From contig NZ_LT629748.1 in assembly GCF_900105005.1 (NCBI RefSeq), forward strand, positions 1,364,001-1,428,000: a stretch of 64,000 nt of DNA. Direction: 5' to 3'. The position numbers were made by a program, and so were the translations under genes. Origin of the DNA: Halopseudomonas litoralis (GTDB lineage Bacteria > Pseudomonadota > Gammaproteobacteria > Pseudomonadales > Pseudomonadaceae). Below, piece after piece: positions 1-64,000 of the stretch. How positions within the stretch are numbered: position 1 is the stretch's first letter; each line of letters opens with the position of its first letter. Under the pieces are notes generated by a model. That model was not told where the DNA came from. It was given only the letters and a program-made list of their open reading frames with translations, and did no database searches.

Positions 1-1
1 T

Positions 2-52
2 GACCACAGCAAGACCCTTGTTCAACTGATTGACGAACAGGTTCTGGGCTGA
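2..52 (+). CDS. 3' end of an unidentified upstream gene (partial)
   Basis: One frame is open from the first bases to a TGA at 50-52 and ends in an amphipathic stretch (KTLVQLIDEQVLG). It is probably the C-terminus of the preceding gene of the conjugative element. Too little is visible to name it. The call rests on the open frame and on the leader and next gene starting just downstream. Confidence 0.35.
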   Translation, partial: DHSKTLVQLIDEQVLG

Positions 53-84
53 CGGCACTTTATTACTGACGTTACGCAGCCTTC

Positions 85-133
85 GGGGTCACGCACCCCG
101 ACAGGGTGGCATGGCCCCTTTTTTTCCTACAGA
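85..133 (+). promoter_or_regulatory. GC-rich leader hairpins before the first small ICE gene
   Basis: A GGGG-TCACGCA-CCCC hairpin at 85-99 is followed by a second G/C pairing (GGCATGGCC) and a T-run at 119-125, just before the ATG at 148. The same arrangement (two GC hairpins, T-run, ATGGAG, short spacer, ACCATG) recurs before the next gene at 491-547. This suggests a shared leader or attenuator design. Function is inferred. Confidence 0.4.
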
Positions 134-147
134 AATGGAGCAACACC

Positions 148-444
148 ATGCCACTTGTACTTTTCGCACAACCACGCTTTCCGACCGGCGTCGTAGTTAT
201 GACGCCTGGTGTTGAGTATCTGGCTCTACAAGGCCGGTTCAACCCGGCGATCTATTTGCGCCGTCATCTTAGCGGTGACTGGGGTGATCTTGACGAAGGC
301 GATCGTCAACTGAACGATGCCGCGCTGGAATCAGGCCAGGATCGCCTGTTTTCGTCCTACAAGGTCGCACCTGAGCTGAAACTCTGGATCATTACTGAAT
401 GGGATCGCAGCGTGACCACGCTACTCCTGCCCAGCGAATACTGA
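148..444 (+). CDS. Small conserved ICE protein of unknown function (98 aa)
   Basis: A 98-residue soluble protein starting MPLVLFAQPRF and ending in LLLPSEY. The start at 148 is preferred over the in-frame ATG at 106 because it is preceded by ATGGAG and the same ACCATG context as the next gene. No catalytic motif or membrane segment is visible. Similar short proteins accompany helicase genes in PFGI-1-like elements and are sometimes labelled as restriction-system subunits, which nothing here supports. It is followed by a GC-rich terminator at 453-482. Confidence 0.7.
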   Translation: MPLVLFAQPRFPTGVVVMTPGVEYLALQGRFNPAIYLRRHLSGDWGDLDEGDRQLNDAALESGQDRLFSSYKVAPELKLWIITEWDRSVTTLLLPSEY

Positions 445-452
445 TTCCACTC

Positions 453-482
453 ATGGCGGCCTCCGGCCGCCATTTACCTTTT
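453..482 (+). terminator. Rho-independent terminator
   Basis: Perfect 9-bp stem (ATGGCGGCC / GGCCGCCAT) with a TCC loop, followed by TTACCTTTT, 8 nt after the stop codon at 444. Confidence 0.7.
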
Positions 483-490
483 ATCCCCAA

Positions 491-540
491 GGGGCATGTC
501 ACTGCCCCTTGGGGGAGGTGCGTGCCCCATTTTTATGGAG
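491..540 (+). promoter_or_regulatory. Second copy of the GC-hairpin leader
   Basis: GGGGCATGTCACTGCCCC (491-508) is followed by a G-rich segment pairing with GTGCCCC (522-528), then ATTTTTATGGAG and the ATG at 548. It matches in design the leader at 85-133, so the two genes probably share post-transcriptional control or attenuation. Confidence 0.4.
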
Positions 541-547
541 TACCACC

Positions 548-2823
548 ATGAATACGCAATGTGAAGCGACGACAGTCGCAGAAACCTTCCACGCCGACGA
601 ACTGGCAGATGCCGCAGACTCGGAACTGTCATTCAGCCTACCGGACTTCATTGCGGAGTTTGGCGACGAACTGCTGGATTCCCTGAACCGGGCCAATCCG
701 CCTGTCTATAACGGAACGCCCCGACCTCATCGTCAATTGGTGCTCGCAGGCTTGAAACGTCAGCTTTTCCCTGCACAGGCCGAAGTAGTTCATGCCGTCA
801 CCGAACTGTTGATCGTGGCGAACGCGCCGCCATCATCAATGCGGAAATGGGTACCGGGAAAACCATCATGGCTATCGCCACAGCGGCGGCCATGAATGCC
901 GAAGGGTACCGGCGTACGCTGATACTGAGTCCACCACACCTGGTCTACAAATGGCGGCGTGAAATCCTCGAAACCGTTCCTGGTGCGAATGTCTGGGTTC
1001 TCAATGGACCCGACACCCTGGTCAAGCTCATCAAGATGCGCGAGCAACTGGGTGTGCAGCCCACGGGCCAGGAGTTCTTCGTTCTCGGCCGCGTTCGGAT
1101 GCGCATGGGATTCCACTGGAAACCCGCATTCGTTCGTCGTCGTACCCGTCATGGTTCTATGGGAGTATGCCCGCACTGCGGACATGCCATCACCGATCTG
1201 GACGGCGAACCCATCAGCACGGCGGAACTCGAAGCCGAAGACGCGCGGCGTAAATGCAGTCTCTGCAAATCCACGCTATGGACGCTGATGCGCCCACGTG
1301 GACTGTCTACCACAGACCTGTCCGGTGCCGTTATCAAGGCGCTCAAACGTATTCCGACCATTGGCGAAGCCACTGCGCAGAAGCTGATGAAGAAATTCGG
1401 CGAGTCGTTCCTAGTTTCCATGTTAGGCGACAACATTCATGAGTTTATCAACCTCATGGATGATCGCGGCGAATTGGTGTTTTCCGATCGTCAGGCGCAT
1501 CGGATGGAACGCGCCATGGCGAATATGGAGCTCGGATTCGGAGAAGGCGGATACCAGCCGTCGGAGTTTGTGAAGCGCTATCTTCCGCAGGGTTATTTTG
1601 ACCTGCTGGTCGCTGACGAGGGGCACGAGTACAAGAGCACGGGCTCAGCTCAAGGGCAGGCCATGGGTGTGCTCGCCGCCAAGGCACGCAAGTCCTTGTT
1701 GCTGACCGGGACGCTGATGGGCGGCTACGCGGACGATCTGTTCGCGCTGCTGTTCCGAACACTTCCCGGCAGGATGATCGAAGACGGCTATCGGCCTTCG
1801 AAGACCGGAAGCATGACGTCGGCGGCAATGGCGTTCATGCGTGACCATGGTGTCTTGAAGGATATCTATTCCGAAAGCACTGGCAGCGCGCACAAGACCG
1901 CCAAAGGCAATAAGGTCACGGTACGCACTGTCAAAGCCCCCGGGTTTGGCCCCAAAGGCATCCTGCGCTGTGTACTGCCGTTCACGGTGTTCCTGAAGTT
2001 GCGGGACATCGGTGGCAATGTGCTGCCGGCCTACGATGAGGAGTTCCGTGAAGTCGCCATGGAGGCGGATCAGGGCAATGCCTATCGTGAACTGGCAAAT
2101 AACCTGACTGCGCAACTCAAGGAAGCGTTGCGCAAGCGGGATACGACTCTTCTGGGTGTCGTCCTCAACGTGTTGCTGGCCTGGCCGGACACATGCTTTC
2201 GTCCCGAGACGGTAACGCATCCGCGTACACGGGCACTGCTGGCTTTTGCGCCGTCGCAGTTCAACGAGTTGGAATACACGCCGAAAGAGCGTGAATTGAT
2301 CGATATCTGCAAAGCGGAAAAAGCCCAGGGCCGCAAGGTGCTGGCTTATACAGTCTATAGCGGTACACGGGATACGCTATCGAGGCTCAAACGGTTGCTG
2401 GAGCAGGAAGGTCTGAAAGTCGCGGTGCTGCGCGCAAGCGTAGATACCTCTCGGCGAGAGGACTGGATTGTCGAGCAACTGGATAGGGGTATCGATGTGC
2501 TTCTGACGAATCCTGAACTCGTCAAGACGGGACTGGATTTGTTGGAGTTTCCCACGATCGTTTTCATGCAATCGGGGTGGAACGTCTACACCCTGCAGCA
2601 AGCGGCGCGCCGTTCATGGCGTATTGGCCAGAAGTTGGCCGTGAAGGTTATCTACCTCGGCTACCAGGGTACGTCGCAAATGACGTGTCTTGCGCTCATG
2701 GCTAAAAAAATCCTCGTCTCGCAAAGCACGTCGGGTGACGTGCCGGAATCGGGTCTGGATGTACTGAACCAAGACGGTGATTCGGTAGAGGTGGCATTGG
2801 CAAGGCAATTGGTTGCAGCGTAA
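548..2823 (+). pseudogene. SNF2/DEAD-like helicase, interrupted by a frameshift near 811
   Basis: The reading frame from ATG 548 carries the N-terminus (to about base 811) and then continues out of frame as nonsense to 895. From base 811 the +2 neighbouring frame reads DRGERAAIINAEMGTGKT, restoring a Walker A motif, and stays open to 2823. The downstream part has a four-Cys zinc motif (CPHCGH ... CSLCKS), motif II as DEGH (about 1615) and the SNF2-type motif VI RRSWRIGQ (about 2610). Rejoined, the protein would be about 757 aa, normal for the ICE-borne helicases of this class. One base, probably a G after CTGTTG, is missing. No canonical slippery heptamer is present, so this is a mutation or a sequencing error. 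An ATG at 847 could give a protein lacking the N-terminus but keeping GTGKT. Confidence 0.8.
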
Positions 2824-2834
2824 TGGTGTTTTTT

Positions 2835-2863
2835 CCGGCGCCCTGATGGGCGCCGGATTTTTT
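2835..2863 (+). terminator. Rho-independent terminator after the helicase
   Basis: Perfect 9-bp stem CCGGCGCCC / GGGCGCCGG, TGAT loop, then ATTTTTT, 12 nt after the stop codon. The remaining 240 bases to 3100 hold no convincing gene. They presumably carry the promoter of the cargo gene at 3101. Confidence 0.85.
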
Positions 2864-3100
2864 ACGATGAATGCTAGGCGACTGATATTGACGAGTTGGT
2901 CAGGTAGGAGGCAGGTTTGGATCGCCTCAGTGGTACAAGCCAGTATCTGCATTAGAGAGACAATTCACCGACCTCGGAGCGGATTTGGTTTAGTCAGATG
3001 TTTGTTATCTTTGCACAGCTTGGAGAGTCAAGCGCTCGCCACTATGATGTGCTCATTACACCTGTTTTTATAGAGCACAACGGCAAGGGCGAAGTACGTA

Positions 3101-5122
3101 ATGATCACAGGAAAATACGACCTGCACCAACTGGGGTGGCATAGTTTTCAGCAGCTTTGCATTGCGGTCACCACAACAGTGTTAGGTCAAACAGTCGAGT
3201 CCTTCCTGGATGGTAATGATGGAGGCCGGGATGGCGCATTCAAAGGCTCTTGGTCGCCTCAAGAAAATGAAATATACCAAGGAAAATTTGTCATCCAATG
3301 CAAGTTCAGTGCGCGGCGAGGGCATAACCTCAACTACTCCGATATCTCCGATGAGCTGTGTAAGGTCAAAAGGCTGATCGACAAGGGGCAGTGTGACATA
3401 TACGTGATCATGACGAACGCGGGTGTGACTGGGGCCAGTCACCTCAAAATCACCGAGGCGTTTGAAGCACTAGGAGTAAAGCACGCTCTGGTGCTGGATT
3501 CGACATGGATCTGCCAGAAAATCGAGACGCACAGCAGTCTCAGAATGAACGTGCCACGGCTCTACGGCCTAGGTGATCTGAGCCAAATTCTCGATGAGCG
3601 GCGGTACAATCAGACGAGAGCCCTCTTGAGTGAGCTTCAGCCTGATTTGGCCAAGACGGTAGTTACTGATACTTACCGAAAAGCTCTACAAGCCCTTCGA
3701 AAACACGGCTTCGTGCTACTTGTTGGCGAGCCTGCGGCAGGCAAGACAACCATCGCCTCACTGCTGGCCATGTGTGCAATGGATGAGTGGAAGAGTCAGG
3801 TGCTCAAGCTCGAAACTCCCGACCAGGTCAGGAAACACTGGAATACTGAAGAGTCGTCGCAATTCATATGGGTGGACGATGCCTTCGGCGTTACCCAATA
3901 TGAATCTCATCAAGTAATGGGGTGGAACCGTACTCTGGACTCTGTCTCAGCCATGATCAGACGTGGGCATCGTATTGTTATGACCAGTCGAGATTATATC
4001 TACAACCACGCTAAACGTGACCTCAAACGGTCGACGTTCCCATTATTCGATGAAAGCCACGTAGTGATAGACGTGAAGCAACTGACCTCCGAGGAGAGGC
4101 AACAGATCCTTTACAATCACGTGAAGCTCGGTGACCAGCCCAAGCACGTCCGTGCTAGATTGAAACGCTTCCTGCCGGATGTAGCCGCACATAGCCGATT
4201 CGTTCCAGAAACGGCGCGGCGCTTGGGAAACAGCAACTTTACCAAGACGCTCACGATTAATGAGAGCAGCGTCAACGACTTCGTTGCCAAGCAAGAGCAG
4301 TTGCTTGTTGAGACGATGCGCTGCATGGACGCTGACAGTCATGCAGCGTTGGCGTTGATCTACATGAAGGAAGGGGCAATTGAAAGCCCTGTTACGCTCG
4401 AGGCAGTGGAAGGTAGTGCAATCGCCAGACTGGGGAGTAACGAGGCCAGTTGCCTTCGGGCGCTTGAAGATCTCAATGGCAGCTATGTGCAATTGGTGGA
4501 CACCTTGGATAGTCGTGTCTGGCGTTACAAACACCCTACCATAGGAGATGCCTTCGCGCTGATCCTGGCCCAAAGCCCCGAACACCTTCGGATATTTGTC
4601 GATGGCACCTCGACGGAGCGTTTGATGGATCTGGTGTCCTGCGGAGATGTAGGCGTGAAAAACGCGACGATCATCCCGCCAAGCATGTTCGAGGAGTTTA
4701 TACAGCGGATTTACCAATACGTATCAGCAGATCCCTCATCCTCTAAAAATTATCGGAAGCGTGGACGGCTGTACTCGTTTCTGAAGAATCGGAGTAGTCG
4801 TGGCTTTTTGGCTAGCTATCTCCAAGTCGATCATAGCCTGCTCGCAGGCATCGTAGAAGACTTTGCGAGATCGTGGTTTACCAGTACAGCCGACTTAGCT
4901 CTGTACCTTTTTCGCGAAGGGCTCCTGCCCGAGACTGCCAGAACCTCAATAGTGGAAAAGATCACAAACGAGGTTTTTGAGAGCGACGAACTGTCATACA
5001 TCTATGATAGAGAAATGCATGAATTTTTTACGCAAGGAGAGCTAAACGACTTTTTGGAGGATATACGGAAATATGTTTTGCCCAATCTCGACGGAATACG
5101 CCAAGGTCTAGGGAAGGTCTGA
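3101..5122 (+). CDS. PD-(D/E)XK nuclease-nSTAND NTPase defence protein, 3' end replaced by IS5 sequence
   Basis: The N-terminal domain (residues about 1-130) has a restriction-endonuclease-like signature: acidic residues in FLDGNDGGRDG (36-45) and QCK at 66-68. Walker A GEPAAGKTT lies near residues 209-217 and Walker B IWVDDAFG near 253-260, followed by helical STAND-like segments. Such nuclease-NTPase fusions (nSTAND3 type) are thought to act as antiphage sensors that cleave DNA on activation. The stop at 5120-5122 lies inside the IS5 element: the last native codons end at the CTAG target site (5108-5111). Removing the IS and one CTAG joins the frame to 6306-6562, giving 755 aa. The truncated protein keeps 670 native residues plus three from the IS, so some function may remain. 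It is cargo between the ICE helicase and pilL. The start has GGGCGAAG upstream. Confidence 0.75.
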   Translation: MITGKYDLHQLGWHSFQQLCIAVTTTVLGQTVESFLDGNDGGRDGAFKGSWSPQENEIYQGKFVIQCKFSARRGHNLNYSDISDELCKVKRLIDKGQCDIYVIMTNAGVTGASHLKITEAFEALGVKHALVLDSTWICQKIETHSSLRMNVPRLYGLGDLSQILDERRYNQTRALLSELQPDLAKTVVTDTYRKALQALRKHGFVLLVGEPAAGKTTIASLLAMCAMDEWKSQVLKLETPDQVRKHWNTEESSQFIWVDDAFGVTQYESHQVMGWNRTLDSVSAMIRRGHRIVMTSRDYIYNHAKRDLKRSTFPLFDESHVVIDVKQLTSEERQQILYNHVKLGDQPKHVRARLKRFLPDVAAHSRFVPETARRLGNSNFTKTLTINESSVNDFVAKQEQLLVETMRCMDADSHAALALIYMKEGAIESPVTLEAVEGSAIARLGSNEASCLRALEDLNGSYVQLVDTLDSRVWRYKHPTIGDAFALILAQSPEHLRIFVDGTSTERLMDLVSCGDVGVKNATIIPPSMFEEFIQRIYQYVSADPSSSKNYRKRGRLYSFLKNRSSRGFLASYLQVDHSLLAGIVEDFARSWFTSTADLALYLFREGLLPETARTSIVEKITNEVFESDELSYIYDREMHEFFTQGELNDFLEDIRKYVLPNLDGIRQGLGKV

Positions 5123-6301
5123 AAAAGACTTCCTGAAAAGGTAAAATGCGTCAGCGCCATTTTCGAGACCACCGCATGAAACAGATGAGCTTTGCAGACG
5201 CCGAATACGCTGGTAAACGTAAGCAGACCCGCCGTGAGCGCTTTCTGCTGGAAATGGATCGAGTGGTTCCCTGGAAGCCATTGCTGGCGCTGATCGAGCC
5301 GCACTATCCCAAGGGCGAAGGTGGTCGACCTGCTTACCCGCTCGACGCGATGCTGCGAGTTCATCTGATGCAGAACTGGTTTGGGTACAGCGATCCAGCG
5401 ATGGAAGAAGCGCTGTATGAAACCACCATCTTGCGACTCTTCGCGGGCCTTCAACTTGATCGCATTCCGGATGAAACCACTATTCTCAAATTCCGTCGGC
5501 TGCTGGAACGCTACGGCCTGTCCACGGCGTTGTTCGAAGTGGTCAATCGTTACCTGGGTGAGCACGGGCTAATGCTGCGCCACGGCACCGTGGTCGATGC
5601 AACCATCATTCATGCACCCAGTTCGACCAAGAACAAAGAAGGTAAGCGCGATCCCGAGATGCATCAGACCAAGAAGGGTAACCAGTATTATTTTGGCATG
5701 AAGGCCCACATTGGCGTTGATGCTGAGTCAGGGCTGGTTCACAGTCTCGTGGGGACGGCGGCCAATGCGGGCGATGTTACTCAGGTAGACAAGCTTCTGC
5801 ATGGCGAAGAAACCCATGTATGCGGTGACGCCGGCTATACCGGCGTTCAGAAACGGGATGAACACAAAGGGCGCAAGCAGGTGGTCTGGTCGATTGCGAT
5901 GCGCCCAGGCAAGCTCAAGACATTGAGCAAAACCAAGCTGATCGAGAAAGGCTTGCGCCGAATCGAGCGGGCCAAAGCCAGTACACGAGCCAAGGTCGAG
6001 CATCCGTTTCGAGTGATCAAATGCCAGTTCGGATTCACCAAGGTGCGCTACAAGGGCCTGGCGAAGAACACGGCCCAGTTGCATACCTTGTTCGCCCTGG
6101 CCAACCTATGGATGGCCCGAAAACAGCTGTTAAGTGCAGGATAAATCCGCCCGGAGTACTGGGTACAGCGGCCTGGATGGCCGAAAAGGGGCTGCAACGA
6201 GCTGAAAACGCGACTGAGGGCGATGAAATCGTTCCTGAAATGTTTTTTTTGTGAGCCGAGGTCATAATCGCCGCCCATATGGCCGGTATTTCAGACCTTC
6301 C
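5112..6301 (+). mobile_element. Complete IS5-family insertion sequence (about 1190 bp)
   Basis: Terminal inverted repeats begin GGAAGGTCTGAAA at 5112 and end as the complement TTTCAGACCTTCC at 6301. The element is bounded on both sides by CTAG (5108-5111 and 6302-6305), the 4-bp target duplication typical of the IS5 group. It holds one transposase gene with an intact DDE triad. The clean target duplication and intact ORF point to a recent insertion. It lies in the reading frame of the nSTAND gene. Confidence 0.93.
5146..6144 (+). CDS. IS5-family (IS5 group) DDE transposase
   Basis: A 332-aa transposase, close in length to IS5 InsH. The InsH N-terminal region carries SFADAEYAGKRKQTRRE and the catalytic triad is D151 (VVDATII), D228 (GDAGYTG) and E285 (KVEHPFR). 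The KNKEGKRDPEMHQTKKGNQ block is typical of the IS5 group. The start at 5146 is preceded by AAAAGG. An internal ATG at 5176 (MKQMSFADAEY) would match IS5 InsH more closely and is the alternative. The protein cuts and rejoins the element ends during transposition. Confidence 0.95.
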   Translation: MRQRHFRDHRMKQMSFADAEYAGKRKQTRRERFLLEMDRVVPWKPLLALIEPHYPKGEGGRPAYPLDAMLRVHLMQNWFGYSDPAMEEALYETTILRLFAGLQLDRIPDETTILKFRRLLERYGLSTALFEVVNRYLGEHGLMLRHGTVVDATIIHAPSSTKNKEGKRDPEMHQTKKGNQYYFGMKAHIGVDAESGLVHSLVGTAANAGDVTQVDKLLHGEETHVCGDAGYTGVQKRDEHKGRKQVVWSIAMRPGKLKTLSKTKLIEKGLRRIERAKASTRAKVEHPFRVIKCQFGFTKVRYKGLAKNTAQLHTLFALANLWMARKQLLSAG

Positions 6302-6305
6302 CTAG

Positions 6306-6562
6306 CGAGCGCGTACGATTACGAGAATGATCCAGATAACCACTTTGCCGAGTTGGAGGAACATCTGGACTCCATTTTGCATGCCTACCCAGACTGGCCC
6401 GGTATTGATCAGACTATCCAAACCCAGAAATACCGCATTAACGAGTGGGTATCTGAAATATCGCAAGAGCGTGGCAGCGAACCTGCGCAGGGCAGAGAAG
6501 ATCTTATTTCAACATCCAGTTTTCAAGGTGAGCGGAGCATTTTTGATGACATTGATCTTTAG
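6306..6562 (+). pseudogene. Detached C-terminal 85 codons of the nSTAND defence gene
   Basis: Read in the frame that continues 3101-5111 across a single CTAG, this segment gives ASAYDYENDPDNHFAELEEH onward and ends in ERSIFDDIDL followed by TAG. It joins without any frameshift, showing that the gene was intact before the IS5 insertion. It has no start of its own other than one inside the IS (6251). The following 156 bases to 6718 hold no gene. Confidence 0.85.
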
Positions 6563-6718
6563 TGGCAGGCTTATGCTTGCCTTTGTCTTGGATTGCTACA
6601 AAAAGAATAGATGAAGGGCTGGTCACAACAAACGGGCAAGCCCCCAATTCGCATTCCTTACTGACCCAGGCTCGCCACTCCACCAACGTATCGGCTTATC
6701 AGAAATGAGAGCCGAGCC

Positions 6719-7258
6719 ATGTCATCTTGCTTCCCCTACCAGTATCTGGCTGCTACCAGCCTGCTGATCACAGCCGTGCTGGCAAGTGGTTGTGCGACAA
6801 CGGTTGTACCGACAGAAACCTCCAACCCTGGAAACGCAGTCTCGGTTCCATGGTCTGCAGAGTCTGAGGTGATTCCCGTTGTACGCCATGGCCGCTACAC
6901 CCTGGTGGAGCTTGCACCAACTGCAGCACAGCGCGACCTGCTGATGCAGATCGTCGATATGACCCTGCCAGATGATACCAGCGCGTCGGTAGCTGATGGT
7001 CTGCGTCAGGTTCTCAAGCACAGCGGCTACCGACTGTGTCAGACCACGTCCACCAACACAGAGCTCTTTGCGCTGCCACTGCCGGCGGCGCACCGGCGTT
7101 TGGGGCCCATGACCTTGCGTGATGCGTTGCTGACGCTGGCTGGCCCCGCTTGGGAGTTGCAGGTCTATGAGACAACGCGGGTTATCTGCTTCACCAACCC
7201 CCAGTCCAGCGACATTGCTTTGTCACTTTCCAGCATACATCGGCTGGCAGAACCGTGA
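6719..7258 (+). CDS. pilL: ICE type IV pilus-like lipoprotein PilL (TIGR03748 type)
   Basis: A 179-aa exported lipoprotein: a hydrophobic segment (residues 9-24) ends in the lipobox LASGC. The rest resembles the PilL N-terminal/STN-like domain (HGRYTLVELAPTAAQRDLL, LPLPAAHRRLGPMTLRDAL) of the PilL protein that opens the PFL_46xx conjugation block in PFGI-1-class ICEs. It probably sits in the periplasm at the outer membrane as part of the conjugation apparatus. The next gene starts inside its stop codon (GTGA at 7255), so the two are translationally coupled. It is the first gene of a tightly packed operon that reads to 12021. Confidence 0.82.
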   Translation: MSSCFPYQYLAATSLLITAVLASGCATTVVPTETSNPGNAVSVPWSAESEVIPVVRHGRYTLVELAPTAAQRDLLMQIVDMTLPDDTSASVADGLRQVLKHSGYRLCQTTSTNTELFALPLPAAHRRLGPMTLRDALLTLAGPAWELQVYETTRVICFTNPQSSDIALSLSSIHRLAEP

Positions 7259-7995
7259 ATCGGGGGCTTGATATGAAACACGGGGCATTGTGCGTTCTGT
7301 TGATACTCATGGCACTGCCAGCATGGGCGCAGCCGCCGACCAGGCAAGTCTCTGCCAACCAGCCATCGCAAACCAGCCAGAGCCAGATGGAACAAAGCCA
7401 CGACCAGCGCTTGGCACGAGAGTGGGGACTGACTAATGAGGAGTGGGCTCGTTATGGTGAATTGATGGACGGCCCGCTGGGAATCTATTCGCCCAACATT
7501 GATCCACTTTCAGCCTTGGGTATTGAAGCGCCCTCCGAGCAGGAACAACGTCGCTACGCAGAACTTCAAGTGCAAGCCGAAGCCCAACGAGTCGAAAAAT
7601 TGCTGGCCTACCAGCGCGCCTACGATGAGGCTTGGCAGCGGTTGTACCCCGACGCGCAGCGCGTGAGTCTGCCCGATGCGACGCCGGGTGGCATGTCAGT
7701 TATAGGCAGCGGGCGCGCCGCACTTTTTGTAAAGGACGATTGCGCCCGTTGCGGTTTACTCGTGCAGCGCTTGCAGAAGACAGGCACTGAATTCGATCTG
7801 TACATGGTCGACAGCGGTCAGGACGATGCCCGCATCCGTGACCTGGCCAAACGCATGCAGATCGATCCGGCCAGGGTACGAAGCGGTTCCATTACGCTCA
7901 ATCATGACGGTGGCCGCTGGCTTTCACTCGGTCTGCCGGGTGACCTGCCTGCTGTCGTGCATAGGGTGAATGGGCAATGGCAGCGTCAACAGTGA
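7255..7995 (+). CDS. ICE protein, PFL_4693 family (TIGR03759)
   Basis: A 246-aa exported protein with a signal peptide (MKHGALCVLLILMALPAWAQ, counting from the alternative ATG at 7273). The family hallmark YGELMDGPLGIYSPNIDPLSALGIEA follows, shown here in two overlapping parts (YGELMDGPLGIYS; NIDPLSALGIEA). A later CARCG pair suggests a thioredoxin-like fold (KDDCARCGLLVQRL), possibly redox or structural. The GTG at 7255 overlaps the pilL stop. ATG 7273 is an equally good start and gives a cleaner signal peptide. Confidence 0.85.
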   Translation: MNRGLDMKHGALCVLLILMALPAWAQPPTRQVSANQPSQTSQSQMEQSHDQRLAREWGLTNEEWARYGELMDGPLGIYSPNIDPLSALGIEAPSEQEQRRYAELQVQAEAQRVEKLLAYQRAYDEAWQRLYPDAQRVSLPDATPGGMSVIGSGRAALFVKDDCARCGLLVQRLQKTGTEFDLYMVDSGQDDARIRDLAKRMQIDPARVRSGSITLNHDGGRWLSLGLPGDLPAVVHRVNGQWQRQQ

Positions 7996-8561
7996 ACACC
8001 CTGTTGCGGGTGCCAGCGCTGCTGATTTCGGTCTGGGCGATTAACAGCCAGGCTCAGGAAATCCCGCCGCCGGCTTATCAGTTGGCTGCCCAGCAAGCGG
8101 GCATCCCATCGACGGTGCTGTTTGCTGTGGCCTTGCAAGAGAGCGGCCTCCAGCGCAATGACCGCATCATTCCCTGGCCCTGGTCACTGAATATCGCGGG
8201 CCAGTCGCATCGATATGCCACGCAATCACAGGCCTGCGCCGGGTTACAGCAAGCGTTGCGCGATGTGCCTCTCAAACGCATCGATGCAGGACTCGCGCAG
8301 ATCAATCTGGGCTACCAGAAGCACCGCTATCGCCGCCCGTGCGATCTGCTGGACCCCTACACCAACCTGCAAATCGCTGCCGCCATCCTGCGTGAACAAT
8401 ATAGACCCGGCGAAGACTGGCTGTTGGCGATGGGGCGCTATCACCGCCCGGCAGGCGGGGAACCCGCAGCGCGATATCGACGCAGTGTTTCCCAGCATCT
8501 GAATCGTGTTCAGGGGTCGTCCGCAACACCACGCACGATGCAATCGGAGGTTTCGCCATGA
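7977..8561 (+). CDS. Lytic transglycosylase-like ICE protein
   Basis: A 194-aa exported protein with an SLT-type lysozyme-like fold: the catalytic-Glu context VALQESGLQ, then AGLAQINLGYQ and TNLQIAAAILREQY, typical of VirB1-like enzymes. It would cut peptidoglycan locally so that the conjugation channel can cross the envelope. A GTG at 7992 overlaps the upstream stop (GTGA) and gives a better signal peptide (MNTLLRVPALLISVWAINSQAQ region). That start may be the real one. Confidence 0.85.
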   Translation: MAASTVNTLLRVPALLISVWAINSQAQEIPPPAYQLAAQQAGIPSTVLFAVALQESGLQRNDRIIPWPWSLNIAGQSHRYATQSQACAGLQQALRDVPLKRIDAGLAQINLGYQKHRYRRPCDLLDPYTNLQIAAAILREQYRPGEDWLLAMGRYHRPAGGEPAARYRRSVSQHLNRVQGSSATPRTMQSEVSP

Positions 8562-9109
8562 AAGTGGCCATCCTGATCCTGAGCAGCCTGGTTTGTTGTA
8601 TCACCGTTATCCCCAGATCAGTGCTGCAAGCAGCAGAGCCCGCAGAACCGCTGATTGTAGTGGACGATCACGGTGGTGCATCGGCATTACCGTATTACGA
8701 AGCGCTCAACCTGTTGCCGCGCACCGGCAACTTTCAGCATCCGCCACTTTCCATACCTGAAGCGCCGCCGATGGTATCCAGCGAAACGCAGATGCTGCCG
8801 GTGCGCAGTTCAAGGCTGACACCCGGCAAGGTCACGCGACAGGTTATTGAAGCACCGGGGCTACAGCCGTTCTTTCTGATTGGTGATGACGCGGCTTCTC
8901 ATGCCTGGCTACGCCGCCAGGAGGCCAGTCTGCGTGATCGACAAGCCGCTGGTCTGGTGGTCAACGTTGAGACGCTGGCGGGACTGACACAGCTGCGGGC
9001 GTTGGTGCCCGGTCTGCAGCTCTGGCCTGTATCAGGGGACGACCTGGCCGACCGGCTGGGGCTTCGGCACTATCCTGTGCTGATTACCGCTACCGGCATC
9101 GAGCAATGA
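8558..9109 (+). CDS. ICE protein, PFL_4695 family (TIGR03765)
   Basis: A 183-aa exported protein. The signal peptide covers roughly residues 1-28. The body has LIVVDDHGGASALPYYEALN, typical of the PFL_4695 family that lies directly upstream of traD in these elements. It overlaps the previous stop by ATGA. Its role in mating-channel assembly is inferred from position; no enzymatic motif is visible. Confidence 0.82.
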   Translation: MKVAILILSSLVCCITVIPRSVLQAAEPAEPLIVVDDHGGASALPYYEALNLLPRTGNFQHPPLSIPEAPPMVSSETQMLPVRSSRLTPGKVTRQVIEAPGLQPFFLIGDDAASHAWLRRQEASLRDRQAAGLVVNVETLAGLTQLRALVPGLQLWPVSGDDLADRLGLRHYPVLITATGIEQ

Positions 9110-9113
9110 TGTC

Positions 9114-11300
9114 ATGGCACAGGCTCAACCGGTCGAGGTGCTGCTGCGTCCTGCGGTGGAGCTGTTCACCGTGGCGGTGTGCATTGGCGCCGCGATTCTA
9201 TGCCTGGCGGCGCCCTGGTCCCTCGCGCTAAACGCCAGTGTGGGTATGGGTAGTGCCCTGGCATTTGCCGCCTTCGGCGCAATCCGCTTTCGGCAAGCCC
9301 AGGCGATCCTGCGCTATCGACGTAATATCCGCCGCCTGCCGCGCTATGTGATGACCAGCCGCGAGGTGCCGGTCAGTCAGCAGCGGCTGTTTATCGGCAA
9401 GGGCTTTTTGTGGGAGCAGAAGCATACCCACCGTCTGACGCAAACCTACCGACCTGATTTCCGCCGCTATGTGGAGCCCACAACGGCTTATCGGGTGGCG
9501 CGGCGCCTGGAAGAACGACTGGAATTTGCGCCGTTTCCCTTATCGGCGCTGGTGAAGTTCACGACATGGGATGTACCACTCAATCCAGTGCGTCCCTTGC
9601 CACCGGTCGGCGGTTTGCCGCGGCTGCATGGCATTGAACCGCACGAGGTCGACGTCAGTCTGCCACTTGGTGAGCGGGTCGGCCATTCACTGGTGCTGGG
9701 CACCACACGGGTCGGCAAGACCCGGCTGGCCGAACTGTTCATTACACAGGACATACGCCGCAGGAATCCAGCAGGCGAGCATGAGGTTGTGATTGTCTTC
9801 GACCCCAAAGGCGATGCTGATCTGCTGAAACGCATGTACGTCGAGGCGAAACGCGCTGGGCGTGAAGGTGAGTTTTATATCTTCCATCTGGGCTGGCCGG
9901 AAATCAGTGCTCGCTACAACGCCGTGGGCCGGTTTGGACGGATTTCCGAAGTGGCCACGCGTATTGCGGGTCAGCTCTCGGGTGAGGGCAACAGCGCTGC
10001 CTTTCGGGAGTTCGCCTGGCGTTTCGTCAACATTGTCGCTCGCGCCTTGATTGAGCTGGGGCAGCGCCCGGACTATATGCTGATCCAGCGCCATGTGGTC
10101 AATATCGATGCGCTGTTCATCGAATACGCCCAGCACTATTTTGCCCGAACCGACCCGAAAGCCTGGGATGTCATTGTCCAGCTGGAAGGGCGGCTCAACG
10201 ACAGAAACATACCGCGCAACATGATCGGGCGTGAGAAGCGGGTGGTCGCGCTGGAGCAGTACCTGAGCCAGGTACGCAACTACGACCCGGTACTGGATGG
10301 TCTGCGCAGTGCCGTCCGCTACGATAAAACCTATTTCGACAAGATTGTCGCCAGCCTGCTGCCACTGTTGGAAAAACTCACCAGCGGTAAGATCGCGCAG
10401 CTACTCGCGCCCGATTATGCGGATCTGACTGACCCCAGGCCCATCTTCGACTGGATGCAGATTATCCGCAAACGGGCAGTGGTCTACGTCGGCCTGGACG
10501 CACTGTCCGATACAGAAGTGGCCGCTGCGGTGGGCAACTCGATGTTCTCCGACATGGTGTCGGTCGCAGGCCATATCTATAAACACGGTATCGACGATGG
10601 CTTACCGGGCGCATCGGCCGATTCCCGGGTGCCAATTAACGTCCACGCAGATGAATTCAATGAACTCATGGGTGACGAGTTCATCCCGATGATTAACAAA
10701 GGCGGTGGAGCCGGCATTCAGGTCACCGCTTATACACAGACCCTGTCGGACATCGAAGCGCGTATCGGCAACCGTGCCAAAGCGGGGCAGGTGATCGGCA
10801 ACTTCAATAACCTGTTCATGCTCAGGGTCAGAGAGACGGCTACAGCAGAGCTACTGACCAATCAGTTGCCCAAGGTCGAGGTGTACACCACCACAGTGGT
10901 CAGCGGTGCAACGGACAGCTCAGATATCCATGGCAGTACCGATTTCACCAGCAACACTCAGGATCGCATCAGCCTGTCCAGCGTACCGATGATTGAACCT
11001 TCGCATGTGGTTCAGCTACCCAAAGGCCAATGCTTCGCGCTGATGCAGGGGGGCAATCTGTGGAAGATCCGCATGCCGCTGCCAGCCGCTGACCCGGATG
11101 AAGTCATGCCGGCTGACCTGCGAGAGCTGGCTGACTATATGCGCCAGAGCTACACCGAATCAGGCCAATGGTGGCAGAACCTCGGTACGCCTTTGCAGCA
11201 GCAGGAGCTGCTTCCAGAAGGACTGCTCGACGATGACCATCTGCAGGATAGAGGGCAGGGGGGATGCTGCCATGAGCGATGCGCCCGCTACAGCACATAA
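9114..11300 (+). CDS. traD: Type IV coupling protein TraD (SXT/TOL subfamily)
   Basis: A 728-aa membrane-anchored ATPase. Hydrophobic segments lie at about residues 16-60, Walker A LGTTRVGKTRL near 195-205, and Walker B NVHADEFNEL near 507-514. The segment VIVFDPKGDADLLKRMY is a further TraD-like motif. It links the relaxosome to the secretion channel and pumps DNA during conjugation. Length and order (after the PFL_4695 gene, before the PFL_4697 gene) fit the ICE family. Its 3' end overlaps the next start by 29 bases. Confidence 0.93.
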   Translation: MAQAQPVEVLLRPAVELFTVAVCIGAAILCLAAPWSLALNASVGMGSALAFAAFGAIRFRQAQAILRYRRNIRRLPRYVMTSREVPVSQQRLFIGKGFLWEQKHTHRLTQTYRPDFRRYVEPTTAYRVARRLEERLEFAPFPLSALVKFTTWDVPLNPVRPLPPVGGLPRLHGIEPHEVDVSLPLGERVGHSLVLGTTRVGKTRLAELFITQDIRRRNPAGEHEVVIVFDPKGDADLLKRMYVEAKRAGREGEFYIFHLGWPEISARYNAVGRFGRISEVATRIAGQLSGEGNSAAFREFAWRFVNIVARALIELGQRPDYMLIQRHVVNIDALFIEYAQHYFARTDPKAWDVIVQLEGRLNDRNIPRNMIGREKRVVALEQYLSQVRNYDPVLDGLRSAVRYDKTYFDKIVASLLPLLEKLTSGKIAQLLAPDYADLTDPRPIFDWMQIIRKRAVVYVGLDALSDTEVAAAVGNSMFSDMVSVAGHIYKHGIDDGLPGASADSRVPINVHADEFNELMGDEFIPMINKGGGAGIQVTAYTQTLSDIEARIGNRAKAGQVIGNFNNLFMLRVRETATAELLTNQLPKVEVYTTTVVSGATDSSDIHGSTDFTSNTQDRISLSSVPMIEPSHVVQLPKGQCFALMQGGNLWKIRMPLPAADPDEVMPADLRELADYMRQSYTESGQWWQNLGTPLQQQELLPEGLLDDDHLQDRGQGGCCHERCARYST

Positions 11301-12021
11301 ACACCAAACACAAAGGCACAGTCTTATCGTGCGGCTCATCAGCTTGCCTTTGCGATTATTGGGTGTGCTGATCGGCGCCTTGCTGATGTCGATAGTCATC
11401 GAATGTGTGGGTATGCACCTGTTCTGGAAGGACGAAGGCTGGCAACACTCGCAATCGATGCTGCAGTATGAGCTGAGTCATCTATCAAGCCAATTCACCC
11501 GGAGCGCGATTATCCAGGAGCCGGGACGCACCGCGCACCAGCTGGTGGACACCGGCTATCAGTGGATATTCATCAAGACCGGTTTGGTTGATCAGATGAG
11601 CCGCAAAGCGCAACGTGCCCGCGCACCGAGCCGGGGTGATAAACGGGACTTTCGATACGTCATCAGCCAGACATACGTGTGGATAGAAAACTACCTGATC
11701 GCGGCCGCCTTTACGACGCTGACCTTTATGGTGCGGCTTCTGATTCTGGTGTTGACCTTGCCGCTGATCCTGATGGCCGCGTTTGTCGGCCTGGTCGATG
11801 GTCTGGTGCGCCGTGACGTCCGAAAGTTCGGAGCGGGGCGAGAGTCGGGTTTCATCTATCACCGCGCCAAAGCCTCGCTCATGCCATTGGCAGTCTTGCC
11901 ATGGGTGCTGTATCTGGCAATGCCGATATCCGTACATCCGCTGCTCATCCTGTTGCCCAGTGCAGCGGTGCTGGGCCTGGCGGTGAATATCGCTGTGGGA
12001 AGTTTTAAAAAGTACCTTTAG
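11272..12021 (+). CDS. ICE membrane protein, PFL_4697 family (TIGR03747)
   Basis: A 249-aa inner-membrane protein with hydrophobic helices near residues 22-45, 140-170, and two at the C-terminus (MPLAVLPWVLYLAMPI, LLILLPSAAVLGLAVNI). The start is the ATG at 11272 (GGGGGGATG context, inside the end of traD). The longer frame upstream overlaps traD and is not used. It normally follows traD in PFGI-1-like elements. Its exact role is unknown. Confidence 0.85.
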   Translation: MSDAPATAHKHQTQRHSLIVRLISLPLRLLGVLIGALLMSIVIECVGMHLFWKDEGWQHSQSMLQYELSHLSSQFTRSAIIQEPGRTAHQLVDTGYQWIFIKTGLVDQMSRKAQRARAPSRGDKRDFRYVISQTYVWIENYLIAAAFTTLTFMVRLLILVLTLPLILMAAFVGLVDGLVRRDVRKFGAGRESGFIYHRAKASLMPLAVLPWVLYLAMPISVHPLLILLPSAAVLGLAVNIAVGSFKKYL

Positions 12022-12158
12022 CAATACAGCATACTTTGGATTTCAAGTCTCCATAAAATCCATTCGGTTGATGAAGGTTTCTGGTATTCTTAACGAATAA
12101 TGACCTGTTATGAAACACAACTGCTATTTAGTGATAATGTGCGCGCGGTATCTTAGGC

Positions 12159-12293
12159 ATGTACTGCAATTCTTTTCTCAAGTCGTTGTCTCAGTATGGT
12201 AACCCTTCCTCTGTGGGTCGCTGGACGTGGCGATGGGATGAGGGTGATATTTGTTTTATCAATAATCAAGGAGATAGAGTTTGTCGAAACTAG
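12159..12293 (+). CDS. Possible small Trp/Cys-rich ORF upstream of the MvaT-like gene
   Basis: An open frame of 44 codons (MYCNSFLKSL ... GRWTWRWDEGD ... VCRN) runs through the 259-bp gap after the PFL_4697 gene and ends 12 bases inside the TTG start of the MvaT-like gene. It has only a weak ribosome site (CTTAGG). The Trp-rich composition is unlike random shadow ORFs here, but the evidence is thin. The rest of the gap probably holds the promoter of the silencer gene. Confidence 0.22.
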   Translation: MYCNSFLKSLSQYGNPSSVGRWTWRWDEGDICFINNQGDRVCRN

Positions 12294-12643
12294 CTGAGTT
12301 CCGCCATATTGAAAGGCAGTTGGCTGCACAGCTTGCTGAACTGGAAGCGCTGAAAGACGATAAGGGTTTGCAGCGCGAAATTGAGTTTGAAACCAAACTG
12401 CATGAACTGCTCGCTGAGTACACTTTCAGCGCGCAAGAAACCATCAGGCTGCTTGACGGACAACCATCCAAACAAACGTCAGTCGCAGTGCCTGTCAAAG
12501 CAGCAAGCAGGGTTCGTCGAGTTAAAACCTACACAAACCCGCACAACGGCCAAGTCGTCCAGACCAAAGGCGGTAATCACAACGTCTTGAAGGAATGGAA
12601 GGCTGAATACGGTGCCGCTACGGTCGAGTCCTGGGTGTCTTGA
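12281..12643 (+). CDS. MvaT/MvaU-family (H-NS-like) xenogeneic silencer
   Basis: A 120-aa nucleoid protein: an N-terminal coiled-coil oligomerisation region (residues 1-60) and the C-terminal MvaT DNA-binding block TYTNPHNGQVVQTKGGNHN followed by LKEWKAEYG. Family members bind AT-rich foreign DNA and silence it. Translation starts at TTG (12281) behind a good AAGGAGATAG site. It has its own terminator, so it is a separate unit inserted between the PFL_4697 and RAQPRD genes. ICE- and plasmid-borne copies are thought to reduce the cost of the element in the host by supplementing host MvaT. Confidence 0.88.
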   Translation: MSKLAEFRHIERQLAAQLAELEALKDDKGLQREIEFETKLHELLAEYTFSAQETIRLLDGQPSKQTSVAVPVKAASRVRRVKTYTNPHNGQVVQTKGGNHNVLKEWKAEYGAATVESWVS

Positions 12644-12659
12644 TTCAGGCTTGAGTACA

Positions 12660-12687
12660 GTCAAAAGAGCCTGCGGGCTCTTTTGAC
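12660..12687 (+). terminator. Rho-independent terminator (bidirectional)
   Basis: Perfect 12-bp stem GTCAAAAGAGCC / GGCTCTTTTGAC with a TGCG loop, 16 nt after the MvaT-like stop. The A and T runs are part of the stem, so it can work in both directions. Confidence 0.85.
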
Positions 12688-12806
12688 CACCCAATAACGT
12701 AAATCCCGCCTCAATCCGGTCACCCCTCACTTCCCTTTGTTTGCAGCTTGTACACACCCAACTTGCCACGATCACGTCATTGCTGATCTGAAAAGGGAAG
12801 GGTGTG

Positions 12807-13172
12807 ATGGTGCTTATATCTCGGCGGGGCATTGCGACTCGCAGCGCCACTGCGTTGTTCATCACCATCTTGATGGCTGGCGCGCCGCTGCTGGCCCGTG
12901 GCGAGACGCCAACACACCGCAGTGAACTGGCCGCCGCTGTTCGCCAACTCAACGCCCTGGAACGCTTGGTTGTACAGAGTGCAGCCCAGTCGCAGGCTGC
13001 CCCTGGCGAACGCTACCACTTCGATTACCCACGGCTTCTCGCCGACCTTGAACGTGTACGCACCGGTATCCAGGGCTACCTCACTCCCGTCCGTGCCCAG
13101 CCACGTGATCCCGTTGAGCTGATAGGCGCTTACCGCGCTGACAATACGCCGTCAGCGGAGCTCCAGCCATGA
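12807..13172 (+). CDS. ICE protein, RAQPRD family (TIGR01690)
   Basis: A 121-aa exported protein with a signal peptide (residues 1-30) and the family-naming motif VRAQPRDPVELIGAY near the C-terminus. It opens the second half of the conjugation block. The start at 12807 follows AAGGGAAGGG; a GTG three bases earlier is an alternative. It overlaps the next gene by ATGA (13169-13172). Its precise role in the mating apparatus is not established. Confidence 0.88.
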   Translation: MVLISRRGIATRSATALFITILMAGAPLLARGETPTHRSELAAAVRQLNALERLVVQSAAQSQAAPGERYHFDYPRLLADLERVRTGIQGYLTPVRAQPRDPVELIGAYRADNTPSAELQP

Positions 13173-13402
13173 CCGCCGCGCAGCTGAGCGCCTTTCAGGC
13201 CAACAGCGGCATTCCACCTGCCGTGATGGCGACCGCACTGGTCGGCTTCGTATTTACGGTGCTGTTGTTATGGGGCGTCTGGGCTATTCGCACTGCCTAC
13301 GTGGGCTGGTCGGAAAGCCGAATCAATCAACGTCAGTTCCTCGGTGTCGTCATACGCTTCCTGGCGATGTACCTGGTGCTGACTTTTTTCCTTCTGTCAT
13401 AG
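13169..13402 (+). CDS. ICE small membrane protein, PFL_4701 family (TIGR03758)
   Basis: A 77-aa protein with two hydrophobic helices (VMATALVGFVFTVLLLWGVWA and the C-terminal FLAMYLVLTFFLL region, shown partly). The N-terminus QLSAFQANSGI and central SESRINQRQF fit the family. It overlaps the RAQPRD gene by four bases. Size and two-helix layout resemble TraA/VirB2-like or TraL-like small membrane subunits, but this is inference. Confidence 0.82.
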   Translation: MTAAQLSAFQANSGIPPAVMATALVGFVFTVLLLWGVWAIRTAYVGWSESRINQRQFLGVVIRFLAMYLVLTFFLLS

Positions 13403-13420
13403 CAATACGGGGCCAACATA

Positions 13421-13780
13421 ATGAAAACGCGCTTCCCTTCACAACGTCACCTTCAGCGCTGCGCATCCACCTTGGGCATCGCCTTTGTACCTGTGCTGTC
13501 ATTCGCGCAGGGTCTGCCACAGATGGAAGACCCATCTCGCGGTACCGGTGGCGGCATCATGGAAACCATTCGCAATTATGGGTACGACATAGTCCTGTTG
13601 GTCGCGCTGCTGGTGGTGGCTTCCATGTTTGTGGGTGTGTGTTATCACGCCTATGGCACCTACGCAGAGATCCACACAGGAAAAAAGACCTGGGGTCAGT
13701 TTGGTCTGACGGTCGCCGTGGGGGCGGTGATGCTGGTGATCGGCATCTGGTTGCTCACCGAAGCCACCGGCATCCTGTAA
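13421..13780 (+). CDS. ICE membrane protein, PFL_4702 family (TIGR03745)
   Basis: A 119-aa protein with a signal peptide (residues about 1-30, ending FAQG) and two further hydrophobic helices (DIVLLVALLVVASMFVGVC; VAVGAVMLVIGIWLL). The layout resembles VirB2/TraA pilins (signal plus two helices), and with the neighbouring family it is a candidate conjugative pilus or pore subunit. Ten bases separate it from the next start. Confidence 0.82.
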   Translation: MKTRFPSQRHLQRCASTLGIAFVPVLSFAQGLPQMEDPSRGTGGGIMETIRNYGYDIVLLVALLVVASMFVGVCYHAYGTYAEIHTGKKTWGQFGLTVAVGAVMLVIGIWLLTEATGIL

Positions 13781-13790
13781 GGGCAGCGTC

Positions 13791-14189
13791 ATGTCTGAGC
13801 ATCAGCAATTTCTGGCCGATGGCACTGTGTCGTTTCTTCCGCACCGGCTCAACCGGCATCCAGTTGTGGTGCGGGGATTGACCGCCGATGAGCTGTGGAT
13901 CTGCTGCGGCCTGTCTGGGGTGCTCGGGCTGTTGATCGGTACAACCTTGTCATTGCTGTTCTCGACCTTCGCTCTGGTGCCTACCTTCGCTGTTGTCAGC
14001 ATTGCCCTGGGCGTTTTCATCGGGGGCGGCTTCCTGCGCCGCCGCAAACGGGGCAGGCCGGACACCTGGCTATATCGGCAATTGCAATGGCGCATAGCGA
14101 CCCGCTATACGGTGTTCAACGCTTGGGTGGGCGGTCATGGTCTGATTACCCGTTCCGGCCACTGGACCATCCGGCGGGACGTGCCGTGA
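13791..14189 (+). CDS. Conjugative transfer region protein, TIGR03750 type (TraL/VirB3-like)
   Basis: A 132-aa protein with two adjacent hydrophobic helices (residues about 40-80) and a basic stretch RRRKRGRP just after them. Family position between the PFL_4702 and PFL_4703 genes is as expected. VirB3/TraL-like inner-membrane channel proteins have this shape; the equivalence is inferred. The next gene starts at a GTG inside its stop (GTGA, 14186). Confidence 0.82.
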   Translation: MSEHQQFLADGTVSFLPHRLNRHPVVVRGLTADELWICCGLSGVLGLLIGTTLSLLFSTFALVPTFAVVSIALGVFIGGGFLRRRKRGRPDTWLYRQLQWRIATRYTVFNAWVGGHGLITRSGHWTIRRDVP

Positions 14190-14866
14190 GCCGGTTCAAG
14201 AATGAGGTCACCCACCTGCACGCGCATATCAAAACCCTGCGTATGGGGGTGGCAGCGCTGCTACTGGTGACGCTGATTATGGCGGGCGGCTGGTGGAGCG
14301 CGCCGCGTGACCTGACCATTCACGTCCCGCCTGATCTGCGCTCCGGCAGCACCCGGGCATGGTGGGAGGTGCCGCCGGAGTCCGTATACGCCTTTACCTT
14401 TTATGTCTTTCAGCAACTCAATCGCTGGCCGAGCAATGGTGACGAAGACTATGCCCGCAACCTGCACAGCCTCTCGGCTTATTTCACACCGGCGTGTCGA
14501 GCCTTCCTGCAGGCCGACTATGAATACCGGCGCAGCACTGGTGAGCTGCGCCAACGGATGCGGGGCATCTATGAGATTCCGGGGCGTGGCTATGGCGACA
14601 ATCCCACCGACCGGGTGCGTGTGCTGTCTGCCCGGGATTGGGTGGTTACGCTCGATCTGACCGCCGAGGAATACCACGGATCGGAGCAAGTCAAACGTGC
14701 CTTTGTGCGCTACCCGATCAAGGTCGCTCGGGTGGATGTAGACCCGGCGAGCAACCCCTTCGGTCTGGTTCTCGACTGCTACGACGGTGCGCCTCAGCGC
14801 ATCACTGTGTCTGCACCAGATACCCTGACCCGTAGTGGTCTGGGGCTGCAAGGAGATTCCCTATGA
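14186..14866 (+). CDS. ICE protein, PFL_4703 family (TIGR03746; VirB8/TraE-like)
   Basis: A 226-aa protein starting at GTG 14186, which overlaps the upstream stop. A cytoplasmic N-terminus is followed by one membrane helix (MGVAALLLVTLIMAGGWW) and a periplasmic domain with WWEVPPESVYAFTFYVFQQL. The single N-terminal anchor and periplasmic domain suit a VirB8/TraE-type scaffold. The longer frame starting 13895 overlaps TIGR03750 coding sequence and is rejected. Confidence 0.83.
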   Translation: MSRFKNEVTHLHAHIKTLRMGVAALLLVTLIMAGGWWSAPRDLTIHVPPDLRSGSTRAWWEVPPESVYAFTFYVFQQLNRWPSNGDEDYARNLHSLSAYFTPACRAFLQADYEYRRSTGELRQRMRGIYEIPGRGYGDNPTDRVRVLSARDWVVTLDLTAEEYHGSEQVKRAFVRYPIKVARVDVDPASNPFGLVLDCYDGAPQRITVSAPDTLTRSGLGLQGDSL

Positions 14867-15744
14867 CCTTGAAACACGCTGTTCTGGTCGCGCTAGGATT
14901 GCTGGTGTGGGTGTTGGCCAGCGCTGCGCAGGCGGTGGAAATTATGCGCTGGGAACGTCTGCCGCTGACGGTACCGCTGATCGTGGATCAGGAGCGCATA
15001 GTGTTTATCGATCGCAATGTTCGCGTAGGGGTTCCTGCCAGTGTCGGCGACCGCCTGCGTGTGCAAAGTGCCGGTGGCGCCGTTTATCTGCGGGCCAGCG
15101 AGCCGATTGAGCCTACTCGACTGCAGTTGCAGGATACCGATACCGGCGCGCTGATCCTGCTCGACATTGCTGCCCAGTCAGCCGTTGAGGGTGTGCCTGA
15201 AATGGAGCCGGTGCAGATCGTAGAGGAGAATGCAGCAGCACGGGTACAAACGGACGATCCCGTTAATCACCCAGCACCATCACCGCGTGAAACTCCCATA
15301 CCCGTGGTGCTCACCCGTCATGCCGCCCAGCAGCTTTATGCGCCGCTACGCACCGTCGAAGCAGTGTCAGGCATCACGCGCGTCAACCTGCGTGGTGACC
15401 TGAACCTGAATACGCTGCTACCCACCTTGACCGTGCAGGCCGTGGCCTTGGCTTCATGGCGACTGGAGGATCTGTGGCTCACCGCCGTTCGATTGACCAA
15501 CACCAGCAGCGTCTGGCTGGAGCTGGACCCACGTGTATTGCAGGGCAACTTTGTCACCGCCACCTTCCAGCACCCGACCCTGGGGCCGCGTGGCGTCCCG
15601 GAGGACACCACCGTGGTGTACCTGGTGACTCGTGGTCATGGGCTGGCGCAGTCGCTATTGCCCGCCATTCAGCGTTTCGACCCGGCGGTGCATTTGCTGC
15701 AACGTCTGCCTGAAGGGATTGAGGGAGACGGCCATGCGCAGTAA
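14863..15744 (+). CDS. ICE protein, PFL_4704 family (TIGR03749; TraK/VirB9-like)
   Basis: A 293-aa exported protein with a signal peptide ending AQAVE. The N-terminal part (MRWERLPLTVPLIVDQERIV) and the C-terminal block (LPTLTVQAVALASWRLEDL ... VPEDTTVVYLVTRGHGL) are typical. TraK/VirB9-type proteins form part of the outer-membrane core of the channel; equivalence is inferred from size, export and order. It overlaps the previous gene (ATGA). Confidence 0.83.
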   Translation: MTLKHAVLVALGLLVWVLASAAQAVEIMRWERLPLTVPLIVDQERIVFIDRNVRVGVPASVGDRLRVQSAGGAVYLRASEPIEPTRLQLQDTDTGALILLDIAAQSAVEGVPEMEPVQIVEENAAARVQTDDPVNHPAPSPRETPIPVVLTRHAAQQLYAPLRTVEAVSGITRVNLRGDLNLNTLLPTLTVQAVALASWRLEDLWLTAVRLTNTSSVWLELDPRVLQGNFVTATFQHPTLGPRGVPEDTTVVYLVTRGHGLAQSLLPAIQRFDPAVHLLQRLPEGIEGDGHAQ

Positions 15745-17131
15745 CGGGTTGCTGAAATGGCTGATGATTCCGGTTGCGCTGCTGGTGCTATTTGCCGTTA
15801 TTCGCATGTTTTCTGCTGGCAGCACATCCAACTCACAGACAACTGGTGCCGACAATCGACTCACGCCTGAAGAGATGCAGGCACTGGGCATTGAAGGCGA
15901 CACCCCGCATGACACCGTGGCGACCCTGGTAGCCCAGGTCAAACAAATGCGTGCCGAGCTGCGCAGCGCACAGACCGAGAACCAGTCCCAGCGCAGCGAG
16001 AATGAACGCCTGCGCCAACGCGAAGGCACCATCGACCAGCGCATCAGCACCGCGCTGGAATCGGAGCGCGACGAGTTGCGACGGGATCAGACCCGACTGG
16101 CCAACGAACGTCAGCAGACAGAGGGCTTGTTGCAGGACGTGCAGCGTCGCCTGGAAAGTATGGGTACTGCCGACCTGCCTGTGGGGCTCGGCCTGCGAGA
16201 TGGCGATGCCAACGGTTTTGGTACGGGCGACCAGATCCGATGGATCGATCCGGATGATGCCCAGCAGGCCGATAGCGATAGCCGCAAGAGTAGCTTGCGT
16301 GCTCCAACCCGCTTCGGCCCCGCACAGCAGCCGCTGGAAACCACCCTGAACAAGATGACAGACGTGGGCGCCAGAGCCGCAGGCGTCAGCAACGTCAAGG
16401 CGGTCTATACGGTGCCGAGCAACTCAACGCTCATGGGCTCGGTGGCGATGACTGCACTCATTGGCCGGGTCCCCATCGATGGCACGGTCAACGACCCATA
16501 CCCATTCAAGGTGGTGGTCGGCCCGGACAACCTCACTGCCAACGGCATCGACATTCCCGATGTAGCCGGTGCCGTGATCAGCGGTACTGCCTCGGGCGAC
16601 TGGACACTCTCGTGTGTACGCGGCGAAGTGCGCTCCATCACCTTTGTTTTTCAGGACGGCACAATCCGCACCATTCCCGAAGACAGCGAGGACAACGGGC
16701 AGCGCAACAACCAGCAGGATGGTCTGGGTTGGATCAGCGATCCCTACGGTATTCCCTGCGTGTCAGGCGTACGCCGCAGCAATGCCCAGCAATACCTCGG
16801 CACGCAGGCGCTGATCACCGCAGCAGGTGCAGGGGCAGCGTCACTGATCGATTCGGATAGTGGGCAGATGTCCTACGTCGGCGCAGACGGCTCCATCGGC
16901 ACCGTAGGGATCGGCGCCAATGAAGCCATGGGTCGTGTTCTGGCCGGTGGTGTGCGCGATATGGCTGATTGGGTCAACAAGCTCTACGGCCAGGCCTTCG
17001 CCGCCGTTTATGTGCAGCCGGGCGCAAAGATTGCTGTCCACCTGGAAAAACCGCTAGCCATCGATTACGACCCCGAAGGACGCCGTGTTGATCACCGCGC
17101 AGGAGAAAGTCATGCACTCGAACTGGATTAA
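15734..17131 (+). CDS. ICE protein, PFL_4705 family (TIGR03752; TraB/VirB10-like)
   Basis: A 465-aa protein: one N-terminal membrane helix (residues 5-26), a long charged coiled coil with many Gln/Arg/Glu (residues 50-150), then a beta-rich periplasmic domain (TLMGSVAMTALIGRVPIDG; IPCVSGVRRSNAQQYLGTQA). This is the architecture of TraB/VirB10, which bridges inner and outer membranes in type IV secretion. The start at 15734 follows GGGAGACGGCC. The upstream extension overlaps the previous gene and lacks support. Confidence 0.86.
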   Translation: MRSNGLLKWLMIPVALLVLFAVIRMFSAGSTSNSQTTGADNRLTPEEMQALGIEGDTPHDTVATLVAQVKQMRAELRSAQTENQSQRSENERLRQREGTIDQRISTALESERDELRRDQTRLANERQQTEGLLQDVQRRLESMGTADLPVGLGLRDGDANGFGTGDQIRWIDPDDAQQADSDSRKSSLRAPTRFGPAQQPLETTLNKMTDVGARAAGVSNVKAVYTVPSNSTLMGSVAMTALIGRVPIDGTVNDPYPFKVVVGPDNLTANGIDIPDVAGAVISGTASGDWTLSCVRGEVRSITFVFQDGTIRTIPEDSEDNGQRNNQQDGLGWISDPYGIPCVSGVRRSNAQQYLGTQALITAAGAGAASLIDSDSGQMSYVGADGSIGTVGIGANEAMGRVLAGGVRDMADWVNKLYGQAFAAVYVQPGAKIAVHLEKPLAIDYDPEGRRVDHRAGESHALELD

Positions 17132-17546
17132 ACCACTGCTGCTGATTGCAGCCGTTGTGGTGCTGGCCGGCTGCGCCACCAACAAGGAAGAACTGATGCC
17201 GCACGGCAGCCGTACCATGCAGGACATCTGGCATCACGAGGCCGGTGAGGGCGGTAGCGGCCAAGTGGCTCGCCGTCACTTGCTCGACGCGCGCCAAAGC
17301 CTGCGCCGCCCGCTGACCGACGCCGACATGCAAGCGGCCCCAGAACAGCAGGCTCGCTATACCCGCACCGCGGCCAACGAAATTTACCGCCAGTTCCATC
17401 GCCTACCCAATCCCGATCTTGTGATGTACGTATTCCCCCATCTGGCGGGCACCGACCCGGTGCCGGTACCCGGCTACAGCACGGTGTTCCCTCTGTATCA
17501 GCGCGTTCAGTACGCGATGCCGGGTGAGCGCGTGGAGGACTACTGA
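17112..17546 (+). CDS. Conjugative transfer lipoprotein (TIGR03751; TraV/VirB7-like)
   Basis: A 144-aa lipoprotein: signal LLLIAAVVVLAGC with lipobox LAGC, then ATNKEELMPHGSRTMQDIW, typical of the family. It starts at ATG 17112 behind AGGAGAAAG, inside the 3' end of the TraB-like gene, and ends one base into the traC start. TraV/VirB7-like lipoproteins stabilise the outer-membrane core. Confidence 0.87.
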   Translation: MHSNWIKPLLLIAAVVVLAGCATNKEELMPHGSRTMQDIWHHEAGEGGSGQVARRHLLDARQSLRRPLTDADMQAAPEQQARYTRTAANEIYRQFHRLPNPDLVMYVFPHLAGTDPVPVPGYSTVFPLYQRVQYAMPGERVEDY

Positions 17547-20428
17547 TGGTGTTCGCGCTTCCCTGGCGCAAGCGTGCCAATAGACCGGAAGATAAAGCTG
17601 AACCGGCAGACGTATGGCAGCGCCATGTGAAGGCGCTGAACGAGGCAGGCATCTCTGAGCCTGGCGCAGCAGTGCAGGGCGGCAAGCCGGCCACACATGC
17701 CGATGAACAGGCCTTATACCGTAGCGCTCCTTCGTTTGTCAGCCTGCTGCCATGGGTCGAATACCTGCCCGACAGCCGCTGCATGTTGCTGGAAGACGGC
17801 CAGTCGGTGGCAGCTTTCTTCGAGCTGACCCCATTGGGTACCGAAGGCCGCGAAGCAATATGGCTGGCCCAGGCCCGCGATTCACTGGAGAACGCATTAC
17901 AGGACAGCTTTGACGAACTGGAAGACAACCCCTGGGTCGTGCAGCTGTATGCCCAGGACGAAACCAACGTCGACCATTACATGCAGAAGCTCAGAGCGTA
18001 TATCCAGCCGCGCGCACAGGGCACGGCATTTACCGACTTCTATCTGCGCTTCTTTGAGCACCACCTGGGTGCCATTGCCAAACCCGGCGGGCTCTTCGAG
18101 GACACCGTCGTATCGCGTCTACGCTGGCGCGGCCAGAGCCGACGGGTGCGCATGGTGGTGTACCGCCATGTCACCGGGGGCGCCTCACGGCGCGGCCAAC
18201 TGCCCGAGCAGGAACTGAACATCATCTGCGACCGGTTGCTGGGTGGTCTGTCCAATGCGGGCATCACCACGCAACGGCTGGATGCACCGCAGATCCATGA
18301 CTGGTTGCTGCGCTGGTTCAATCCGCGTCCCACTCTGCTCGGGCCAACCCAGGAGGATCGCGAGCGCTTCTACCACCTGGCCGCCTACCCGCAGACAAAT
18401 GAACCTGACGAGCTCGAGTTGGCCTCGGGGCGGGATTTCAGCCAGCGGCTGTTCTTCGGCCAACCGCGCTCGGATGTGGACAAGGGGCTGTGGTACTTCG
18501 ATGCCATGCCGCACCGGGTCATGGTCACCGACCGCCTGCGCACGCCACCCTTGACTGGCCACCTGACCGGCGAGATCCGCAAAGGTGACGCGATCAACAC
18601 CGTGTTCGATCAGATGCCGGAAGACAGCATCATGTGTCTGACGCTGGTGGCGACGCCGCAGGATATCCTTGAGACGCACCTCAATCAGCTGGCCAAAAAA
18701 GCGGTGGGGGAGACCCTGGACTCCGAACAGACGCGCCAGGCGGTACAACAGGCCCGCTCCCTGATCGGCAGTGCGCACAAACTCTACCGTGCCAGCCTAG
18801 TGTTCTACCTGCGTGGTCAGGATGAAACCGAACTGGACAACAGGGGACTGCAGCTGGCTAACGTCATGCTCAATGCCGGCCTGCAGCCGGTACGTGAAGA
18901 TGATGAAGTGGCGCCCCTCAACAGCTACGTGCGCTGGCTACCCTGCAGCTACAACCCCCGTCAGGATCGGCGCCAGTGGTACACCCAACTGATGTTTGCT
19001 CAGCACGCCGCCAACCTTGCCCCAGTATGGGGCCGCAGCCAGGGCACCGGGCATCCCGGCATTACCTTATTCAACCGTGGCGGCGCGCCCATCACCTTCG
19101 ACCCGTTGAACCGCCTCGATCGGCAAATGAATGCGCACCTGTTCCTGTTTGGGCCATCCGGTTCGGGCAAGTCAGCCACCCTGAACAACCTGCTTATCCA
19201 GGTCACCGCCATCTACCGGCCGCGACTGTTTATCGTGGAGGCGGGCAACTCGTTTGGCCTGTTCAGCGATTTTGCCAAGCGCCTCGGGCTGACAGTCAAT
19301 CGCGTCAAACTCGCGCCGGGCGCAGGCGTCAGTCTGGCGCCGTTCGCCGATGCCAGCCGACTGATCGAAACACCGAGTGATGTCAGGACACTCGACGCTG
19401 ACGACCTGGGCGACGACCAGCCTGCCGAGACCATGGCAACCGAGACAGCTGAGATAACCGAAGCGGACGAACAGCGCGACGTGCTGGGTGAACTGGAGAT
19501 CATCGCCCGTCTCATGATCACCGGCGGGGAGGACAAGGAAGAGGCGCGCATGACGCGGGCTGACCGCTCACTGATCCGCCAGTGTATTCTCGATGCAGCA
19601 CGGCGCTGCGTTGCTGATCAGCGCACGGTACTGACCCACGATGTACGCGATGCCCTGCGTGAACGTGGCCGCGATTCGGCGTTGCCGGAGGCTCGACGCA
19701 CCCGGTTGCTGGAAATGGCCGACGCCATGGACATGTTCTGCCAGGGCGCCGAGGGCGAAATGTTCGACCGACCAGGTACACCCTGGCCAGAGGCCGACAT
19801 CACCCTGGTCGATATGGCCACCTATGCCCGGGAAGGCTATAGCGCACAGCTCTCGATTGCCTACATATCGCTGATCAATACCGTCAACAACATCGCAGAG
19901 CGTGACCAGTACCTGGGCCGGCCCATCATCAACGTCACTGACGAGGGGCACATCATTACCAGAAATCCGCTGCTGTCGCCCTATGTGGTAAAGATCACCA
20001 AAATGTGGCGTAAGCTGGGCGCCTGGTTCTGGCTGGCAACGCAGAATATCGACGACCTGCCCAAGGCAGCCGAGCCCATGCTCAACATGATCGAATGGTG
20101 GCTCTGCCTGTCGATGCCCCCAGATGAGGTAGAAAAGATCGCCAAATTCCGCGAACTGTCGCCAGCGCAGAAGGCACTCATGCTGTCGGCCAGAAAGGAA
20201 GCAGGCAAATTCACCGAAGGGGTGATTTTGTCCAAGAGCATGGAAGTACTGTTCCGTGCCGTACCTCCCAGCCTATACCTGGCCTTGGCCCAAACGGAGC
20301 CTGAAGAAAAAGCCGAGCGCTACCAGCTCATGCAGGAGCATAGCATCAGCGAGCTGGATGCTGCGATCAAAGTGGCGGACAGGATTGATCAGGTACGCGG
20401 AATCATGTCACTGCCCCTTAAGGCGTAG
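17546..20428 (+). CDS. traC: Conjugative transfer ATPase TraC/VirB4 (PFL_4706 family, TIGR03744)
   Basis: A 960-aa cytoplasmic ATPase. Walker A GPSGSGKSATLNN lies near residue 535 and Walker B INVTDEGHII near 795, with AWFWLATQNIDDLP downstream as in VirB4 proteins. It powers pilus assembly and substrate transport. It is complete in length. It is the last transfer gene visible: the dsbC/traU/traN-like genes that normally follow are missing, and the next genes are on the opposite strand. A decayed second copy of its 3' end lies at 23517-23662. Confidence 0.93.
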   Translation: MVFALPWRKRANRPEDKAEPADVWQRHVKALNEAGISEPGAAVQGGKPATHADEQALYRSAPSFVSLLPWVEYLPDSRCMLLEDGQSVAAFFELTPLGTEGREAIWLAQARDSLENALQDSFDELEDNPWVVQLYAQDETNVDHYMQKLRAYIQPRAQGTAFTDFYLRFFEHHLGAIAKPGGLFEDTVVSRLRWRGQSRRVRMVVYRHVTGGASRRGQLPEQELNIICDRLLGGLSNAGITTQRLDAPQIHDWLLRWFNPRPTLLGPTQEDRERFYHLAAYPQTNEPDELELASGRDFSQRLFFGQPRSDVDKGLWYFDAMPHRVMVTDRLRTPPLTGHLTGEIRKGDAINTVFDQMPEDSIMCLTLVATPQDILETHLNQLAKKAVGETLDSEQTRQAVQQARSLIGSAHKLYRASLVFYLRGQDETELDNRGLQLANVMLNAGLQPVREDDEVAPLNSYVRWLPCSYNPRQDRRQWYTQLMFAQHAANLAPVWGRSQGTGHPGITLFNRGGAPITFDPLNRLDRQMNAHLFLFGPSGSGKSATLNNLLIQVTAIYRPRLFIVEAGNSFGLFSDFAKRLGLTVNRVKLAPGAGVSLAPFADASRLIETPSDVRTLDADDLGDDQPAETMATETAEITEADEQRDVLGELEIIARLMITGGEDKEEARMTRADRSLIRQCILDAARRCVADQRTVLTHDVRDALRERGRDSALPEARRTRLLEMADAMDMFCQGAEGEMFDRPGTPWPEADITLVDMATYAREGYSAQLSIAYISLINTVNNIAERDQYLGRPIINVTDEGHIITRNPLLSPYVVKITKMWRKLGAWFWLATQNIDDLPKAAEPMLNMIEWWLCLSMPPDEVEKIAKFRELSPAQKALMLSARKEAGKFTEGVILSKSMEVLFRAVPPSLYLALAQTEPEEKAERYQLMQEHSISELDAAIKVADRIDQVRGIMSLPLKA

Positions 20429-20494
20429 GTACACCATGGGTCTGGGCTGGTCATTGAAATCCGCATGACTGTGTGGGTTTTTGTGAAAGGAGAC

Positions 20495-20520
20495 ACGAAA
20501 AACCCGGCACGGGGCCGGGC
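20495..20520 (-). terminator. Terminator of the phoD gene (minus strand)
   Basis: On the minus strand GCCCGGC-CCCGT-GCCGGG is followed by TTTTTCGTG, 60 nt beyond the phoD stop. The hairpin and about 30 bases beyond it (to 20548) closely resemble 32124-32180. Confidence 0.65.
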
Positions 20521-20581
20521 TATCGACGGGTGCTAATCCTTTAGCAGAGAACATCATACAGCTTTCAACGTGATGCTTCGA

Positions 20582-22345
20582 TCAGCCTGGTGTCTGCAAA
20601 TGTCGTTGTCCGGTACCTGGCAGGGTTTGCAATGAGTGGCTGCGGTCGGTATCCATTCGATAGTCAGGCTGTTTGATCGTATCGACGAAGTGCCAGTCAG
20701 CGCGGGCCTGTTCCTGCGTCAAGGTGACAACCATGAAGCCACGCTGGTTGACGTTGAGGTATTGCAGGTCGTCGACCAGCATGGTGATGGCCTGTTCAGC
20801 TGGCTGGATCATTTCAGGTGGCAAGCTCAGATAGGCTTCCAGCCCCGGTGAACTCACCGATGCGGTGGCGAATTCGACACCTACCTGCTTGCCATCAACC
20901 GTCTTGAGATCACTGGCCCAGGCATTGTGCGTGTCGCCGGCCAGCACCACGAGGTTCTTGTTCAGGCTGGCGCAGGTTTCCAGAAGGACTTCGCGCTCGT
21001 AGGCATAGCCGTCCCAGGCATCCAGGTTATAGGGAATGAGTGTCGTGATCCGGGCAAGTTCTTGGGGTGTCAGCGTAGGATCATTGTTCTGCTGGCGTAG
21101 TTTGAGCGTGACCAGTTCGGTCAGCAGACCTGTTATGTCGGTTGATCCTGGAGCGGTCATGGTGGCGAGTATGGCTGCAAGCATCTCAGCAGGCACCAGC
21201 ATGCGGCCCATCAACACCTGCTGACCGAGTAACTGCCAGGTGGCGGTCGAGGTCGCCAGCTGCGTTTGGAGCCAATCCAGTTGTCGCAGCCCCAGCATGG
21301 TTCGGTCAGTATCGGCCAGATCCGCGGCCAGGCGCGTGCCATCCATGCCACCGGCGGTCAGGTAGTTGGTGAAATTGAGCTGTTCATCGCGCCCGATGAT
21401 GCGGGTATCGAGCATGTGAAGACTGACGAGATCAGCAAAGTCGAATCGTCGGTACGAGGTTTCTGTGTCGTGCTCGGAGGCCGGGCGTATCGGCTGCCAT
21501 TCGAAGTAGGCCTGCAGCGCCGCCAGCTTGCGCTCGGCGAAGTCGCCTTCACCCTCGTTGTGGTTTTCCGCGCCCTCACGCCAGCTATCGTTGGCTATCT
21601 CATGATCATCCCAGACCAGAATCCACGGAACGCTGGCATGCAGCTGCTGCAGGTCAGGATCGGTGCGATACAGCGCATAGCGGCGTCGATAGTCCGTTAG
21701 GGTCAGGAGTTCACCTGCATTATCTGCAGCCAGTTGGCGACCCAGAGCCTGGGCATCTTCGCTGGCATAGCCGCCGGCCGCATACTCATAAATGTAGTCG
21801 CCCAGATGCACCACAGCATCAAGCTGCTCAACCTTGGCCGCTTCGGCATACACATGGAAATAGCCAGCGGGGAAATTGGAGCAGGACAGGACTGCCAGGC
21901 GCACTTGATCAATGCTGGCTGCGGGCAGGGTACGCATGCTACCGATAGGCGAGGTGGCTCCTGCGCAATGGAAACGGTAGTAATAGGTTTGACCGGGAAG
22001 CAGATTGAGTACGTCAACCTTGAGGGTGAAGTCCCGCTCGGCGCCCGTGTTGAAACTCCCATCATGCAGCAAGTCGGTAAACTCGGCGTCACTGGCAACT
22101 TCCCAACTGATCTCTATATCGCTCTGATCAGTATCCTGCGGAGTGACCCTGGTCCAGATCATGATCCGATCCTGAAGCGGATCACCACTGGCAACACCAT
22201 GTAGAAAGGCTGCCTGCCGAGCTTGCTCATCGGCGCGACTACTGCTGCTACTGCTGAGGCAGCCTTGCAGCCCTGTGGAAATGGCGACTGTGCCCACGGT
22301 CGCCAGAGAAAGACGCAGAAAATCACGACGAGTAAAACGAGACAT
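20582..22345 (-). CDS. phoD: PhoD-family alkaline phosphatase/phosphodiesterase, Tat-exported
   Basis: A 587-aa protein with a twin-arginine signal (TRRDFLRLSLA, residues 5-15) followed by LQGC, which could also be a lipobox. The PhoD N-terminal domain (HGVASGDPLQDRIMIWTRVTP) and metallophosphatase core follow: SCSNFPAGYFHVYAEAA, HLGDYIYEY, WDDHEIANDSW, GDTHNAW. These bind Ca/Fe in characterised PhoD enzymes, which release phosphate from esters outside the cytoplasm, usually under phosphate limitation. No clear PhoB box was found in the 100 bases upstream. It lies next to a CHAD gene, opposite to the ICE genes. Confidence 0.92.
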   Translation of the reverse strand: MSRFTRRDFLRLSLATVGTVAISTGLQGCLSSSSSSRADEQARQAAFLHGVASGDPLQDRIMIWTRVTPQDTDQSDIEISWEVASDAEFTDLLHDGSFNTGAERDFTLKVDVLNLLPGQTYYYRFHCAGATSPIGSMRTLPAASIDQVRLAVLSCSNFPAGYFHVYAEAAKVEQLDAVVHLGDYIYEYAAGGYASEDAQALGRQLAADNAGELLTLTDYRRRYALYRTDPDLQQLHASVPWILVWDDHEIANDSWREGAENHNEGEGDFAERKLAALQAYFEWQPIRPASEHDTETSYRRFDFADLVSLHMLDTRIIGRDEQLNFTNYLTAGGMDGTRLAADLADTDRTMLGLRQLDWLQTQLATSTATWQLLGQQVLMGRMLVPAEMLAAILATMTAPGSTDITGLLTELVTLKLRQQNNDPTLTPQELARITTLIPYNLDAWDGYAYEREVLLETCASLNKNLVVLAGDTHNAWASDLKTVDGKQVGVEFATASVSSPGLEAYLSLPPEMIQPAEQAITMLVDDLQYLNVNQRGFMVVTLTQEQARADWHFVDTIKQPDYRMDTDRSHSLQTLPGTGQRHLQTPG

Positions 22346-22445
22346 GGTACATCCTGTACTATCAGCTGGGTGATGCTGTCCGATGATCGCTGCTGATCAT
22401 TTCACCTTCATGTACGTTTGAGTGCAATGCAGCGCTACACCGCTG

Positions 22446-23225
22446 CTATTTGCCTTCTTTCTTCTGCCCCTTCGGCAGCACCCTGGCCAGCTCGCTCAAG
22501 GCGACCTCGGCCTCTACCAGCTCTTGCTCTGAGGCTTCTGCCCATTGCAACGCCAATGGCTGCAGATCGCTCTCACGCTGCGTTGTGAGGCCCCATTGAA
22601 AGTGATCATGCCAGACACCGAGCGCAGCCTGAGCCTTCTTCAGCGAATTGGCTGCGGCAGCGGGTAGAGGAGATAGTTTCGGGAAAGCATCAGTGAGATA
22701 ACGGGTACGCTTGACCAGAATACGCAGTTGGTGGCGGTCGAACTCGGCATCGTTCACCGCCGCATGCAGCTTGCCGATCTGCTTGACCAGCGCCTTGCTG
22801 ATAATGCGCTTGAGCTCATGCGAATCCTTGCCCAGTTTCGATGCGCTGAATGCCGCAGGCCATCGCTCCAGTTCGGCAAACAGCTGCTGCAGCTCCTGTG
22901 CAGCGATAATCTGCTGATATTCGATCTGCAAGCGTGGGTGGCGGGCCTCGGCCAGCGGCTGATGACCGCGCTGCTGTAGCTCGCCGATCAACACTTCCAG
23001 ATCCCGGGTAGGAGTAGTCAGCCGGCCAACTTCTGCTGCGGCCTCACGCAATGCCTGGCTTTCAGGCTGGGAGCGGAGAGGGGTGATCAGACTGCGGATA
23101 CGCCTGACCGCGATGCGCAAGTCATGCAACGCCTCCTCATCCGCCGCATCATCCAAACGTCTATACGCTTCAAGCAGAGCCTCTTCGAGGCTGCGAATCT
23201 CTGCAACATAGCTGTCTGTAAACAC
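22446..23225 (-). CDS. CHAD-domain protein (polyphosphate-associated)
   Basis: About 259 aa from a GTG at 23225 (VFTDSYVAEIRSLEEAL). Upstream codons in frame to 23441 look non-coding and rich in Ser/Cys, so the longer version is unlikely. CHAD hallmarks are the conserved His/Arg helices EALHDLRIAVRRIRSLI, SHELKRI and DRHQLRILVKRTRYL. CHAD domains bind inorganic polyphosphate. With phoD just downstream on the same strand (100-bp gap) it suggests a phosphate-related pair. The start codon is uncertain: no good ribosome site. Confidence 0.82.
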   Translation of the reverse strand: MFTDSYVAEIRSLEEALLEAYRRLDDAADEEALHDLRIAVRRIRSLITPLRSQPESQALREAAAEVGRLTTPTRDLEVLIGELQQRGHQPLAEARHPRLQIEYQQIIAAQELQQLFAELERWPAAFSASKLGKDSHELKRIISKALVKQIGKLHAAVNDAEFDRHQLRILVKRTRYLTDAFPKLSPLPAAAANSLKKAQAALGVWHDHFQWGLTTQRESDLQPLALQWAEASEQELVEAEVALSELARVLPKGQKKEGK

Positions 23226-23350
23226 TGTGGTGCACCCAACTACGAAATGGATCTGAATCAGGCTAGCAGAGATTAAGCAAAGCGGTAGGTAGTTCGCAGC
23301 CAGCGTAGCCGGGAAGATGCCGAGTTCGCTGCATACACTCACTGGCCTGC

Positions 23351-23516
23351 AGGACGAGCTTTCTGTACTCAATGTGCTGTTGAGTGCCCACAAGGCTGCA
23401 GGACTGACGCAGGCAGCAGGGTGCCGAACGGCCGTAAGCACTCACTATCCCTGGAGACGCTGCGCAAGTATGCACACGCATGCGGTAAGTCCCTGACAAT
23501 TGGGATTTGGAAAGCG
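23351..23516 (+). pseudogene. Decayed XRE/HigA-type HTH antitoxin relic
   Basis: One frame gives ELSVLNVLLSAHKAAGLTQA, as at the start of an HTH_3 antitoxin. After a deletion and frame change another frame gives GRKHSLSLETLRKYAHACGK, the standard end of such domains (GKHSPSLATLRKYAEA in typical proteins). The centre of the HTH is missing. No partner toxin is visible. It directly abuts the traC relic. Confidence 0.5.
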
Positions 23517-23662
23517 CAACAATGACCTGCCCAGATCCGCAGAACCCATGCTAAGCATAATCGAATGGTGGATCCGCCTGTCTCAGGTCCGGAAGAGAAA
23601 GCCGAGCGCTACCAAGCGACGCAGGAGTATGCTATCAGTTGGCTGGATACTGCGTTCTAGTT
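23517..23662 (+). pseudogene. Decayed duplicate of the traC 3' end
   Basis: Bases 23526-23585 match traC around 20053-20117 (GACCTGCCCA, CCCATGCT, ATCGAATGGTGG), and bases 23591-23660 match traC around 20308-20376 (AAAGCCGAGCGCTACCA, GCAGGAG, GCTGGAT). The 190 bases between are deleted, so the relic carries an internal deletion and point changes and codes for nothing. It shows that a second conjugative element, or a duplicated part, once lay here. The next 240 bases to 23903 hold no gene. Confidence 0.85.
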
Positions 23663-23903
23663 AGCTGAAGGGGGCAGGTTCGAGGGATTGGTTCGATTCT
23701 ATAAGACAAGCAGGCTACGGTTAGCAGTAGTAAATGACCCGTAGCGACTGGTCGCGCTCGGCTGCTACCAGCCGTTGGTTGTAATATACAAATACTCGAC
23801 AGTAGACGCTAAGAGGCTCCTATGGAACTGCGGCGGCAGCGCTGATGATCTCAGTCCACGACAAATAAATACAGCAATATCTTGGATATAAAAAGGTTTA
23901 CTG

Positions 23904-25178
23904 ATGACAGCAATTGCCTTGCTCGACGCTGAAAACTCTCCGTACTTAATTGCAGACACATTAGTTAGCGTGGAGACGGCGGATCCGAACCCGGAAAAGA
24001 AAATTTGGCTTCCTGCGTTAGGAAGCATTAACTCAGAATGGGGTACACCTCCAAATCTTTGGCATATTTCACGACTAGCCAGAAAAACCTATTTCTTGCC
24101 AAACAGTTCGGGAGTACTTGCTTTTTCTGGAAACTGCGCAGTCGCTGCGGATTTTCTAAGAGAGCTATCTAGGAAATTCTTGACATCTTACAGCTATGAC
24201 CGATCACTTCGAATTTCACGCCAAACAATTGAAGATTCTTTGCAAAACTCTAGCAGAGTATGTGAATTTTCCTTGCTCGGAGTGCTTGCCCGAAGTGACG
24301 GATCCCGCGAGGCTTTCACACATAACGTACACAGCCAAATGGACACCATAAATTACGGAAAATGTTACACCGCCGGCAGTGGTGCAGAGCTTATCGCCAA
24401 TATAATTACTTCAGTTGGCAATCAAAAACTGCGCGAGCATCTTCCTATTAGTCCAACTGAAGACTTGGCTGAATTAATTTCCAGTCAAATGCTCTTCCGA
24501 GAAAGAAACTTAGAAAACGGACATGCTCCGGGCACGCCAATTGATCTAGGTTGCGGTGGTTTCTATGAGTGGTACGCGATACGCGAAAACGGACCACATT
24601 CGATGCCGCCAAGAATAGACATCCACGTAAACTTTGACGAAGGCCGGCTATACATTTCGAGACTACACTTTAGCGAGCAGATGGAAAGTAGCGTTACTAG
24701 ATTGATAGGCTCATCTCTTCCATCACAAGACTATTCGCTTATAGTTTATAACTTCGGCTTGCATTCGACAGAAATCCCTTTAAATATTGATGTCACAAAT
24801 GAAATAAAGTATATGATCACTCAGGCGGCCGCAGTTTTTATAGAGTCTATTTTTAAGCCGAATCTCGAATTGAAAGGCAATCCTCGCCCAAGAATGTCCG
24901 GATTACTTACACCTGACTTAGTAGCACATTTGTTTGACGAGGAAATCGAGGTCCGACGTGCAAGAATAACGGTTTCCGCCCTTGGCCACACAGTTCAAGA
25001 CGCCACTATCTCTACTCTTGACGCACCGCCTCAGGTGACTATAGGTCGAAGCGAAGAGAAAATATGCATTTCGTTAGGGGTTGAAATATTGGAGACAATT
25101 ATAGACGCCCTTGCTCATCTCGCTCAAAACAACTCAACAATCAAGGACCAACTCCTCAGATCTGTATCGCAGTGTTGA
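23904..25178 (+). CDS. Unknown protein, possibly Ntn-hydrolase/proteasome-like
   Basis: A 424-aa soluble protein with a good start (AAAAGG upstream). Its composition is AT-richer than neighbours, which suggests recent acquisition. The first 200 residues loosely follow the HslV/proteasome-beta pattern: TAIALLDAENSPYLIADTLVS at the N-terminus (shortened here), SGVLAFSGNCAVAADFL in the middle, and CYTAGSGAELIANI where HslV has its GSG turn. This would predict a self-activating N-terminal Thr2 after Met removal. The C-terminal 200 residues match nothing I recognise. The fold assignment is inference. Its place in a region of defence genes suggests an immune role. Confidence 0.6.
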   Translation: MTAIALLDAENSPYLIADTLVSVETADPNPEKKIWLPALGSINSEWGTPPNLWHISRLARKTYFLPNSSGVLAFSGNCAVAADFLRELSRKFLTSYSYDRSLRISRQTIEDSLQNSSRVCEFSLLGVLARSDGSREAFTHNVHSQMDTINYGKCYTAGSGAELIANIITSVGNQKLREHLPISPTEDLAELISSQMLFRERNLENGHAPGTPIDLGCGGFYEWYAIRENGPHSMPPRIDIHVNFDEGRLYISRLHFSEQMESSVTRLIGSSLPSQDYSLIVYNFGLHSTEIPLNIDVTNEIKYMITQAAAVFIESIFKPNLELKGNPRPRMSGLLTPDLVAHLFDEEIEVRRARITVSALGHTVQDATISTLDAPPQVTIGRSEEKICISLGVEILETIIDALAHLAQNNSTIKDQLLRSVSQC

Positions 25179-25648
25179 ACTCCGCTCAAAGCACTAGCAT
25201 TAGCTTCGCGACTTTCAAGGGGGAAGCCTGAGTGCCTAGGGCGATATCTGACAAGGTTCTTACGCAAAGGCTCAAGGAAGTTCTGAGCTGGGTGGATGTG
25301 CGGCTGTTGGATCATCTCTTTGTAGGGGAAGGTAGCCATTTTCCTTTGCAGAAGCCTGGTTGCTATTAGTGATTGGCAACCTCGCTATCCAGCTGCGTTT
25401 TTCAGCCCGGTAGGCTGGCTCATATCCTTGAACAGGTTATGGGCCAGCCAGTCCTGGGAAGGGGACATTGTCACCTAACGAGGCCAGTCGCATGTGTATC
25501 AGCCCCTGCTGGCCAGCTCCCGTGACGATTGCTGGCCGGTGGGTGCGCTCATGGAGGGTGGTGCGAGCACCGGTAAGTGGCAGTCGCGCATGTCGCGCTT
25601 CTGTACGGTGTTACCCCACGAAACAAACCACATTAAAAATCACCGCAA
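25179..25648. other. Intergenic region without a convincing gene
   Basis: Only short frames are present. A long imperfect hairpin around GGCTGGCTCATA ... TATGGGCCAGCC (25410-25456) may act as a terminator of the preceding gene or be a repeat remnant. A 66-codon frame at 25494-25694 has no recognisable product and could be a gene remnant. Confidence 0.4.
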
Positions 25649-25677
25649 GGTTCGGTCCGAGGCCGCTAGAAACGACT
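25649..25677 (+). promoter_or_regulatory. Candidate ECF-sigma promoter (orphan copy)
   Basis: GGTTCGGTC (25649-25657), 15 nt, CGACT (25673-25677), then ATATAGAGAGAG. It is the same spacing and sequence as at 32379, 35567 and 58167. No complete gene lies directly downstream; the next is the small ORF at 25971. It may be left over from a deleted regulon member. Confidence 0.6.
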
Positions 25678-25871
25678 ATATAGAGAGAGGGTAGATTTCC
25701 AGGAAAGGGGGTTTAAATAAGCCAGATAGTCAGAGAAGGGCCGTGCAAGACCCTTAAGAGCCATGACGGGACGGATGCGGTAGCTATCGGCTGAAGGACA
25801 AGAAAGCGGCTGGTCTCGCACCGATCTCAGCCAGCAGCCAAGAACTATTAACCAGCATGTAAACGCTAAGG

Positions 25872-25934
25872 GTGGGTCAGTTTTGGATCGGCGATATTGC
25901 TGATAAGTGGGCCACTTTTAAACCAGCGTTGACA
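25872..25934. mobile_element. IS21-family-like terminal remnant
   Basis: Two imperfect 22-bp direct repeats, GTGGGTCAGTTTTGGATCGG (25872) and GTGGGCCACTTTTAAACCAG (25907), are followed by the sequence GCGTTGACA. Multiple terminal repeats of this GGGTCA-type sequence ending in TTGACA are typical of IS21-family ends. No istA or istB remains and no opposite end was found, so only a scar is left. Confidence 0.4.
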
Positions 25935-25970
25935 CTTATGTCCTTGTCAAGGGCTGCATAAGGAGAAAAA

Positions 25971-26099
25971 ATGAACCACCTGATGTGGACTGCTCCGCGT
26001 GACGGACGTGATTGGGTAGATGATTCTGCTCTACGTGTAGTTGGCCTGCTCCGCAACACGGTGCCTGGGTCTGATTGGGTGGCCGTATGGATGCAGTGA
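25971..26099 (+). CDS. Small ORF (42 aa) coupled to the nuclease-like gene
   Basis: A 42-residue frame (MNHLMWTAPRD ... SDWVAVWMQ) has a strong ribosome site (AAGGAGAAAAA) and its stop codon overlaps the start of the next gene by 13 bases, so it is probably a leader peptide or small partner that couples translation. It is Trp-rich (4 of 42). No family recognised. Confidence 0.5.
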   Translation: MNHLMWTAPRDGRDWVDDSALRVVGLLRNTVPGSDWVAVWMQ

Positions 26100-27316
26100 G
26101 GGAACGATTCGAGGAGAGGAGGAAAGTATGGGCGCAGGGTCAGTCTGGGCCGCTTTTTGATCCCGAAGATGCAATATTCTGGTATCTCCTCCAAGCCACC
26201 GCATATGCCACCCCTGATCGTCGACATGATTACTTTGAACCTGATGCTTTCAGGATCAGTCCAGTATTCGCTCGGTTGGGTCAAATGCTTTCGCGGCTAT
26301 CTAGTATCGTTGGTATTGAAGACCGACTTGAAACCTTGATGACCAAGGGGAAAAGTCAGCCGGATGCTGGGCTGTATGAGATTCTTGTTGCAGGTGCTTA
26401 TAAGAGTCGAGGGTGGAATGTCGCATTTGTTCCCGAACAACCGGGCGTAGCCAAAGCTCAGGACTTACTTGTTACCAAAGGTCGCCACCGCTGGGCGGTG
26501 GAATGCAAGCGTGTAAATCGAAACAAATATGAAGAGCAGGAATATCAACGCGCCCTGGCCCTGGCTCGACCTATACACTCACTGGCCGAACAGCAGGGGG
26601 TATCAGTTCTGTGTGAGGTGATGTTTCTCATCGAGATGAAAGATGTGCCCGATGAATATTTGCAGGATCACTTGCGCGATTATTTATCTGGTCCGAGATC
26701 TTGTGTCTGGAAGGATGAGGTAAGCATCGGTTGCATTCAGAGTACTAGGCTCGATCTTCTGCAACAGGTATTGCAGTATGATCATGTATTTTACAACTCA
26801 AGCAGAATGGTTGAACTGCTTGCAGGTGGGTATCGGCAGGATTTCGACCACAGTGTTAAAGCACTCTGGGAACCTGCCCCCCAGCACCCAATTCATGCAT
26901 CTTGGGTAAGCCAAGCCAGTGTGGTGAGCTGGCGTAGCGCGTCGCCTGAGGCAGCAGAGAGTAAAGCTCGTCATTTTCGGGCTCTCATTGCAAAAGCTAC
27001 CAAGCAGTTGCCTTCCGACTATCCAGGTGTTGTGCATGTGGGCTATGAGGCGCTGGGCAACAACTCGGTGGATGAACAACGCCATATTCGTAATAGATTG
27101 GAGATGAAGCGATTTGATCCAATAGATTCCCGGTTACGCTGGGTATATGCCAATTACCTCATGCCTGAACATACCACGGCGAGAAATGAGAATTGGGCTG
27201 TCAGTGAAACCACTGCTTGTTACCGAATAGGGAAGCATCGAGTGCCTGAACCATTACCTGATCATATAATACTAGATCGAGAAGATGGGGAGCCGGGAGT
27301 TCATTGGCGAGGATAA
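26087..27316 (+). CDS. Unknown protein with PD-(D/E)XK nuclease-like core
   Basis: A 409-aa soluble protein. Residues about 120-155 read QDLLVTKGRHRWAVECKRVN, matching the D-Xn-(E)CK core of restriction-endonuclease-like folds, with an upstream acidic residue in QPDAGLYEILVAGAY. The remainder is not recognised. Starting at ATG 26087 it overlaps the small upstream ORF; a TTG at 26075 is less likely. It sits in a defence-like region and converges with the RloC-like ATPase at a shared hairpin. A nuclease in phage defence or DNA processing is the likely role, but unproven. Confidence 0.6.
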   Translation: MDAVRERFEERRKVWAQGQSGPLFDPEDAIFWYLLQATAYATPDRRHDYFEPDAFRISPVFARLGQMLSRLSSIVGIEDRLETLMTKGKSQPDAGLYEILVAGAYKSRGWNVAFVPEQPGVAKAQDLLVTKGRHRWAVECKRVNRNKYEEQEYQRALALARPIHSLAEQQGVSVLCEVMFLIEMKDVPDEYLQDHLRDYLSGPRSCVWKDEVSIGCIQSTRLDLLQQVLQYDHVFYNSSRMVELLAGGYRQDFDHSVKALWEPAPQHPIHASWVSQASVVSWRSASPEAAESKARHFRALIAKATKQLPSDYPGVVHVGYEALGNNSVDEQRHIRNRLEMKRFDPIDSRLRWVYANYLMPEHTTARNENWAVSETTACYRIGKHRVPEPLPDHIILDREDGEPGVHWRG

Positions 27317-27379
27317 CGGATGAACTCGACTTCGGCATACCTACCCAGTAGCAAACATTTACGTCCTGTGTCTGGTGTC

Positions 27380-27409
27380 ATTCCAGCGGGATTAGCACCC
27401 CGCTGGAAT
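27380..27409. terminator. Hairpin between convergent genes
   Basis: An 11-bp inverted repeat ATTCCAGCGGG / CCCGCTGGAAT with an 8-nt loop lies between the stop codons of the plus-strand gene (27316) and the minus-strand ATPase (27419). No long T-run follows, so termination efficiency is uncertain. Confidence 0.5.
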
Positions 27410-27418
27410 CCTATAAGC

Positions 27419-30055
27419 TCAAGCAGGAGCAGCACCCGCAGTAACTGCTGGGCCTGTTTTTCGCTTCTTTGCCGTGTCTTCTGAACGCTTATGGACTAGA
27501 GTACGCCAATTTTCTAGTGCGAGGATATCCACAAGCAATTCGTCCGGATCCGGAACGGCAACGCCACCCATCATTGCCTTGTCATGGGCATAGTTGGAGC
27601 ATTTACTCATCCCTGAGTTTACCTGTGCATAGTCATCATCATTTACACTCACACCGGCTAAGCGCTGCGTTTCAACACCCTTCCGGAAGCGAAGAATGAC
27701 TTCACGCAGAAGTACCTCTTCCACAGCTCGCTCCCAGGCCATACGCAGGCGGAAATATGCGTCAACGGTTTGCCTGTGATGCTCCTGCTCGTTACCTTCT
27801 CGGTACAGCTTGGCAATGACCTGCTGCTGCGCTTTCAGAGCGCCGATGCGCTTGCTCGCATTCTTACCCTCGAACGGTAACTCGGGATCCGCGATGCCAT
27901 ATCCTTCGGTGCGCCGTGTCAGGCTTTGCGTGACCACTGGGGCTCCAGCCTGTTTAGCTTCTTCGGCCAACAGACAAAGGAAATAGATGTCATGCGTGAA
28001 AATGATCACCTGCCGTTGTGCTGCCTCAGCAGCAAGACGTTTGGCTACACGTTCACGCCGCCGGTGATCAAGAGATGACACCGGATCGTCGAAGACGATT
28101 CCCCCTGTACCACCGCTAAGTCCAACCTCCGCCAGAAATGAACCGATGGCGATGGCACGTTGCTCGCCTTCGCTCAGTATCTCACCCGGGCTGCGGGCCT
28201 GTGGGAGTTCTAATTTCAGTTTGTGCAGTGCCTTCCCTCGATTAGCACGGCTTTGAAGAGACACTTTGAGATTACCCACTCCAAGGGATTTGAATTCTCG
28301 GTTCAACGCATCAGCCAAATCCTTGGAGACAACCTTTTCCGCTAGCTCAGATGCCTTGTTGGATATGGCGTTTGTCCTGACAGCAGTCAGGCACTTTTTC
28401 AGTTTCCCTTGGTGTACAAGTTTTGCTACAGCAGTAATAACTGCATTCTTGACCTGGCTGAGCTTTACGCGGGCATCCAACTCATCAAGTTGGCTCTGTA
28501 GCGCAGTGCGGGCAGCTTCGTCTGCAGCTTTCTCCAACGCTTCAACTTCGGTATTCAGTTTCTCGGCAAGTAATTGGAACCGTAGGGTCGGGCTGACCAG
28601 AGGCTGATCCAGGCCACCCCAGTCATGGGAAACAATCGCAGCCTTGATTGCTTCATGACGGCTTTTCAATGCAGCCTCGTAAACCTTGGAGTCGGCCACT
28701 AGGTTTGGATCGATCTCTTGTATCTCCGCTTGAGTTGCCTCATCAATATTCAATGCCATAATCAACGCGTCGAATGGGCGATACTCTGCAACGAGCGCCT
28801 GGCGCCGCGCTAGAACTGTTTTTTCCGCTTCTGCCTGAATGAAGGCTTCAAACCTCAGTAGCCGCTCGGCTCCCGCAGCCAGCGGTTGTTGGCATAATGG
28901 GCACTCCGCATCTGCCCCCAGAGCTGGAAACTGCCTGTCTGGATGTGCTTCTAGCGCAAACTTCCGGGCTGCATCGAACAGCTCCCGCCAGGCGTCACCC
29001 CCAGTCCCTGGCAACAGGTTTTCCCCCTCTTTGAAGTTCTTGGCAGCAAGAGCGGCAACATCTTGTGCCGTGCGAAAATCATTGGCCAGGGTTTTGAGCT
29101 TAGCAATGGCTTCAGGTCCAACAGCGGCGCCTTTCTCGGCTGTTGTCTTGGCGATTGTCGCAACACGGCGTGCGCGTAAGCGCAAGAGACCAGCCTTCTC
29201 CTTCGGGTTGTTCTCTTTAAGACTTTTCTCCAAGGTTTCCCGCAGCTCAATTTCTTCTGGTTTGAGCATGGCGAGCGCCTCAATCTTTGCCGTGTCTGTT
29301 TTTGCAGAGAGAGTTGCGATCAGCTTTCCGACGGCCGATTCCCCCTGTAAATGTGCAAACGCCCCGGTATCCACTGAGGACTGCTTCTGTTCTACCTCAA
29401 TGGCTGTCTTGAGGTGCTGGCAAACCTTGGCAAGCGCCTGGAATACATCCAGGCCATAGGGCACGTATGAGAAGTCATCTTCATTATCCAGATATGCTCT
29501 CGCGCAATGAGCATCAAAAATGGAGAATGATGACAGCTCAGGAGGTGCTTCTTTACCTTGTTGCCAGAGCACCTCCTCAAGATTCCCATCAATGGATAGA
29601 TCGAAACTCGCCTGCGCGGTGCCAGCCTGTGCCAACGGCACGTTAGCATTGGGATGGATAGGCTCTGACTGATCGCGAGCTCGGCAGGCGCGCTTGAGAA
29701 CCCGCGAGTAGCCTGATTTACCGGAGCCATTGTCGCCATATATGACCGTCATGCCGGAGGGCCCTACTGCAAGTTGCTGATTTTCTGCAATTGCATTGAC
29801 GTTACGCAGGTTTTTTATGGCATGAAGCTCGATATGTGTAGTTCTCTTGACCAGTGCTGGTACCTGATCAGCAGACAATGGCTGGGGCTGGCGATTCTTG
29901 GGATCAGGTATACCATGAGCCTGTTTGAGAAGGGCGTATAGGTCCTCATGATCTTCCGGCGTCAGCACTTGTTTTGCCAGCAAGCGGGAAACAGCGTCAC
30001 TCTGCCATGCTGGGAGTTCTTTTGTCCAAGCCAATATTTCTTGCAAGATAGCCAT
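27419..30055 (-). CDS. RloC-like ABC/SMC-type ATPase with zinc hook (putative defence nuclease)
   Basis: An 878-aa protein. Walker A YGDNGSGKSG is near residue 108, followed by long coiled coils broken by a CPLC zinc-hook-like motif near 383. The ABC signature LSEGEQRA is near 622, Walker B GIVFDDPVSSLDH near 650, and the H-loop FTHD follows. The C-terminal 130 residues are helical with CSNYAHDKA near 818, resembling the HEPN/anticodon-nuclease end of RloC/PrrC proteins. RloC cuts tRNA anticodon loops after phage infection. That catalytic assignment is inferred here. Start: ATG 30055 has GACAGGAAAAG upstream, whereas ATG 30091 has no ribosome site. Between 30056 and 30254 no gene is seen. Confidence 0.72.
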   Translation of the reverse strand: MAILQEILAWTKELPAWQSDAVSRLLAKQVLTPEDHEDLYALLKQAHGIPDPKNRQPQPLSADQVPALVKRTTHIELHAIKNLRNVNAIAENQQLAVGPSGMTVIYGDNGSGKSGYSRVLKRACRARDQSEPIHPNANVPLAQAGTAQASFDLSIDGNLEEVLWQQGKEAPPELSSFSIFDAHCARAYLDNEDDFSYVPYGLDVFQALAKVCQHLKTAIEVEQKQSSVDTGAFAHLQGESAVGKLIATLSAKTDTAKIEALAMLKPEEIELRETLEKSLKENNPKEKAGLLRLRARRVATIAKTTAEKGAAVGPEAIAKLKTLANDFRTAQDVAALAAKNFKEGENLLPGTGGDAWRELFDAARKFALEAHPDRQFPALGADAECPLCQQPLAAGAERLLRFEAFIQAEAEKTVLARRQALVAEYRPFDALIMALNIDEATQAEIQEIDPNLVADSKVYEAALKSRHEAIKAAIVSHDWGGLDQPLVSPTLRFQLLAEKLNTEVEALEKAADEAARTALQSQLDELDARVKLSQVKNAVITAVAKLVHQGKLKKCLTAVRTNAISNKASELAEKVVSKDLADALNREFKSLGVGNLKVSLQSRANRGKALHKLKLELPQARSPGEILSEGEQRAIAIGSFLAEVGLSGGTGGIVFDDPVSSLDHRRRERVAKRLAAEAAQRQVIIFTHDIYFLCLLAEEAKQAGAPVVTQSLTRRTEGYGIADPELPFEGKNASKRIGALKAQQQVIAKLYREGNEQEHHRQTVDAYFRLRMAWERAVEEVLLREVILRFRKGVETQRLAGVSVNDDDYAQVNSGMSKCSNYAHDKAMMGGVAVPDPDELLVDILALENWRTLVHKRSEDTAKKRKTGPAVTAGAAPA

Positions 30056-30254
30056 GTACTTTTCCTGTCCAAGTTTTTTGTTGGAAAGCATAAAACATAT
30101 GTCTTGCTGGGAAGCGGTAGTAGCCCAATTCCGCAGGATACCCCAAAACCCTGAATCTCCCGCTAGTGTGCTACCGCTGTACCAAGCTATTGCTGTTGAA
30201 CGCTTTTTACTCTTTCCTTGTACTGCAACGATGATGGGGCGGCAGGATAGTTAC

Positions 30255-31742
30255 CTATCTGTCGTCAGGTTCAACACCTGCTGGTGATGGGGTCTGGTTT
30301 CTCCCGAGGCGAAGCCCGGGGGTGGTTTTTACCGATGGGCTGTTTTGACTTTGCGTTGCTTGAAATTGGCCGTCTTGTTGTAGCTCAGTCTGCTCAGAGG
30401 ACACTTGGTTGTTGGCGAGTGGGTTATTTCTATCCTTGCCTATAGAGGTGTGGTCAGGTCTTGTAATTAGTTCCGCACCAGGAATGTTGAGGCCTCTGGA
30501 TGTAGTCCTATTATCTGAGTCACCTGTATTTGAATCACCAATGTCATTTTCTTCGTTTGGTTCGGTTGTGTCAGCTGGTTCATCAGTTAATCCAATAAAT
30601 TCAAACAGAACCGCCCTATACCCAATAGCCAGCGGTTTGGAAAACACTTGAGTAAGCGTTATACCCGAACTGGATGATCGCGTGACATGGCCAGTTACGC
30701 CGGGTGCGCTTGGTGCAACCGCTTTACCTAAAGTCTCGATGTTGGTTGTGATCTCTTGCAGCTCGTGCTTGAGCTCGTCAATCTTGGTCTTTTGCTCGGA
30801 TGACTTTTGATCCACCTGCTCTGGAGGTGAGGTAGACGAGGACAGTGATTGGATTCTCCTTTCTAACTCTGATTTCTTTTTGGATAGGTCAATCATTGCC
30901 ATTGTGGCGCCCGAGAGTTGTGTCGAAAATGCTTTTGATGCTGAGATCGAAACATTGATTGACCTAGCATAATGCACTTCTGAGATAACAGCCATAATTG
31001 GAGTTATTGATTGGCTATCCTTATCGGGAAGTGCCTGAGTTTCTGCCAGTGCCTTGATATTGCCGTACTCGGTCTTGTAATGATTATCCCAATACTCTTC
31101 GAAAAGACTGATCAGGTGCTTGGTTTTTACGCTTAGCACCTCCGCGCTAGGTACTGAGTAAGTTATATGATTCTGGGCGTTCTTTCCCCCGCCCCAGCGC
31201 GCGCCAAATCCACTATTCACGATATTTGCCCCTAACGCAGATTGAGACAGAGATGCAAAGGAAAATGAGGGGAATGCAGTGGACTCACTCAGCAGGAAAT
31301 CCGTCGAAGAACTAACGTCACACTTGAAGTGAGAATACATGATTTTGGGTGGAGCCCAGGGATCTGTTTTTTCACCATCCAGTGGATAGCCCTTCGTTAA
31401 AGGCAAGTCGGGTTTGGGATTGCTATTTCCAAATACCTTGCAGTAGTCCAAGTGGTCATAATAGATGGGGTGGATGTTGTAAAACTCAACAGGCACGGAT
31501 TGTTGGCTCACCTCTGATTTAGGGGAGTAAGCGGCGAGCAATACAATATCGCCAGGATAGAACCCTTCTCTCAGAGGGTAAATCGGCATGATCCCCAACT
31601 GGGATGTGTTTTCAGACCATTGCTTAGCGACAGTGCCTGGCGTCATGGTATGTGATCCGCAGCCGCTGAGGATCAATAACGACAAAAGGGTGGTGGCTGC
31701 GGGTTTCAGATTTACAAATCGTTTTAAGTTTGTTGTTTTCAT
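30255..31742 (-). CDS. Large secreted lipoprotein of unknown function
   Basis: A 495-aa protein from ATG 31742 (MKTTNLKRF), with signal LLSLLILSGC giving a lipobox Cys. Its middle has a predicted coiled coil (KKKSELERRIQSL; KIDELKHELQEI), and the C-terminal 110 residues are a disordered Asn/Ser/Thr/Gln-rich tail. Two Cys (DYCKVF, HFKCDV) could form a disulphide. Upstream codons in frame to 31826 lack a ribosome site. It is not recognised. It probably faces the periplasm or cell surface. Confidence 0.65.
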   Translation of the reverse strand: MKTTNLKRFVNLKPAATTLLSLLILSGCGSHTMTPGTVAKQWSENTSQLGIMPIYPLREGFYPGDIVLLAAYSPKSEVSQQSVPVEFYNIHPIYYDHLDYCKVFGNSNPKPDLPLTKGYPLDGEKTDPWAPPKIMYSHFKCDVSSSTDFLLSESTAFPSFSFASLSQSALGANIVNSGFGARWGGGKNAQNHITYSVPSAEVLSVKTKHLISLFEEYWDNHYKTEYGNIKALAETQALPDKDSQSITPIMAVISEVHYARSINVSISASKAFSTQLSGATMAMIDLSKKKSELERRIQSLSSSTSPPEQVDQKSSEQKTKIDELKHELQEITTNIETLGKAVAPSAPGVTGHVTRSSSSGITLTQVFSKPLAIGYRAVLFEFIGLTDEPADTTEPNEENDIGDSNTGDSDNRTTSRGLNIPGAELITRPDHTSIGKDRNNPLANNQVSSEQTELQQDGQFQATQSQNSPSVKTTPGLRLGRNQTPSPAGVEPDDR

Positions 31743-32093
31743 AATATTACCATCCGTGTGCTGGCGCCGCGCTATCACTCTTATAGCCCGAATTTCTACT
31801 TTGTTCAAATCACCAATGAGAAACATGGCTGCGTCGTAGAGCGCGATTCTTGCTTTGGTTTGTGACGGATATGTTAAAAAAGTTACGTAGTTTTGGGGTT
31901 GTTTGTGAAGAGCCTGTTTTTCTGGAAAGAAACTAGAAATGTGGTCCGGGTTGGGAGGTGCTAAGCGCCGCAGGCGGGAACGGGGTAGGTGTGGAAGGTG
32001 AGGTGGTAATGTAGAGGATACATTGCCTATAAATCAGGCGCGAGCCGATCCGGCTGCTGACGCTAACTATCATGCAAGGCCGCACCGGGCAGT

Positions 32094-32103
32094 GGGGGGG
32101 GGG
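32094..32103 (+). repeat. Run of ten G
   Basis: A homopolymer of 10 G lies in the non-coding stretch 31743-32472, 370 bases upstream of the next gene and 350 bases upstream of the lipoprotein start. It could be a length-variable tract or an assembly-error site; no gene is directly affected. Confidence 0.9.
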
Positions 32104-32123
32104 CGTGGCGGCGCAGGCAACGA

Positions 32124-32214
32124 AAAGCCCGGCAACAATGCCGGGCTTTCGACGGGGATGCTGATCCTTCAGCGAGCACTAATCCTTCAGTAAGTACTAA
32201 TCCTTTAGTGGTGG
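32124..32214 (-). repeat. phoD-terminator-like hairpin plus three short direct repeats
   Basis: The hairpin AAAGCCCGGC / GCCGGGCTTT (32124-32149) with TCGACGGG and TGCTGATCCTT after it matches the phoD terminator region (20500-20545) at most positions. It is followed by three approximate 18-bp units built on CTAATCCTTCAGTAAG (32160-32214). As a minus-strand terminator it has no gene in front of it, so it may be the leftover 3' end of a deleted phoD-like gene. Confidence 0.55.
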
Positions 32215-32233
32215 GGATCTTACACCGCTATGT

Positions 32234-32251
32234 ATTACAGCGAGGTGACAG
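32234..32251 (-). promoter_or_regulatory. PhoB-box-like sequence
   Basis: On the minus strand CTGTCAC-CTCG-CTGTAAT matches 12 of 14 conserved bases of the PhoB box (two CTGTCAT units, 11 bp apart). The spacer is not AT-rich as usual. No intact gene starts nearby on the minus strand (the lipoprotein ATG is 490 bases away behind a terminator), so it may be a remnant or chance. Confidence 0.35.
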
Positions 32252-32378
32252 CGGGCGAGCGAAATGCTGAGCTGGATCAGCTACCGTGATTTCATCAATG
32301 AAAATTCTACGTAGCTCTCCACCCAAACATGAAACAAATCACACTTTAAACCCACCGTACATAAAAAACCAAAAAATT

Positions 32379-32407
32379 AGTTCGGTCTGAAGGCCCAGAA
32401 AGCGACT
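32379..32407 (+). promoter_or_regulatory. Candidate ECF-sigma promoter of the DUF4375/mini-FecR pair
   Basis: AGTTCGGTC (32379-32387), 15 nt, CGACT (32403-32407), then TATATAGAGAGAG. It is 66 nt upstream of the ATG at 32473. It shares architecture with the sites before tpsA and tpsB. Confidence 0.7.
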
Positions 32408-32472
32408 TATATAGAGAGAGCCTGTTAATGCACGCGAGTCTGGTAATTACTGCCAGACAACACGAGGTATAA

Positions 32473-33405
32473 ATGAGTCAGACATTCAGCTCGGTGCCGT
32501 TCAAGACCTTTGAAACTTGCATCCGCACTGTTCCGATACGCCTGCGCGACTATAACGCTGCCGATCCACACGTCTTCAGCCGGGCGGTCTCTCGTGTCCG
32601 TAACGATCTGGTTGTGTACGGGGCATACGCATACAAGGAACTGCCCGGGCCGCTGCATGTCAATCACCATATTTGGCAATATGCAGGCCAGATCACCAGC
32701 GGCGGGCATGAACAGTTTGTAGCCAATTGCGGCTGGTCGCGTAACAGGCAAGACGAGCTGGATACCGCATTGGGTGCGATAGGCGCCACCGCCCATCAGC
32801 AGTTGTTTCGCGAAGTGGCCGCGTACATCAATTCCTCGGACGCCATATTGGCTGATGTCATGGCCCGTGGTGGCTTTGACCACCCGGAACATGGCTGCGT
32901 CGACCCCTGGCTCATCAACAAGGACAACGCGTTCCGTGAATTGATCAGGGATCAGGATCTCATGGCGCTGCTGTGTGCCTGGCTGAAACAGCATCCAGCC
33001 ATTCAACCGGTACATGACCTCCAGTGGAAATTCAGCATGTCTGACCTCATCGAAGACAATCCCCTGCGTGAAGCAAGACTGGCCAAATCGGGGCAGGCGA
33101 ATAGATCCTTTCTCAAGGAACTGACCGACAATGCACCGATGAAAATGACCCGCCATGAGTACGCAGCCAGCATAGCCAAACGGCACGGCATCGAGCTGCC
33201 CAGGCTGGCCCAGGGCATATGGAAGGACGTCATCAACGGCGAGGAGTGCCTTGTTGCGCATTACGTCAAAGGCAAAGAGGACTTTGTCGCAATCTACTCG
33301 CGGTCTGCTGCGGGGCTTTATCAACTCAGGAAGAAGCTGTTCGGACAGGGATTGACCATGGGCCGGAAGCTGGGCATCGCCAGAATAGAATACAAAGAGG
33401 TGTGA
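32473..33405 (+). CDS. DUF4375 (DMP19-like) family protein
   Basis: A 310-aa soluble protein. Residues about 30-120 match the DUF4375 pattern: alternating helices with WQYAGQITSGGHEQFVANCG and LDTALGAIGATAHQQLFREV. The function of the family is not established. The C-terminal half is unassigned. It starts 66 nt after the candidate ECF promoter with CGAGG as ribosome site, and is followed after 87 bases by the mini-FecR gene, so both probably belong to the sigma regulon. Confidence 0.7.
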   Translation: MSQTFSSVPFKTFETCIRTVPIRLRDYNAADPHVFSRAVSRVRNDLVVYGAYAYKELPGPLHVNHHIWQYAGQITSGGHEQFVANCGWSRNRQDELDTALGAIGATAHQQLFREVAAYINSSDAILADVMARGGFDHPEHGCVDPWLINKDNAFRELIRDQDLMALLCAWLKQHPAIQPVHDLQWKFSMSDLIEDNPLREARLAKSGQANRSFLKELTDNAPMKMTRHEYAASIAKRHGIELPRLAQGIWKDVINGEECLVAHYVKGKEDFVAIYSRSAAGLYQLRKKLFGQGLTMGRKLGIARIEYKEV

Positions 33406-33492
33406 TCCCCCATAACAAAACAAAAGGTCTAACACGTTCGATCCAGGTGCGCGTAGCCGGTAGCCCCGGCGTCAACTCCGAGGAAAGCGAAT

Positions 33493-33780
33493 ATGGCCAG
33501 GTACGAGCATCGCAATGCAGCAACCCCTGCAACCGAAACTCAGCTGCGCGACCAGGCCTTGCGCTGGTTGGTACGTTTGACCTCTGGGCATGTCTCCGCC
33601 ACGGACGCGAACGCGTTTCGCCGTTGGTGCGCACTCAGTGAAGAGCATCGGCGCGCTTTTGCGCTTGTCAAACGAGTGTGGGATGCCCTTGGTCAATTCG
33701 GAGGGCAGGGCGCGCCGTCGGAATCATCCAATATCATCCCCATTATTTCCCGCCGCATAAAAAACAGCAGAAAAACCTGA
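33493..33780 (+). CDS. Stand-alone FecR N-terminal (DUF4880) domain protein
   Basis: A 95-aa protein. Residues 16-65 read QLRDQALRWLVRLTSGHVSA and continue as in the cytoplasmic N-terminal domain of FecR anti-sigma factors. It parallels residues about 20-70 of the full FecR at 55592 (QEQARCWLVRITSGNMSPDE). It has no transmembrane helix and no periplasmic domain. In Fec-like systems this domain contacts the sigma factor and by itself can promote sigma activity. It could therefore be a soluble co-activator or a modulator of the local sigma factor. It has a good ribosome site (GAGGAAAG). Truncated remnant of a full fecR is the alternative, but the frame ends in a natural-looking basic tail and no downstream FecR remnant is seen. 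Confidence 0.75.
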   Translation: MARYEHRNAATPATETQLRDQALRWLVRLTSGHVSATDANAFRRWCALSEEHRRAFALVKRVWDALGQFGGQGAPSESSNIIPIISRRIKNSRKT

Positions 33781-34181
33781 TTGCTGCCTGCGTTAATACA
33801 ATATCGCCATGTTACGTAACTTCTGAAACACGGCCGTCATGTTTCAGCGGGTAGAGTTCGCCTTTCTGTTTATAGAGATATCCCTGTTTTATATCGATTT
33901 GGTGTTTTTCTATTTAATGTCAACGGCTTGCGACTGCATTTTAAGTGTCGGCTTGATGGCTGGCTGATTCTTTGATTTTTTTTGAAAGTAATGTGTTTTT
34001 TCCTGTGTGTTATGTAATTTTTTTAGTGGGATTGTCACACGGTATCGGCAATCTAGAACTGTCACCGAGTGGTGGCGAGGTGCATGAAGGGCGACCTGGC
34101 TAATAGTCCACGATTGCCCGGGCTGTAAAACGGTAAACAAGTAATTCCGATCTTTCCTACTATCTGTAAGGAGTTTTGGTA
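33781..34181 (+). promoter_or_regulatory. AT-rich leader region of the DING gene
   Basis: Four hundred non-coding bases contain an 8-bp inverted repeat CTGAAACA / TGTTTCAG (33823-33847), long T-runs (33970-34025), and two PhoB-like half sites, TTGTCAC (34032) and CTGTCAC (34059), which are 27 bp apart and so not a regular box. A ribosome site TAAGGAG (34167) precedes the ATG at 34182. The promoter is probably in here but cannot be placed. Confidence 0.4.
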
Positions 34182-35366
34182 ATGACTAAGTTTCGTATGA
34201 GCGCTCTGTCCGCTCTGGTTGCAGTAGGTGTTATGGGTATGGCTGGCGCTGCTTCGGCAGACGGCGTTGTCGGTGGCGGTGCCACCCTGCCGGAAGATCT
34301 GTACAACGGTCCGAATAACACTGATGGTATTCTGACCGGCTCGGTTCCGGACTTTGAGTTCTATACCGGTGTTGGTAGCGGTGCTGGCAAGCGCGCCTTC
34401 TTCAACAACGACGCTACCGAGTTTGATCTTGCTGCGGGCACCACCGTTGACTACGCCGGCAGTGATTCGCTGGTGACTGCGACTGAAGCTGAGGACTATG
34501 CCGACCATTTGACTCTGGGTGAGGCCAGCTTTGGTCCGCTGATCCAGGTGCCCTCGGTTCTCACTTCGGTGACTGTGCCTTTCAACGTACCAGGGCTTGG
34601 CACGTTGGATTTGACCAGCGAGCAACTGGCGCTGATTTTTGCTGATCCCGCAGTTGTAAACTGGAACGATTCGGGTCTGGCTATCCCGAATGCGCCAGCT
34701 ACGCCGATCACGGTTGTTTATCGCACCGATGGTAGCGGCACCACCGAAATCTTCCTGCGCCACCTCAATGCTATCAACCCCGCCCTGGTTTCCCAGGTGA
34801 GTAACAGTTTCTCTGGCACCATTGACGTCAGTAGCCCGAAATACGTCGGCGCTAACGGCAGCGATGGTGTAGTGACAGCGCTGGGTGAAAATGATTACTC
34901 CATCACCTACGTCAGCCCGGACAAGGTCGATTACGACAACCCAGCTGAAGTTGCATCGATCAACGGCGACCTTCCAACTGAGGTCAACGTACAGAGCGCC
35001 CTCACTGGTATTCTTCCGCCCATATTGAGTGCAAGGAATGACGCTGTGAACTGGGGCATCGGTTACGTGGCATCGGGCGTCAGCCCTATTGCCAATCCAG
35101 CCCAAGGTTACCCGATCGTCGGCGCTACCAACCTGATCTTCAGCCAGTGCTATCTGGATGGTGCTGATTCGAACAAGATTCGTACCTTCTTCGATCAGCA
35201 TTACGCCTCTGGTTCGACCGTGAATGATGCGGCGATTACTGCAGGTTCGTTCATCAAACTGCCGGAGAACTGGAGATCTGCTGTCTACAATGCGTTCTAT
35301 ACTCAAAGCAGTGCCCTGAGCGTTGGTAATGCCAACGTATGTAACGGCAAAGGTCGTCCGCTGTAA
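34182..35366 (+). CDS. DING/PstS-like phosphate-binding protein (exported)
   Basis: A 394-aa protein with a signal peptide (residues 1-26, cleavage at ASA|DG). The mature start DGVVGGGATLPEDLY is the DING-type N-terminus. Further phosphate-binding elements are seen: GVGSGAGKRAFF, VDYAGSDSLV and YRTDGSGTTEIFLRHL. DING proteins bind phosphate with high affinity, and a P. aeruginosa DING protein has been reported as a substrate of the Hxc type II system, of which parts are encoded at 53-55 kb here. Two Cys near the C-terminus (SQCYLDG, NVCNGK) probably form a disulphide. The start is ATG 34182 with TAAGGAG upstream; a TTG two codons earlier is rejected. It is followed by its own strong terminator. 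Confidence 0.88.
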   Translation: MTKFRMSALSALVAVGVMGMAGAASADGVVGGGATLPEDLYNGPNNTDGILTGSVPDFEFYTGVGSGAGKRAFFNNDATEFDLAAGTTVDYAGSDSLVTATEAEDYADHLTLGEASFGPLIQVPSVLTSVTVPFNVPGLGTLDLTSEQLALIFADPAVVNWNDSGLAIPNAPATPITVVYRTDGSGTTEIFLRHLNAINPALVSQVSNSFSGTIDVSSPKYVGANGSDGVVTALGENDYSITYVSPDKVDYDNPAEVASINGDLPTEVNVQSALTGILPPILSARNDAVNWGIGYVASGVSPIANPAQGYPIVGATNLIFSQCYLDGADSNKIRTFFDQHYASGSTVNDAAITAGSFIKLPENWRSAVYNAFYTQSSALSVGNANVCNGKGRPL

Positions 35367-35425
35367 GGCGCGTCCCGGCTTTGAGTGAGTCATCTAAGTT
35401 TCCCTAGCAACTCAAAGCCGCTTCA

Positions 35426-35461
35426 GGCCGGGCAGGTATTCGTATCTGCCCGGCCTTTTTT
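35426..35461 (+). terminator. Rho-independent terminator of the DING gene
   Basis: Perfect 10-bp stem GGCCGGGCAG / CTGCCCGGCC, loop of 10, then TTTTTT. It isolates the DING gene from the tpsA gene. Confidence 0.9.
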
Positions 35462-35504
35462 GATTGTGCTTGCCCACCCCAGGCCTGCACCACCATACAA
35501 GTCG

Positions 35505-35522
35505 TTCCCGCGCAGGCGGGAA
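35505..35522. repeat. REP-like palindrome
   Basis: TTCCCGCGCAGGCGGGAA is a near-perfect palindrome of the type seen as dispersed small hairpin repeats in many proteobacteria. It lies between the DING terminator and the tpsA promoter. Confidence 0.6.
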
Positions 35523-35566
35523 TCCAGCGCCCTGATCAAGGCGGTTCTATTAAATTTCCATGACAT

Positions 35567-35595
35567 GGTTCGGTCGAGCTGTTCGCCAAACGACT
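35567..35595 (+). promoter_or_regulatory. Candidate ECF-sigma promoter of tpsA
   Basis: TGACAT precedes GGTTCGGTC (35567-35575), then 15 nt and CGACT (35591-35595), TATATAAAG. Of all four sites it is closest to the one before tpsB (shared TGACATGGTTCGGTCG and CCAAACGACT). It is 80 nt upstream of the ATG at 35676. Confidence 0.8.
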
Positions 35596-35675
35596 TATAT
35601 AAAGAAGCGAATTCCCATCGCCAACCAAATAACCGTACTTATCAGCACCAGCGCAGATCCAATAAGGAAAGAGTA

Positions 35676-38600
35676 ATGAGGCAACTCAAACCCAGCCGCC
35701 CCATCAACCGCCGGCCATCATTTACCCTGCGCCCGGTAGCCCAGGTCATTGCATTGCTGCTGGTGGCCGGTGCCGCCGAAGCCTCTCCACGCCCGTTCAG
35801 TTCCGACTGGTTTGCCGCCAAGGGCGCCAGCCAAGGTGCTGCTGCCAACCCCAACCGCCCCGGTGCGCATATCCCCGGCACACCGCCGCCGCTGGCCCAG
35901 CAACAGAAAGATAACGCCCAACTGCAACGTTCGATCGCCAATATCGGTCGTACCGCCGCCTCCATTGCCGCCCAGCAAGCCGCGCAAAAGGCAGCCCGCG
36001 ACGCGGCCCGCCAGAATGGCTCCCATGTTCCCGAAGGCTACACCCAAGGCGGTCTGTGGGATAGGAATGCTGATGGCAACCAACTGAACTGGAAAGGCGC
36101 CGAATGGGCCAATGGCACACCGAATATCGGTGACCGAGACCTGACCATCAAGCAGACCGAATCCAAGGCCATCCTCAACTGGGACACGTTCAATATCGGT
36201 CGTGATACCAGTCTGGAGTTCCAGCAGAACGCCGGTGATGCGGTACTCAACCGTGTGGTCGGAAATGAGATTGCCCCCAGTCAGATCGCCGGCCAGCTGA
36301 AAGCCGACGGCACCGTGATGGTGATCAACCAGAACGGCGTCATCTTTACCGGCTCCAGCCAGACCAACGTGCGCAATATGGTTGCGGCTGCAGGTACCAT
36401 TACGGACAGCCAGTTCGAGAACAACGGCCTGTATAACGGCAACAATGCCACCATCACCAATGCCGCTGGTGATGTGGTGGTAGAGCAGGGCGCACAGATA
36501 ACCACCCATAAGTCGGAAACCTCAACCCAGGGCGGCGGCTATGTGCTGCTGCTCGGGCAGAATGTAGACAACGCCGGTGAGATCAATACCACCAATGGCC
36601 AGACGGCCATGGCCGCTGGTGACAACTTTATTATCAAAAAAGGCTATGCCACCACCGATGGCGACCTTCAGTCCACAGTGCGCGGTAATGTGATCACTGC
36701 AGCCGGCAACGGTACTGTCACCAACAGCGGTATTATCCAGGCCAGCATCGGCGATATCAGCCTAACCGGTAACCAAGTCAAGCAGGAAGGAGTATTGCTG
36801 GCCAGCACCTCGGTAAATAACCGGGGCACTGTTCACCTCAATGCCACTGGCACCGATGCCAATGTCACCCTGGGCGAGGGCAGCACCACCGCTATTCTAC
36901 TGGAAGATACCGATACCACCGCCCTGGACAGCCAGCGCGACGGCCTGCAAGGCCCGGTAGTGGATAATGCCAATCAAAATATCGTCCCAGCGGATAAGTA
37001 CCGCCGCGACCAGTCGCTGGTCGAGATTAGCAGCAGCGGCACGGTGGACTTTGCAAATGATTCCATGACCCTGGCCACCGGGGGCCAGATCGCTGTCAAT
37101 GCCAGCGAACGCAGCCTGGTACGCGACGGCGCCACTCTGGATGTATCCGGTGCTACAGGCGTCAAGGTGTCGATGGAGTCCAATAGCGTCAAGGTCAATA
37201 TCCAGGGCAACGAACTGCGGGATTCACCGAACAACCGTGATGAAGGCAACATCGGCAGCAACGATGTATGGGTGGATGTCCGTGACTTGGTCTACATCCC
37301 CGCCGGTACCAATGGCCATGACAGTGACCGCTGGTATACCGCCGGTGGCCTGCTGGAAGTAGCGGGCTATTTGGGCACCCAGGGCCACAGCGTGGGTGAA
37401 TGGATGGCCCAGGGCGGCAGCGTTATCTTTGCCGGTAACGATGTAGTTACCCAGCAAGGCTCACAGATCAACATTTCCGGCGGTACCCTGGATGTGCAGA
37501 CCGGTGAAATTCAACTGTCCTGGCTGCGCGGCGCGGATGGTAACCTCTATGAAGTGTCCAGTGCACCCGGCGATCTGTTGTATACCGGTATCTATTCAGG
37601 CTTTGAACGCAACAGCGAACGCTGGGGCCAGAAAGAATCCTGGTGGAACCCGCTGATCACCCCCAAAACCCGGCTGGAAAACGGCTATACAGTAGGTCGT
37701 GACGCCGGCACCTTGGTGATTGGTACCCGCAATGCGGTGCTGGAAGGGGATATCGTCGGTGATACCTATCAGGGTGATCGCCAGACCCAAGCCGCCCAGC
37801 AGGGGCTGGATGGCTATTACCAGTCACAAAAGGCCGTGGCCCGTGGCGCGCAGCTGGTGGTGGGCGAATATGTACCGTTTTATGTCAAGAACAGCGGCAC
37901 CCTTCAACATCGGCTGACCGCCACCGGCAACACCATCCAGAAGGTGATCTTTAACAATACCGCCGGCAATATCTCCGCCGGTCTGGAACTGGACAGCGAA
38001 CTACCGGACGATCGCCAGGGCACACTGGTACTGAATGCCGACCAGCTCAACGGATTCAACCTGGGCGCCATCAAGGTGGCGGCCGGGGAAAGCATTACAG
38101 TGGAAAATGACCTGGCGGTCGGTCATGCGGGTAACATCACCCTGTATGGCCCACAGATTAACGTCAACGCCGACCTCACCGCGCGTAGTGGGAGCATTCA
38201 CCTGGGTAACGTGGTGAATCAGATCGGTATCAATAACACCAATATTCAGGACGTGGTGATCAATGCACCAGCCGGCACCGCTGCCGGTGTCACGGTAGCT
38301 GAAGGCGTCAACCTGGATGCCAGCGGCCTGTGGAGCAATCTACTCCTGAACTCCGAGAATACCAGCCTTCTACCGTATCAGAATGGCGGCAATATCTCGA
38401 TCCGCAGCAGCGGTGATGTCACCCTGAGCGAGGGTAGCCTGATTGATGTGACATCAGGCGCTGCCATCCTGGTTGATGGCGGTCAGCAGGGCGGGCGCGG
38501 CGGAAATGTAACGCTGCAGGCTGGGCTGCTCAGCCAGAGTGGGTCGCTGGTGCTGGACGGTGACATACAAGGCCACGGTGTCAACGGCGGCGGCAGCCTG

Positions 38601-41600
38601 ACGGTTCAGGCTGGCTCGGCCATTTATGTTGGTGACGACGAAATACTGGCGGGTGGCTATCTGGAGGCGGGAGAACCGGCCCCCATTACGGTGCTGCTGA
38701 ATGAGCCGATTACTCAGGGTAAAGGTGACATTCTGCTGGCGGATGCCAGCTACAACCAAGTGGTTAGTGGGCAGACGCTGGAATCCGCTATAACCTTTAG
38801 TAACACAGGGAATACATTATCGGTCGCCGTCGGTTCGGGTGGTTGGGATCTAACGGCTCTTTCCAATCTAGATGTCTATGTGGGGAGCACGCGCTATCGA
38901 AGTATACGCGGCGAGACGGTTCCAGAAGGGGCTGTCATTACCCGCATCAATGCCGGTACCCTGCCGGCGGGCTACAAGCTGCCGGATTCTCTCGCGTCTT
39001 TACCGACGCCTACTTATACCGTCACCGTTGGCCAAGTTGCGCCAATGGATACGACTCTGGCGGTGGGTACGGCAGTGGCGGCCGGAGCGGTATTTGATCA
39101 ACGCGTCGCGGTGCAGGCGCCGCTGGTGTTGGAGTCAGACTTCTTTGACAAGGGCTTCGGTCATTACAATGTAGTTGGCCAATATGGCGTTACGGTTGCC
39201 GAGGGAGCGCAAGTCGACGTCACCATGCCGGTGATGCGTCTGAACGAACAAGCACGTGGCCTGGCTACTGGCAGCGATCCGAGCGAGGTATTGGAACGGT
39301 GGACTTCGCCTGTGTACATGGAAGATCCGATTGAGGGTCAGCTGGCCCAACGCCAAGGTGCCAGCCTGAGCTTACAGGCTGGCAGCGAACAATCCAGCGT
39401 CGGGGATATGGCCAATGTTCAAGCCGGGGTTGGCAGGCGCGCGGTAGTTAATGTCGACCCTGGGCAATCCATTGATATCCACAGCATTGGCCAGTTGACA
39501 GTGGATGGCACCCTTAATGCCTGGGGCGGTCAGATTGAGCTTGGCAGCGTGGCGCCTGCTGCAGGGATTGATAGAGAAAGAGCAGAAGCGGCTGGCCATG
39601 GCCACTCCATCTGGATCGGTGAAAATGCCGTGCTGGATGTGGCCGGCCGTGCGGTCACGACAGTTGACGTGCGTGGCCAACGCTATGGCCAGGTAAATAA
39701 GGGCGGCAGCATCGTTATCGGCGGTGCATTCGACCCTGCCAGCGGCATAGCCGATGCCGCCAATCTTTTTGTGGTGGTGCGCGAAGGCGCACTACTGGAT
39801 GCCTCGGGCGCCAGTGCGGTACTGGATATCCCAGGGCAGGGCGCAGTTGAAGTGGCCAGCAAGGGGGGCGATATTACTTTGACCTCCGGCAATGGCCTAT
39901 ACCTGGACGGCACCATGCTGGCCGCCTCCGGCGGTGCTGGCGCGGCGGGTGGTAGCTTGACCGTTGCTCTGGAAACACCGCTTTACCGATCAAGCGGCGG
40001 CGTTGTGCCCGATGAGCGGGTGCGCCGGGTGCGCGAGTTCGTTCTTATCCAGGAGAATACAGATAGCGAGCTCGCGAGGGGTATTGATGCTGGTGAGGCA
40101 GCGGATCAATTGGTGTACGGGCAGGGCCGCTTGGGCGTTGATCAGATTGATGGTGGCGGCTTTGACAACCTGACCGTACTGAGTAATGGCTTGCTCAGTT
40201 TTGAGGGCGATCTGTCCCTGAATATGGGCCAGTCATTGAACCTGTACACCGGGGCTTTGGGGCTGACCGATGCGGCCAATGAAGACAGCCGCATCACATT
40301 GGCCGCACCATATGTAGGGTTGGCAGGAGCCGGGGCGACCAGCTCACCCGATAACTATATTCGCCCCACTGTGCGTGGCGGCATTACTAGCATTTCTACT
40401 CAGGCTCCTGCTGGTGTTTTTGAGGTGAATGCAGGGCAACTGCTAGAACTGAGGGATGGGGTGGCCTTCGGCGCCCGTGGTGGTGGCAATGCCAATATTG
40501 ACGGCTTGGGGGTAGTAGTCGATCGACGCGCCTTCGATAACGTTGAGCTGGTTAGCCAGGGCGATATGCGTTTTCTGGCCACCACGGTAACGGCCGGCAC
40601 TGTGCTCAATACGTCCGGCGACCTCACTTTGGCGGCCGCGCAGATCTACCCTGCAACCGGAGCTAATGCCACGGTCTATGCGGGTTGGCGCGGTAATTTT
40701 ACTGATTACGATTCCGAACGCACTCTGAGAGTGATGCGCACGACCGAAGAAGTGCCAGACGTGCCTTATTCAGTGTTCGGCAGCCTGCTTTTGGGTGCCG
40801 ACACCATCGAGCAGGGTGGTATTCTTCGCGCTCCACTCGGTTCGGTGCAAGTGGGTCAGTCACCAAGTTCGTTCCGCACGACCAAGGCGGTGAATCTGCT
40901 CGATGGGAGTCTGATTTCTGTCAGCGCTGCGGGATTAGTGATGCCCTATGGCGGGACTAAGGATGGCCTCACCTGGGAGTACGAAGGGGAGGAGGTGCAA
41001 CTGCACGGTGCGGGCTCACTGGAAGCTGGCAGCGTCACCCTGACCGGACAATTGGTTGATGTGCAGGAAGGGGCGGTCATTGACCTGTCTGGTGGAGGCG
41101 AGCTTACTGGGGCCGGTTTTGTTTCCGGTCGAGGTGGTTCCACCGATGCTCGCTATAACCCGCTGGTGCAGATTGGCACTGATGGCTTTACTTTACCGGG
41201 GCTGGATAGTAACCCGGTGTATGCCATTGTGCCGGGTGTGCAGAGCGTGGCCCCTGGGAGTGGAGAAGCGGGGGCAGTCGATCCTATGGTTGGCCAGCAG
41301 GTGACCATAGGCACCGGGGTTTCCGGCCTGCCGGCGGGTACCTATACGCTGATGCCCTCTACTTATGCGCTGCTGCCTGGTGCCTTCCGGGTGGAAATCA
41401 ATGGTCTGGCCGGACAGGGCGCGGTTACCCCGGCCACTGCCGCGCGTAATGGTTCATTTTCCATTGCTGGCATCATGTCGATTGCCGGCAGCGGCATTCG
41501 CGACAGTCTTGCAAGCCAGTTGATTCTGACTCCGGCGGATACCCTGCGCACATACTCGCAATATAACGAAACCAACTATGCTGATTTTGTGCGCGCTGAT

Positions 41601-44600
41601 GCCGCTCGTCTTGGTGTGCCGCGTGCCTTGATTGAGAGCGATGCCAAGACGTTGCTACTACAGTTTCCTACTCGTGATGCAGAAAGCGAGGAACTGAGTT
41701 TTTACTTTGACGGCACTGTGCTGGGCGAGGCACACGAGGATGGTTATGGCAGTACATTGGCGGTGGTGGGGAGTTTTTCGAATGCACGTATCGAAATCAT
41801 GGCCGATGGTACATTGCCCAACTCTGAATTCGAAGTTGCTGTGCAAGCATCAGATCTTAACCGGATAGAAGTAAACCGAATGGTGATCGGTAGCCGGCCG
41901 CAGGTGGACTATGGTCAGGGCGGTAATCTGTTGCATTTCAATACTCCTACTGGTACGGCACGGGCCATAACCGTACGTAGGGGGGCGACTTTGTCGGCAC
42001 CGGAAGTGATGTTGATCAGTTATGGCGTGCGAACTGACAGTAGTAGCGCTATTGAAATTGAACAAGGTGCGGTGATCAATACCCTGGCTCAGGGTGACGT
42101 GGCTTATGATTCGACAGATGGGTTTATCTATCAGCCTGGCAATTCAGGTGTGGTGGCTGTGTCCAACGGGCAATTGCAATGGCTGGCGCCGGAGAACTCT
42201 TCCGGTGCCGCCGGCCCAAGTGCAATCCGCATCGGTGGCTGTGCTGCGGACGACTGTACAGGTACCACACAACTCTATTCTGAAGGCAGCATCGCCTTTG
42301 TTACCAACAACGACTTTGAGCTGGATGACGATGTTCGCTATGGCACTCGCCATCTGAGCTTGGGGGTCGGCGCCTTCAATATAGGCAGCGCCGAAGCGCT
42401 GGCTGCCGCTGCCGCCCGTAATGCTCTGACTCCGGGTCTGGCGCTTAACCAGCAGACCATGGAGCGCCTGCTGCAAGGCGATGAAAACAGCGGCGCACCG
42501 GCACTGGAAACCCTGGAGCTGATCGCCGCTGACTCGGTGAATTTCTTCGAGTCGGTGACCCTGTCCACCCTGGATGAGAACGGCGAGTCACTGTTGGATA
42601 ATCTGCTGCTGACTACCCCGGCCATTTATGGTTATGGCGCTGCCAATGATGTCGCGTTGATCGAGACCGGCCACCTGGTATGGAACGGCGCGGCTATGGC
42701 CCCCGGCGCGGTAGTGACTGGTGGTGCGGGCACCGGCAGCGGCACTCTGGCCGTGGATGCCGAGCAGATCACCTTCGGCTATGGCCCGTGGGCCCAGCCC
42801 GATGGTATCAGCTCGCTGGACCGGCTGGCGCTGGGCTTTGCCAATGTCAACCTGAGTGCCAGCGACCGCGTGACTGCCAATAACCAGGGCAGCCTGGCGG
42901 TATACCAGAGCCAGGGTGCGCATGTGGCGGGTGAGGGCGCCCAGTACAGCGGTGGCAACCTGACGATCACTACGCCGTTGATGACTGGCGAGGCCGGCTC
43001 GGTAAACCATATTACCGCTGGTGGTGCCATCAACGTGTTGGCACCTGAAGTCGGTGCGGCTGATCCCGCTGACATCAGCGCTTTGGGTGCCGAACTATCG
43101 CTGACCGCAGGCCATGGCCTGAATCTGGATACCACGGTGGCGCTGCCCAGCGGCAAGCTGGAGCTGGCTGCCAATGGTGATCTGACGCTGGGTGACAATG
43201 CGCATCTGGACCTGGCTGGCCGCAGTGTTGAATTCTTCGATGATGAGGAAGCTACCCAGTACAGCTGGGGTGGCGATGTGAGCCTGGAAAGCAGCACCGG
43301 CAATATCACCCAAACGGCTGGCTCGATCATCAATGTCTCTGCTGAACACAACCAGGCTGGCCGGGTGACCGCCATCGCCCTGGGCGAGGCAGCGGGGCGG
43401 GTTGACCTGCAGGGGCAGATACTCGGCAGTGCCAGCGGCTACTACGAGGCCGGAGGCACCTATGTACCTTATCTGGGGGGCGGTATCGTATTGCGCGCCC
43501 AGCAACTAGGTGCGGGCAGCTTGAGCAACGCCTTTGCCGAACTGAACCAGCGGCTGAATGACGGTGAGGTCAACGGCCTGCGCAGCTTCCAGCTCAAGCA
43601 GGGTGATCTGACCATTGGTAATGAGGTACAGGCCAACCAGATTGAAGTGTCCCTGGATGGGGGCCACCTGACCGTGGCCGGTACCGTGGATGCCAGCGGT
43701 GAGCGGGTGGGTGCCATTCGCCTGGCTGCCAATAACGGCCTGACTCTGACCGGTGATGCACTGCTGGATGCCCACGGCAGCATGCTGCGCCTGGACAGCT
43801 ACGGGCAGATTATCGATGCGCCCAACCGCGCCATGGTTGAGCTGAACTCGGGTGACGGCCTGCTGACCCTGGCCAACGGTGCGCGTATCGACCTGCGTCA
43901 TGGTACGGCTGATAAACGGGTGCAGGCTGATCCGAGCCTGCATGATGGCCGTGACCGTGGCACCCTGGAACTGAACGCACCGCGCCTGGGTGGTGCGACG
44001 GCTGGCGATATTGATATCGATGCCGGAGGCAGTCTGGATATTCAGGGCGCCCGCTCCATTGCGCTCAATGCCGTGCAGCGCTATGACGATGCGGCCTACG
44101 GTACGGATGAGGCGGCCAGCGGGCGGCCCTACCAGATTATCGATCAGGCCTATCTGGACGCCAAGCACGCCGACAGCACCGTCTTTATCAATGCCGCGCT
44201 GCTCAACGACAACCTACTGAACATCAAACTGGCCGGGTTGAATAACGCCCGCTATGCAAATGTCTTGCATTTGCGCCCCGGGGTGGAGCTGGTCAGCGCC
44301 ACCCCGGATGGTGACCTGATCGTCAGCGGTGATCTGGACCTGTCTGGCCATCGCTATGCCAGCCTCAACCCACACACCCAGCGGACCAGTATCTATGGTT
44401 CCGGTGAGGTAGGTGCGCTGGCCATTCGTGCCGGCGGCGACCTGAGCATTTATGGCAGCGTCAACGATGGCTTTGCGCCGCCGCCCGCTACGCCTGATGA
44501 CAACGGCTGGGTATTGACCCCCGGTGTGCAGGCCTACGGTGGTGATGTGATTGTGCCGGGTGCTGGGGTGGAGCTGGCCAAGGGTACAACCTTCCCGGTA

Positions 44601-47600
44601 GACAAGACTCTGAACTATGCGGTGCCGATTGAGGCACTGACGCTGCCGGCCAATACCGAACTGCCGGTAACAGCTGAACTGGCTGCCGATCTGATCATCC
44701 CCGCCAACACCGTGCTGAGTGCGGCGGTGCGTGATGCGGACGGCAATATCTTGTATGCCGCTGGCACCCTGCTGGATCAGGCCACTACGTTGCCCCGGGG
44801 CAGCCAGCTGGAGGCGGGCAGCCGTTTGCCAAATGCCATACCCCTGACTGCCATGACCTGGCCGGCCGGTGTGCCGCTGCCGGTCGCAGCCATCCTGGCC
44901 GACAACACCCTGCTGCCGGTTGGTGCCCTGATTCCCTCGATGACTGATGTCAAACTGGTGGGCGATGCCATCTCGGTACCGCTGCGCCCAGTCAGTGGCG
45001 ACAGCATGGGCAAGAACTGGGCGGTGGCGGCTATGCTGCCGGAAGGTTCGCAATCCTGGAGCATCCGGCTGGTGGCGGGAGCGGATACTGAAGCGGCTGA
45101 CCCGCGACTGAGGCAGCATGGTGCAACGGGGCGGCTGATACTGGCAGATACGCATTACAGTGTGTTTGAGCAACGTGGAGCGGCATCGGGGCGTGAGCCG
45201 GTGTGGCACTGGGACCCGGCTACCGGTGAGACGGGGCCGGTACCCCAGGAGTACATCGATGCGGGTTATTGTGAGATCACAGGATATTGCATCCTTGTCG
45301 AACCGGAGCCCGAAGGCGAATGGCACTGGGATCCGGCTACTGGCGAGAGTGGGCCGGTGCCTCAGGAGTACGTAGATGCGGGGTACTGTGATATCGCGGG
45401 CTACTGCGTATTCGTGGAGTCGGAGCCAGAGCCCAAGGGTGAGTGGCATTGGGACCCGGCTACCGGTGAGACGGGGCCGGTTCCCCAAGAGTACGTTGAT
45501 CAGGGGTACTGCGATATTGCTGGATACTGCGTGTTTGTACCGGAACCAGATGGTGAATGGCATTGGGATCCAGCAACGGGCGAGACGGGCCCGGTGCCTC
45601 AGGAGTACGTTGATGCGGGGTATTGTGATATTGCTGGGTATTGTGTGTTTATTCCAAATGAAAGTGGCGAACAGGGTGATGTAATTGCGCTATATCCTGT
45701 GGCACAGAACTTCAGTGTGATACGCACAGGTACTGGTGATCTGGAGCTGCTGGCCGCTAGTGACGTCTCGATGCAGTCACTGTATGGCATATACACTGCC
45801 GGTACTTCCACTTCGTCACGAGCTGGTACTGAAGCAGATTCCTTCAATCGCGCACGGAGTACAGCAGGCGATGGTAGTTATCTGCACACAGGTAATAGTG
45901 CTGATGAGGATGTGGGTGAAGCCTACGAAGCGCTGGTTAATGGTGGTGCCGATAGCACTTATGCGGCCTGGTACCCTGATGGTGGCGGTAATCTGTTGTT
46001 GCGAGCTGGCGGCAATCTGACTGGCGACCTGATTGGCAGTTATGCCCCAGGCTGGCCGGGCGAGGAGTTACGCCCGCAACGGAGCAGCGTGGATCAGGGC
46101 AACTGGCTGTGGCGCCAGGGCAGTGGTGATACGGTGGGAGTGGATCCCATTGCAACCGGCTGGTGGATCAACTTTGGGACTTACGTACCGGGGACGAGGG
46201 CGACTGATCAGTCCAGCGGGAATTATGGTCTTGGAGTTGGTGAGCAGAATGCTGTTGCCTCTATCCCAGAGCTGGTGGGCTTTACTGGTATCGGCACCTT
46301 GGGTGGTGGCAATCTGACTATAGATGTGGACGGTGATGCCGGCATGTTGGCGCGTCGAGGGGTATCGCATAATAGCCGCCCTCGCAGTGAAGGATTGGTA
46401 TTAGCCGTTGGCAGCACTGGTCGGGTCACGGAGAGCGGAGAGCTGCTGCTGACCGGCGGCGGGGATTTGAATTTGCGCTTCGGCGGGGAGCTAAACCCGG
46501 GCTTGCAGGCACGGGCTACTGGTGGCAGGGAACAGAACCTGAATCTGAATGGTGTGCTGAGTAACTTGCGTGGTGGTTTGCGTTTGCAGGCGGGAGAGAT
46601 CGGTGGTGTTGCGCTGACTTATTACTCTACATCTCAGGTTCAGACCGACGGTGAAGAAATAAGGGCCTTCGACCCCTATACGTCCTCGCTGGGTACTGCC
46701 GGCGGCGGCCTGGTGTTGATGCTGGGGGACTCCGCAGCTACGCTGGCTACCCGCGGTGATTTGGTGTTGGCTGGCACGGGTGACCCGGGGCGGGTGTCTC
46801 TACCCTATGTGCCTGAGGACAACGGCTATAGCTGGTTCTCGCTCTGGACCGAGAATACCGCCATTAATCTGCTCTCTGCAGGGGGCGATCTGACTCCTAA
46901 TGGGCGGCTTTGGGATAATGGAACCAACACAGTTACCAACTATACAAGCACCGATGGCCGCTACATTTTCCCATCACAGTTGAGTGCGGTAGCAGCTGAG
47001 GGCAGTATTTATCTTGACGATCTGATGTTGGCACCCGCGACCCAAGGCAGCTTGGCATTGCTGGCGGGTAAATCGATCTATGCCAACGGCAATACAGTCA
47101 GCCAGTCAGGTGCCAATGTCAGCGCAATGCCCACGCCTTTTACTCCTGCTTTTGCGATATATGGGCAGGACGGCTACTCGGTGACAGAGCTGCACAATCT
47201 GGCGGCTGATGCGATTGTTCCTGACCCGTATCATTTTTCGCTGTTTTCTTTTGAGTCAAATACCTTTTCGGGTGAGGAGCGTGACTCAGCTCAGCCAGCG
47301 CGGCTATATGCCCGTGATGGCGATATTGTTGGTTTGAGTAGCGGTGAAGTGCTGGTCTTTAACAGCGGTGGGCGTGCCGGACAGACTTGGTATGAAGGTG
47401 CTGGTCCCATATGGATGCGTGCCGGGCGGGATATTGTACGTTCGGGTGGCCTGCTTGGCGATTCTGTGATTATTCCCAATGCGATTACCCGGGCACTTGG
47501 AAATACTAGTAACGGTACGGGCAGAAGCACAAGTAACCTGCTTGTTCACAACAGCTTGACCGATGTCTCAATTATCGAAGCGGGCCGAGACATTTTGTAT

Positions 47601-48998
47601 AGCAGTTTTGATGTGGCTGGACCCGGTACGCTGGAAGTGCGCGCCGGTCGCAATATCCTGATGGTTGGGCAAGCGGATCGCCTGCCTAACGATTCTTTGA
47701 CCTACGGTGAAACCGCCATCACCAGCCTTGGCCCGATCGTGCCCGGCGACAACCGCCCCGGTGCCAGCATCGTGATGCAAGCGGGCATGGGGCCGGGCGT
47801 CGATTTTGCCGGGTTCCTCGATCTGTATCTGAATCCGGAGAACCTGGCTGATGCTGACCTGCCGCTGGCTGATCAGGAGGGCAAGGTTGCCAAGACCTAC
47901 GAGGCCGAGCTGATCGAGTGGCTGGAACAGCGTTACGGCTTTGTGCCCAGCAGTGAAGACAGCGCGGTGGATGAGGCACTGGCGTTCTTTGCCGGACTGG
48001 GGGTTGAGCAGCAGCGGGTGTTGGGTCGTAAACTGTATTTTGCCGAGCTGAAGGCCGGCGGTCGCGAGTACAACGATGCGGATGGGTCGCGCTTCGGCAG
48101 TTATTTGAGGGGTCGCAACGCCATTGCGGCGCTGTTCCCGACCCATGATGTGGCCGGTAATGCCATTGCCTACGCTGGCGACATTCTGATGTACGGCGGT
48201 GCCGGGGTTCACACCAATATGGGTGGTGATATCCAGATGCTGACGCCGGGCGGGGCACAGACCTTTGGCGTGGAGGGCGCGGCGCCGCCATCCACGGCGG
48301 GTGTTATCACCCGTGGCCAGGGCGATATTCAACTCTATTCGCGGGACAGCATCCTGCTGGGCCAGAGCCGGGTGATGACCACCTTTGGTGGGGACATTCT
48401 TGGCTGGTCGGCAGAAGGCGACATCAACGCAGGCCGGGGCTCGAATACCACGGTGGTCTATACGCCGCCGAGTCGGATGCTTGATCAGTGGGGTAACGTG
48501 ACCTTGTCGCCGGATGTGCCAAGTACTGGTGCGGGTATTGCCACGCTGAATCCGATTCCTGAGATCGAGCCGGGTGATATTGATCTGATCGCGCCGCTGG
48601 GTACGGTGGATGCGGGCGAGGCCGGTATCCGGGTGTCGGGTAGCGTCAACGTCGCGGCTCTGCAGGTGCTGAACGCGGACAATATTCAGGTGCAGGGCGA
48701 GTCGACCGGTATACCGGTGGCGGCGGCCGTCAACGTGGGTGCCCTGACCTCGGCCAGCCAGGCGGCGAGCAGTGCGGTAACGGCTGCCGAGCAGGTGAAC
48801 CAGGCGGCACGACGTAATCTGCCATCCATTATCAGTGTGGAAATTCTGGGCTACGGCGATGAGCGTTTGGAGCCGAGCAGTGGCCGGAATGATCCGCTGT
48901 CCTATAACCAGGGTAGTCCGGTGCAGGTGTTGGGGGTTGGGCCTGTCAGTGAAGAGGGCCTGCAGCAGATGACAGAGGAGGAGCGCCTGCAGTTCTGA
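35676..48998 (+). CDS. pdtA: Giant two-partner-secretion exoprotein TpsA (PdtA-like filamentous adhesin)
   Basis: 4440 aa from ATG 35676 (AAGGAAAG upstream). The in-frame extension back to 35385 covers the promoter and is rejected. An extended signal peptide (residues 1-37, AEA|SP) is followed by the TPS secretion domain (about 120-330) with WDTFNIGRD, LEFQQNAGDAVLNRVVG, INQNGVIFTG and TNVRNMVAAAG. The rest is a beta-helix of filamentous-haemagglutinin type with many NxGxI/L turns. Special segments: Ala/Pro/Leu-rich repeats at about residues 2960-3100, four near-identical Cys-containing repeats at about 3176-3326, and CAADDC near 2188. It has no C-terminal membrane anchor. It should be carried across the outer membrane by the TpsB at 58327. 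Order DING-TpsA-PhdA-like matches P. aeruginosa pdtA. A surface adhesin or virulence role is inferred. Confidence 0.92.
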   Translation: MRQLKPSRPINRRPSFTLRPVAQVIALLLVAGAAEASPRPFSSDWFAAKGASQGAAANPNRPGAHIPGTPPPLAQQQKDNAQLQRSIANIGRTAASIAAQQAAQKAARDAARQNGSHVPEGYTQGGLWDRNADGNQLNWKGAEWANGTPNIGDRDLTIKQTESKAILNWDTFNIGRDTSLEFQQNAGDAVLNRVVGNEIAPSQIAGQLKADGTVMVINQNGVIFTGSSQTNVRNMVAAAGTITDSQFENNGLYNGNNATITNAAGDVVVEQGAQITTHKSETSTQGGGYVLLLGQNVDNAGEINTTNGQTAMAAGDNFIIKKGYATTDGDLQSTVRGNVITAAGNGTVTNSGIIQASIGDISLTGNQVKQEGVLLASTSVNNRGTVHLNATGTDANVTLGEGSTTAILLEDTDTTALDSQRDGLQGPVVDNANQNIVPADKYRRDQSLVEISSSGTVDFANDSMTLATGGQIAVNASERSLVRDGATLDVSGATGVKVSMESNSVKVNIQGNELRDSPNNRDEGNIGSNDVWVDVRDLVYIPAGTNGHDSDRWYTAGGLLEVAGYLGTQGHSVGEWMAQGGSVIFAGNDVVTQQGSQINISGGTLDVQTGEIQLSWLRGADGNLYEVSSAPGDLLYTGIYSGFERNSERWGQKESWWNPLITPKTRLENGYTVGRDAGTLVIGTRNAVLEGDIVGDTYQGDRQTQAAQQGLDGYYQSQKAVARGAQLVVGEYVPFYVKNSGTLQHRLTATGNTIQKVIFNNTAGNISAGLELDSELPDDRQGTLVLNADQLNGFNLGAIKVAAGESITVENDLAVGHAGNITLYGPQINVNADLTARSGSIHLGNVVNQIGINNTNIQDVVINAPAGTAAGVTVAEGVNLDASGLWSNLLLNSENTSLLPYQNGGNISIRSSGDVTLSEGSLIDVTSGAAILVDGGQQGGRGGNVTLQAGLLSQSGSLVLDGDIQGHGVNGGGSLTVQAGSAIYVGDDEILAGGYLEAGEPAPITVLLNEPITQGKGDILLADASYNQVVSGQTLESAITFSNTGNTLSVAVGSGGWDLTALSNLDVYVGSTRYRSIRGETVPEGAVITRINAGTLPAGYKLPDSLASLPTPTYTVTVGQVAPMDTTLAVGTAVAAGAVFDQRVAVQAPLVLESDFFDKGFGHYNVVGQYGVTVAEGAQVDVTMPVMRLNEQARGLATGSDPSEVLERWTSPVYMEDPIEGQLAQRQGASLSLQAGSEQSSVGDMANVQAGVGRRAVVNVDPGQSIDIHSIGQLTVDGTLNAWGGQIELGSVAPAAGIDRERAEAAGHGHSIWIGENAVLDVAGRAVTTVDVRGQRYGQVNKGGSIVIGGAFDPASGIADAANLFVVVREGALLDASGASAVLDIPGQGAVEVASKGGDITLTSGNGLYLDGTMLAASGGAGAAGGSLTVALETPLYRSSGGVVPDERVRRVREFVLIQENTDSELARGIDAGEAADQLVYGQGRLGVDQIDGGGFDNLTVLSNGLLSFEGDLSLNMGQSLNLYTGALGLTDAANEDSRITLAAPYVGLAGAGATSSPDNYIRPTVRGGITSISTQAPAGVFEVNAGQLLELRDGVAFGARGGGNANIDGLGVVVDRRAFDNVELVSQGDMRFLATTVTAGTVLNTSGDLTLAAAQIYPATGANATVYAGWRGNFTDYDSERTLRVMRTTEEVPDVPYSVFGSLLLGADTIEQGGILRAPLGSVQVGQSPSSFRTTKAVNLLDGSLISVSAAGLVMPYGGTKDGLTWEYEGEEVQLHGAGSLEAGSVTLTGQLVDVQEGAVIDLSGGGELTGAGFVSGRGGSTDARYNPLVQIGTDGFTLPGLDSNPVYAIVPGVQSVAPGSGEAGAVDPMVGQQVTIGTGVSGLPAGTYTLMPSTYALLPGAFRVEINGLAGQGAVTPATAARNGSFSIAGIMSIAGSGIRDSLASQLILTPADTLRTYSQYNETNYADFVRADAARLGVPRALIESDAKTLLLQFPTRDAESEELSFYFDGTVLGEAHEDGYGSTLAVVGSFSNARIEIMADGTLPNSEFEVAVQASDLNRIEVNRMVIGSRPQVDYGQGGNLLHFNTPTGTARAITVRRGATLSAPEVMLISYGVRTDSSSAIEIEQGAVINTLAQGDVAYDSTDGFIYQPGNSGVVAVSNGQLQWLAPENSSGAAGPSAIRIGGCAADDCTGTTQLYSEGSIAFVTNNDFELDDDVRYGTRHLSLGVGAFNIGSAEALAAAAARNALTPGLALNQQTMERLLQGDENSGAPALETLELIAADSVNFFESVTLSTLDENGESLLDNLLLTTPAIYGYGAANDVALIETGHLVWNGAAMAPGAVVTGGAGTGSGTLAVDAEQITFGYGPWAQPDGISSLDRLALGFANVNLSASDRVTANNQGSLAVYQSQGAHVAGEGAQYSGGNLTITTPLMTGEAGSVNHITAGGAINVLAPEVGAADPADISALGAELSLTAGHGLNLDTTVALPSGKLELAANGDLTLGDNAHLDLAGRSVEFFDDEEATQYSWGGDVSLESSTGNITQTAGSIINVSAEHNQAGRVTAIALGEAAGRVDLQGQILGSASGYYEAGGTYVPYLGGGIVLRAQQLGAGSLSNAFAELNQRLNDGEVNGLRSFQLKQGDLTIGNEVQANQIEVSLDGGHLTVAGTVDASGERVGAIRLAANNGLTLTGDALLDAHGSMLRLDSYGQIIDAPNRAMVELNSGDGLLTLANGARIDLRHGTADKRVQADPSLHDGRDRGTLELNAPRLGGATAGDIDIDAGGSLDIQGARSIALNAVQRYDDAAYGTDEAASGRPYQIIDQAYLDAKHADSTVFINAALLNDNLLNIKLAGLNNARYANVLHLRPGVELVSATPDGDLIVSGDLDLSGHRYASLNPHTQRTSIYGSGEVGALAIRAGGDLSIYGSVNDGFAPPPATPDDNGWVLTPGVQAYGGDVIVPGAGVELAKGTTFPVDKTLNYAVPIEALTLPANTELPVTAELAADLIIPANTVLSAAVRDADGNILYAAGTLLDQATTLPRGSQLEAGSRLPNAIPLTAMTWPAGVPLPVAAILADNTLLPVGALIPSMTDVKLVGDAISVPLRPVSGDSMGKNWAVAAMLPEGSQSWSIRLVAGADTEAADPRLRQHGATGRLILADTHYSVFEQRGAASGREPVWHWDPATGETGPVPQEYIDAGYCEITGYCILVEPEPEGEWHWDPATGESGPVPQEYVDAGYCDIAGYCVFVESEPEPKGEWHWDPATGETGPVPQEYVDQGYCDIAGYCVFVPEPDGEWHWDPATGETGPVPQEYVDAGYCDIAGYCVFIPNESGEQGDVIALYPVAQNFSVIRTGTGDLELLAASDVSMQSLYGIYTAGTSTSSRAGTEADSFNRARSTAGDGSYLHTGNSADEDVGEAYEALVNGGADSTYAAWYPDGGGNLLLRAGGNLTGDLIGSYAPGWPGEELRPQRSSVDQGNWLWRQGSGDTVGVDPIATGWWINFGTYVPGTRATDQSSGNYGLGVGEQNAVASIPELVGFTGIGTLGGGNLTIDVDGDAGMLARRGVSHNSRPRSEGLVLAVGSTGRVTESGELLLTGGGDLNLRFGGELNPGLQARATGGREQNLNLNGVLSNLRGGLRLQAGEIGGVALTYYSTSQVQTDGEEIRAFDPYTSSLGTAGGGLVLMLGDSAATLATRGDLVLAGTGDPGRVSLPYVPEDNGYSWFSLWTENTAINLLSAGGDLTPNGRLWDNGTNTVTNYTSTDGRYIFPSQLSAVAAEGSIYLDDLMLAPATQGSLALLAGKSIYANGNTVSQSGANVSAMPTPFTPAFAIYGQDGYSVTELHNLAADAIVPDPYHFSLFSFESNTFSGEERDSAQPARLYARDGDIVGLSSGEVLVFNSGGRAGQTWYEGAGPIWMRAGRDIVRSGGLLGDSVIIPNAITRALGNTSNGTGRSTSNLLVHNSLTDVSIIEAGRDILYSSFDVAGPGTLEVRAGRNILMVGQADRLPNDSLTYGETAITSLGPIVPGDNRPGASIVMQAGMGPGVDFAGFLDLYLNPENLADADLPLADQEGKVAKTYEAELIEWLEQRYGFVPSSEDSAVDEALAFFAGLGVEQQRVLGRKLYFAELKAGGREYNDADGSRFGSYLRGRNAIAALFPTHDVAGNAIAYAGDILMYGGAGVHTNMGGDIQMLTPGGAQTFGVEGAAPPSTAGVITRGQGDIQLYSRDSILLGQSRVMTTFGGDILGWSAEGDINAGRGSNTTVVYTPPSRMLDQWGNVTLSPDVPSTGAGIATLNPIPEIEPGDIDLIAPLGTVDAGEAGIRVSGSVNVAALQVLNADNIQVQGESTGIPVAAAVNVGALTSASQAASSAVTAAEQVNQAARRNLPSIISVEILGYGDERLEPSSGRNDPLSYNQGSPVQVLGVGPVSEEGLQQMTEEERLQF
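45201..45654 (+). repeat. Four tandem Cys-containing repeats inside TpsA
   Basis: Four units of about 36-38 codons, each with WHWDPATGE followed by GPVPQEYVDAGYCDIAGYC, linked by short acidic spacers such as EPEPEG. Sequences of adjacent units are nearly the same at the DNA level, which points to recent duplication and possible copy-number change. Each unit carries two Cys five residues apart. Confidence 0.95.
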
Positions 48999-49071
48999 AG
49001 CGCTGAACGGTAAAGGGCAGTGGCTGCGGCCTGCCATGAGCAGCCGCGGCCCTTACTGGGAGGGAGTCAAG

Positions 49072-49911
49072 ATGAAGAAGGTTCCGAAGAAGGCAATAAC
49101 CCGTAAAGGCTTTACCAGTCATATTTCGATGTATGAACTGAATCGGGAGTTGTCCACGCATATCAGTACGGCACTGAAGCAGCCGTTGCACGTCTACCGC
49201 TATTCTTCTCCTTGTGTGTGCATTATCTCGGCTGACTTATGGGCCAGGATGAACAGCTTGAACTCTTATGTACCGGTTAATCATGTATTGGCAGGGCTGC
49301 GAAGTGAGATCGATGCTGAGCTGATCAAGCGTTGCAAGGACCTCTATGCATTGGCGGATCGCTGTGTGAGCGGAGCGAATTTGCCGCTGGTGATCCGGGC
49401 CTGGGTTTTGCAGATTCTGCATTCGTTCAACCACGCTGAACTGGTTCGCACACGATTGGTTCACGATATGTTGTGGCGTTGGTTCGTCGGATGTGAAGGT
49501 CAGTCGGATTGCCTGCCTGATGAAACGCTATTTGTGCAGGATATGGCGTTGGTCAGCGCCGATCCGAATGTCATCGATGTGATCTACCACTGTCTGAACG
49601 ACAACCCGTTACTCAAGGGCGGATCAAGCGAACTGCGACCAAATCTTGGGCTCCTGCAGAGTCTTTATGCCAAGCATTTTGGTCGGAATATAACCGATGC
49701 GGATGGCGATGAGGCGAAATGGAAAAGCCCATTTAGCACAGCAGCGTATTGGGATATGGAGGGTTTTGCCGATACCAGAAATGTCGTCTTCATTGGTACC
49801 GGAACAGACATCTTTAGCGTTTTACCCAGCGTGAGCGTCAATGGCGCTCTTTCCAAGCCCTTACCAGGCCAGCCCACAGCGACTGTGGTGGATATTCTAA
49901 GCAAGAAGTGA
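49072..49911 (+). CDS. phdA: PhdA-like protein: Phd/YefM-like N-terminus plus transposase-derived domain
   Basis: A 279-aa soluble protein starting at ATG 49072 behind GGGAGGGA. The N-terminus (ISMYELNRELSTHIST ... HVYRYSSPCVCIIS) follows the Phd/YefM antitoxin fold. The middle (LRSEIDAELIKRC ... VIRAWVLQILHSF ... DMLWRWFVGCEGQSDCLPDE) resembles the N-terminal DUF772 domain of IS5-type transposases (pattern ynLlfRWFVGL), but no DDE core follows. It sits directly after tpsA, as PA0691 (phdA, prevent-host-death protein A) sits after pdtA in P. aeruginosa. Its biochemical role is unknown. 73 bases separate it from tpsA, so it is probably co-transcribed. Confidence 0.75.
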   Translation: MKKVPKKAITRKGFTSHISMYELNRELSTHISTALKQPLHVYRYSSPCVCIISADLWARMNSLNSYVPVNHVLAGLRSEIDAELIKRCKDLYALADRCVSGANLPLVIRAWVLQILHSFNHAELVRTRLVHDMLWRWFVGCEGQSDCLPDETLFVQDMALVSADPNVIDVIYHCLNDNPLLKGGSSELRPNLGLLQSLYAKHFGRNITDADGDEAKWKSPFSTAAYWDMEGFADTRNVVFIGTGTDIFSVLPSVSVNGALSKPLPGQPTATVVDILSKK

Positions 49912-50035
49912 AGGGTAGACGCGTAGCAGAGAATGGCCAGGTTCAGCCAAGTGCTGCAATTGAACTGGAAGATCGGTGTAAGCCTACTATTTACAAGCGT
50001 TAGGCTTGAAGCAGAACAACAACCAAGGAGGAAAC

Positions 50036-50332
50036 ATGCCCTTACTTTCAAAATCAGATTTGAAATACCGATACTCGTGGACTGCTATTGCCCCTGATGA
50101 TCCCAAGGCCACCGGAGCTCCTGATAGCGCTTTGCTTAATCGGAATGAAGGGTATGAGGTTTTAGCTTTCATTAACCGGTTTGCAGAAGCATGTGAATTT
50201 AAATATAAAGCATCTGGAACTAAAGCTGAAAGACTAATCAAGGAACACCTTCCGGGCGATGTCCGAAGTCATAAAAATGTAAGAAAGTGGCTCGCTGATA
50301 ACTGGAAGAAATACGATAAATCTAAGAAGTAA
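50036..50332 (+). CDS. Small hypothetical protein (98 aa)
   Basis: Starts at ATG 50036 with an excellent ribosome site (CCAAGGAGGAAAC). Soluble, highly charged, with a Lys-rich C-terminus (RKWLADNWKKYDKSKK). The segment GYEVLAFINRFAEACEF and the HLPGDVRSHKNVRKWL block suggest a helical fold. No family is recognised. It is the first gene of a small non-syntenic island (49.9-52.9 kb). Confidence 0.65.
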   Translation: MPLLSKSDLKYRYSWTAIAPDDPKATGAPDSALLNRNEGYEVLAFINRFAEACEFKYKASGTKAERLIKEHLPGDVRSHKNVRKWLADNWKKYDKSKK

Positions 50333-50476
50333 ATAATCAGTCGCCAGGAATTTTATTATTTAATTTATAATTAGGAAAAATAATTCCAGAATATCCTGGA
50401 GCTGAAGTCGTGTAGGGCTGCCTGCGGTATCGTTTTGGCTGATCCACGTAGTGGCGTTATATAAAATAGGGAAAAC

Positions 50477-50830
50477 ATGATCCAAAATAGCCCGGAAGAA
50501 GCAATAGCCAATAAGTACTTCGCTCAAGCAAACGGCCCGGTTGCCTTTTTGCTCGTGTCGCTAGGATATACCGCTTTGCAGTTTGAATACCCACAGCCAT
50601 TTGCTTGCTTTGCAATTGCTATATCTTCGATTTGGCTATTTTCTGTTGGCGGTCCTTACAGGAGTATTTTGAAGGTGTACCTGCCCAAAGGTGCGCCAGC
50701 CTCTCGTTACATATTTGTTCTTTGGCGCTTGAAAGTGTTTATTGTAAGTCTCTGCTTTACGATAGCTATTGCACAGGGGATGAATGTTGTCGAAATTTAC
50801 TCTCTGATGGGATATCCAATAAGTCAATAA
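50477..50830 (+). CDS. Small membrane protein of unknown function (117 aa)
   Basis: Three hydrophobic segments (VAFLLVSLGYTALQF; FACFAIAISSIWLFSV; FIVSLCFTIAIAQGM) indicate an inner-membrane protein. The start at 50477 has TAGGGAAAAC upstream. The function is unknown. AT-rich compared with the tpsA genes. The 251 bases after it hold only a 33-codon frame at 50910 that I do not trust. Confidence 0.6.
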   Translation: MIQNSPEEAIANKYFAQANGPVAFLLVSLGYTALQFEYPQPFACFAIAISSIWLFSVGGPYRSILKVYLPKGAPASRYIFVLWRLKVFIVSLCFTIAIAQGMNVVEIYSLMGYPISQ

Positions 50831-51081
50831 AAATATTCGGTGGCCGGTCTTGCCTACCAGAGCGGGCATGATTCCCCACCTATGAAGGTATAAGGGATTG
50901 AGGGGGCATATGAAAACAATCATCCTTAAAGATTTTGTCCTTTTTAACTCACTAATATCGCATGAGGTATTGCTCTGCTGGCCCTTTATGCATATTTCCT
51001 GGACTCTCTGATTGAGGGCCTAGATACATAACGTTATTGTGATTCCAGAAAGAAGAGTTGAACGGATTGTAAGGATAGAGA

Positions 51082-51786
51082 ATGGCATCAAAGTCTAGAC
51101 AGAAAAATTTGTATCGGATCATGGATTTTAGCCGTGTCGTTCAAATATTCGAAAAGGAGGAGATTTATTTTGCCAAACCGAGTACGTGGGATGATCCTTA
51201 TGAACAACGTATTAGGCATGCGAAGGATCATGCGGTTTTTGCTCAGTGTTGGGGGGAAAGACCGATTTCAGATGCTATGTGGCGGATCTACTCCCAGAAT
51301 GGAATGGGGGTTCGAATTTCCACCACGGTAGACAAGCTTACCGGAGTAATGAAGGTAGCCTGTAAAGCTCATGGTTATAAGCGTAGATTGGCGAAAGTGG
51401 AGTATAAAACTCAAAGAGAGATCGATGAGATCACAAGGGGGATTGCTGCTGAGTTGAGGGATGCTTTTGATATTGGTAGGGCAACCGATGCTCTATATAA
51501 TAAGCGCGATGCGTTTAGTCATGAGGCAGAGTGGCGAGCTACTCTTTTTACGCCGGAAGCAAGTCGTGATGTGGAGAAGAAGGGTGTATCGGTGAGGCTT
51601 GATCCTCATGATTTTATCGATCGCATTCTTCTTGATCCGAGAGCACCAGAAGAACTGGTTAAAGCTTTTAGGTTTTACTTCAAAAATAAACTGAATTTTA
51701 AAGGGAGGATTGGGCGGTCTGTACTTTATAAAGCACCAAATCCATATGTGGTAGAAGATAACGCTGTTAGTGTAGATGACTTGTAA
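51082..51786 (+). CDS. DUF2971-family protein
   Basis: A 234-aa soluble protein with the DUF2971 layout: an N-terminal YRIMDFSRVVQIFEKEEIYF, then FAKPSTWDDPYEQ, FAQCWGE and MWRIYSQNGMGVRIS. DUF2971 genes are frequent in accessory regions and near defence genes; their biochemistry is not settled. It is low in GC relative to neighbours and so was probably acquired. The start at 51082 follows GGATAGAGA. The 235 bases after it hold no supported gene. Confidence 0.75.
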   Translation: MASKSRQKNLYRIMDFSRVVQIFEKEEIYFAKPSTWDDPYEQRIRHAKDHAVFAQCWGERPISDAMWRIYSQNGMGVRISTTVDKLTGVMKVACKAHGYKRRLAKVEYKTQREIDEITRGIAAELRDAFDIGRATDALYNKRDAFSHEAEWRATLFTPEASRDVEKKGVSVRLDPHDFIDRILLDPRAPEELVKAFRFYFKNKLNFKGRIGRSVLYKAPNPYVVEDNAVSVDDL

Positions 51787-52021
51787 TGCAAGCGGAGTGC
51801 ACACGTCAGAAGCTAAGCAGGATGGGCGGAGGGGTAAGGAGTGTGGAGCGCTGGTGATAACCTGTCACGCCCTCTCTTCACAAATTTGTTCTGAATAGTT
51901 ATATGATTCGAGTATTTGAAAATGGAGTGTGGGATGCCGACGCCCCTGGTAGTTAAGAGCAAGACCACGATATACTCGGACGGAATGGAGGGCAGGCGGC
52001 ATATCCATCTCTATGTTTGTA

Positions 52022-52858
52022 TTATGGCTCCCTTTCTGTTGCGTTCGATATCGCTAACTGGTTGCGTTCGCGTTGGCGAAGCCGCTTTATATATGCATCG
52101 TCCACCAGATCATCGGAATCAAGGTTCAGGGCGCAGTTAACCATCGAGGCTAAAGTTCGGTCTGTGAGTTTGAAGCCTTTCGGCAGTTGACCGTAGTTCT
52201 CAGCTCTGTTTTCGTCGATAGAGGCGAAGAGAGCCTTGATGAAATCCGCTTTGGATGAGCGTGGTGCTGAGGTGGCTGCGGCCGTCAAGGGATCTGAGGC
52301 CTCTAAAACGGCGTTATTAGCGTCAGATGCCAGTTCTTGCACAAACTGGCTCAGAGAGGGCCAGTATTTCAAGTCAAACTGTCCACGCAGAGCGCGAAGA
52401 TTGTCTTTAACATAGGACTGAAACAAATAGTTGCGCCGAGAAGCTGCTTCAATTACCTGACCTACATGATAGTGCGTATCGCTGCTGAAGCCAGAAACAT
52501 TGTGTAGTTCGGAGCGTTGTTCCAGCAATACCGCGAGCTCGGCCGCTTTCTTTGCTATCCTCTGGTTGATGTTGGTGAGATCATTGCGTTCGGCGCGCGC
52601 TTCTTGAATCTTTTCCGGAGACCAGAAAGCAGCAGTATTCAAGAGCAGCCCGAGAAAAACTTCGAGCGCCGGCGGATATGCATGGAGCTTACAGTGTAGC
52701 TCTGCATAGGTGTCCTTCAATTCAATTCCACGAGCTAGCAGTCGATCTACAATGGTGTTCTCGCTGGGCAGGATGCCGTGCTCGATGTTATAGCGCTTTT
52801 CCTCTTGGAGAATTTTTTCGCAGATTTGCTTCGGATTCGTTGCTTGAGTTGGAATCAT
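52022..52858 (-). CDS. Hypothetical protein (278 aa)
   Basis: Starts at ATG 52858 behind AAGGAAAGACA; the upstream in-frame ATG at 52903 lacks a ribosome site. Mostly helical: ICEKILQEEKRYNIEHGILPS at the start (shortened here), a middle coiled coil (IQEARAERNDLTNINQRI ... LAVLLEQRSEL), and a charged C-terminal end. Its N-terminal part (SENTIVDRLLARGIELKDTY) looks like a winged-helix or HTH. No family is recognised. It is the last gene of the inserted island, facing the opposite way from the other three. Confidence 0.6.
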   Translation of the reverse strand: MIPTQATNPKQICEKILQEEKRYNIEHGILPSENTIVDRLLARGIELKDTYAELHCKLHAYPPALEVFLGLLLNTAAFWSPEKIQEARAERNDLTNINQRIAKKAAELAVLLEQRSELHNVSGFSSDTHYHVGQVIEAASRRNYLFQSYVKDNLRALRGQFDLKYWPSLSQFVQELASDANNAVLEASDPLTAAATSAPRSSKADFIKALFASIDENRAENYGQLPKGFKLTDRTLASMVNCALNLDSDDLVDDAYIKRLRQRERNQLAISNATEREP

Positions 52859-52903
52859 TGTCTTTCCTTGGTGTTTAAGATGCTCTACAGCATATTGAAC
52901 CAA

Positions 52904-53060
52904 GATAGTCTTGTCGGTACCCCAACAGACATCGTTGAACCAACTCTAAGGTACTTGTATTAACGTCCTTGATTGGGAGGTTGGGGTTTGCTGCGCCCGA
53001 TGCTTCGCATCGAGCCGCTGCGTGGCTCGCAGTGACGCCGGTGGCGTAACCCAACTGTAA
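52904..53060. other. Junction between the island and the type II secretion genes
   Basis: A GC-rich stretch (52985-53055) with overlapping short inverted repeats (GATGCTTCGCATC; GCCGCTGCGTGGCTCGC) lies between the hypothetical gene and gspJ. It may be a REP-type element or the scar where the rest of the hxc genes was lost. No gene. Confidence 0.4.
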
Positions 53061-53744
53061 TCAATCAAATGCCAGTACCCGGCGGTAATACGAGACCGGC
53101 CCGGCGCTGCGGCGGGTGCCGAGACGGATTTCCAAGCCTGATGCCGGTGCCAGGGAGCGGCTGGTGGTAGGGAGTTGTCGCCACCCTTGCTGGGGCTCCC
53201 AGGCGCGGACGTTGAAAGAGGCGATACCTTCCAGTACCGCAACACTGTCCGCGGTCTTGGGGTCGGGCAGGGGGTAGCTGTTGGTAGGTTGGCCGGCGGC
53301 GCGATAGAGCGTGCCTGATTGCAACCACCAACGCACCCGCTGCCACTGGCCGGGGGCAGCGGGGGCGGCGCGTACCAGTTCAAGTTGCAGCGGGATCTGG
53401 TTCAGGCGCCGCACATCCATGCCTACGGGCAGCATGGATATTGGCGGTACTTGCCTGTCTTCAGTCGGTTCGGGCGGTGTCGGTTCAGCGCCTTGCTCTG
53501 GCATGTCCATGGCGCTGGATGGTAATTCGATGGTGGTACGCCAGGCGAGGTCATGTTCGAGCTGTTGCAGCGTGCGCATCAGCCGCGCATTTTCTTCGCC
53601 GCGCACCTCCATTTGGGTGTTGGCTCGGGTCATGATGTCCAGGCCACGCCAGGCGATCAGGCTGATGATGGCCATGATCATGATGGCAATCATGACTTCG
53701 ATCAGGGTGAACCCGCTTTGGCGGTTGTGTGGTGGGGCTTGCAT
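53061..53744 (-). CDS. gspJ: Type II secretion minor pseudopilin GspJ (HxcW-like)
   Basis: A 227-aa pseudopilin. The prepilin cleavage motif SG|FTLIEVMIAI sits at residues 10-20, followed by the hydrophobic helix (IMIMAIISLIAWRGLDIM) and a large C-terminal domain with WRTTIELP and RVRWWLQSG, as in GspJ. With GspI and GspK it caps the secretion pseudopilus. Its stop is followed by the island and not by gspK. The start overlaps the gspI stop by one base. Confidence 0.9.
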   Translation of the reverse strand: MQAPPHNRQSGFTLIEVMIAIMIMAIISLIAWRGLDIMTRANTQMEVRGEENARLMRTLQQLEHDLAWRTTIELPSSAMDMPEQGAEPTPPEPTEDRQVPPISMLPVGMDVRRLNQIPLQLELVRAAPAAPGQWQRVRWWLQSGTLYRAAGQPTNSYPLPDPKTADSVAVLEGIASFNVRAWEPQQGWRQLPTTSRSLAPASGLEIRLGTRRSAGPVSYYRRVLAFD

Positions 53745-54112
53745 CAGCGGGCCTCCGGCAGCCAGGTTTGCAGGGAGGCTAGCCGCCGGTCACTGTGCTG
53801 CAGGGGATAGACGCCAATGCTGATGTTGCGCATGCCTTGCTGAAGTGAGCCGACCTGTAATCGACAAATGAACTCCTGGTCGCCCTGGGGGCACTCAGCC
53901 TGATGTAGGCCGGCCGGAGGTAGGGGCGTCATGCGTACTTCGTTCAGACTGTTCTGCGCCGAGAGCATGGCCAGCGTCTGTTGCTCGATATGGGCCATAT
54001 TAGTCGCGGCCTGGCTGGTGACGCGGGTGTAGGCGGCTAGCGCTACGCTGATGATGGCCAGCGCGATCAACACTTCTATCAGGGTAAAGCCTGTTTGCCG
54101 GGTTGCTGACAT
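53744..54112 (-). CDS. gspI: Type II secretion minor pseudopilin GspI (HxcV-like)
   Basis: A 122-aa pseudopilin with cleavage motif TG|FTLIEVLIALAIISVALAA and the GspI features HIEQQTLAMLSAQNSLNEVRM (shown in part) at residues 35-60. It is expected to start the pseudopilus tip complex with GspJ. It lies between gspH and gspJ in one minus-strand operon with two bases or fewer between genes. Confidence 0.9.
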   Translation of the reverse strand: MSATRQTGFTLIEVLIALAIISVALAAYTRVTSQAATNMAHIEQQTLAMLSAQNSLNEVRMTPLPPAGLHQAECPQGDQEFICRLQVGSLQQGMRNISIGVYPLQHSDRRLASLQTWLPEAR

Positions 54113-54114
54113 GC

Positions 54115-54600
54115 TTATTCCACCCTGTAGTTGCCAGTGTTGTCGCGCACAATGGCAACCTGATGCTCACCGCTACGCAATTCCAGTTTGAGTGGCGCGC
54201 CTATCCATTCGGATGTCAGCAATAGGGGCGTTTCTGGGGATACGGCTACTTGTGTGGCACGCCATTGACGCGGCCGCAGCGCTTCGTCGCTGTCAAAGCG
54301 ATCCAGTTCACCTGCCGTCGAGACCACGGGCACGACGCTGCCTAGCGTGTTGGTCCAGGTGCCGCGGACGAATTGGTACCCATCGCCAAGCGCTTGCCAG
54401 GCGATGACGCGGCCATCGATGCGGACTTCGTTCTGTGCGGTAGTCAGCCGTAGTGCCAGTTCACGTGCGTCGCGGCGCAGGTTTTCATCTGGGGCGGGCG
54501 CAATATCAAGGCTGATGGCTGCCGTCGCAACACCGATGATGATCAATACGATCATCAATTCAATGAGAGTAAAGCCACGACTGCGACGCTGTATGGTCAT
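54115..54600 (-). CDS. gspH: Type II secretion minor pseudopilin GspH (HxcU-like)
   Basis: A 161-aa pseudopilin with cleavage motif RG|FTLIELMIVLIIIGVATA and a GspH-type C-terminal domain (RDARELALRLTTAQNEV). It is the first gene of the H-I-J operon and divergent from gspC, with which it shares a 148-bp promoter region holding a TTGACA-type element (54678). Confidence 0.9.
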   Translation of the reverse strand: MTIQRRSRGFTLIELMIVLIIIGVATAAISLDIAPAPDENLRRDARELALRLTTAQNEVRIDGRVIAWQALGDGYQFVRGTWTNTLGSVVPVVSTAGELDRFDSDEALRPRQWRATQVAVSPETPLLLTSEWIGAPLKLELRSGEHQVAIVRDNTGNYRVE

Positions 54601-54748
54601 GAAGTACGCTGCCCCTACGTCATGTTGAGAGAGTCCGCCTGCGTTGTTATATGAGATTACGCGCTGAATGTGGCGTTGACATTAAATGCACATATTAATC
54701 TGCTATGTATGGGCGTCGGCAGATCAACCCACTGAAGGAGTTGCGACT

Positions 54749-55201
54749 ATGTCAGTTACTTGGAGACTACCGCAGACGGTATCCCCGGTGCGTCTGATAC
54801 ATGCGGCCGGCTTGCTGGCTGTGGCAGCTGGGGTGTGCGTCTGGGGTTATGTGCTCTATCAGCCCGAGTCAGCTCCTGTCCAGGAGGCCGAAGTGTCAGT
54901 TATCGTGGCTGACGCTGCTGGTGAAGCAATGGCGGGGTGGTTTGGATCGGAGCCGGTACGGCTGGATGTGACGGTGATCGGCCTGGTGCGCAAGTCGGAT
55001 CGGGCGGTGGCGGTGCTGTCTGTGAATGGTTCGCCTGCGCAAGCTTACATGCCCGGCGAGTCGCTGATGAATGATGTTGTTCTCACCTCCATCGAGACTG
55101 ATGGGGTCACGGTCGAGCGCGCTGGGGTTGAGTCGCAAATAGCTGCTCCGGCAATCCCTGACACTGGACCCGATGGGATCAGCCGGGTGCCCAGAGCGTG
55201 A
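54749..55201 (+). CDS. gspC: Type II secretion inner-membrane protein GspC (HxcP-like)
   Basis: 150 aa from ATG 54749 (GAAGGAG upstream). A short cytoplasmic N-terminus, one membrane helix (LIHAAGLLAVAAGVCVWGYVL), then the homology region with WFGSEPVR, VIGLVRKSDRAVAVLSVNG and MPGESLMNDVVLTSIETDGV. GspC links the inner platform to the secretin. It lacks a long C-terminal PDZ/coiled-coil domain, as in Hxc-type GspC. The other Gsp genes (D, E, F, G, K, L, M) are not in this window. Confidence 0.85.
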   Translation: MSVTWRLPQTVSPVRLIHAAGLLAVAAGVCVWGYVLYQPESAPVQEAEVSVIVADAAGEAMAGWFGSEPVRLDVTVIGLVRKSDRAVAVLSVNGSPAQAYMPGESLMNDVVLTSIETDGVTVERAGVESQIAAPAIPDTGPDGISRVPRA

Positions 55202-55203
55202 TA

Positions 55204-55545
55204 TCAGCGCGGTGGGCGTGCCGGTTGGGCTGATTGGCCCAGGTTGCTGCCCATGCGGATGCGCAAAGCTGATTGGCTGAATTGACCTATCGCATTCGGT
55301 TGACGTTTGGCAACATCAGCCGAGTCAAATGCCGGGTTGTGGGTCGGGTGGCCTGTGTGCGGTTTGGGCGCCATCATCTGGGTATAGCAGTCCAGCGGCA
55401 TTGCACGTTGGCCGTTCACTACCACTTCAATGCAGGAGTCAGGTGCATCCTGACTGTTGGTATCCTCGGCATGGGCTGGCAATACGGCGGTGAGTAATGC
55501 GCAGCTTATAAGGCTGAACCAGAAGGGGTGGTTGAATAAATTCAT
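55204..55545 (-). CDS. Small exported protein of unknown function
   Basis: A 113-aa protein with a Sec signal peptide (residues 1-26, ending AHA|ED) and a polar, Pro/Gln-rich remainder with two Cys (DSCIEVVVNGQ, LDCYTQM), probably disulphide-linked in the periplasm. It follows vreR on the minus strand after 46 bases, so it may be co-transcribed with the signalling genes. No family recognised. Confidence 0.65.
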   Translation of the reverse strand: MNLFNHPFWFSLISCALLTAVLPAHAEDTNSQDAPDSCIEVVVNGQRAMPLDCYTQMMAPKPHTGHPTHNPAFDSADVAKRQPNAIGQFSQSALRIRMGSNLGQSAQPARPPR

Positions 55546-55591
55546 TATCTGGGCTCCAGATTGATTCGTTGAGCCGAATCAGTATAGACCT

Positions 55592-56572
55592 TCAGGTCAG
55601 CACGACTACTCCGCCGGGCAGGGATAGGCTCTTGATGCCGTAGACATCGGTCAGCAGGGTAATCACCTCGTCCAGCCTGTCGAGTTCAAAGCGTGCCTGC
55701 ACCCGACGCTCGGCGACCTTGGAGTTCAGCAGCAGTATTTTACCTGAACGGTAGCGGTTTACTTCTTCAATGACTGTGCCCAGCGGAATATCATCAAACA
55801 CCAGTACGCGATTGAGCCAGGCGCTGACGCTGCTGGCATCCACCGAGGTGGGCGAAGAAAACGACGAGGGGCTGTAGCGTATCTGTTCGCCGGGACCAAT
55901 GCGCGCATTCTGCCCCTGGAATGACACTTCAGTCAGTCCCTGCAGGCAGGTGACTTGCACACTGTCATTGATGTGTTTGATGTTGATATGTGCGTCCGAG
56001 CTCTTGATCTCGCCGCCTGCCGCGACAATATTGATGCCCTTTGTATAAGAAGAACACTGCACATCCATTTCACCGCTGACCAGTCGTAAGCGATGCTGGT
56101 GGGTGCTGGTGTTGTCATCGAACATCTCGATATGGGTCAGAGTGTTGAGTGTAATGGCGATATCGGAGCTGATATTCAGGCGTTTCTGTTCGCCGCGCGC
56201 GGTCTGAATGCTGTTGTCTGTACCCAGCGAGATACCTGTACGCATACCGAAATGCGCGACCATGGCTACCCCGGTCAGGCCGGCTGCGGCTGCAAGAAAG
56301 TGCCGGCGGCTGAGCTGGCGTGGTGGTAATGCTACAGGCGTGTCGGTGTTCAGCTTGGCAGCGGCGTCGAGCAGACGCCAGGCACGGCTGGTTTCAGCAA
56401 AGGTACGGGCGTGCAATTGACTTTGCGCGCACCAGGACTTGAACGATTCGGCTTCGTCCGGCGACATGTTTCCGGAAGTAATGCGCACCAGCCAGCAACG
56501 TGCTTGTTCCTGGATCAGCTCTGGATCCGCGGCATTGGGTTCGGATTTGTGGTTGTCAGTGCTGGGCGGCAT
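55592..56572 (-). CDS. vreR: FecR-family anti-sigma factor (VreR-like)
   Basis: A 326-aa protein: an N-terminal DUF4880 domain (QEQARCWLVRITSGNMSPDE), one membrane helix (HFLAAAAGLTGVAMVAHFG, residues about 90-108), the FecR periplasmic domain (TARGEQKRLNISSDIAITLN), and a C-terminal STN-like part (EEVNRYRSGKILL). It holds the sigma factor at the membrane and, after a signal from the sensor, releases or activates it. 39 bases follow vreI, in the order vreA-vreI-vreR seen in P. aeruginosa. Confidence 0.88.
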   Translation of the reverse strand: MPPSTDNHKSEPNAADPELIQEQARCWLVRITSGNMSPDEAESFKSWCAQSQLHARTFAETSRAWRLLDAAAKLNTDTPVALPPRQLSRRHFLAAAAGLTGVAMVAHFGMRTGISLGTDNSIQTARGEQKRLNISSDIAITLNTLTHIEMFDDNTSTHQHRLRLVSGEMDVQCSSYTKGINIVAAGGEIKSSDAHINIKHINDSVQVTCLQGLTEVSFQGQNARIGPGEQIRYSPSSFSSPTSVDASSVSAWLNRVLVFDDIPLGTVIEEVNRYRSGKILLLNSKVAERRVQARFELDRLDEVITLLTDVYGIKSLSLPGGVVVLT

Positions 56573-56611
56573 AGCGGGGCTTGTCTGAGGGTGTGGAGGA
56601 AGAGCATCCCT

Positions 56612-57142
56612 TCATGTTTTCTTGTCTGAGGCGGGGCCAAAGCGCTGTATAAATTCGCGGCCAAGGTGTTTGCAGCAGAACTCAAGTGCCGATCTTAACT
56701 CTTTCTCGATCATTCGGGTAGAGATGTCATAGCGCTCGGCCAGTTCTTTATGCGGAACTTCGTATATGCGCGAGGCCAGCAAGATATCTCTGCGGCGAGG
56801 GGAGAGGTGGGAGAGTGCCTTGTGGAGCTGCCTGATATCGTCCGTAACCAGGGTATGGTCCTCCGGGCCGAGTGTGTCATCGGCTATGTGCAGCAGAGCC
56901 TCGGTATCTACTTCAAAGAACTCTTGGCGACGAAAGTCATTGACTGAAATATTCATGGCCATGCGATGTAGATAGGCAAGGGGGGATTTGGTTTCAGCCT
57001 GGGATCGCTTCTGATGCAACTGGATCCATGTGTCATGCAGGATATCGTCGGCCTGACTATAGCTACCCAGCCGCATCTTGAGCCGATTGCGCAACTCCGC
57101 GTAATGGTTCAGATAGGCCATTTTTATCGGATTGTCTGCCAT
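56612..57142 (-). CDS. vreI: ECF sigma factor (FecI/VreI-like)
   Basis: A 176-aa sigma-70-family factor: sigma-2 (SQADDILHDTWIQLHQKRS and YLHRMAMNISVNDFRRQE) and sigma-4 (LSPRRRDILLASRIYEVPHKELAERYDIS). Like FecI-type factors it lacks sigma-3. It is expected to read the four GGTTCGGTC-N15-CGACT sites. Its start at ATG 57142 lies 75 bases after the stop of the sensor gene. Confidence 0.92.
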   Translation of the reverse strand: MADNPIKMAYLNHYAELRNRLKMRLGSYSQADDILHDTWIQLHQKRSQAETKSPLAYLHRMAMNISVNDFRRQEFFEVDTEALLHIADDTLGPEDHTLVTDDIRQLHKALSHLSPRRRDILLASRIYEVPHKELAERYDISTRMIEKELRSALEFCCKHLGREFIQRFGPASDKKT

Positions 57143-57217
57143 GACCGGTTTGCTCCTGCCATAGAAAGGTTTGGATTTTATATGGCCACTATGCAGAGGG
57201 GATGTGACAAATAGGTT

Positions 57218-57913
57218 TCAAGCGGGGCATCCGCTGCTGATGTTGTTGGGTAAGAGCAAAAGGGTGATCGGCTGGGGTAGGCGTCCGGACGAGGGTGGAA
57301 ATCTCAGCGATCGTACTGCATCAAGTACCTGTCTATCCCGCGTTGGGTCATCGGTTGGTTTGACCAATCTGATGGTGTCAACCGTGCTGCGTGGACTCAA
57401 CCATACCTGTAGCAGCATGCGGTAGTCGCCTTCAGGCAGCAGGAATGAGTGGCAGATTACCTTTTCCAGGCTGCTCTGGAAGGCGGTGACGAACTCACTG
57501 GCTTCCAGTGTCGCAGGGGTTATCGGTTGGGCTGGTTTATGCTGCTGGGCACGAGGCATCAAGGTGAATGTACGTGAGCTGGCGTAATGAGCATCAAGGC
57601 CGGAATGGATGATTAGCTGTCGTAATGCTTGTTCTGCGGTGAATGAACCTTGTGCGCCGGGGGAGTGCTGCCGAGAGGTCAGGTTGCTATCGACCAGTAC
57701 GTTGAGCCCGGTGGTCTGGATGTATTGCCGGAGTGCCGTTTCAAGTGGCTGCGCAGCGATATCAAATTCAAACTGCGTTTGATTGCTCTGGATGGCCTGG
57801 CGCTCGTTGGCAAAAGTGGGCGCGCCTGGCCACCAGGGCAGCAGAAAGATGCTGGCGTATAACAGGATTGCCAGTGGCGCGCGACCATAGTGGTTGAGCA
57901 GGGAGGCAGACAA
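57218..57913 (-). CDS. vreA: STN-domain signal sensor without a beta-barrel (VreA-like), TonB-C-like end
   Basis: A 231-aa exported protein: a signal segment (residues 10-35), an STN domain (FDIAAQPLETALRQYIQTTG ... ALRQLIIHSGLDAHY, about residues 45-115), and a C-terminal domain (about 145-225) that reads MLLQVWLSPRSTVDTIRL ... DRQVLDAVRSLRFPP ... LPQPITLLLLP. This end aligns with the C-terminus of the local TonB (QVNLWLNEDGQITRAEVL ... DSKILAALR ... LPVQVSLQ). There is no TonB-dependent outer-membrane barrel, as in P. aeruginosa VreA. It probably passes a periplasmic signal to VreR. First gene of the operon, 114 bases after a PhoB-box-like sequence. Confidence 0.85.
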   Translation of the reverse strand: MSASLLNHYGRAPLAILLYASIFLLPWWPGAPTFANERQAIQSNQTQFEFDIAAQPLETALRQYIQTTGLNVLVDSNLTSRQHSPGAQGSFTAEQALRQLIIHSGLDAHYASSRTFTLMPRAQQHKPAQPITPATLEASEFVTAFQSSLEKVICHSFLLPEGDYRMLLQVWLSPRSTVDTIRLVKPTDDPTRDRQVLDAVRSLRFPPSSGRLPQPITLLLLPNNISSGCPA

Positions 57914-58026
57914 ACATTCTTCCTCGAAAATACAGCGCCATTGTAACCAGCATTACATCCCCGGTAGATCCATCAGCGAGTTACATCGAATACGGGTTTT
58001 GGCCTGACTGAGTCTGGGCCAGGAGT

Positions 58027-58044
58027 GTGTCAGTAGTATGACAA
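58027..58044 (-). promoter_or_regulatory. PhoB-box-like site upstream of vreA
   Basis: On the minus strand TTGTCAT-ACTA-CTGACAC matches the PhoB box (CTGTCAT, 4 bp, CTGTCAC/T) at 11-12 of 14 positions with an AT-leaning spacer. It lies 114-131 bases upstream of the vreA start. P. aeruginosa vreAIR is induced by phosphate limitation through PhoB, which fits. Confidence 0.6.
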
Positions 58045-58166
58045 GCAATTCGCTCATGTAGCCTGGCTTATCGTTTCCCGTCGGTCACTTTCAAGTCATC
58101 TGAAAATGCCAGCATGGTCTTCGGCTATGCGTCTTTGCAATAAACAATATGAAGTTTTGGTGACAT

Positions 58167-58195
58167 GGTTCGGTCGTGCCGTTTCCCAAACGACT
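58167..58195 (+). promoter_or_regulatory. Candidate ECF-sigma promoter of the tpsB operon
   Basis: TGACAT, GGTTCGGTC (58167-58175), 15 nt, CGACT (58191-58195). It drives away from vreA toward tpsB. The 130-bp leader to the ATG at 58327 is GC-rich; no riboswitch was recognised. Confidence 0.8.
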
Positions 58196-58326
58196 AAGTA
58201 GGAGTAAGCGGAGATCTCCATTTTGAGGACGCCTCCCAAAGACGTTATGCAGCGATCGCCTTGCGACCAGGGAAACCGGGGGGCGCAGCGGTAGCTTTTT
58301 GTCTCACCAGGAACCGAGTCTATTCA

Positions 58327-59937
58327 ATGCATGACTTTGAGAGAAAAAACAGATTGCCATACCTGTTGGGGGGGCTGCTGGCGGCGTTGCCGCTGAGTGT
58401 GTCTCTGGCAATTGCACAGGAGCAGGACAGTTCAGTCACGCAAGCACCTCGGGTCAATATCAATGAATACATTGTGCGCGGCAACACCGTGCTTAATGCC
58501 CGAGAGATTGAAAAGGCGGTGTATCCGTTCCTGGGTCCGCAACGAACCCTTGCCGATGTGGAAAGCGCCCAGCAGGCGCTACAGCAAGCCTATCAGGATA
58601 AGGGCTACCAGTCGGTGTACGTTGAGTTGCCGGAGCAACAGGTGACCGGTGGGGTAGTGCTTCTGCAGATTATGGAAACGCGCGTGGGCCGCGTGCGGGT
58701 AGTGGGTGCAAAGCACTCGTCGCCATTGGCTATTCGCGAGGAAGTGCCGGCGCTGACCGAAGGTGTGGTGCCGAATTTTACTCAAGTGCAGGACGAGTTG
58801 ACCGAGCTTGGGCGCACCGGACAGCGGCAGGTCATGCCGATGATCAATGAAGGACAGATCCCCGGCACCATGGATATCGAGCTGACTGTCGAGGACAAAA
58901 ACCCCTGGAATGGCAGTCTGACGCTGAATAACGATTACAGCGCCGATACCGAGAAATTGCGTTCGGTGGCGACTCTCGGTCATTCCAATCTCTGGCAGAA
59001 AGGCCACAGTGCTTCGCTGACGTTCTTCACCGCTCCCGAAGATACCAATAACGCCGAGGTCTGGTCGGGCAGCTATAGCGCGCCGTTGAATGAGCGCTGG
59101 AGCCTGCGCTTCTCCGGTTACCACTCGGAAAGCGATGTGGCCACGGTTGGCGGCACCAATGTGTTGGGTAAAGGCCATTCCTACGGGATGGCCGCGATCT
59201 ACAGCCTGCCGTTCACTGGCGACTGGATGCACACGGTCTCTCTGGGGCTGGATGTGAAGAGCTTCGATGAGTCTGTGCAGTTTAGTGGCGAGACCGATGA
59301 TGTGCCCCTCGAGTACATGCCGCTGACCCTGTCCTACAACGGCTATTTCTTTACCGATCAACGTCAGGGCAACTTTGGCATCAGCTTGGTGACATCCACC
59401 GACAAGTTGTTTGGCGATGGCAGTGGCTGGGAAGAATTCGACTACAAGCGCTACAAGGCGAGCCCGGATTTTGCCGTGCTCAAGGGCACCTTCGGGCTGA
59501 CCGACGCGCTGCCGCGCAACTGGGAACTGGCGACCAGGGGTGAATGGCAGGTTGCCAGCGGGCCGCTGGTCTCCAACGAGCAGTTTTCAGCGGGGGGTTC
59601 CTATTCGGTACGGGGTTATCTGGCGGCTGAGCAGTCGTCGGATGACGGCTTCATGTTGTCGGCCGAGCTGCGTACCCCGTCGATCAAGGAGTGGCTGGAT
59701 CTGCCGGTGCAGGAGCTGCGTCTGCATGCCTTTGTCGACAGCGCCAACATGTGGTTGCAGGACGCCATGCAGGAACAGGATGACAAGTACGAGCTGGCCA
59801 GCGTGGGGATCGGTGCGCGGGCTGAAGTGACGAGCTGGCTACACGGCAGCTTTGATCTGGGCTATCCGCTGGTCGATGGGCCTGAGACTGAGAGACATGA
59901 TGCACACGCACATTTCAGCCTGACGGCAAGCTTCTAA
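58327..59937 (+). CDS. pdtB: TpsB outer-membrane transporter (PdtB-like)
   Basis: 536 aa from ATG 58327 (MHDFERKN; AGGAA 14 nt upstream). A signal peptide is followed by the POTRA region (NEYIVRGNTVLNAREIEKAV; KGYQSVYVELPEQQVTGGVV), a second POTRA (VGRVRVVGAKHSSPLAIREE) and a C-terminal 16-strand-type barrel (SAGGSYSVRGYLAAEQSSDD, the VRGY motif of Omp85/TpsB proteins). It exports the giant TpsA at the outer membrane. TpsA and TpsB are 9 kb apart but share the same promoter type. Confidence 0.92.
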   Translation: MHDFERKNRLPYLLGGLLAALPLSVSLAIAQEQDSSVTQAPRVNINEYIVRGNTVLNAREIEKAVYPFLGPQRTLADVESAQQALQQAYQDKGYQSVYVELPEQQVTGGVVLLQIMETRVGRVRVVGAKHSSPLAIREEVPALTEGVVPNFTQVQDELTELGRTGQRQVMPMINEGQIPGTMDIELTVEDKNPWNGSLTLNNDYSADTEKLRSVATLGHSNLWQKGHSASLTFFTAPEDTNNAEVWSGSYSAPLNERWSLRFSGYHSESDVATVGGTNVLGKGHSYGMAAIYSLPFTGDWMHTVSLGLDVKSFDESVQFSGETDDVPLEYMPLTLSYNGYFFTDQRQGNFGISLVTSTDKLFGDGSGWEEFDYKRYKASPDFAVLKGTFGLTDALPRNWELATRGEWQVASGPLVSNEQFSAGGSYSVRGYLAAEQSSDDGFMLSAELRTPSIKEWLDLPVQELRLHAFVDSANMWLQDAMQEQDDKYELASVGIGARAEVTSWLHGSFDLGYPLVDGPETERHDAHAHFSLTASF

Positions 59938-59994
59938 TAATCAGGTGCCTGCGCACCTCCATACCAATACTGGATCGTTTCGGAGTGCTAGAAC

Positions 59995-61875
59995 ATGCAA
60001 CGCCTTTTGATGATTTTCCTTGTGTGCGTGAGCACCTTGTTGCCCTCGGTCGCACATGCCTGGTGGCAGCAGGACTGGGAGTACCGCAAGCAGATTAGCA
60101 TTGATACTACCGCCGAGGGTGGGGCTATCAATGAGCGGGTAGGGCGTGTGCCCCTGCTGGTGCGTCTGCACACCGGCAATTTCCAGTTTGATGGTGTGCA
60201 GGACAACGGTGGTGATATTCGCTTTGTGCTCACCGATGACCAGACCGTATTGAATCACCAGGTGGAAAGTTTCGACCCGCTGATGGGCATGGCTCAGATC
60301 TGGGTTGATGTGCCTGCGGTCGAGGCTGGCCAGATGCAAGATATCTGGATGTATTACGGCAACCCGGATGCACCGGCCACCTCCAACGGCCAGGTGACTT
60401 TCGATCCGGACTATACCCTGGTCTATCACTTTGAAGGTGCCGCAGGTGTACCGGCGCGTGATACCACCGCCTACAGCAACCAATCACAAACTTCAGTGGT
60501 GTCGCTTACTGATGGTGTGGTGGGGCGCGCCGCTCAGTTTACTGGTGGCGAACCCTTGATGCTGCCTGCCAGCCCATCGCTGGCGGTACCGGCGGCGGGT
60601 GCCTTTACCTTCAGTGCCCATTTGCGAGCAGATCAACCGGCTGGTGAGCAGTTGATATATGCCCGGCGTGATGCAGGCAATTCCTTGTTGATCGGTCTGG
60701 ATCAGGGTATCCCTTTTGTTGAAGTGAACGGTCAGCGCAGCAGTCAGGGCCAGCCCATTACCGCTGGTCAATGGCAGCATCTGGCAATGGCTGCCAGTGC
60801 CGATCAACTGGTGCTGTATGTTAACGGGCGTGAGTCCAGCAGCCTGGATGCCAGCTTGCCACCGATGAGCACAGTAACCGCTATTGGCGGTGATATACCC
60901 GGTTTTACCGCCAGCGCAACGCCTGTAGCAGAAGGAAGGGCGGATGAGACAATCGAGGGTGAAGTGAGTACAGGGACGGTAGCCGGCTCTCAATACACCC
61001 CCTTTGTCGGGGCTATCGATGAAATCCGCCTGTCCAAGACAGCGCGCCCAGCCGCGTTGTTGCAGGCTGACTTTCTCGCCCAGGGCTCCGACTCACGCCT
61101 TGTGACCTATGGAGTAGACGAGCAGCAATCAGGTATCAATTTCGGTGGCCTGGGCTTTCTGGTGAACGCGGTACCCTTTGATGCCTGGATTATCCTCGCC
61201 ATTCTGGCATTCATGGCAATTCAGACCTGGGTCATCATGATCAGTAAGAACCGCACTGTCACGCGGATGGCCGAGGCCAATGATGAGTTCCGCCAGGCCT
61301 TTTCTACTGTGGGTACGCGTCTGGAGTCACTCAAGGATGACGCTAGTCTCGCTGCCCGGATGCACAGCTCCTCTACCTGGCGTCTGTATGAAGTCGCGAT
61401 TAATGAGCTGCGTACTCGCCGTGAGCAGGGTATGGATACGCGCTCTCTGTCTTCCACCACGCTGGATTCGATCCGCGCATCGATGGATGTTCAGCGGACT
61501 CTGGAAAATCGTCAGCTGAGTGCGAGGCTGGGCATCCTCTCCAACGCCATTGCCGGTGGGCCCTATATCGGTCTGCTGGGTACGGTGCTGGGGATCATGG
61601 TGGTGTTTCTCGGTACGGCCATGGCCGGCGACGTCAATATCAACGCGATTGCCCCAGGTATGGCTGCTGCGCTGCTGGCTACAGCGGCGGGTCTGTTCGT
61701 CGCGATTCCAGCGCTATTTGGTTACAACCGGCTGACGGGTCGTAACCGGGAGATCAGCTCGGATATGCGGATATTTGTGGATGAGTTCGTCACCCGCCTG
61801 GCTGAAGTGCATGGCGGGGATGGCGGCAGTGCGGTGGCCCTGGCCAAGCACAATACGCAACCGGTTTCTGCCTGA
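59995..61875 (+). CDS. exbB: ExbB/TolQ-type proton-channel protein with large DUF2341/LamG-like ectodomain
   Basis: 626 aa: signal peptide (residues 1-22), DUF2341-type domain (WWQQDWEYRKQISIDT at 23-130), a concanavalin/LamG-like domain (about 140-370; FTFSAHLRADQ, QWQHLAMAASADQLVLYVNG), then the MotA/TolQ/ExbB part with three membrane helices (about 398-420, 522-541, 560-582; GLLGTVLGIMVVFLG). ExbB pairs with ExbD and TonB to use the proton gradient. P. aeruginosa PA0693 (ExbB2), next to pdtB, has the same position. The ectodomain is an unusual addition that could sense or bind an envelope or exoprotein ligand. It follows tpsB by 57 bases. Confidence 0.88.
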   Translation: MQRLLMIFLVCVSTLLPSVAHAWWQQDWEYRKQISIDTTAEGGAINERVGRVPLLVRLHTGNFQFDGVQDNGGDIRFVLTDDQTVLNHQVESFDPLMGMAQIWVDVPAVEAGQMQDIWMYYGNPDAPATSNGQVTFDPDYTLVYHFEGAAGVPARDTTAYSNQSQTSVVSLTDGVVGRAAQFTGGEPLMLPASPSLAVPAAGAFTFSAHLRADQPAGEQLIYARRDAGNSLLIGLDQGIPFVEVNGQRSSQGQPITAGQWQHLAMAASADQLVLYVNGRESSSLDASLPPMSTVTAIGGDIPGFTASATPVAEGRADETIEGEVSTGTVAGSQYTPFVGAIDEIRLSKTARPAALLQADFLAQGSDSRLVTYGVDEQQSGINFGGLGFLVNAVPFDAWIILAILAFMAIQTWVIMISKNRTVTRMAEANDEFRQAFSTVGTRLESLKDDASLAARMHSSSTWRLYEVAINELRTRREQGMDTRSLSSTTLDSIRASMDVQRTLENRQLSARLGILSNAIAGGPYIGLLGTVLGIMVVFLGTAMAGDVNINAIAPGMAAALLATAAGLFVAIPALFGYNRLTGRNREISSDMRIFVDEFVTRLAEVHGGDGGSAVALAKHNTQPVSA

Positions 61876-61887
61876 GGAGGGATGACC

Positions 61888-62310
61888 ATGGCTTCAGTCA
61901 ATAGATCGGTTGATGACGACGATATTGATAGCCCAGTAAATGATCTCAATATCACACCGCTGGTAGACGTGCTGATGGTGGTGCTGGTGATGTTCATTCT
62001 CACCGCTACCGCCCAGGTATCGGGTATTCGAGTTGATTTGCCCAAGGCCAGTTCGACGGTATCTCTTGTGCAGCCGAAGTCCAAGGCTATCTCGGTGAAT
62101 GACAACGGTCAGGTTTTCCTCGATGCATATCCGGTCACCTTGCCTGAGCTGGAAGACCGTCTGCGTACAGAGAAGGCATTGAATCCGGACTTTCCGGTGA
62201 TCCTGCGCGGTGATTCGCTGGTGCAGTACCAGAAGGTCGTCGAAGTGCTCGATTTGTTGCGCCGCCTTGAGCTGACGCAAGTCGGTCTGGTTACGGGCAA
62301 GCCCAATTAA
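61888..62310 (+). CDS. exbD: ExbD/TolR family protein
   Basis: 140 aa from ATG 61888 (GAGGAGGG seven bases upstream; ATG 61882 is too close to the ribosome site). Short cytoplasmic tail, membrane helix with the conserved Asp (NITPLVDVLMVVLVMFILTA), and a periplasmic domain. It forms the proton channel with ExbB. Confidence 0.92.
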   Translation: MASVNRSVDDDDIDSPVNDLNITPLVDVLMVVLVMFILTATAQVSGIRVDLPKASSTVSLVQPKSKAISVNDNGQVFLDAYPVTLPELEDRLRTEKALNPDFPVILRGDSLVQYQKVVEVLDLLRRLELTQVGLVTGKPN

Positions 62311-62338
62311 CACTGAATTGTAAGTGACAGGGAACACC

Positions 62339-63052
62339 ATGCCGTTGCATTCACCACAATCAGACAGACCCGGCACCAAACGGCCATTGCTGGGATACAT
62401 CAAGATAGGTGCTGGCGTGCTGGTCGTCGCCGGGCTGGCCTGGCTGGTATGGGAATGGGCCAACAGCACCAGCACGGTGCGCCGAGAAGTGGCCCAGACG
62501 CCGATGATAGTGCCGCTGCCGCCGCCACCTCCGCCGCCGCCGGAGCCGGAGAAAGTGCCGGAGCCGGAAGAGCCGGAGGAGATAGTGGAGCCCGAGCCTG
62601 AGCCGGAACCAACACCGGTGGAAGAGCCGCTACCCGATGATCAGGAGCCAACGCCTTCGGATGATTCGTCCGAAGCCATGGAGATCGATGGCGAAGCTCA
62701 AGCCGGAGGCGATGCATTCAATATCGGGGCCGGTTCGGGGCGCGGGATGTCGGGTTCGGGAGCCGGGCGGGCGGGGAACGCCACTTATGGGCAGTACCTG
62801 GCGCATAACTTTCAACGCATCCTTCGTGATGACGACGACACGCGGCAGCTGAGCTACCGGATGCAGGTCAACCTGTGGCTGAACGAAGATGGGCAGATCA
62901 CCCGTGCCGAGGTGCTCAGATCCAGCGGCGATACGGATGTTGATAGCAAGATTCTGGCCGCCTTGCGTAATGCCCCGGCCATGGAGCAGATGCCCCCCAA
63001 ATCCTTTTCTCTACCTGTGCAGGTGTCCTTGCAGGGGCGGCGACCAGGTTAA
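62339..63052 (+). CDS. TonB-like energy-transducing protein
   Basis: 237 aa from ATG 62339 (AGGGAACACC upstream). Membrane helix (YIKIGAGVLVVAGLAWLVW), a Pro/Glu-rich rigid spacer (PLPPPPPPPPEPEKVPEPEE and following), a Gly/Ser-rich stretch (GAGSGRGMSGSGAGRAGN), and a TonB-C-type end (QVNLWLNEDGQITRAEVLRS, DVDSKILAALRNAP). It spans the periplasm and couples ExbBD to a target, perhaps TpsB/TpsA or a receptor. The end is similar to that of the VreA-like sensor. Confidence 0.85.
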   Translation: MPLHSPQSDRPGTKRPLLGYIKIGAGVLVVAGLAWLVWEWANSTSTVRREVAQTPMIVPLPPPPPPPPEPEKVPEPEEPEEIVEPEPEPEPTPVEEPLPDDQEPTPSDDSSEAMEIDGEAQAGGDAFNIGAGSGRGMSGSGAGRAGNATYGQYLAHNFQRILRDDDDTRQLSYRMQVNLWLNEDGQITRAEVLRSSGDTDVDSKILAALRNAPAMEQMPPKSFSLPVQVSLQGRRPG

Positions 63053-63103
63053 CAGCGACCTTATATCCACCAATCGATCAGTTTTATCAGGAGCAGTGCA
63101 AAA

Positions 63104-64000
63104 ATGAATTTTCAACCCAATCGACTGGCCGCTGTCGTCGCCGTCACCCTGGCCTTATCCGCCGGCCACAGTCAGGCCCAGGCCCCGTCAGAGAACGCCA
63201 CGATCAACCTGATTCGTCTGCTGGTGCAGCAGGGCGTATTGCCGGCCGAGCAGGCCGATGCGCTGGTGCGTCAGGCTGAGCAGGAAGCGCTGCAGGCGCG
63301 TGAGCAGACGCAGCAGGGCGGAGCGGTTGCCGGGGGCGCGGTGGCAGGCGGTGTGGCTGTTGAGGCCGGAGATGTGCGTGTGCCTTATATTCCGGAAACC
63401 GTGCGCGATCAGATCCGCGATGAGGTCAAGAGCGAGGTGATCGCTCAGGCCAAATCAGAAAACTGGGCTACGCCTAATACCTTCCCCGACTGGGTCTCGC
63501 GGATCAAGTTCGAGGGCGATGTGCGAGTGCGCAACGAGTCGCGCTTCTTTGATGGTGCCAACAGCAACGAGATCCTCGATTATCAGGAATACAATGCCAG
63601 TGGACCTTATAACGTCAATGAGAACGTTGCAACCCAATTGCCGCCGCTGCTCAATACGTTGGAAGACCGCAAAAACCGCTTACGCATTCGCGCCCGTTTC
63701 GGCCTCACCGCTGCCCTGTCCGAACACTGGTCGGCTGGTATCCGCGTGGCCACCGGCAGTGATGACAGTCCGGTCTCCACGACCCAGACCCTCGGCGGGG
63801 GCATGAGCAAGAAGGACATCTGGCTGGATCAGTCCTGGCTGCGCTGGCAGTCGGCCGGTGGCGACAATGTCACCCTGGGGCGTGCCTCCAACCCATTTGT
63901 GTCCACCGACATGATCTACTCCAATGATCTGAACTTTGATGGCGTATCCGCCACCATTGCACCGATCGAAATTGCCGATGACTTTGCACTGTTCGGCACC
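63104..64000 (+). CDS. Putative porin (Porin_5-like), 5' part
   Basis: Starts at ATG 63104 (CAGGAGCAG upstream) and runs off the window. Signal peptide about residues 1-26 (GHSQAQA), then an N-terminal helical part (LIRLLVQQGVLPAEQADALV) and a beta-rich barrel start (WVSRIKFEGDVRVRNESRFF; LRIRARFGLTAALSEHWSAG). Periplasmic coiled coil plus barrel is the layout of the putative porin family that accompanies ExbBD/TonB in PUMA3-like loci. It could be the outer-membrane partner of this energising complex. Confidence 0.75.
   Translation, partial: MNFQPNRLAAVVAVTLALSAGHSQAQAPSENATINLIRLLVQQGVLPAEQADALVRQAEQEALQAREQTQQGGAVAGGAVAGGVAVEAGDVRVPYIPETVRDQIRDEVKSEVIAQAKSENWATPNTFPDWVSRIKFEGDVRVRNESRFFDGANSNEILDYQEYNASGPYNVNENVATQLPPLLNTLEDRKNRLRIRARFGLTAALSEHWSAGIRVATGSDDSPVSTTQTLGGGMSKKDIWLDQSWLRWQSAGGDNVTLGRASNPFVSTDMIYSNDLNFDGVSATIAPIEIADDFALFGT

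Follow-up and report, generated by a model that had tools for sequence, protein, structure and literature searches.

Four promoter-like sites in the window, the 64,000-nt stretch of the Halopseudomonas litoralis genome analysed in the present study, very probably form the −35/−10 promoter set of a single VreI-type (PUMA3) extracytoplasmic function (ECF) sigma factor, encoded with its regulon in the cargo of an integrative and conjugative element of the PFGI-1 class. Three of the sites would serve tpsA, tpsB and an operon encoding a DMP19-like protein and a mini-FecR, the fourth being a relic. The sites are:

25649..25677, + strand: site 1, promoter motif, relic of a duplicated DMP19 promoter (exact motif; alignment to the 32379 promoter region)
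32379..32407, + strand: site 2, putative promoter motif of the DMP19/mini-FecR operon (AGTTCGGTC...CGACT; orthologous site in the related genome G125)
35567..35595, + strand: site 3, putative promoter motif of tpsA (exact motif; sites before tpsA in five relatives)
58167..58195, + strand: site 4, putative promoter motif of tpsB (exact motif; variant GCTTCGCTG-N15-CGACT before tpsB in G125)

A scan of the window for GGTTCGGTC-N15-CGACT returned exact matches at 25649, 35567 and 58167, i.e. three matches against none in each of 100 shuffles. The first-pass annotation had described all four sites as identical in architecture, which holds for the 15-nt spacer between the blocks (four of four sites) but not for the first block, since site 32379 reads AGTTCGGTC, one mismatch from GGTTCGGTC. 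Its placement of three sites 66–130 nt before genes was borne out by distances, taken from the end of CGACT, of 65 nt to the start codon of the DMP19 gene, 80 nt to ATG 35676 of tpsA and 131 nt to ATG 58327 of tpsB, a start that G125 shares (with TTG 58261 as the start, the last distance is 65 nt). Across the 3.99-Mb genome the pattern GTTCGGTC-N15-CGACT has four exact matches, every one in the window, and the reversed-pattern control has none. With up to two mismatches allowed there are 100 matches genome-wide versus 263 for the reversed control, so only exact and one-mismatch matches carry weight; the five one-mismatch matches lie at genome positions 1448626, 1152270, 2173174, 3364189 and 3546651. 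The background rate, based on ten matches in those family genomes, 263 out of 298, where no VreI homologue reached E<=1e-25, gives a probability of ~8e-8 for at least four matches. The reversed pattern is commoner (~116 matches in the 298 genomes, by hand count), and at that rate the probability is ~7e-4. Clustering of the four matches within 32.5 kb contributes a further factor of ~2e-6.

The genes surrounding the sites include a vreA-vreI-vreR set, a two-partner secretion pair and other secretion genes:

9114..20428, + strand: conjugation genes left of the cargo (TraD 9114-11300, TIGR03749 14863-15744, TraC_PFL_4706 17546-20428; above curated cut-offs)
34176..35366, + strand: PstS-like phosphate-binding protein (TIGR00975 104.4 bits, below the cut-off of 205; PBP_like_2 69.9 bits, cut-off 27)
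35676..48998, + strand: tpsA, secreted partner of the two-partner secretion pair, ATG 35676 (open reading frame; 84% identity to G125 over the N-terminal 450 aa)
53061..55201: type II secretion genes (pseudopilins J, I and one more, all on the − strand; protein C on the + strand)
55592..56572, − strand: vreR-like anti-sigma factor (DUF4880, FecR, FecR_C)
56612..57142, − strand: vreI-like ECF sigma factor, 176 aa (Sigma70_r2, r4_2; homologues)
57218..57913, − strand: vreA-like protein, STN domain and no beta-barrel, 231 aa (PF07660)
58327..59937, + strand: tpsB, outer-membrane partner (ShlB, POTRA_2; start conserved in G125)
59995..62310, + strand: ExbB-like and ExbD genes

The type II secretion set runs on outside the window, in L031, and a PpiC-type isomerase is among the neighbouring genes. 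Based on the PFGI-1-class conjugation set (TraD, TraC_PFL_4706, TIGR0375x), the regulon appears to lie in the 65-kb cargo of an integrative and conjugative element of this class, which also holds insertion sequences. A search of the plasmid collection with the tpsA start as query returned eight records at 10–46% coverage, none of them useful.

The first-pass annotation attributed the sites to one ECF sigma factor and noted a vreI-like gene between two of them; the gene indeed lies between the third and the fourth. Of 37 genus genomes, the three with the exact motif are also the three with a VreI homologue, an outcome expected once in 7770 if the two were independent, and this co-occurrence, with the sites found before tpsA in relatives, supports the attribution. 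Among the 35 VreI-bearing genomes of the family, four have an exact match, unlinked in one of these (G277). It is improbable that the motif is read by a different regulator or by one of the genome's other ECF sigma factors, with vreI a mere neighbour. Seven region-4 matches (PF08281) above the cut-off, VreI included, offer candidates for such a reader, and beyond the genus the presence of the exact motif does not follow that of VreI; against these stand the shared distribution within the genus, the conservation of sites ahead of tpsA in relatives that have VreI and the embedding of the motif in vreI itself.

Each of the five VreI-bearing relatives where tpsA was found has a site of this form on the 5' side of that gene, two of the sites being exact matches; four were obtained from scans and the fifth, in G126, was recognised by eye and is absent from the scan's listed matches. 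Orthologous sites keep the blocks and the 15-nt spacing while their spacers have diverged. Outside the training set, matrix scores were 25.9 for the site before a dsbB-like gene in G125, 29.2 for an element site in G066 and 16.7 for the tpsA site of G297, the last being near the own-genome background maximum of 15.8. In the 40–55 kb covered in each of G108, G122 and G200, VreI is present, tpsA was not found and no intergenic site exceeds that maximum; G200 has only the motif embedded in vreI. This embedded copy lies at the 3' end of vreI in Pseudomonas relatives, where synonymous variation is low, and the motif blocks inside vreI of 18 relatives show almost none. The vreI gene of the window, unlike theirs, lacks the embedded motif. 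An internal vreI promoter was rejected as an explanation both for the window and for G125, as their vreI ends read differently. In three genomes a related site stands before a dsbB-like gene that adjoins genes of the element.

The closest known system is PUMA3/sigma-VreI of Pseudomonas aeruginosa, comprising vreAIR, hxc, pdtA, phdA and pdtB (PMC2729926, PMC4971064, PMC7035377). Both systems have vreA, vreI and vreR in a row, encoding an STN-only receptor without a barrel, an ECF sigma factor and a FecR-type anti-sigma factor, and both have type II secretion, a two-partner secretion pair, ExbB/ExbD and a PpiC-type isomerase nearby (PMC2729926). They also appear to share a pho-like element upstream of the −35 at the tps promoters, and the −35 core and −10 fall at numbers matching the mutated positions of the pdtA promoter (PMC4971064), a correspondence of numbering. 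The regulon of the window differs from PUMA3 in its location within a conjugative element, in the separate sites of tpsA and tpsB with vreAIR between them, and in the added DMP19/mini-FecR operon, whose site has no adjacent pho element.

The candidate pho elements are:

35550..35565, + strand: pho-box-like element of tpsA (one mismatch to TGAAnnTTnnnTGACA)
58150..58165, + strand: pho-box-like element of tpsB (no mismatches to TGAAnnTTnnnTGACA)
58027..58044, − strand: possible pho box upstream of vreA (3 of 14 mismatches; one of eight places on the two strands of the window that match this well or better)

TGACAT and CCAAACGACT are common to the tpsA and tpsB sites. The sharing of TGACAT reported in the first-pass annotation is thus correct, but the hexamer fits a putative PhoB site better than it fits the sigma site. 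A pho-like element is present at eight of eight tpsA/tpsB promoters examined, with a consensus drawn from the same promoters on which it was counted, and 14 of 20,000 random stretches are as good. The DMP19 sites, unlike those of tpsA and tpsB, have no adjacent pho-box-like element; a two-mismatch pho-like sequence occurs 128 nt upstream of 32379.

The two genes of the operon downstream of site 32379 are:

32473..33405, + strand: DMP19-like (DUF4375-type) protein, 310 aa
33493..33780, + strand: mini-FecR, free-standing anti-sigma domain, 95 aa (PF16220 56.7 bits, cut-off 25; PupR cytoplasmic domain fold)

Sequence searches of the PDB gave one chance match, to an engineered protein, for FecR N-tails and nothing for the DMP19-like protein. 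The comparison was made by fold instead. The DMP19-like protein combines PF14300 with a DMP19 fold (Foldseek E 0.072, probability 1.00). Compared with the Neisseria DNA-mimic protein DMP19 (3wur, 3vjz) it has an extra C-terminal part and is not clearly acidic (35 D/E and 38 K/R overall, 15 and 8 in the domain), making DNA mimicry doubtful. Mini-FecR has the DUF4880 cytoplasmic sigma-binding domain by both profile match and PupR-like fold (predicted model with mean pLDDT 72.6, residues 21-60 near 90), a domain whose one other match in this genome is VreR. With PF16220 as the sole domain found in its 95 aa, and transmembrane and periplasmic FecR domains absent, the protein is a domain-only relative of FecR-type anti-sigma factors. 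It differs from the PupR/FecR-type cytoplasmic anti-sigma domain (5cam, 5cos) in being a separate gene without a transmembrane or periplasmic part, and in standing under a putative promoter of the sigma factor that it probably binds, VreI. No relative was found in the viral collection.

We suggest that phosphate starvation, through active PhoB, would switch on vreA-vreI-vreR, and that VreI freed from VreR, acting together with PhoB positioned immediately 5' of the −35, would transcribe tpsA and tpsB. VreI, probably without PhoB, would also transcribe the DMP19/mini-FecR operon, and the free mini-FecR domain would bind and damp VreI. The sign of this last step could be reversed if, with the same promoters and sigma factor, mini-FecR acted as a pro-sigma domain stabilising or activating VreI in positive feedback, in the manner of the FecR N-tail acting on FecI in E. 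coli. This reading is rather unlikely, although VreR N-tails and the minis alike conserve the core residues, E. coli FecR1-85 binds and activates FecI (PMC9249621) and earlier work found VreR to be required for VreI function (PMC2729926). The later P. aeruginosa study reports that VreR1-86 alone inhibits sigma-VreI and has no pro-sigma activity (PMC4971064), which favours damping.

Returning to mini-FecR as a damper, we tentatively propose that the element may carry an entire ECF sigma regulon gated by PhoB and equipped with its own brake, the free anti-sigma domain being expressed from a promoter that this sigma factor reads without PhoB. The brake would replace the feedback that Pseudomonas relatives may obtain from the sigma-VreI promoter in the vreI 3' end before vreR, and the sigma factor might also read the promoter of the dsbB-like gene among the element genes, which would link part of the element to the phosphate status of its host. 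A search of the open-access literature, which excludes most subscription papers, did not find VreI together with integrative and conjugative element, vreR with intragenic promoter, DUF4880 with anti-sigma, or Halopseudomonas with extracytoplasmic function. From the sites comes a promoter consensus that spans species for sigma factors of the VreI type, and with it regulon prediction outside P. aeruginosa, and their setting places an apparently phosphate-linked ECF regulon in a conjugative element. As a natural, separately encoded FecR N-tail, mini-FecR makes the anti-sigma versus pro-sigma question testable.

Site 25649 is a decayed duplicate of the DMP19 promoter, a pseudogene relic before a broken DMP19 fragment. 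From ~25613 onward the sequence can be aligned to the promoter at 32379 and the beginning of DMP19, with a score of 87 versus a maximum of 37 in 300 shuffles. This duplicate, the insertion sequences and further sites adjoining element genes would also fit a single repeat that duplication and mobile elements had multiplied and that does not act as a promoter. Such an origin for the whole set is highly improbable, given that sites 2–4 differ outside the two blocks and that orthologous sites retain blocks and spacing despite diverged spacers. Near site 1 lie:

25247..25360, + strand: radC relic (tblastn 47% over 38 aa, E 2e-6)
25710..25832, + strand: broken DMP19 gene-start fragment, start codon and frame lost (score 53, reached by none of 500 shuffles)

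The open reading frame at 26075 is an unlikely target of site 25649, because the DMP19 fragment comes next after the site and the start of the frame is ~400 nt away.

A total of four matches to GTTCGGTC-N15-CGACT were recovered from the 3,987,842 bases of the H. litoralis genome (G000) in the scan called for by the first-pass annotation, all within 32.5 kb of the window (25649, 32379, 35567 and 58167), while the reversed pattern, scanned as a control, had none. The four sites had been described as identical in architecture; three are exact to GGTTCGGTC-N15-CGACT, and the fourth (32379) begins with A. A homologue of VreI, the ECF sigma factor encoded in the window, was detected in 35 of 298 family genomes (E ≤ 1e-25), and the remaining 263 contain 10 exact motif matches, a rate at which four or more would be expected with P ~8e-8. 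At the rate of the reversed pattern, which turns up more often across the family (~116 matches in 298 genomes, hand count), P is ~7e-4; clustering inside 32.5 kb contributes a further factor of ~2e-6.

Among all 37 genus genomes available, VreI homologue and exact motif occur in the same three (G000, G125 and G066), which has a probability of 1 in 7770 if independent, and in G125 and G066 the match lies on the VreI contig, upstream of tpsA. Beyond the genus, presence of the exact motif does not follow that of VreI: overall, 4/35 VreI-bearing family genomes have an exact match, and that of G277 is 1.3 Mb away from its vreI. The original observation is upheld, as is its reading that a single ECF sigma factor would serve these sites.

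The regulon is part of the cargo of an integrative conjugative element, for which the following features were identified.
Left of the cargo: conjugation genes TraD, TIGR03749 and TraC_PFL_4706
Right of the cargo, beyond the window: radC, a dsbB-like gene, TIGR03757, 03756 and 03755
Sites of dsbB-like genes: L006:1501-1528 (chromosome 1448625), L127 and L150:9535(-), beside element genes in G000, G066 and G125

The distance from TraC to TIGR03757 is ~65 kb in H. litoralis and 64 kb in G125, with the regulon inside in both; in G066 it is only ~7 kb, the regulon is absent there, and the VreI cluster occupies a separate contig with none of the element's conjugation genes around it (85 kb fetched). 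A dsbB-like gene with an upstream site lies between radC and TIGR03757 in G000 (C1:1448625) and G066 (C45:39281). That of G125 adjoins a MobH relaxase gene and has the site GGTTCGCTT-N15-CGACT. Immediately before the second dsbB-like gene in G066 (C16), no site of this form is present. Window positions 847-5122 encode a helicase-domain protein, an nSTAND3 NTPase and, after these, an IS5 transposase.

Flanks were taken from 8 of the 34 VreI-bearing relatives found. tpsA was located in five, each with a site upstream (5/5), and was not present in the 40-55 kb fetched from G108, G122 and G200. Matrix scores of the tpsA sites were 26.5 (G125), 27.9 (G066), 16.7 (G297) and 23.5 (G262), the first, second and fourth belonging to the training set; the G126 site, a variant (ACTTCGGCC-N15-CGTCT), was spotted by eye in upstream sequence. 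Since the top non-site score was 15.8 (110 kb of the H. litoralis genome), the G297 site rests mainly on its position and pho element. Also outside training were, later, the G125 dsbB-like site (25.9) and the G066 element site (29.2). The majority sequence of the 14 sites collected by these scans and by eye is GGTTCGGTC-N15-CGnCT, with GTTCG at -34 to -30 if CGACT is set at -11 to -7; excerpts of PMC4971064 state that mutations at -34 to -30 matter in the P. aeruginosa pdtA promoter, an agreement by numbering in the text and not by sequence.

A pho element, TGAAnnTTnnnTGACA with 0-1 mismatches, ends 1-2 nt before the motif in 8/8 tpsA/tpsB promoters examined, a descriptive count because the consensus derives from those same promoters; an equally good match occurred in 14/20,000 random window stretches. 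The number of mismatches is two at site 1448625 and five, the most frequent value in random stretches, at site 25649 and at both DMP19 sites (G000 and G125). The DMP19 operon is predicted to be transcribed PhoB-independently. This is only a prediction, as sigma-VreI binding to pdtA requires PhoB in P. aeruginosa (excerpts of PMC4971064) and PhoB input may reach site 32379 through a two-mismatch pho-box-like sequence 128 nt upstream (32234-32251(-)), among the window's two best. More phosphate-related cargo, PhoD-type phosphatase and CHAD-domain genes, adjoins TraC at the cargo's left edge (20582-23441).

vreI 3' ends were readable at 29 of 30 loci examined. In Pseudomonas-type genomes (L041-L065, L097) the motif lies in frame at the vreI end, immediately 5' of the anti-sigma factor gene vreR, and its two blocks show hardly any synonymous variation. 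In 18 vreI genes ending GAGKPS, the codons TTC GGT CCC (under the -35) and GGA AAA CCG (before/in the -10) are invariant and the two spacer codons between them vary; mean codon diversity was 0.06 for eight core codons, picked after inspection in related genomes, versus 0.33 for 66 other conserved codons (0/50,000 draws as low). Six other codons are likewise invariant, two just upstream of the core. In another six genomes vreI has a longer ending and still contains both blocks (CGTCT); AGTC replaces CGTC in four genomes of genus g11, and G066 carries a variant. The invariant blocks and low codon diversity suggest an embedded sigma-VreI promoter ahead of vreR in these relatives. No embedded motif was found at the vreI end of the window or G125, which carry the free-standing anti-sigma domain mini-FecR instead; G066 had no mini-FecR match besides its own VreR. 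Judged from sequence, the system belongs with PUMA3, the P. aeruginosa sigma-VreI system, as a variant; what would be new is the separately encoded anti-sigma domain, the location in the element and, in relatives, the motif embedded in vreI.

Site 25649 we read as a dead duplicate of the DMP19 promoter region. The stretch from ~25613 aligns to the DMP19 promoter and early gene with a score of 87 (maximum 37 in 300 shuffles), and its post-promoter part alone scores 53 (maximum 35; reached by 0/500 shuffles). The DMP19-like fragment after the site has lost both start codon and frame, and a radC relic lies upstream. Further along (26075-30091) are a 413-aa ORF that matches no family and a gene for an AAA_13-type ATPase, possibly a defence-type pair.
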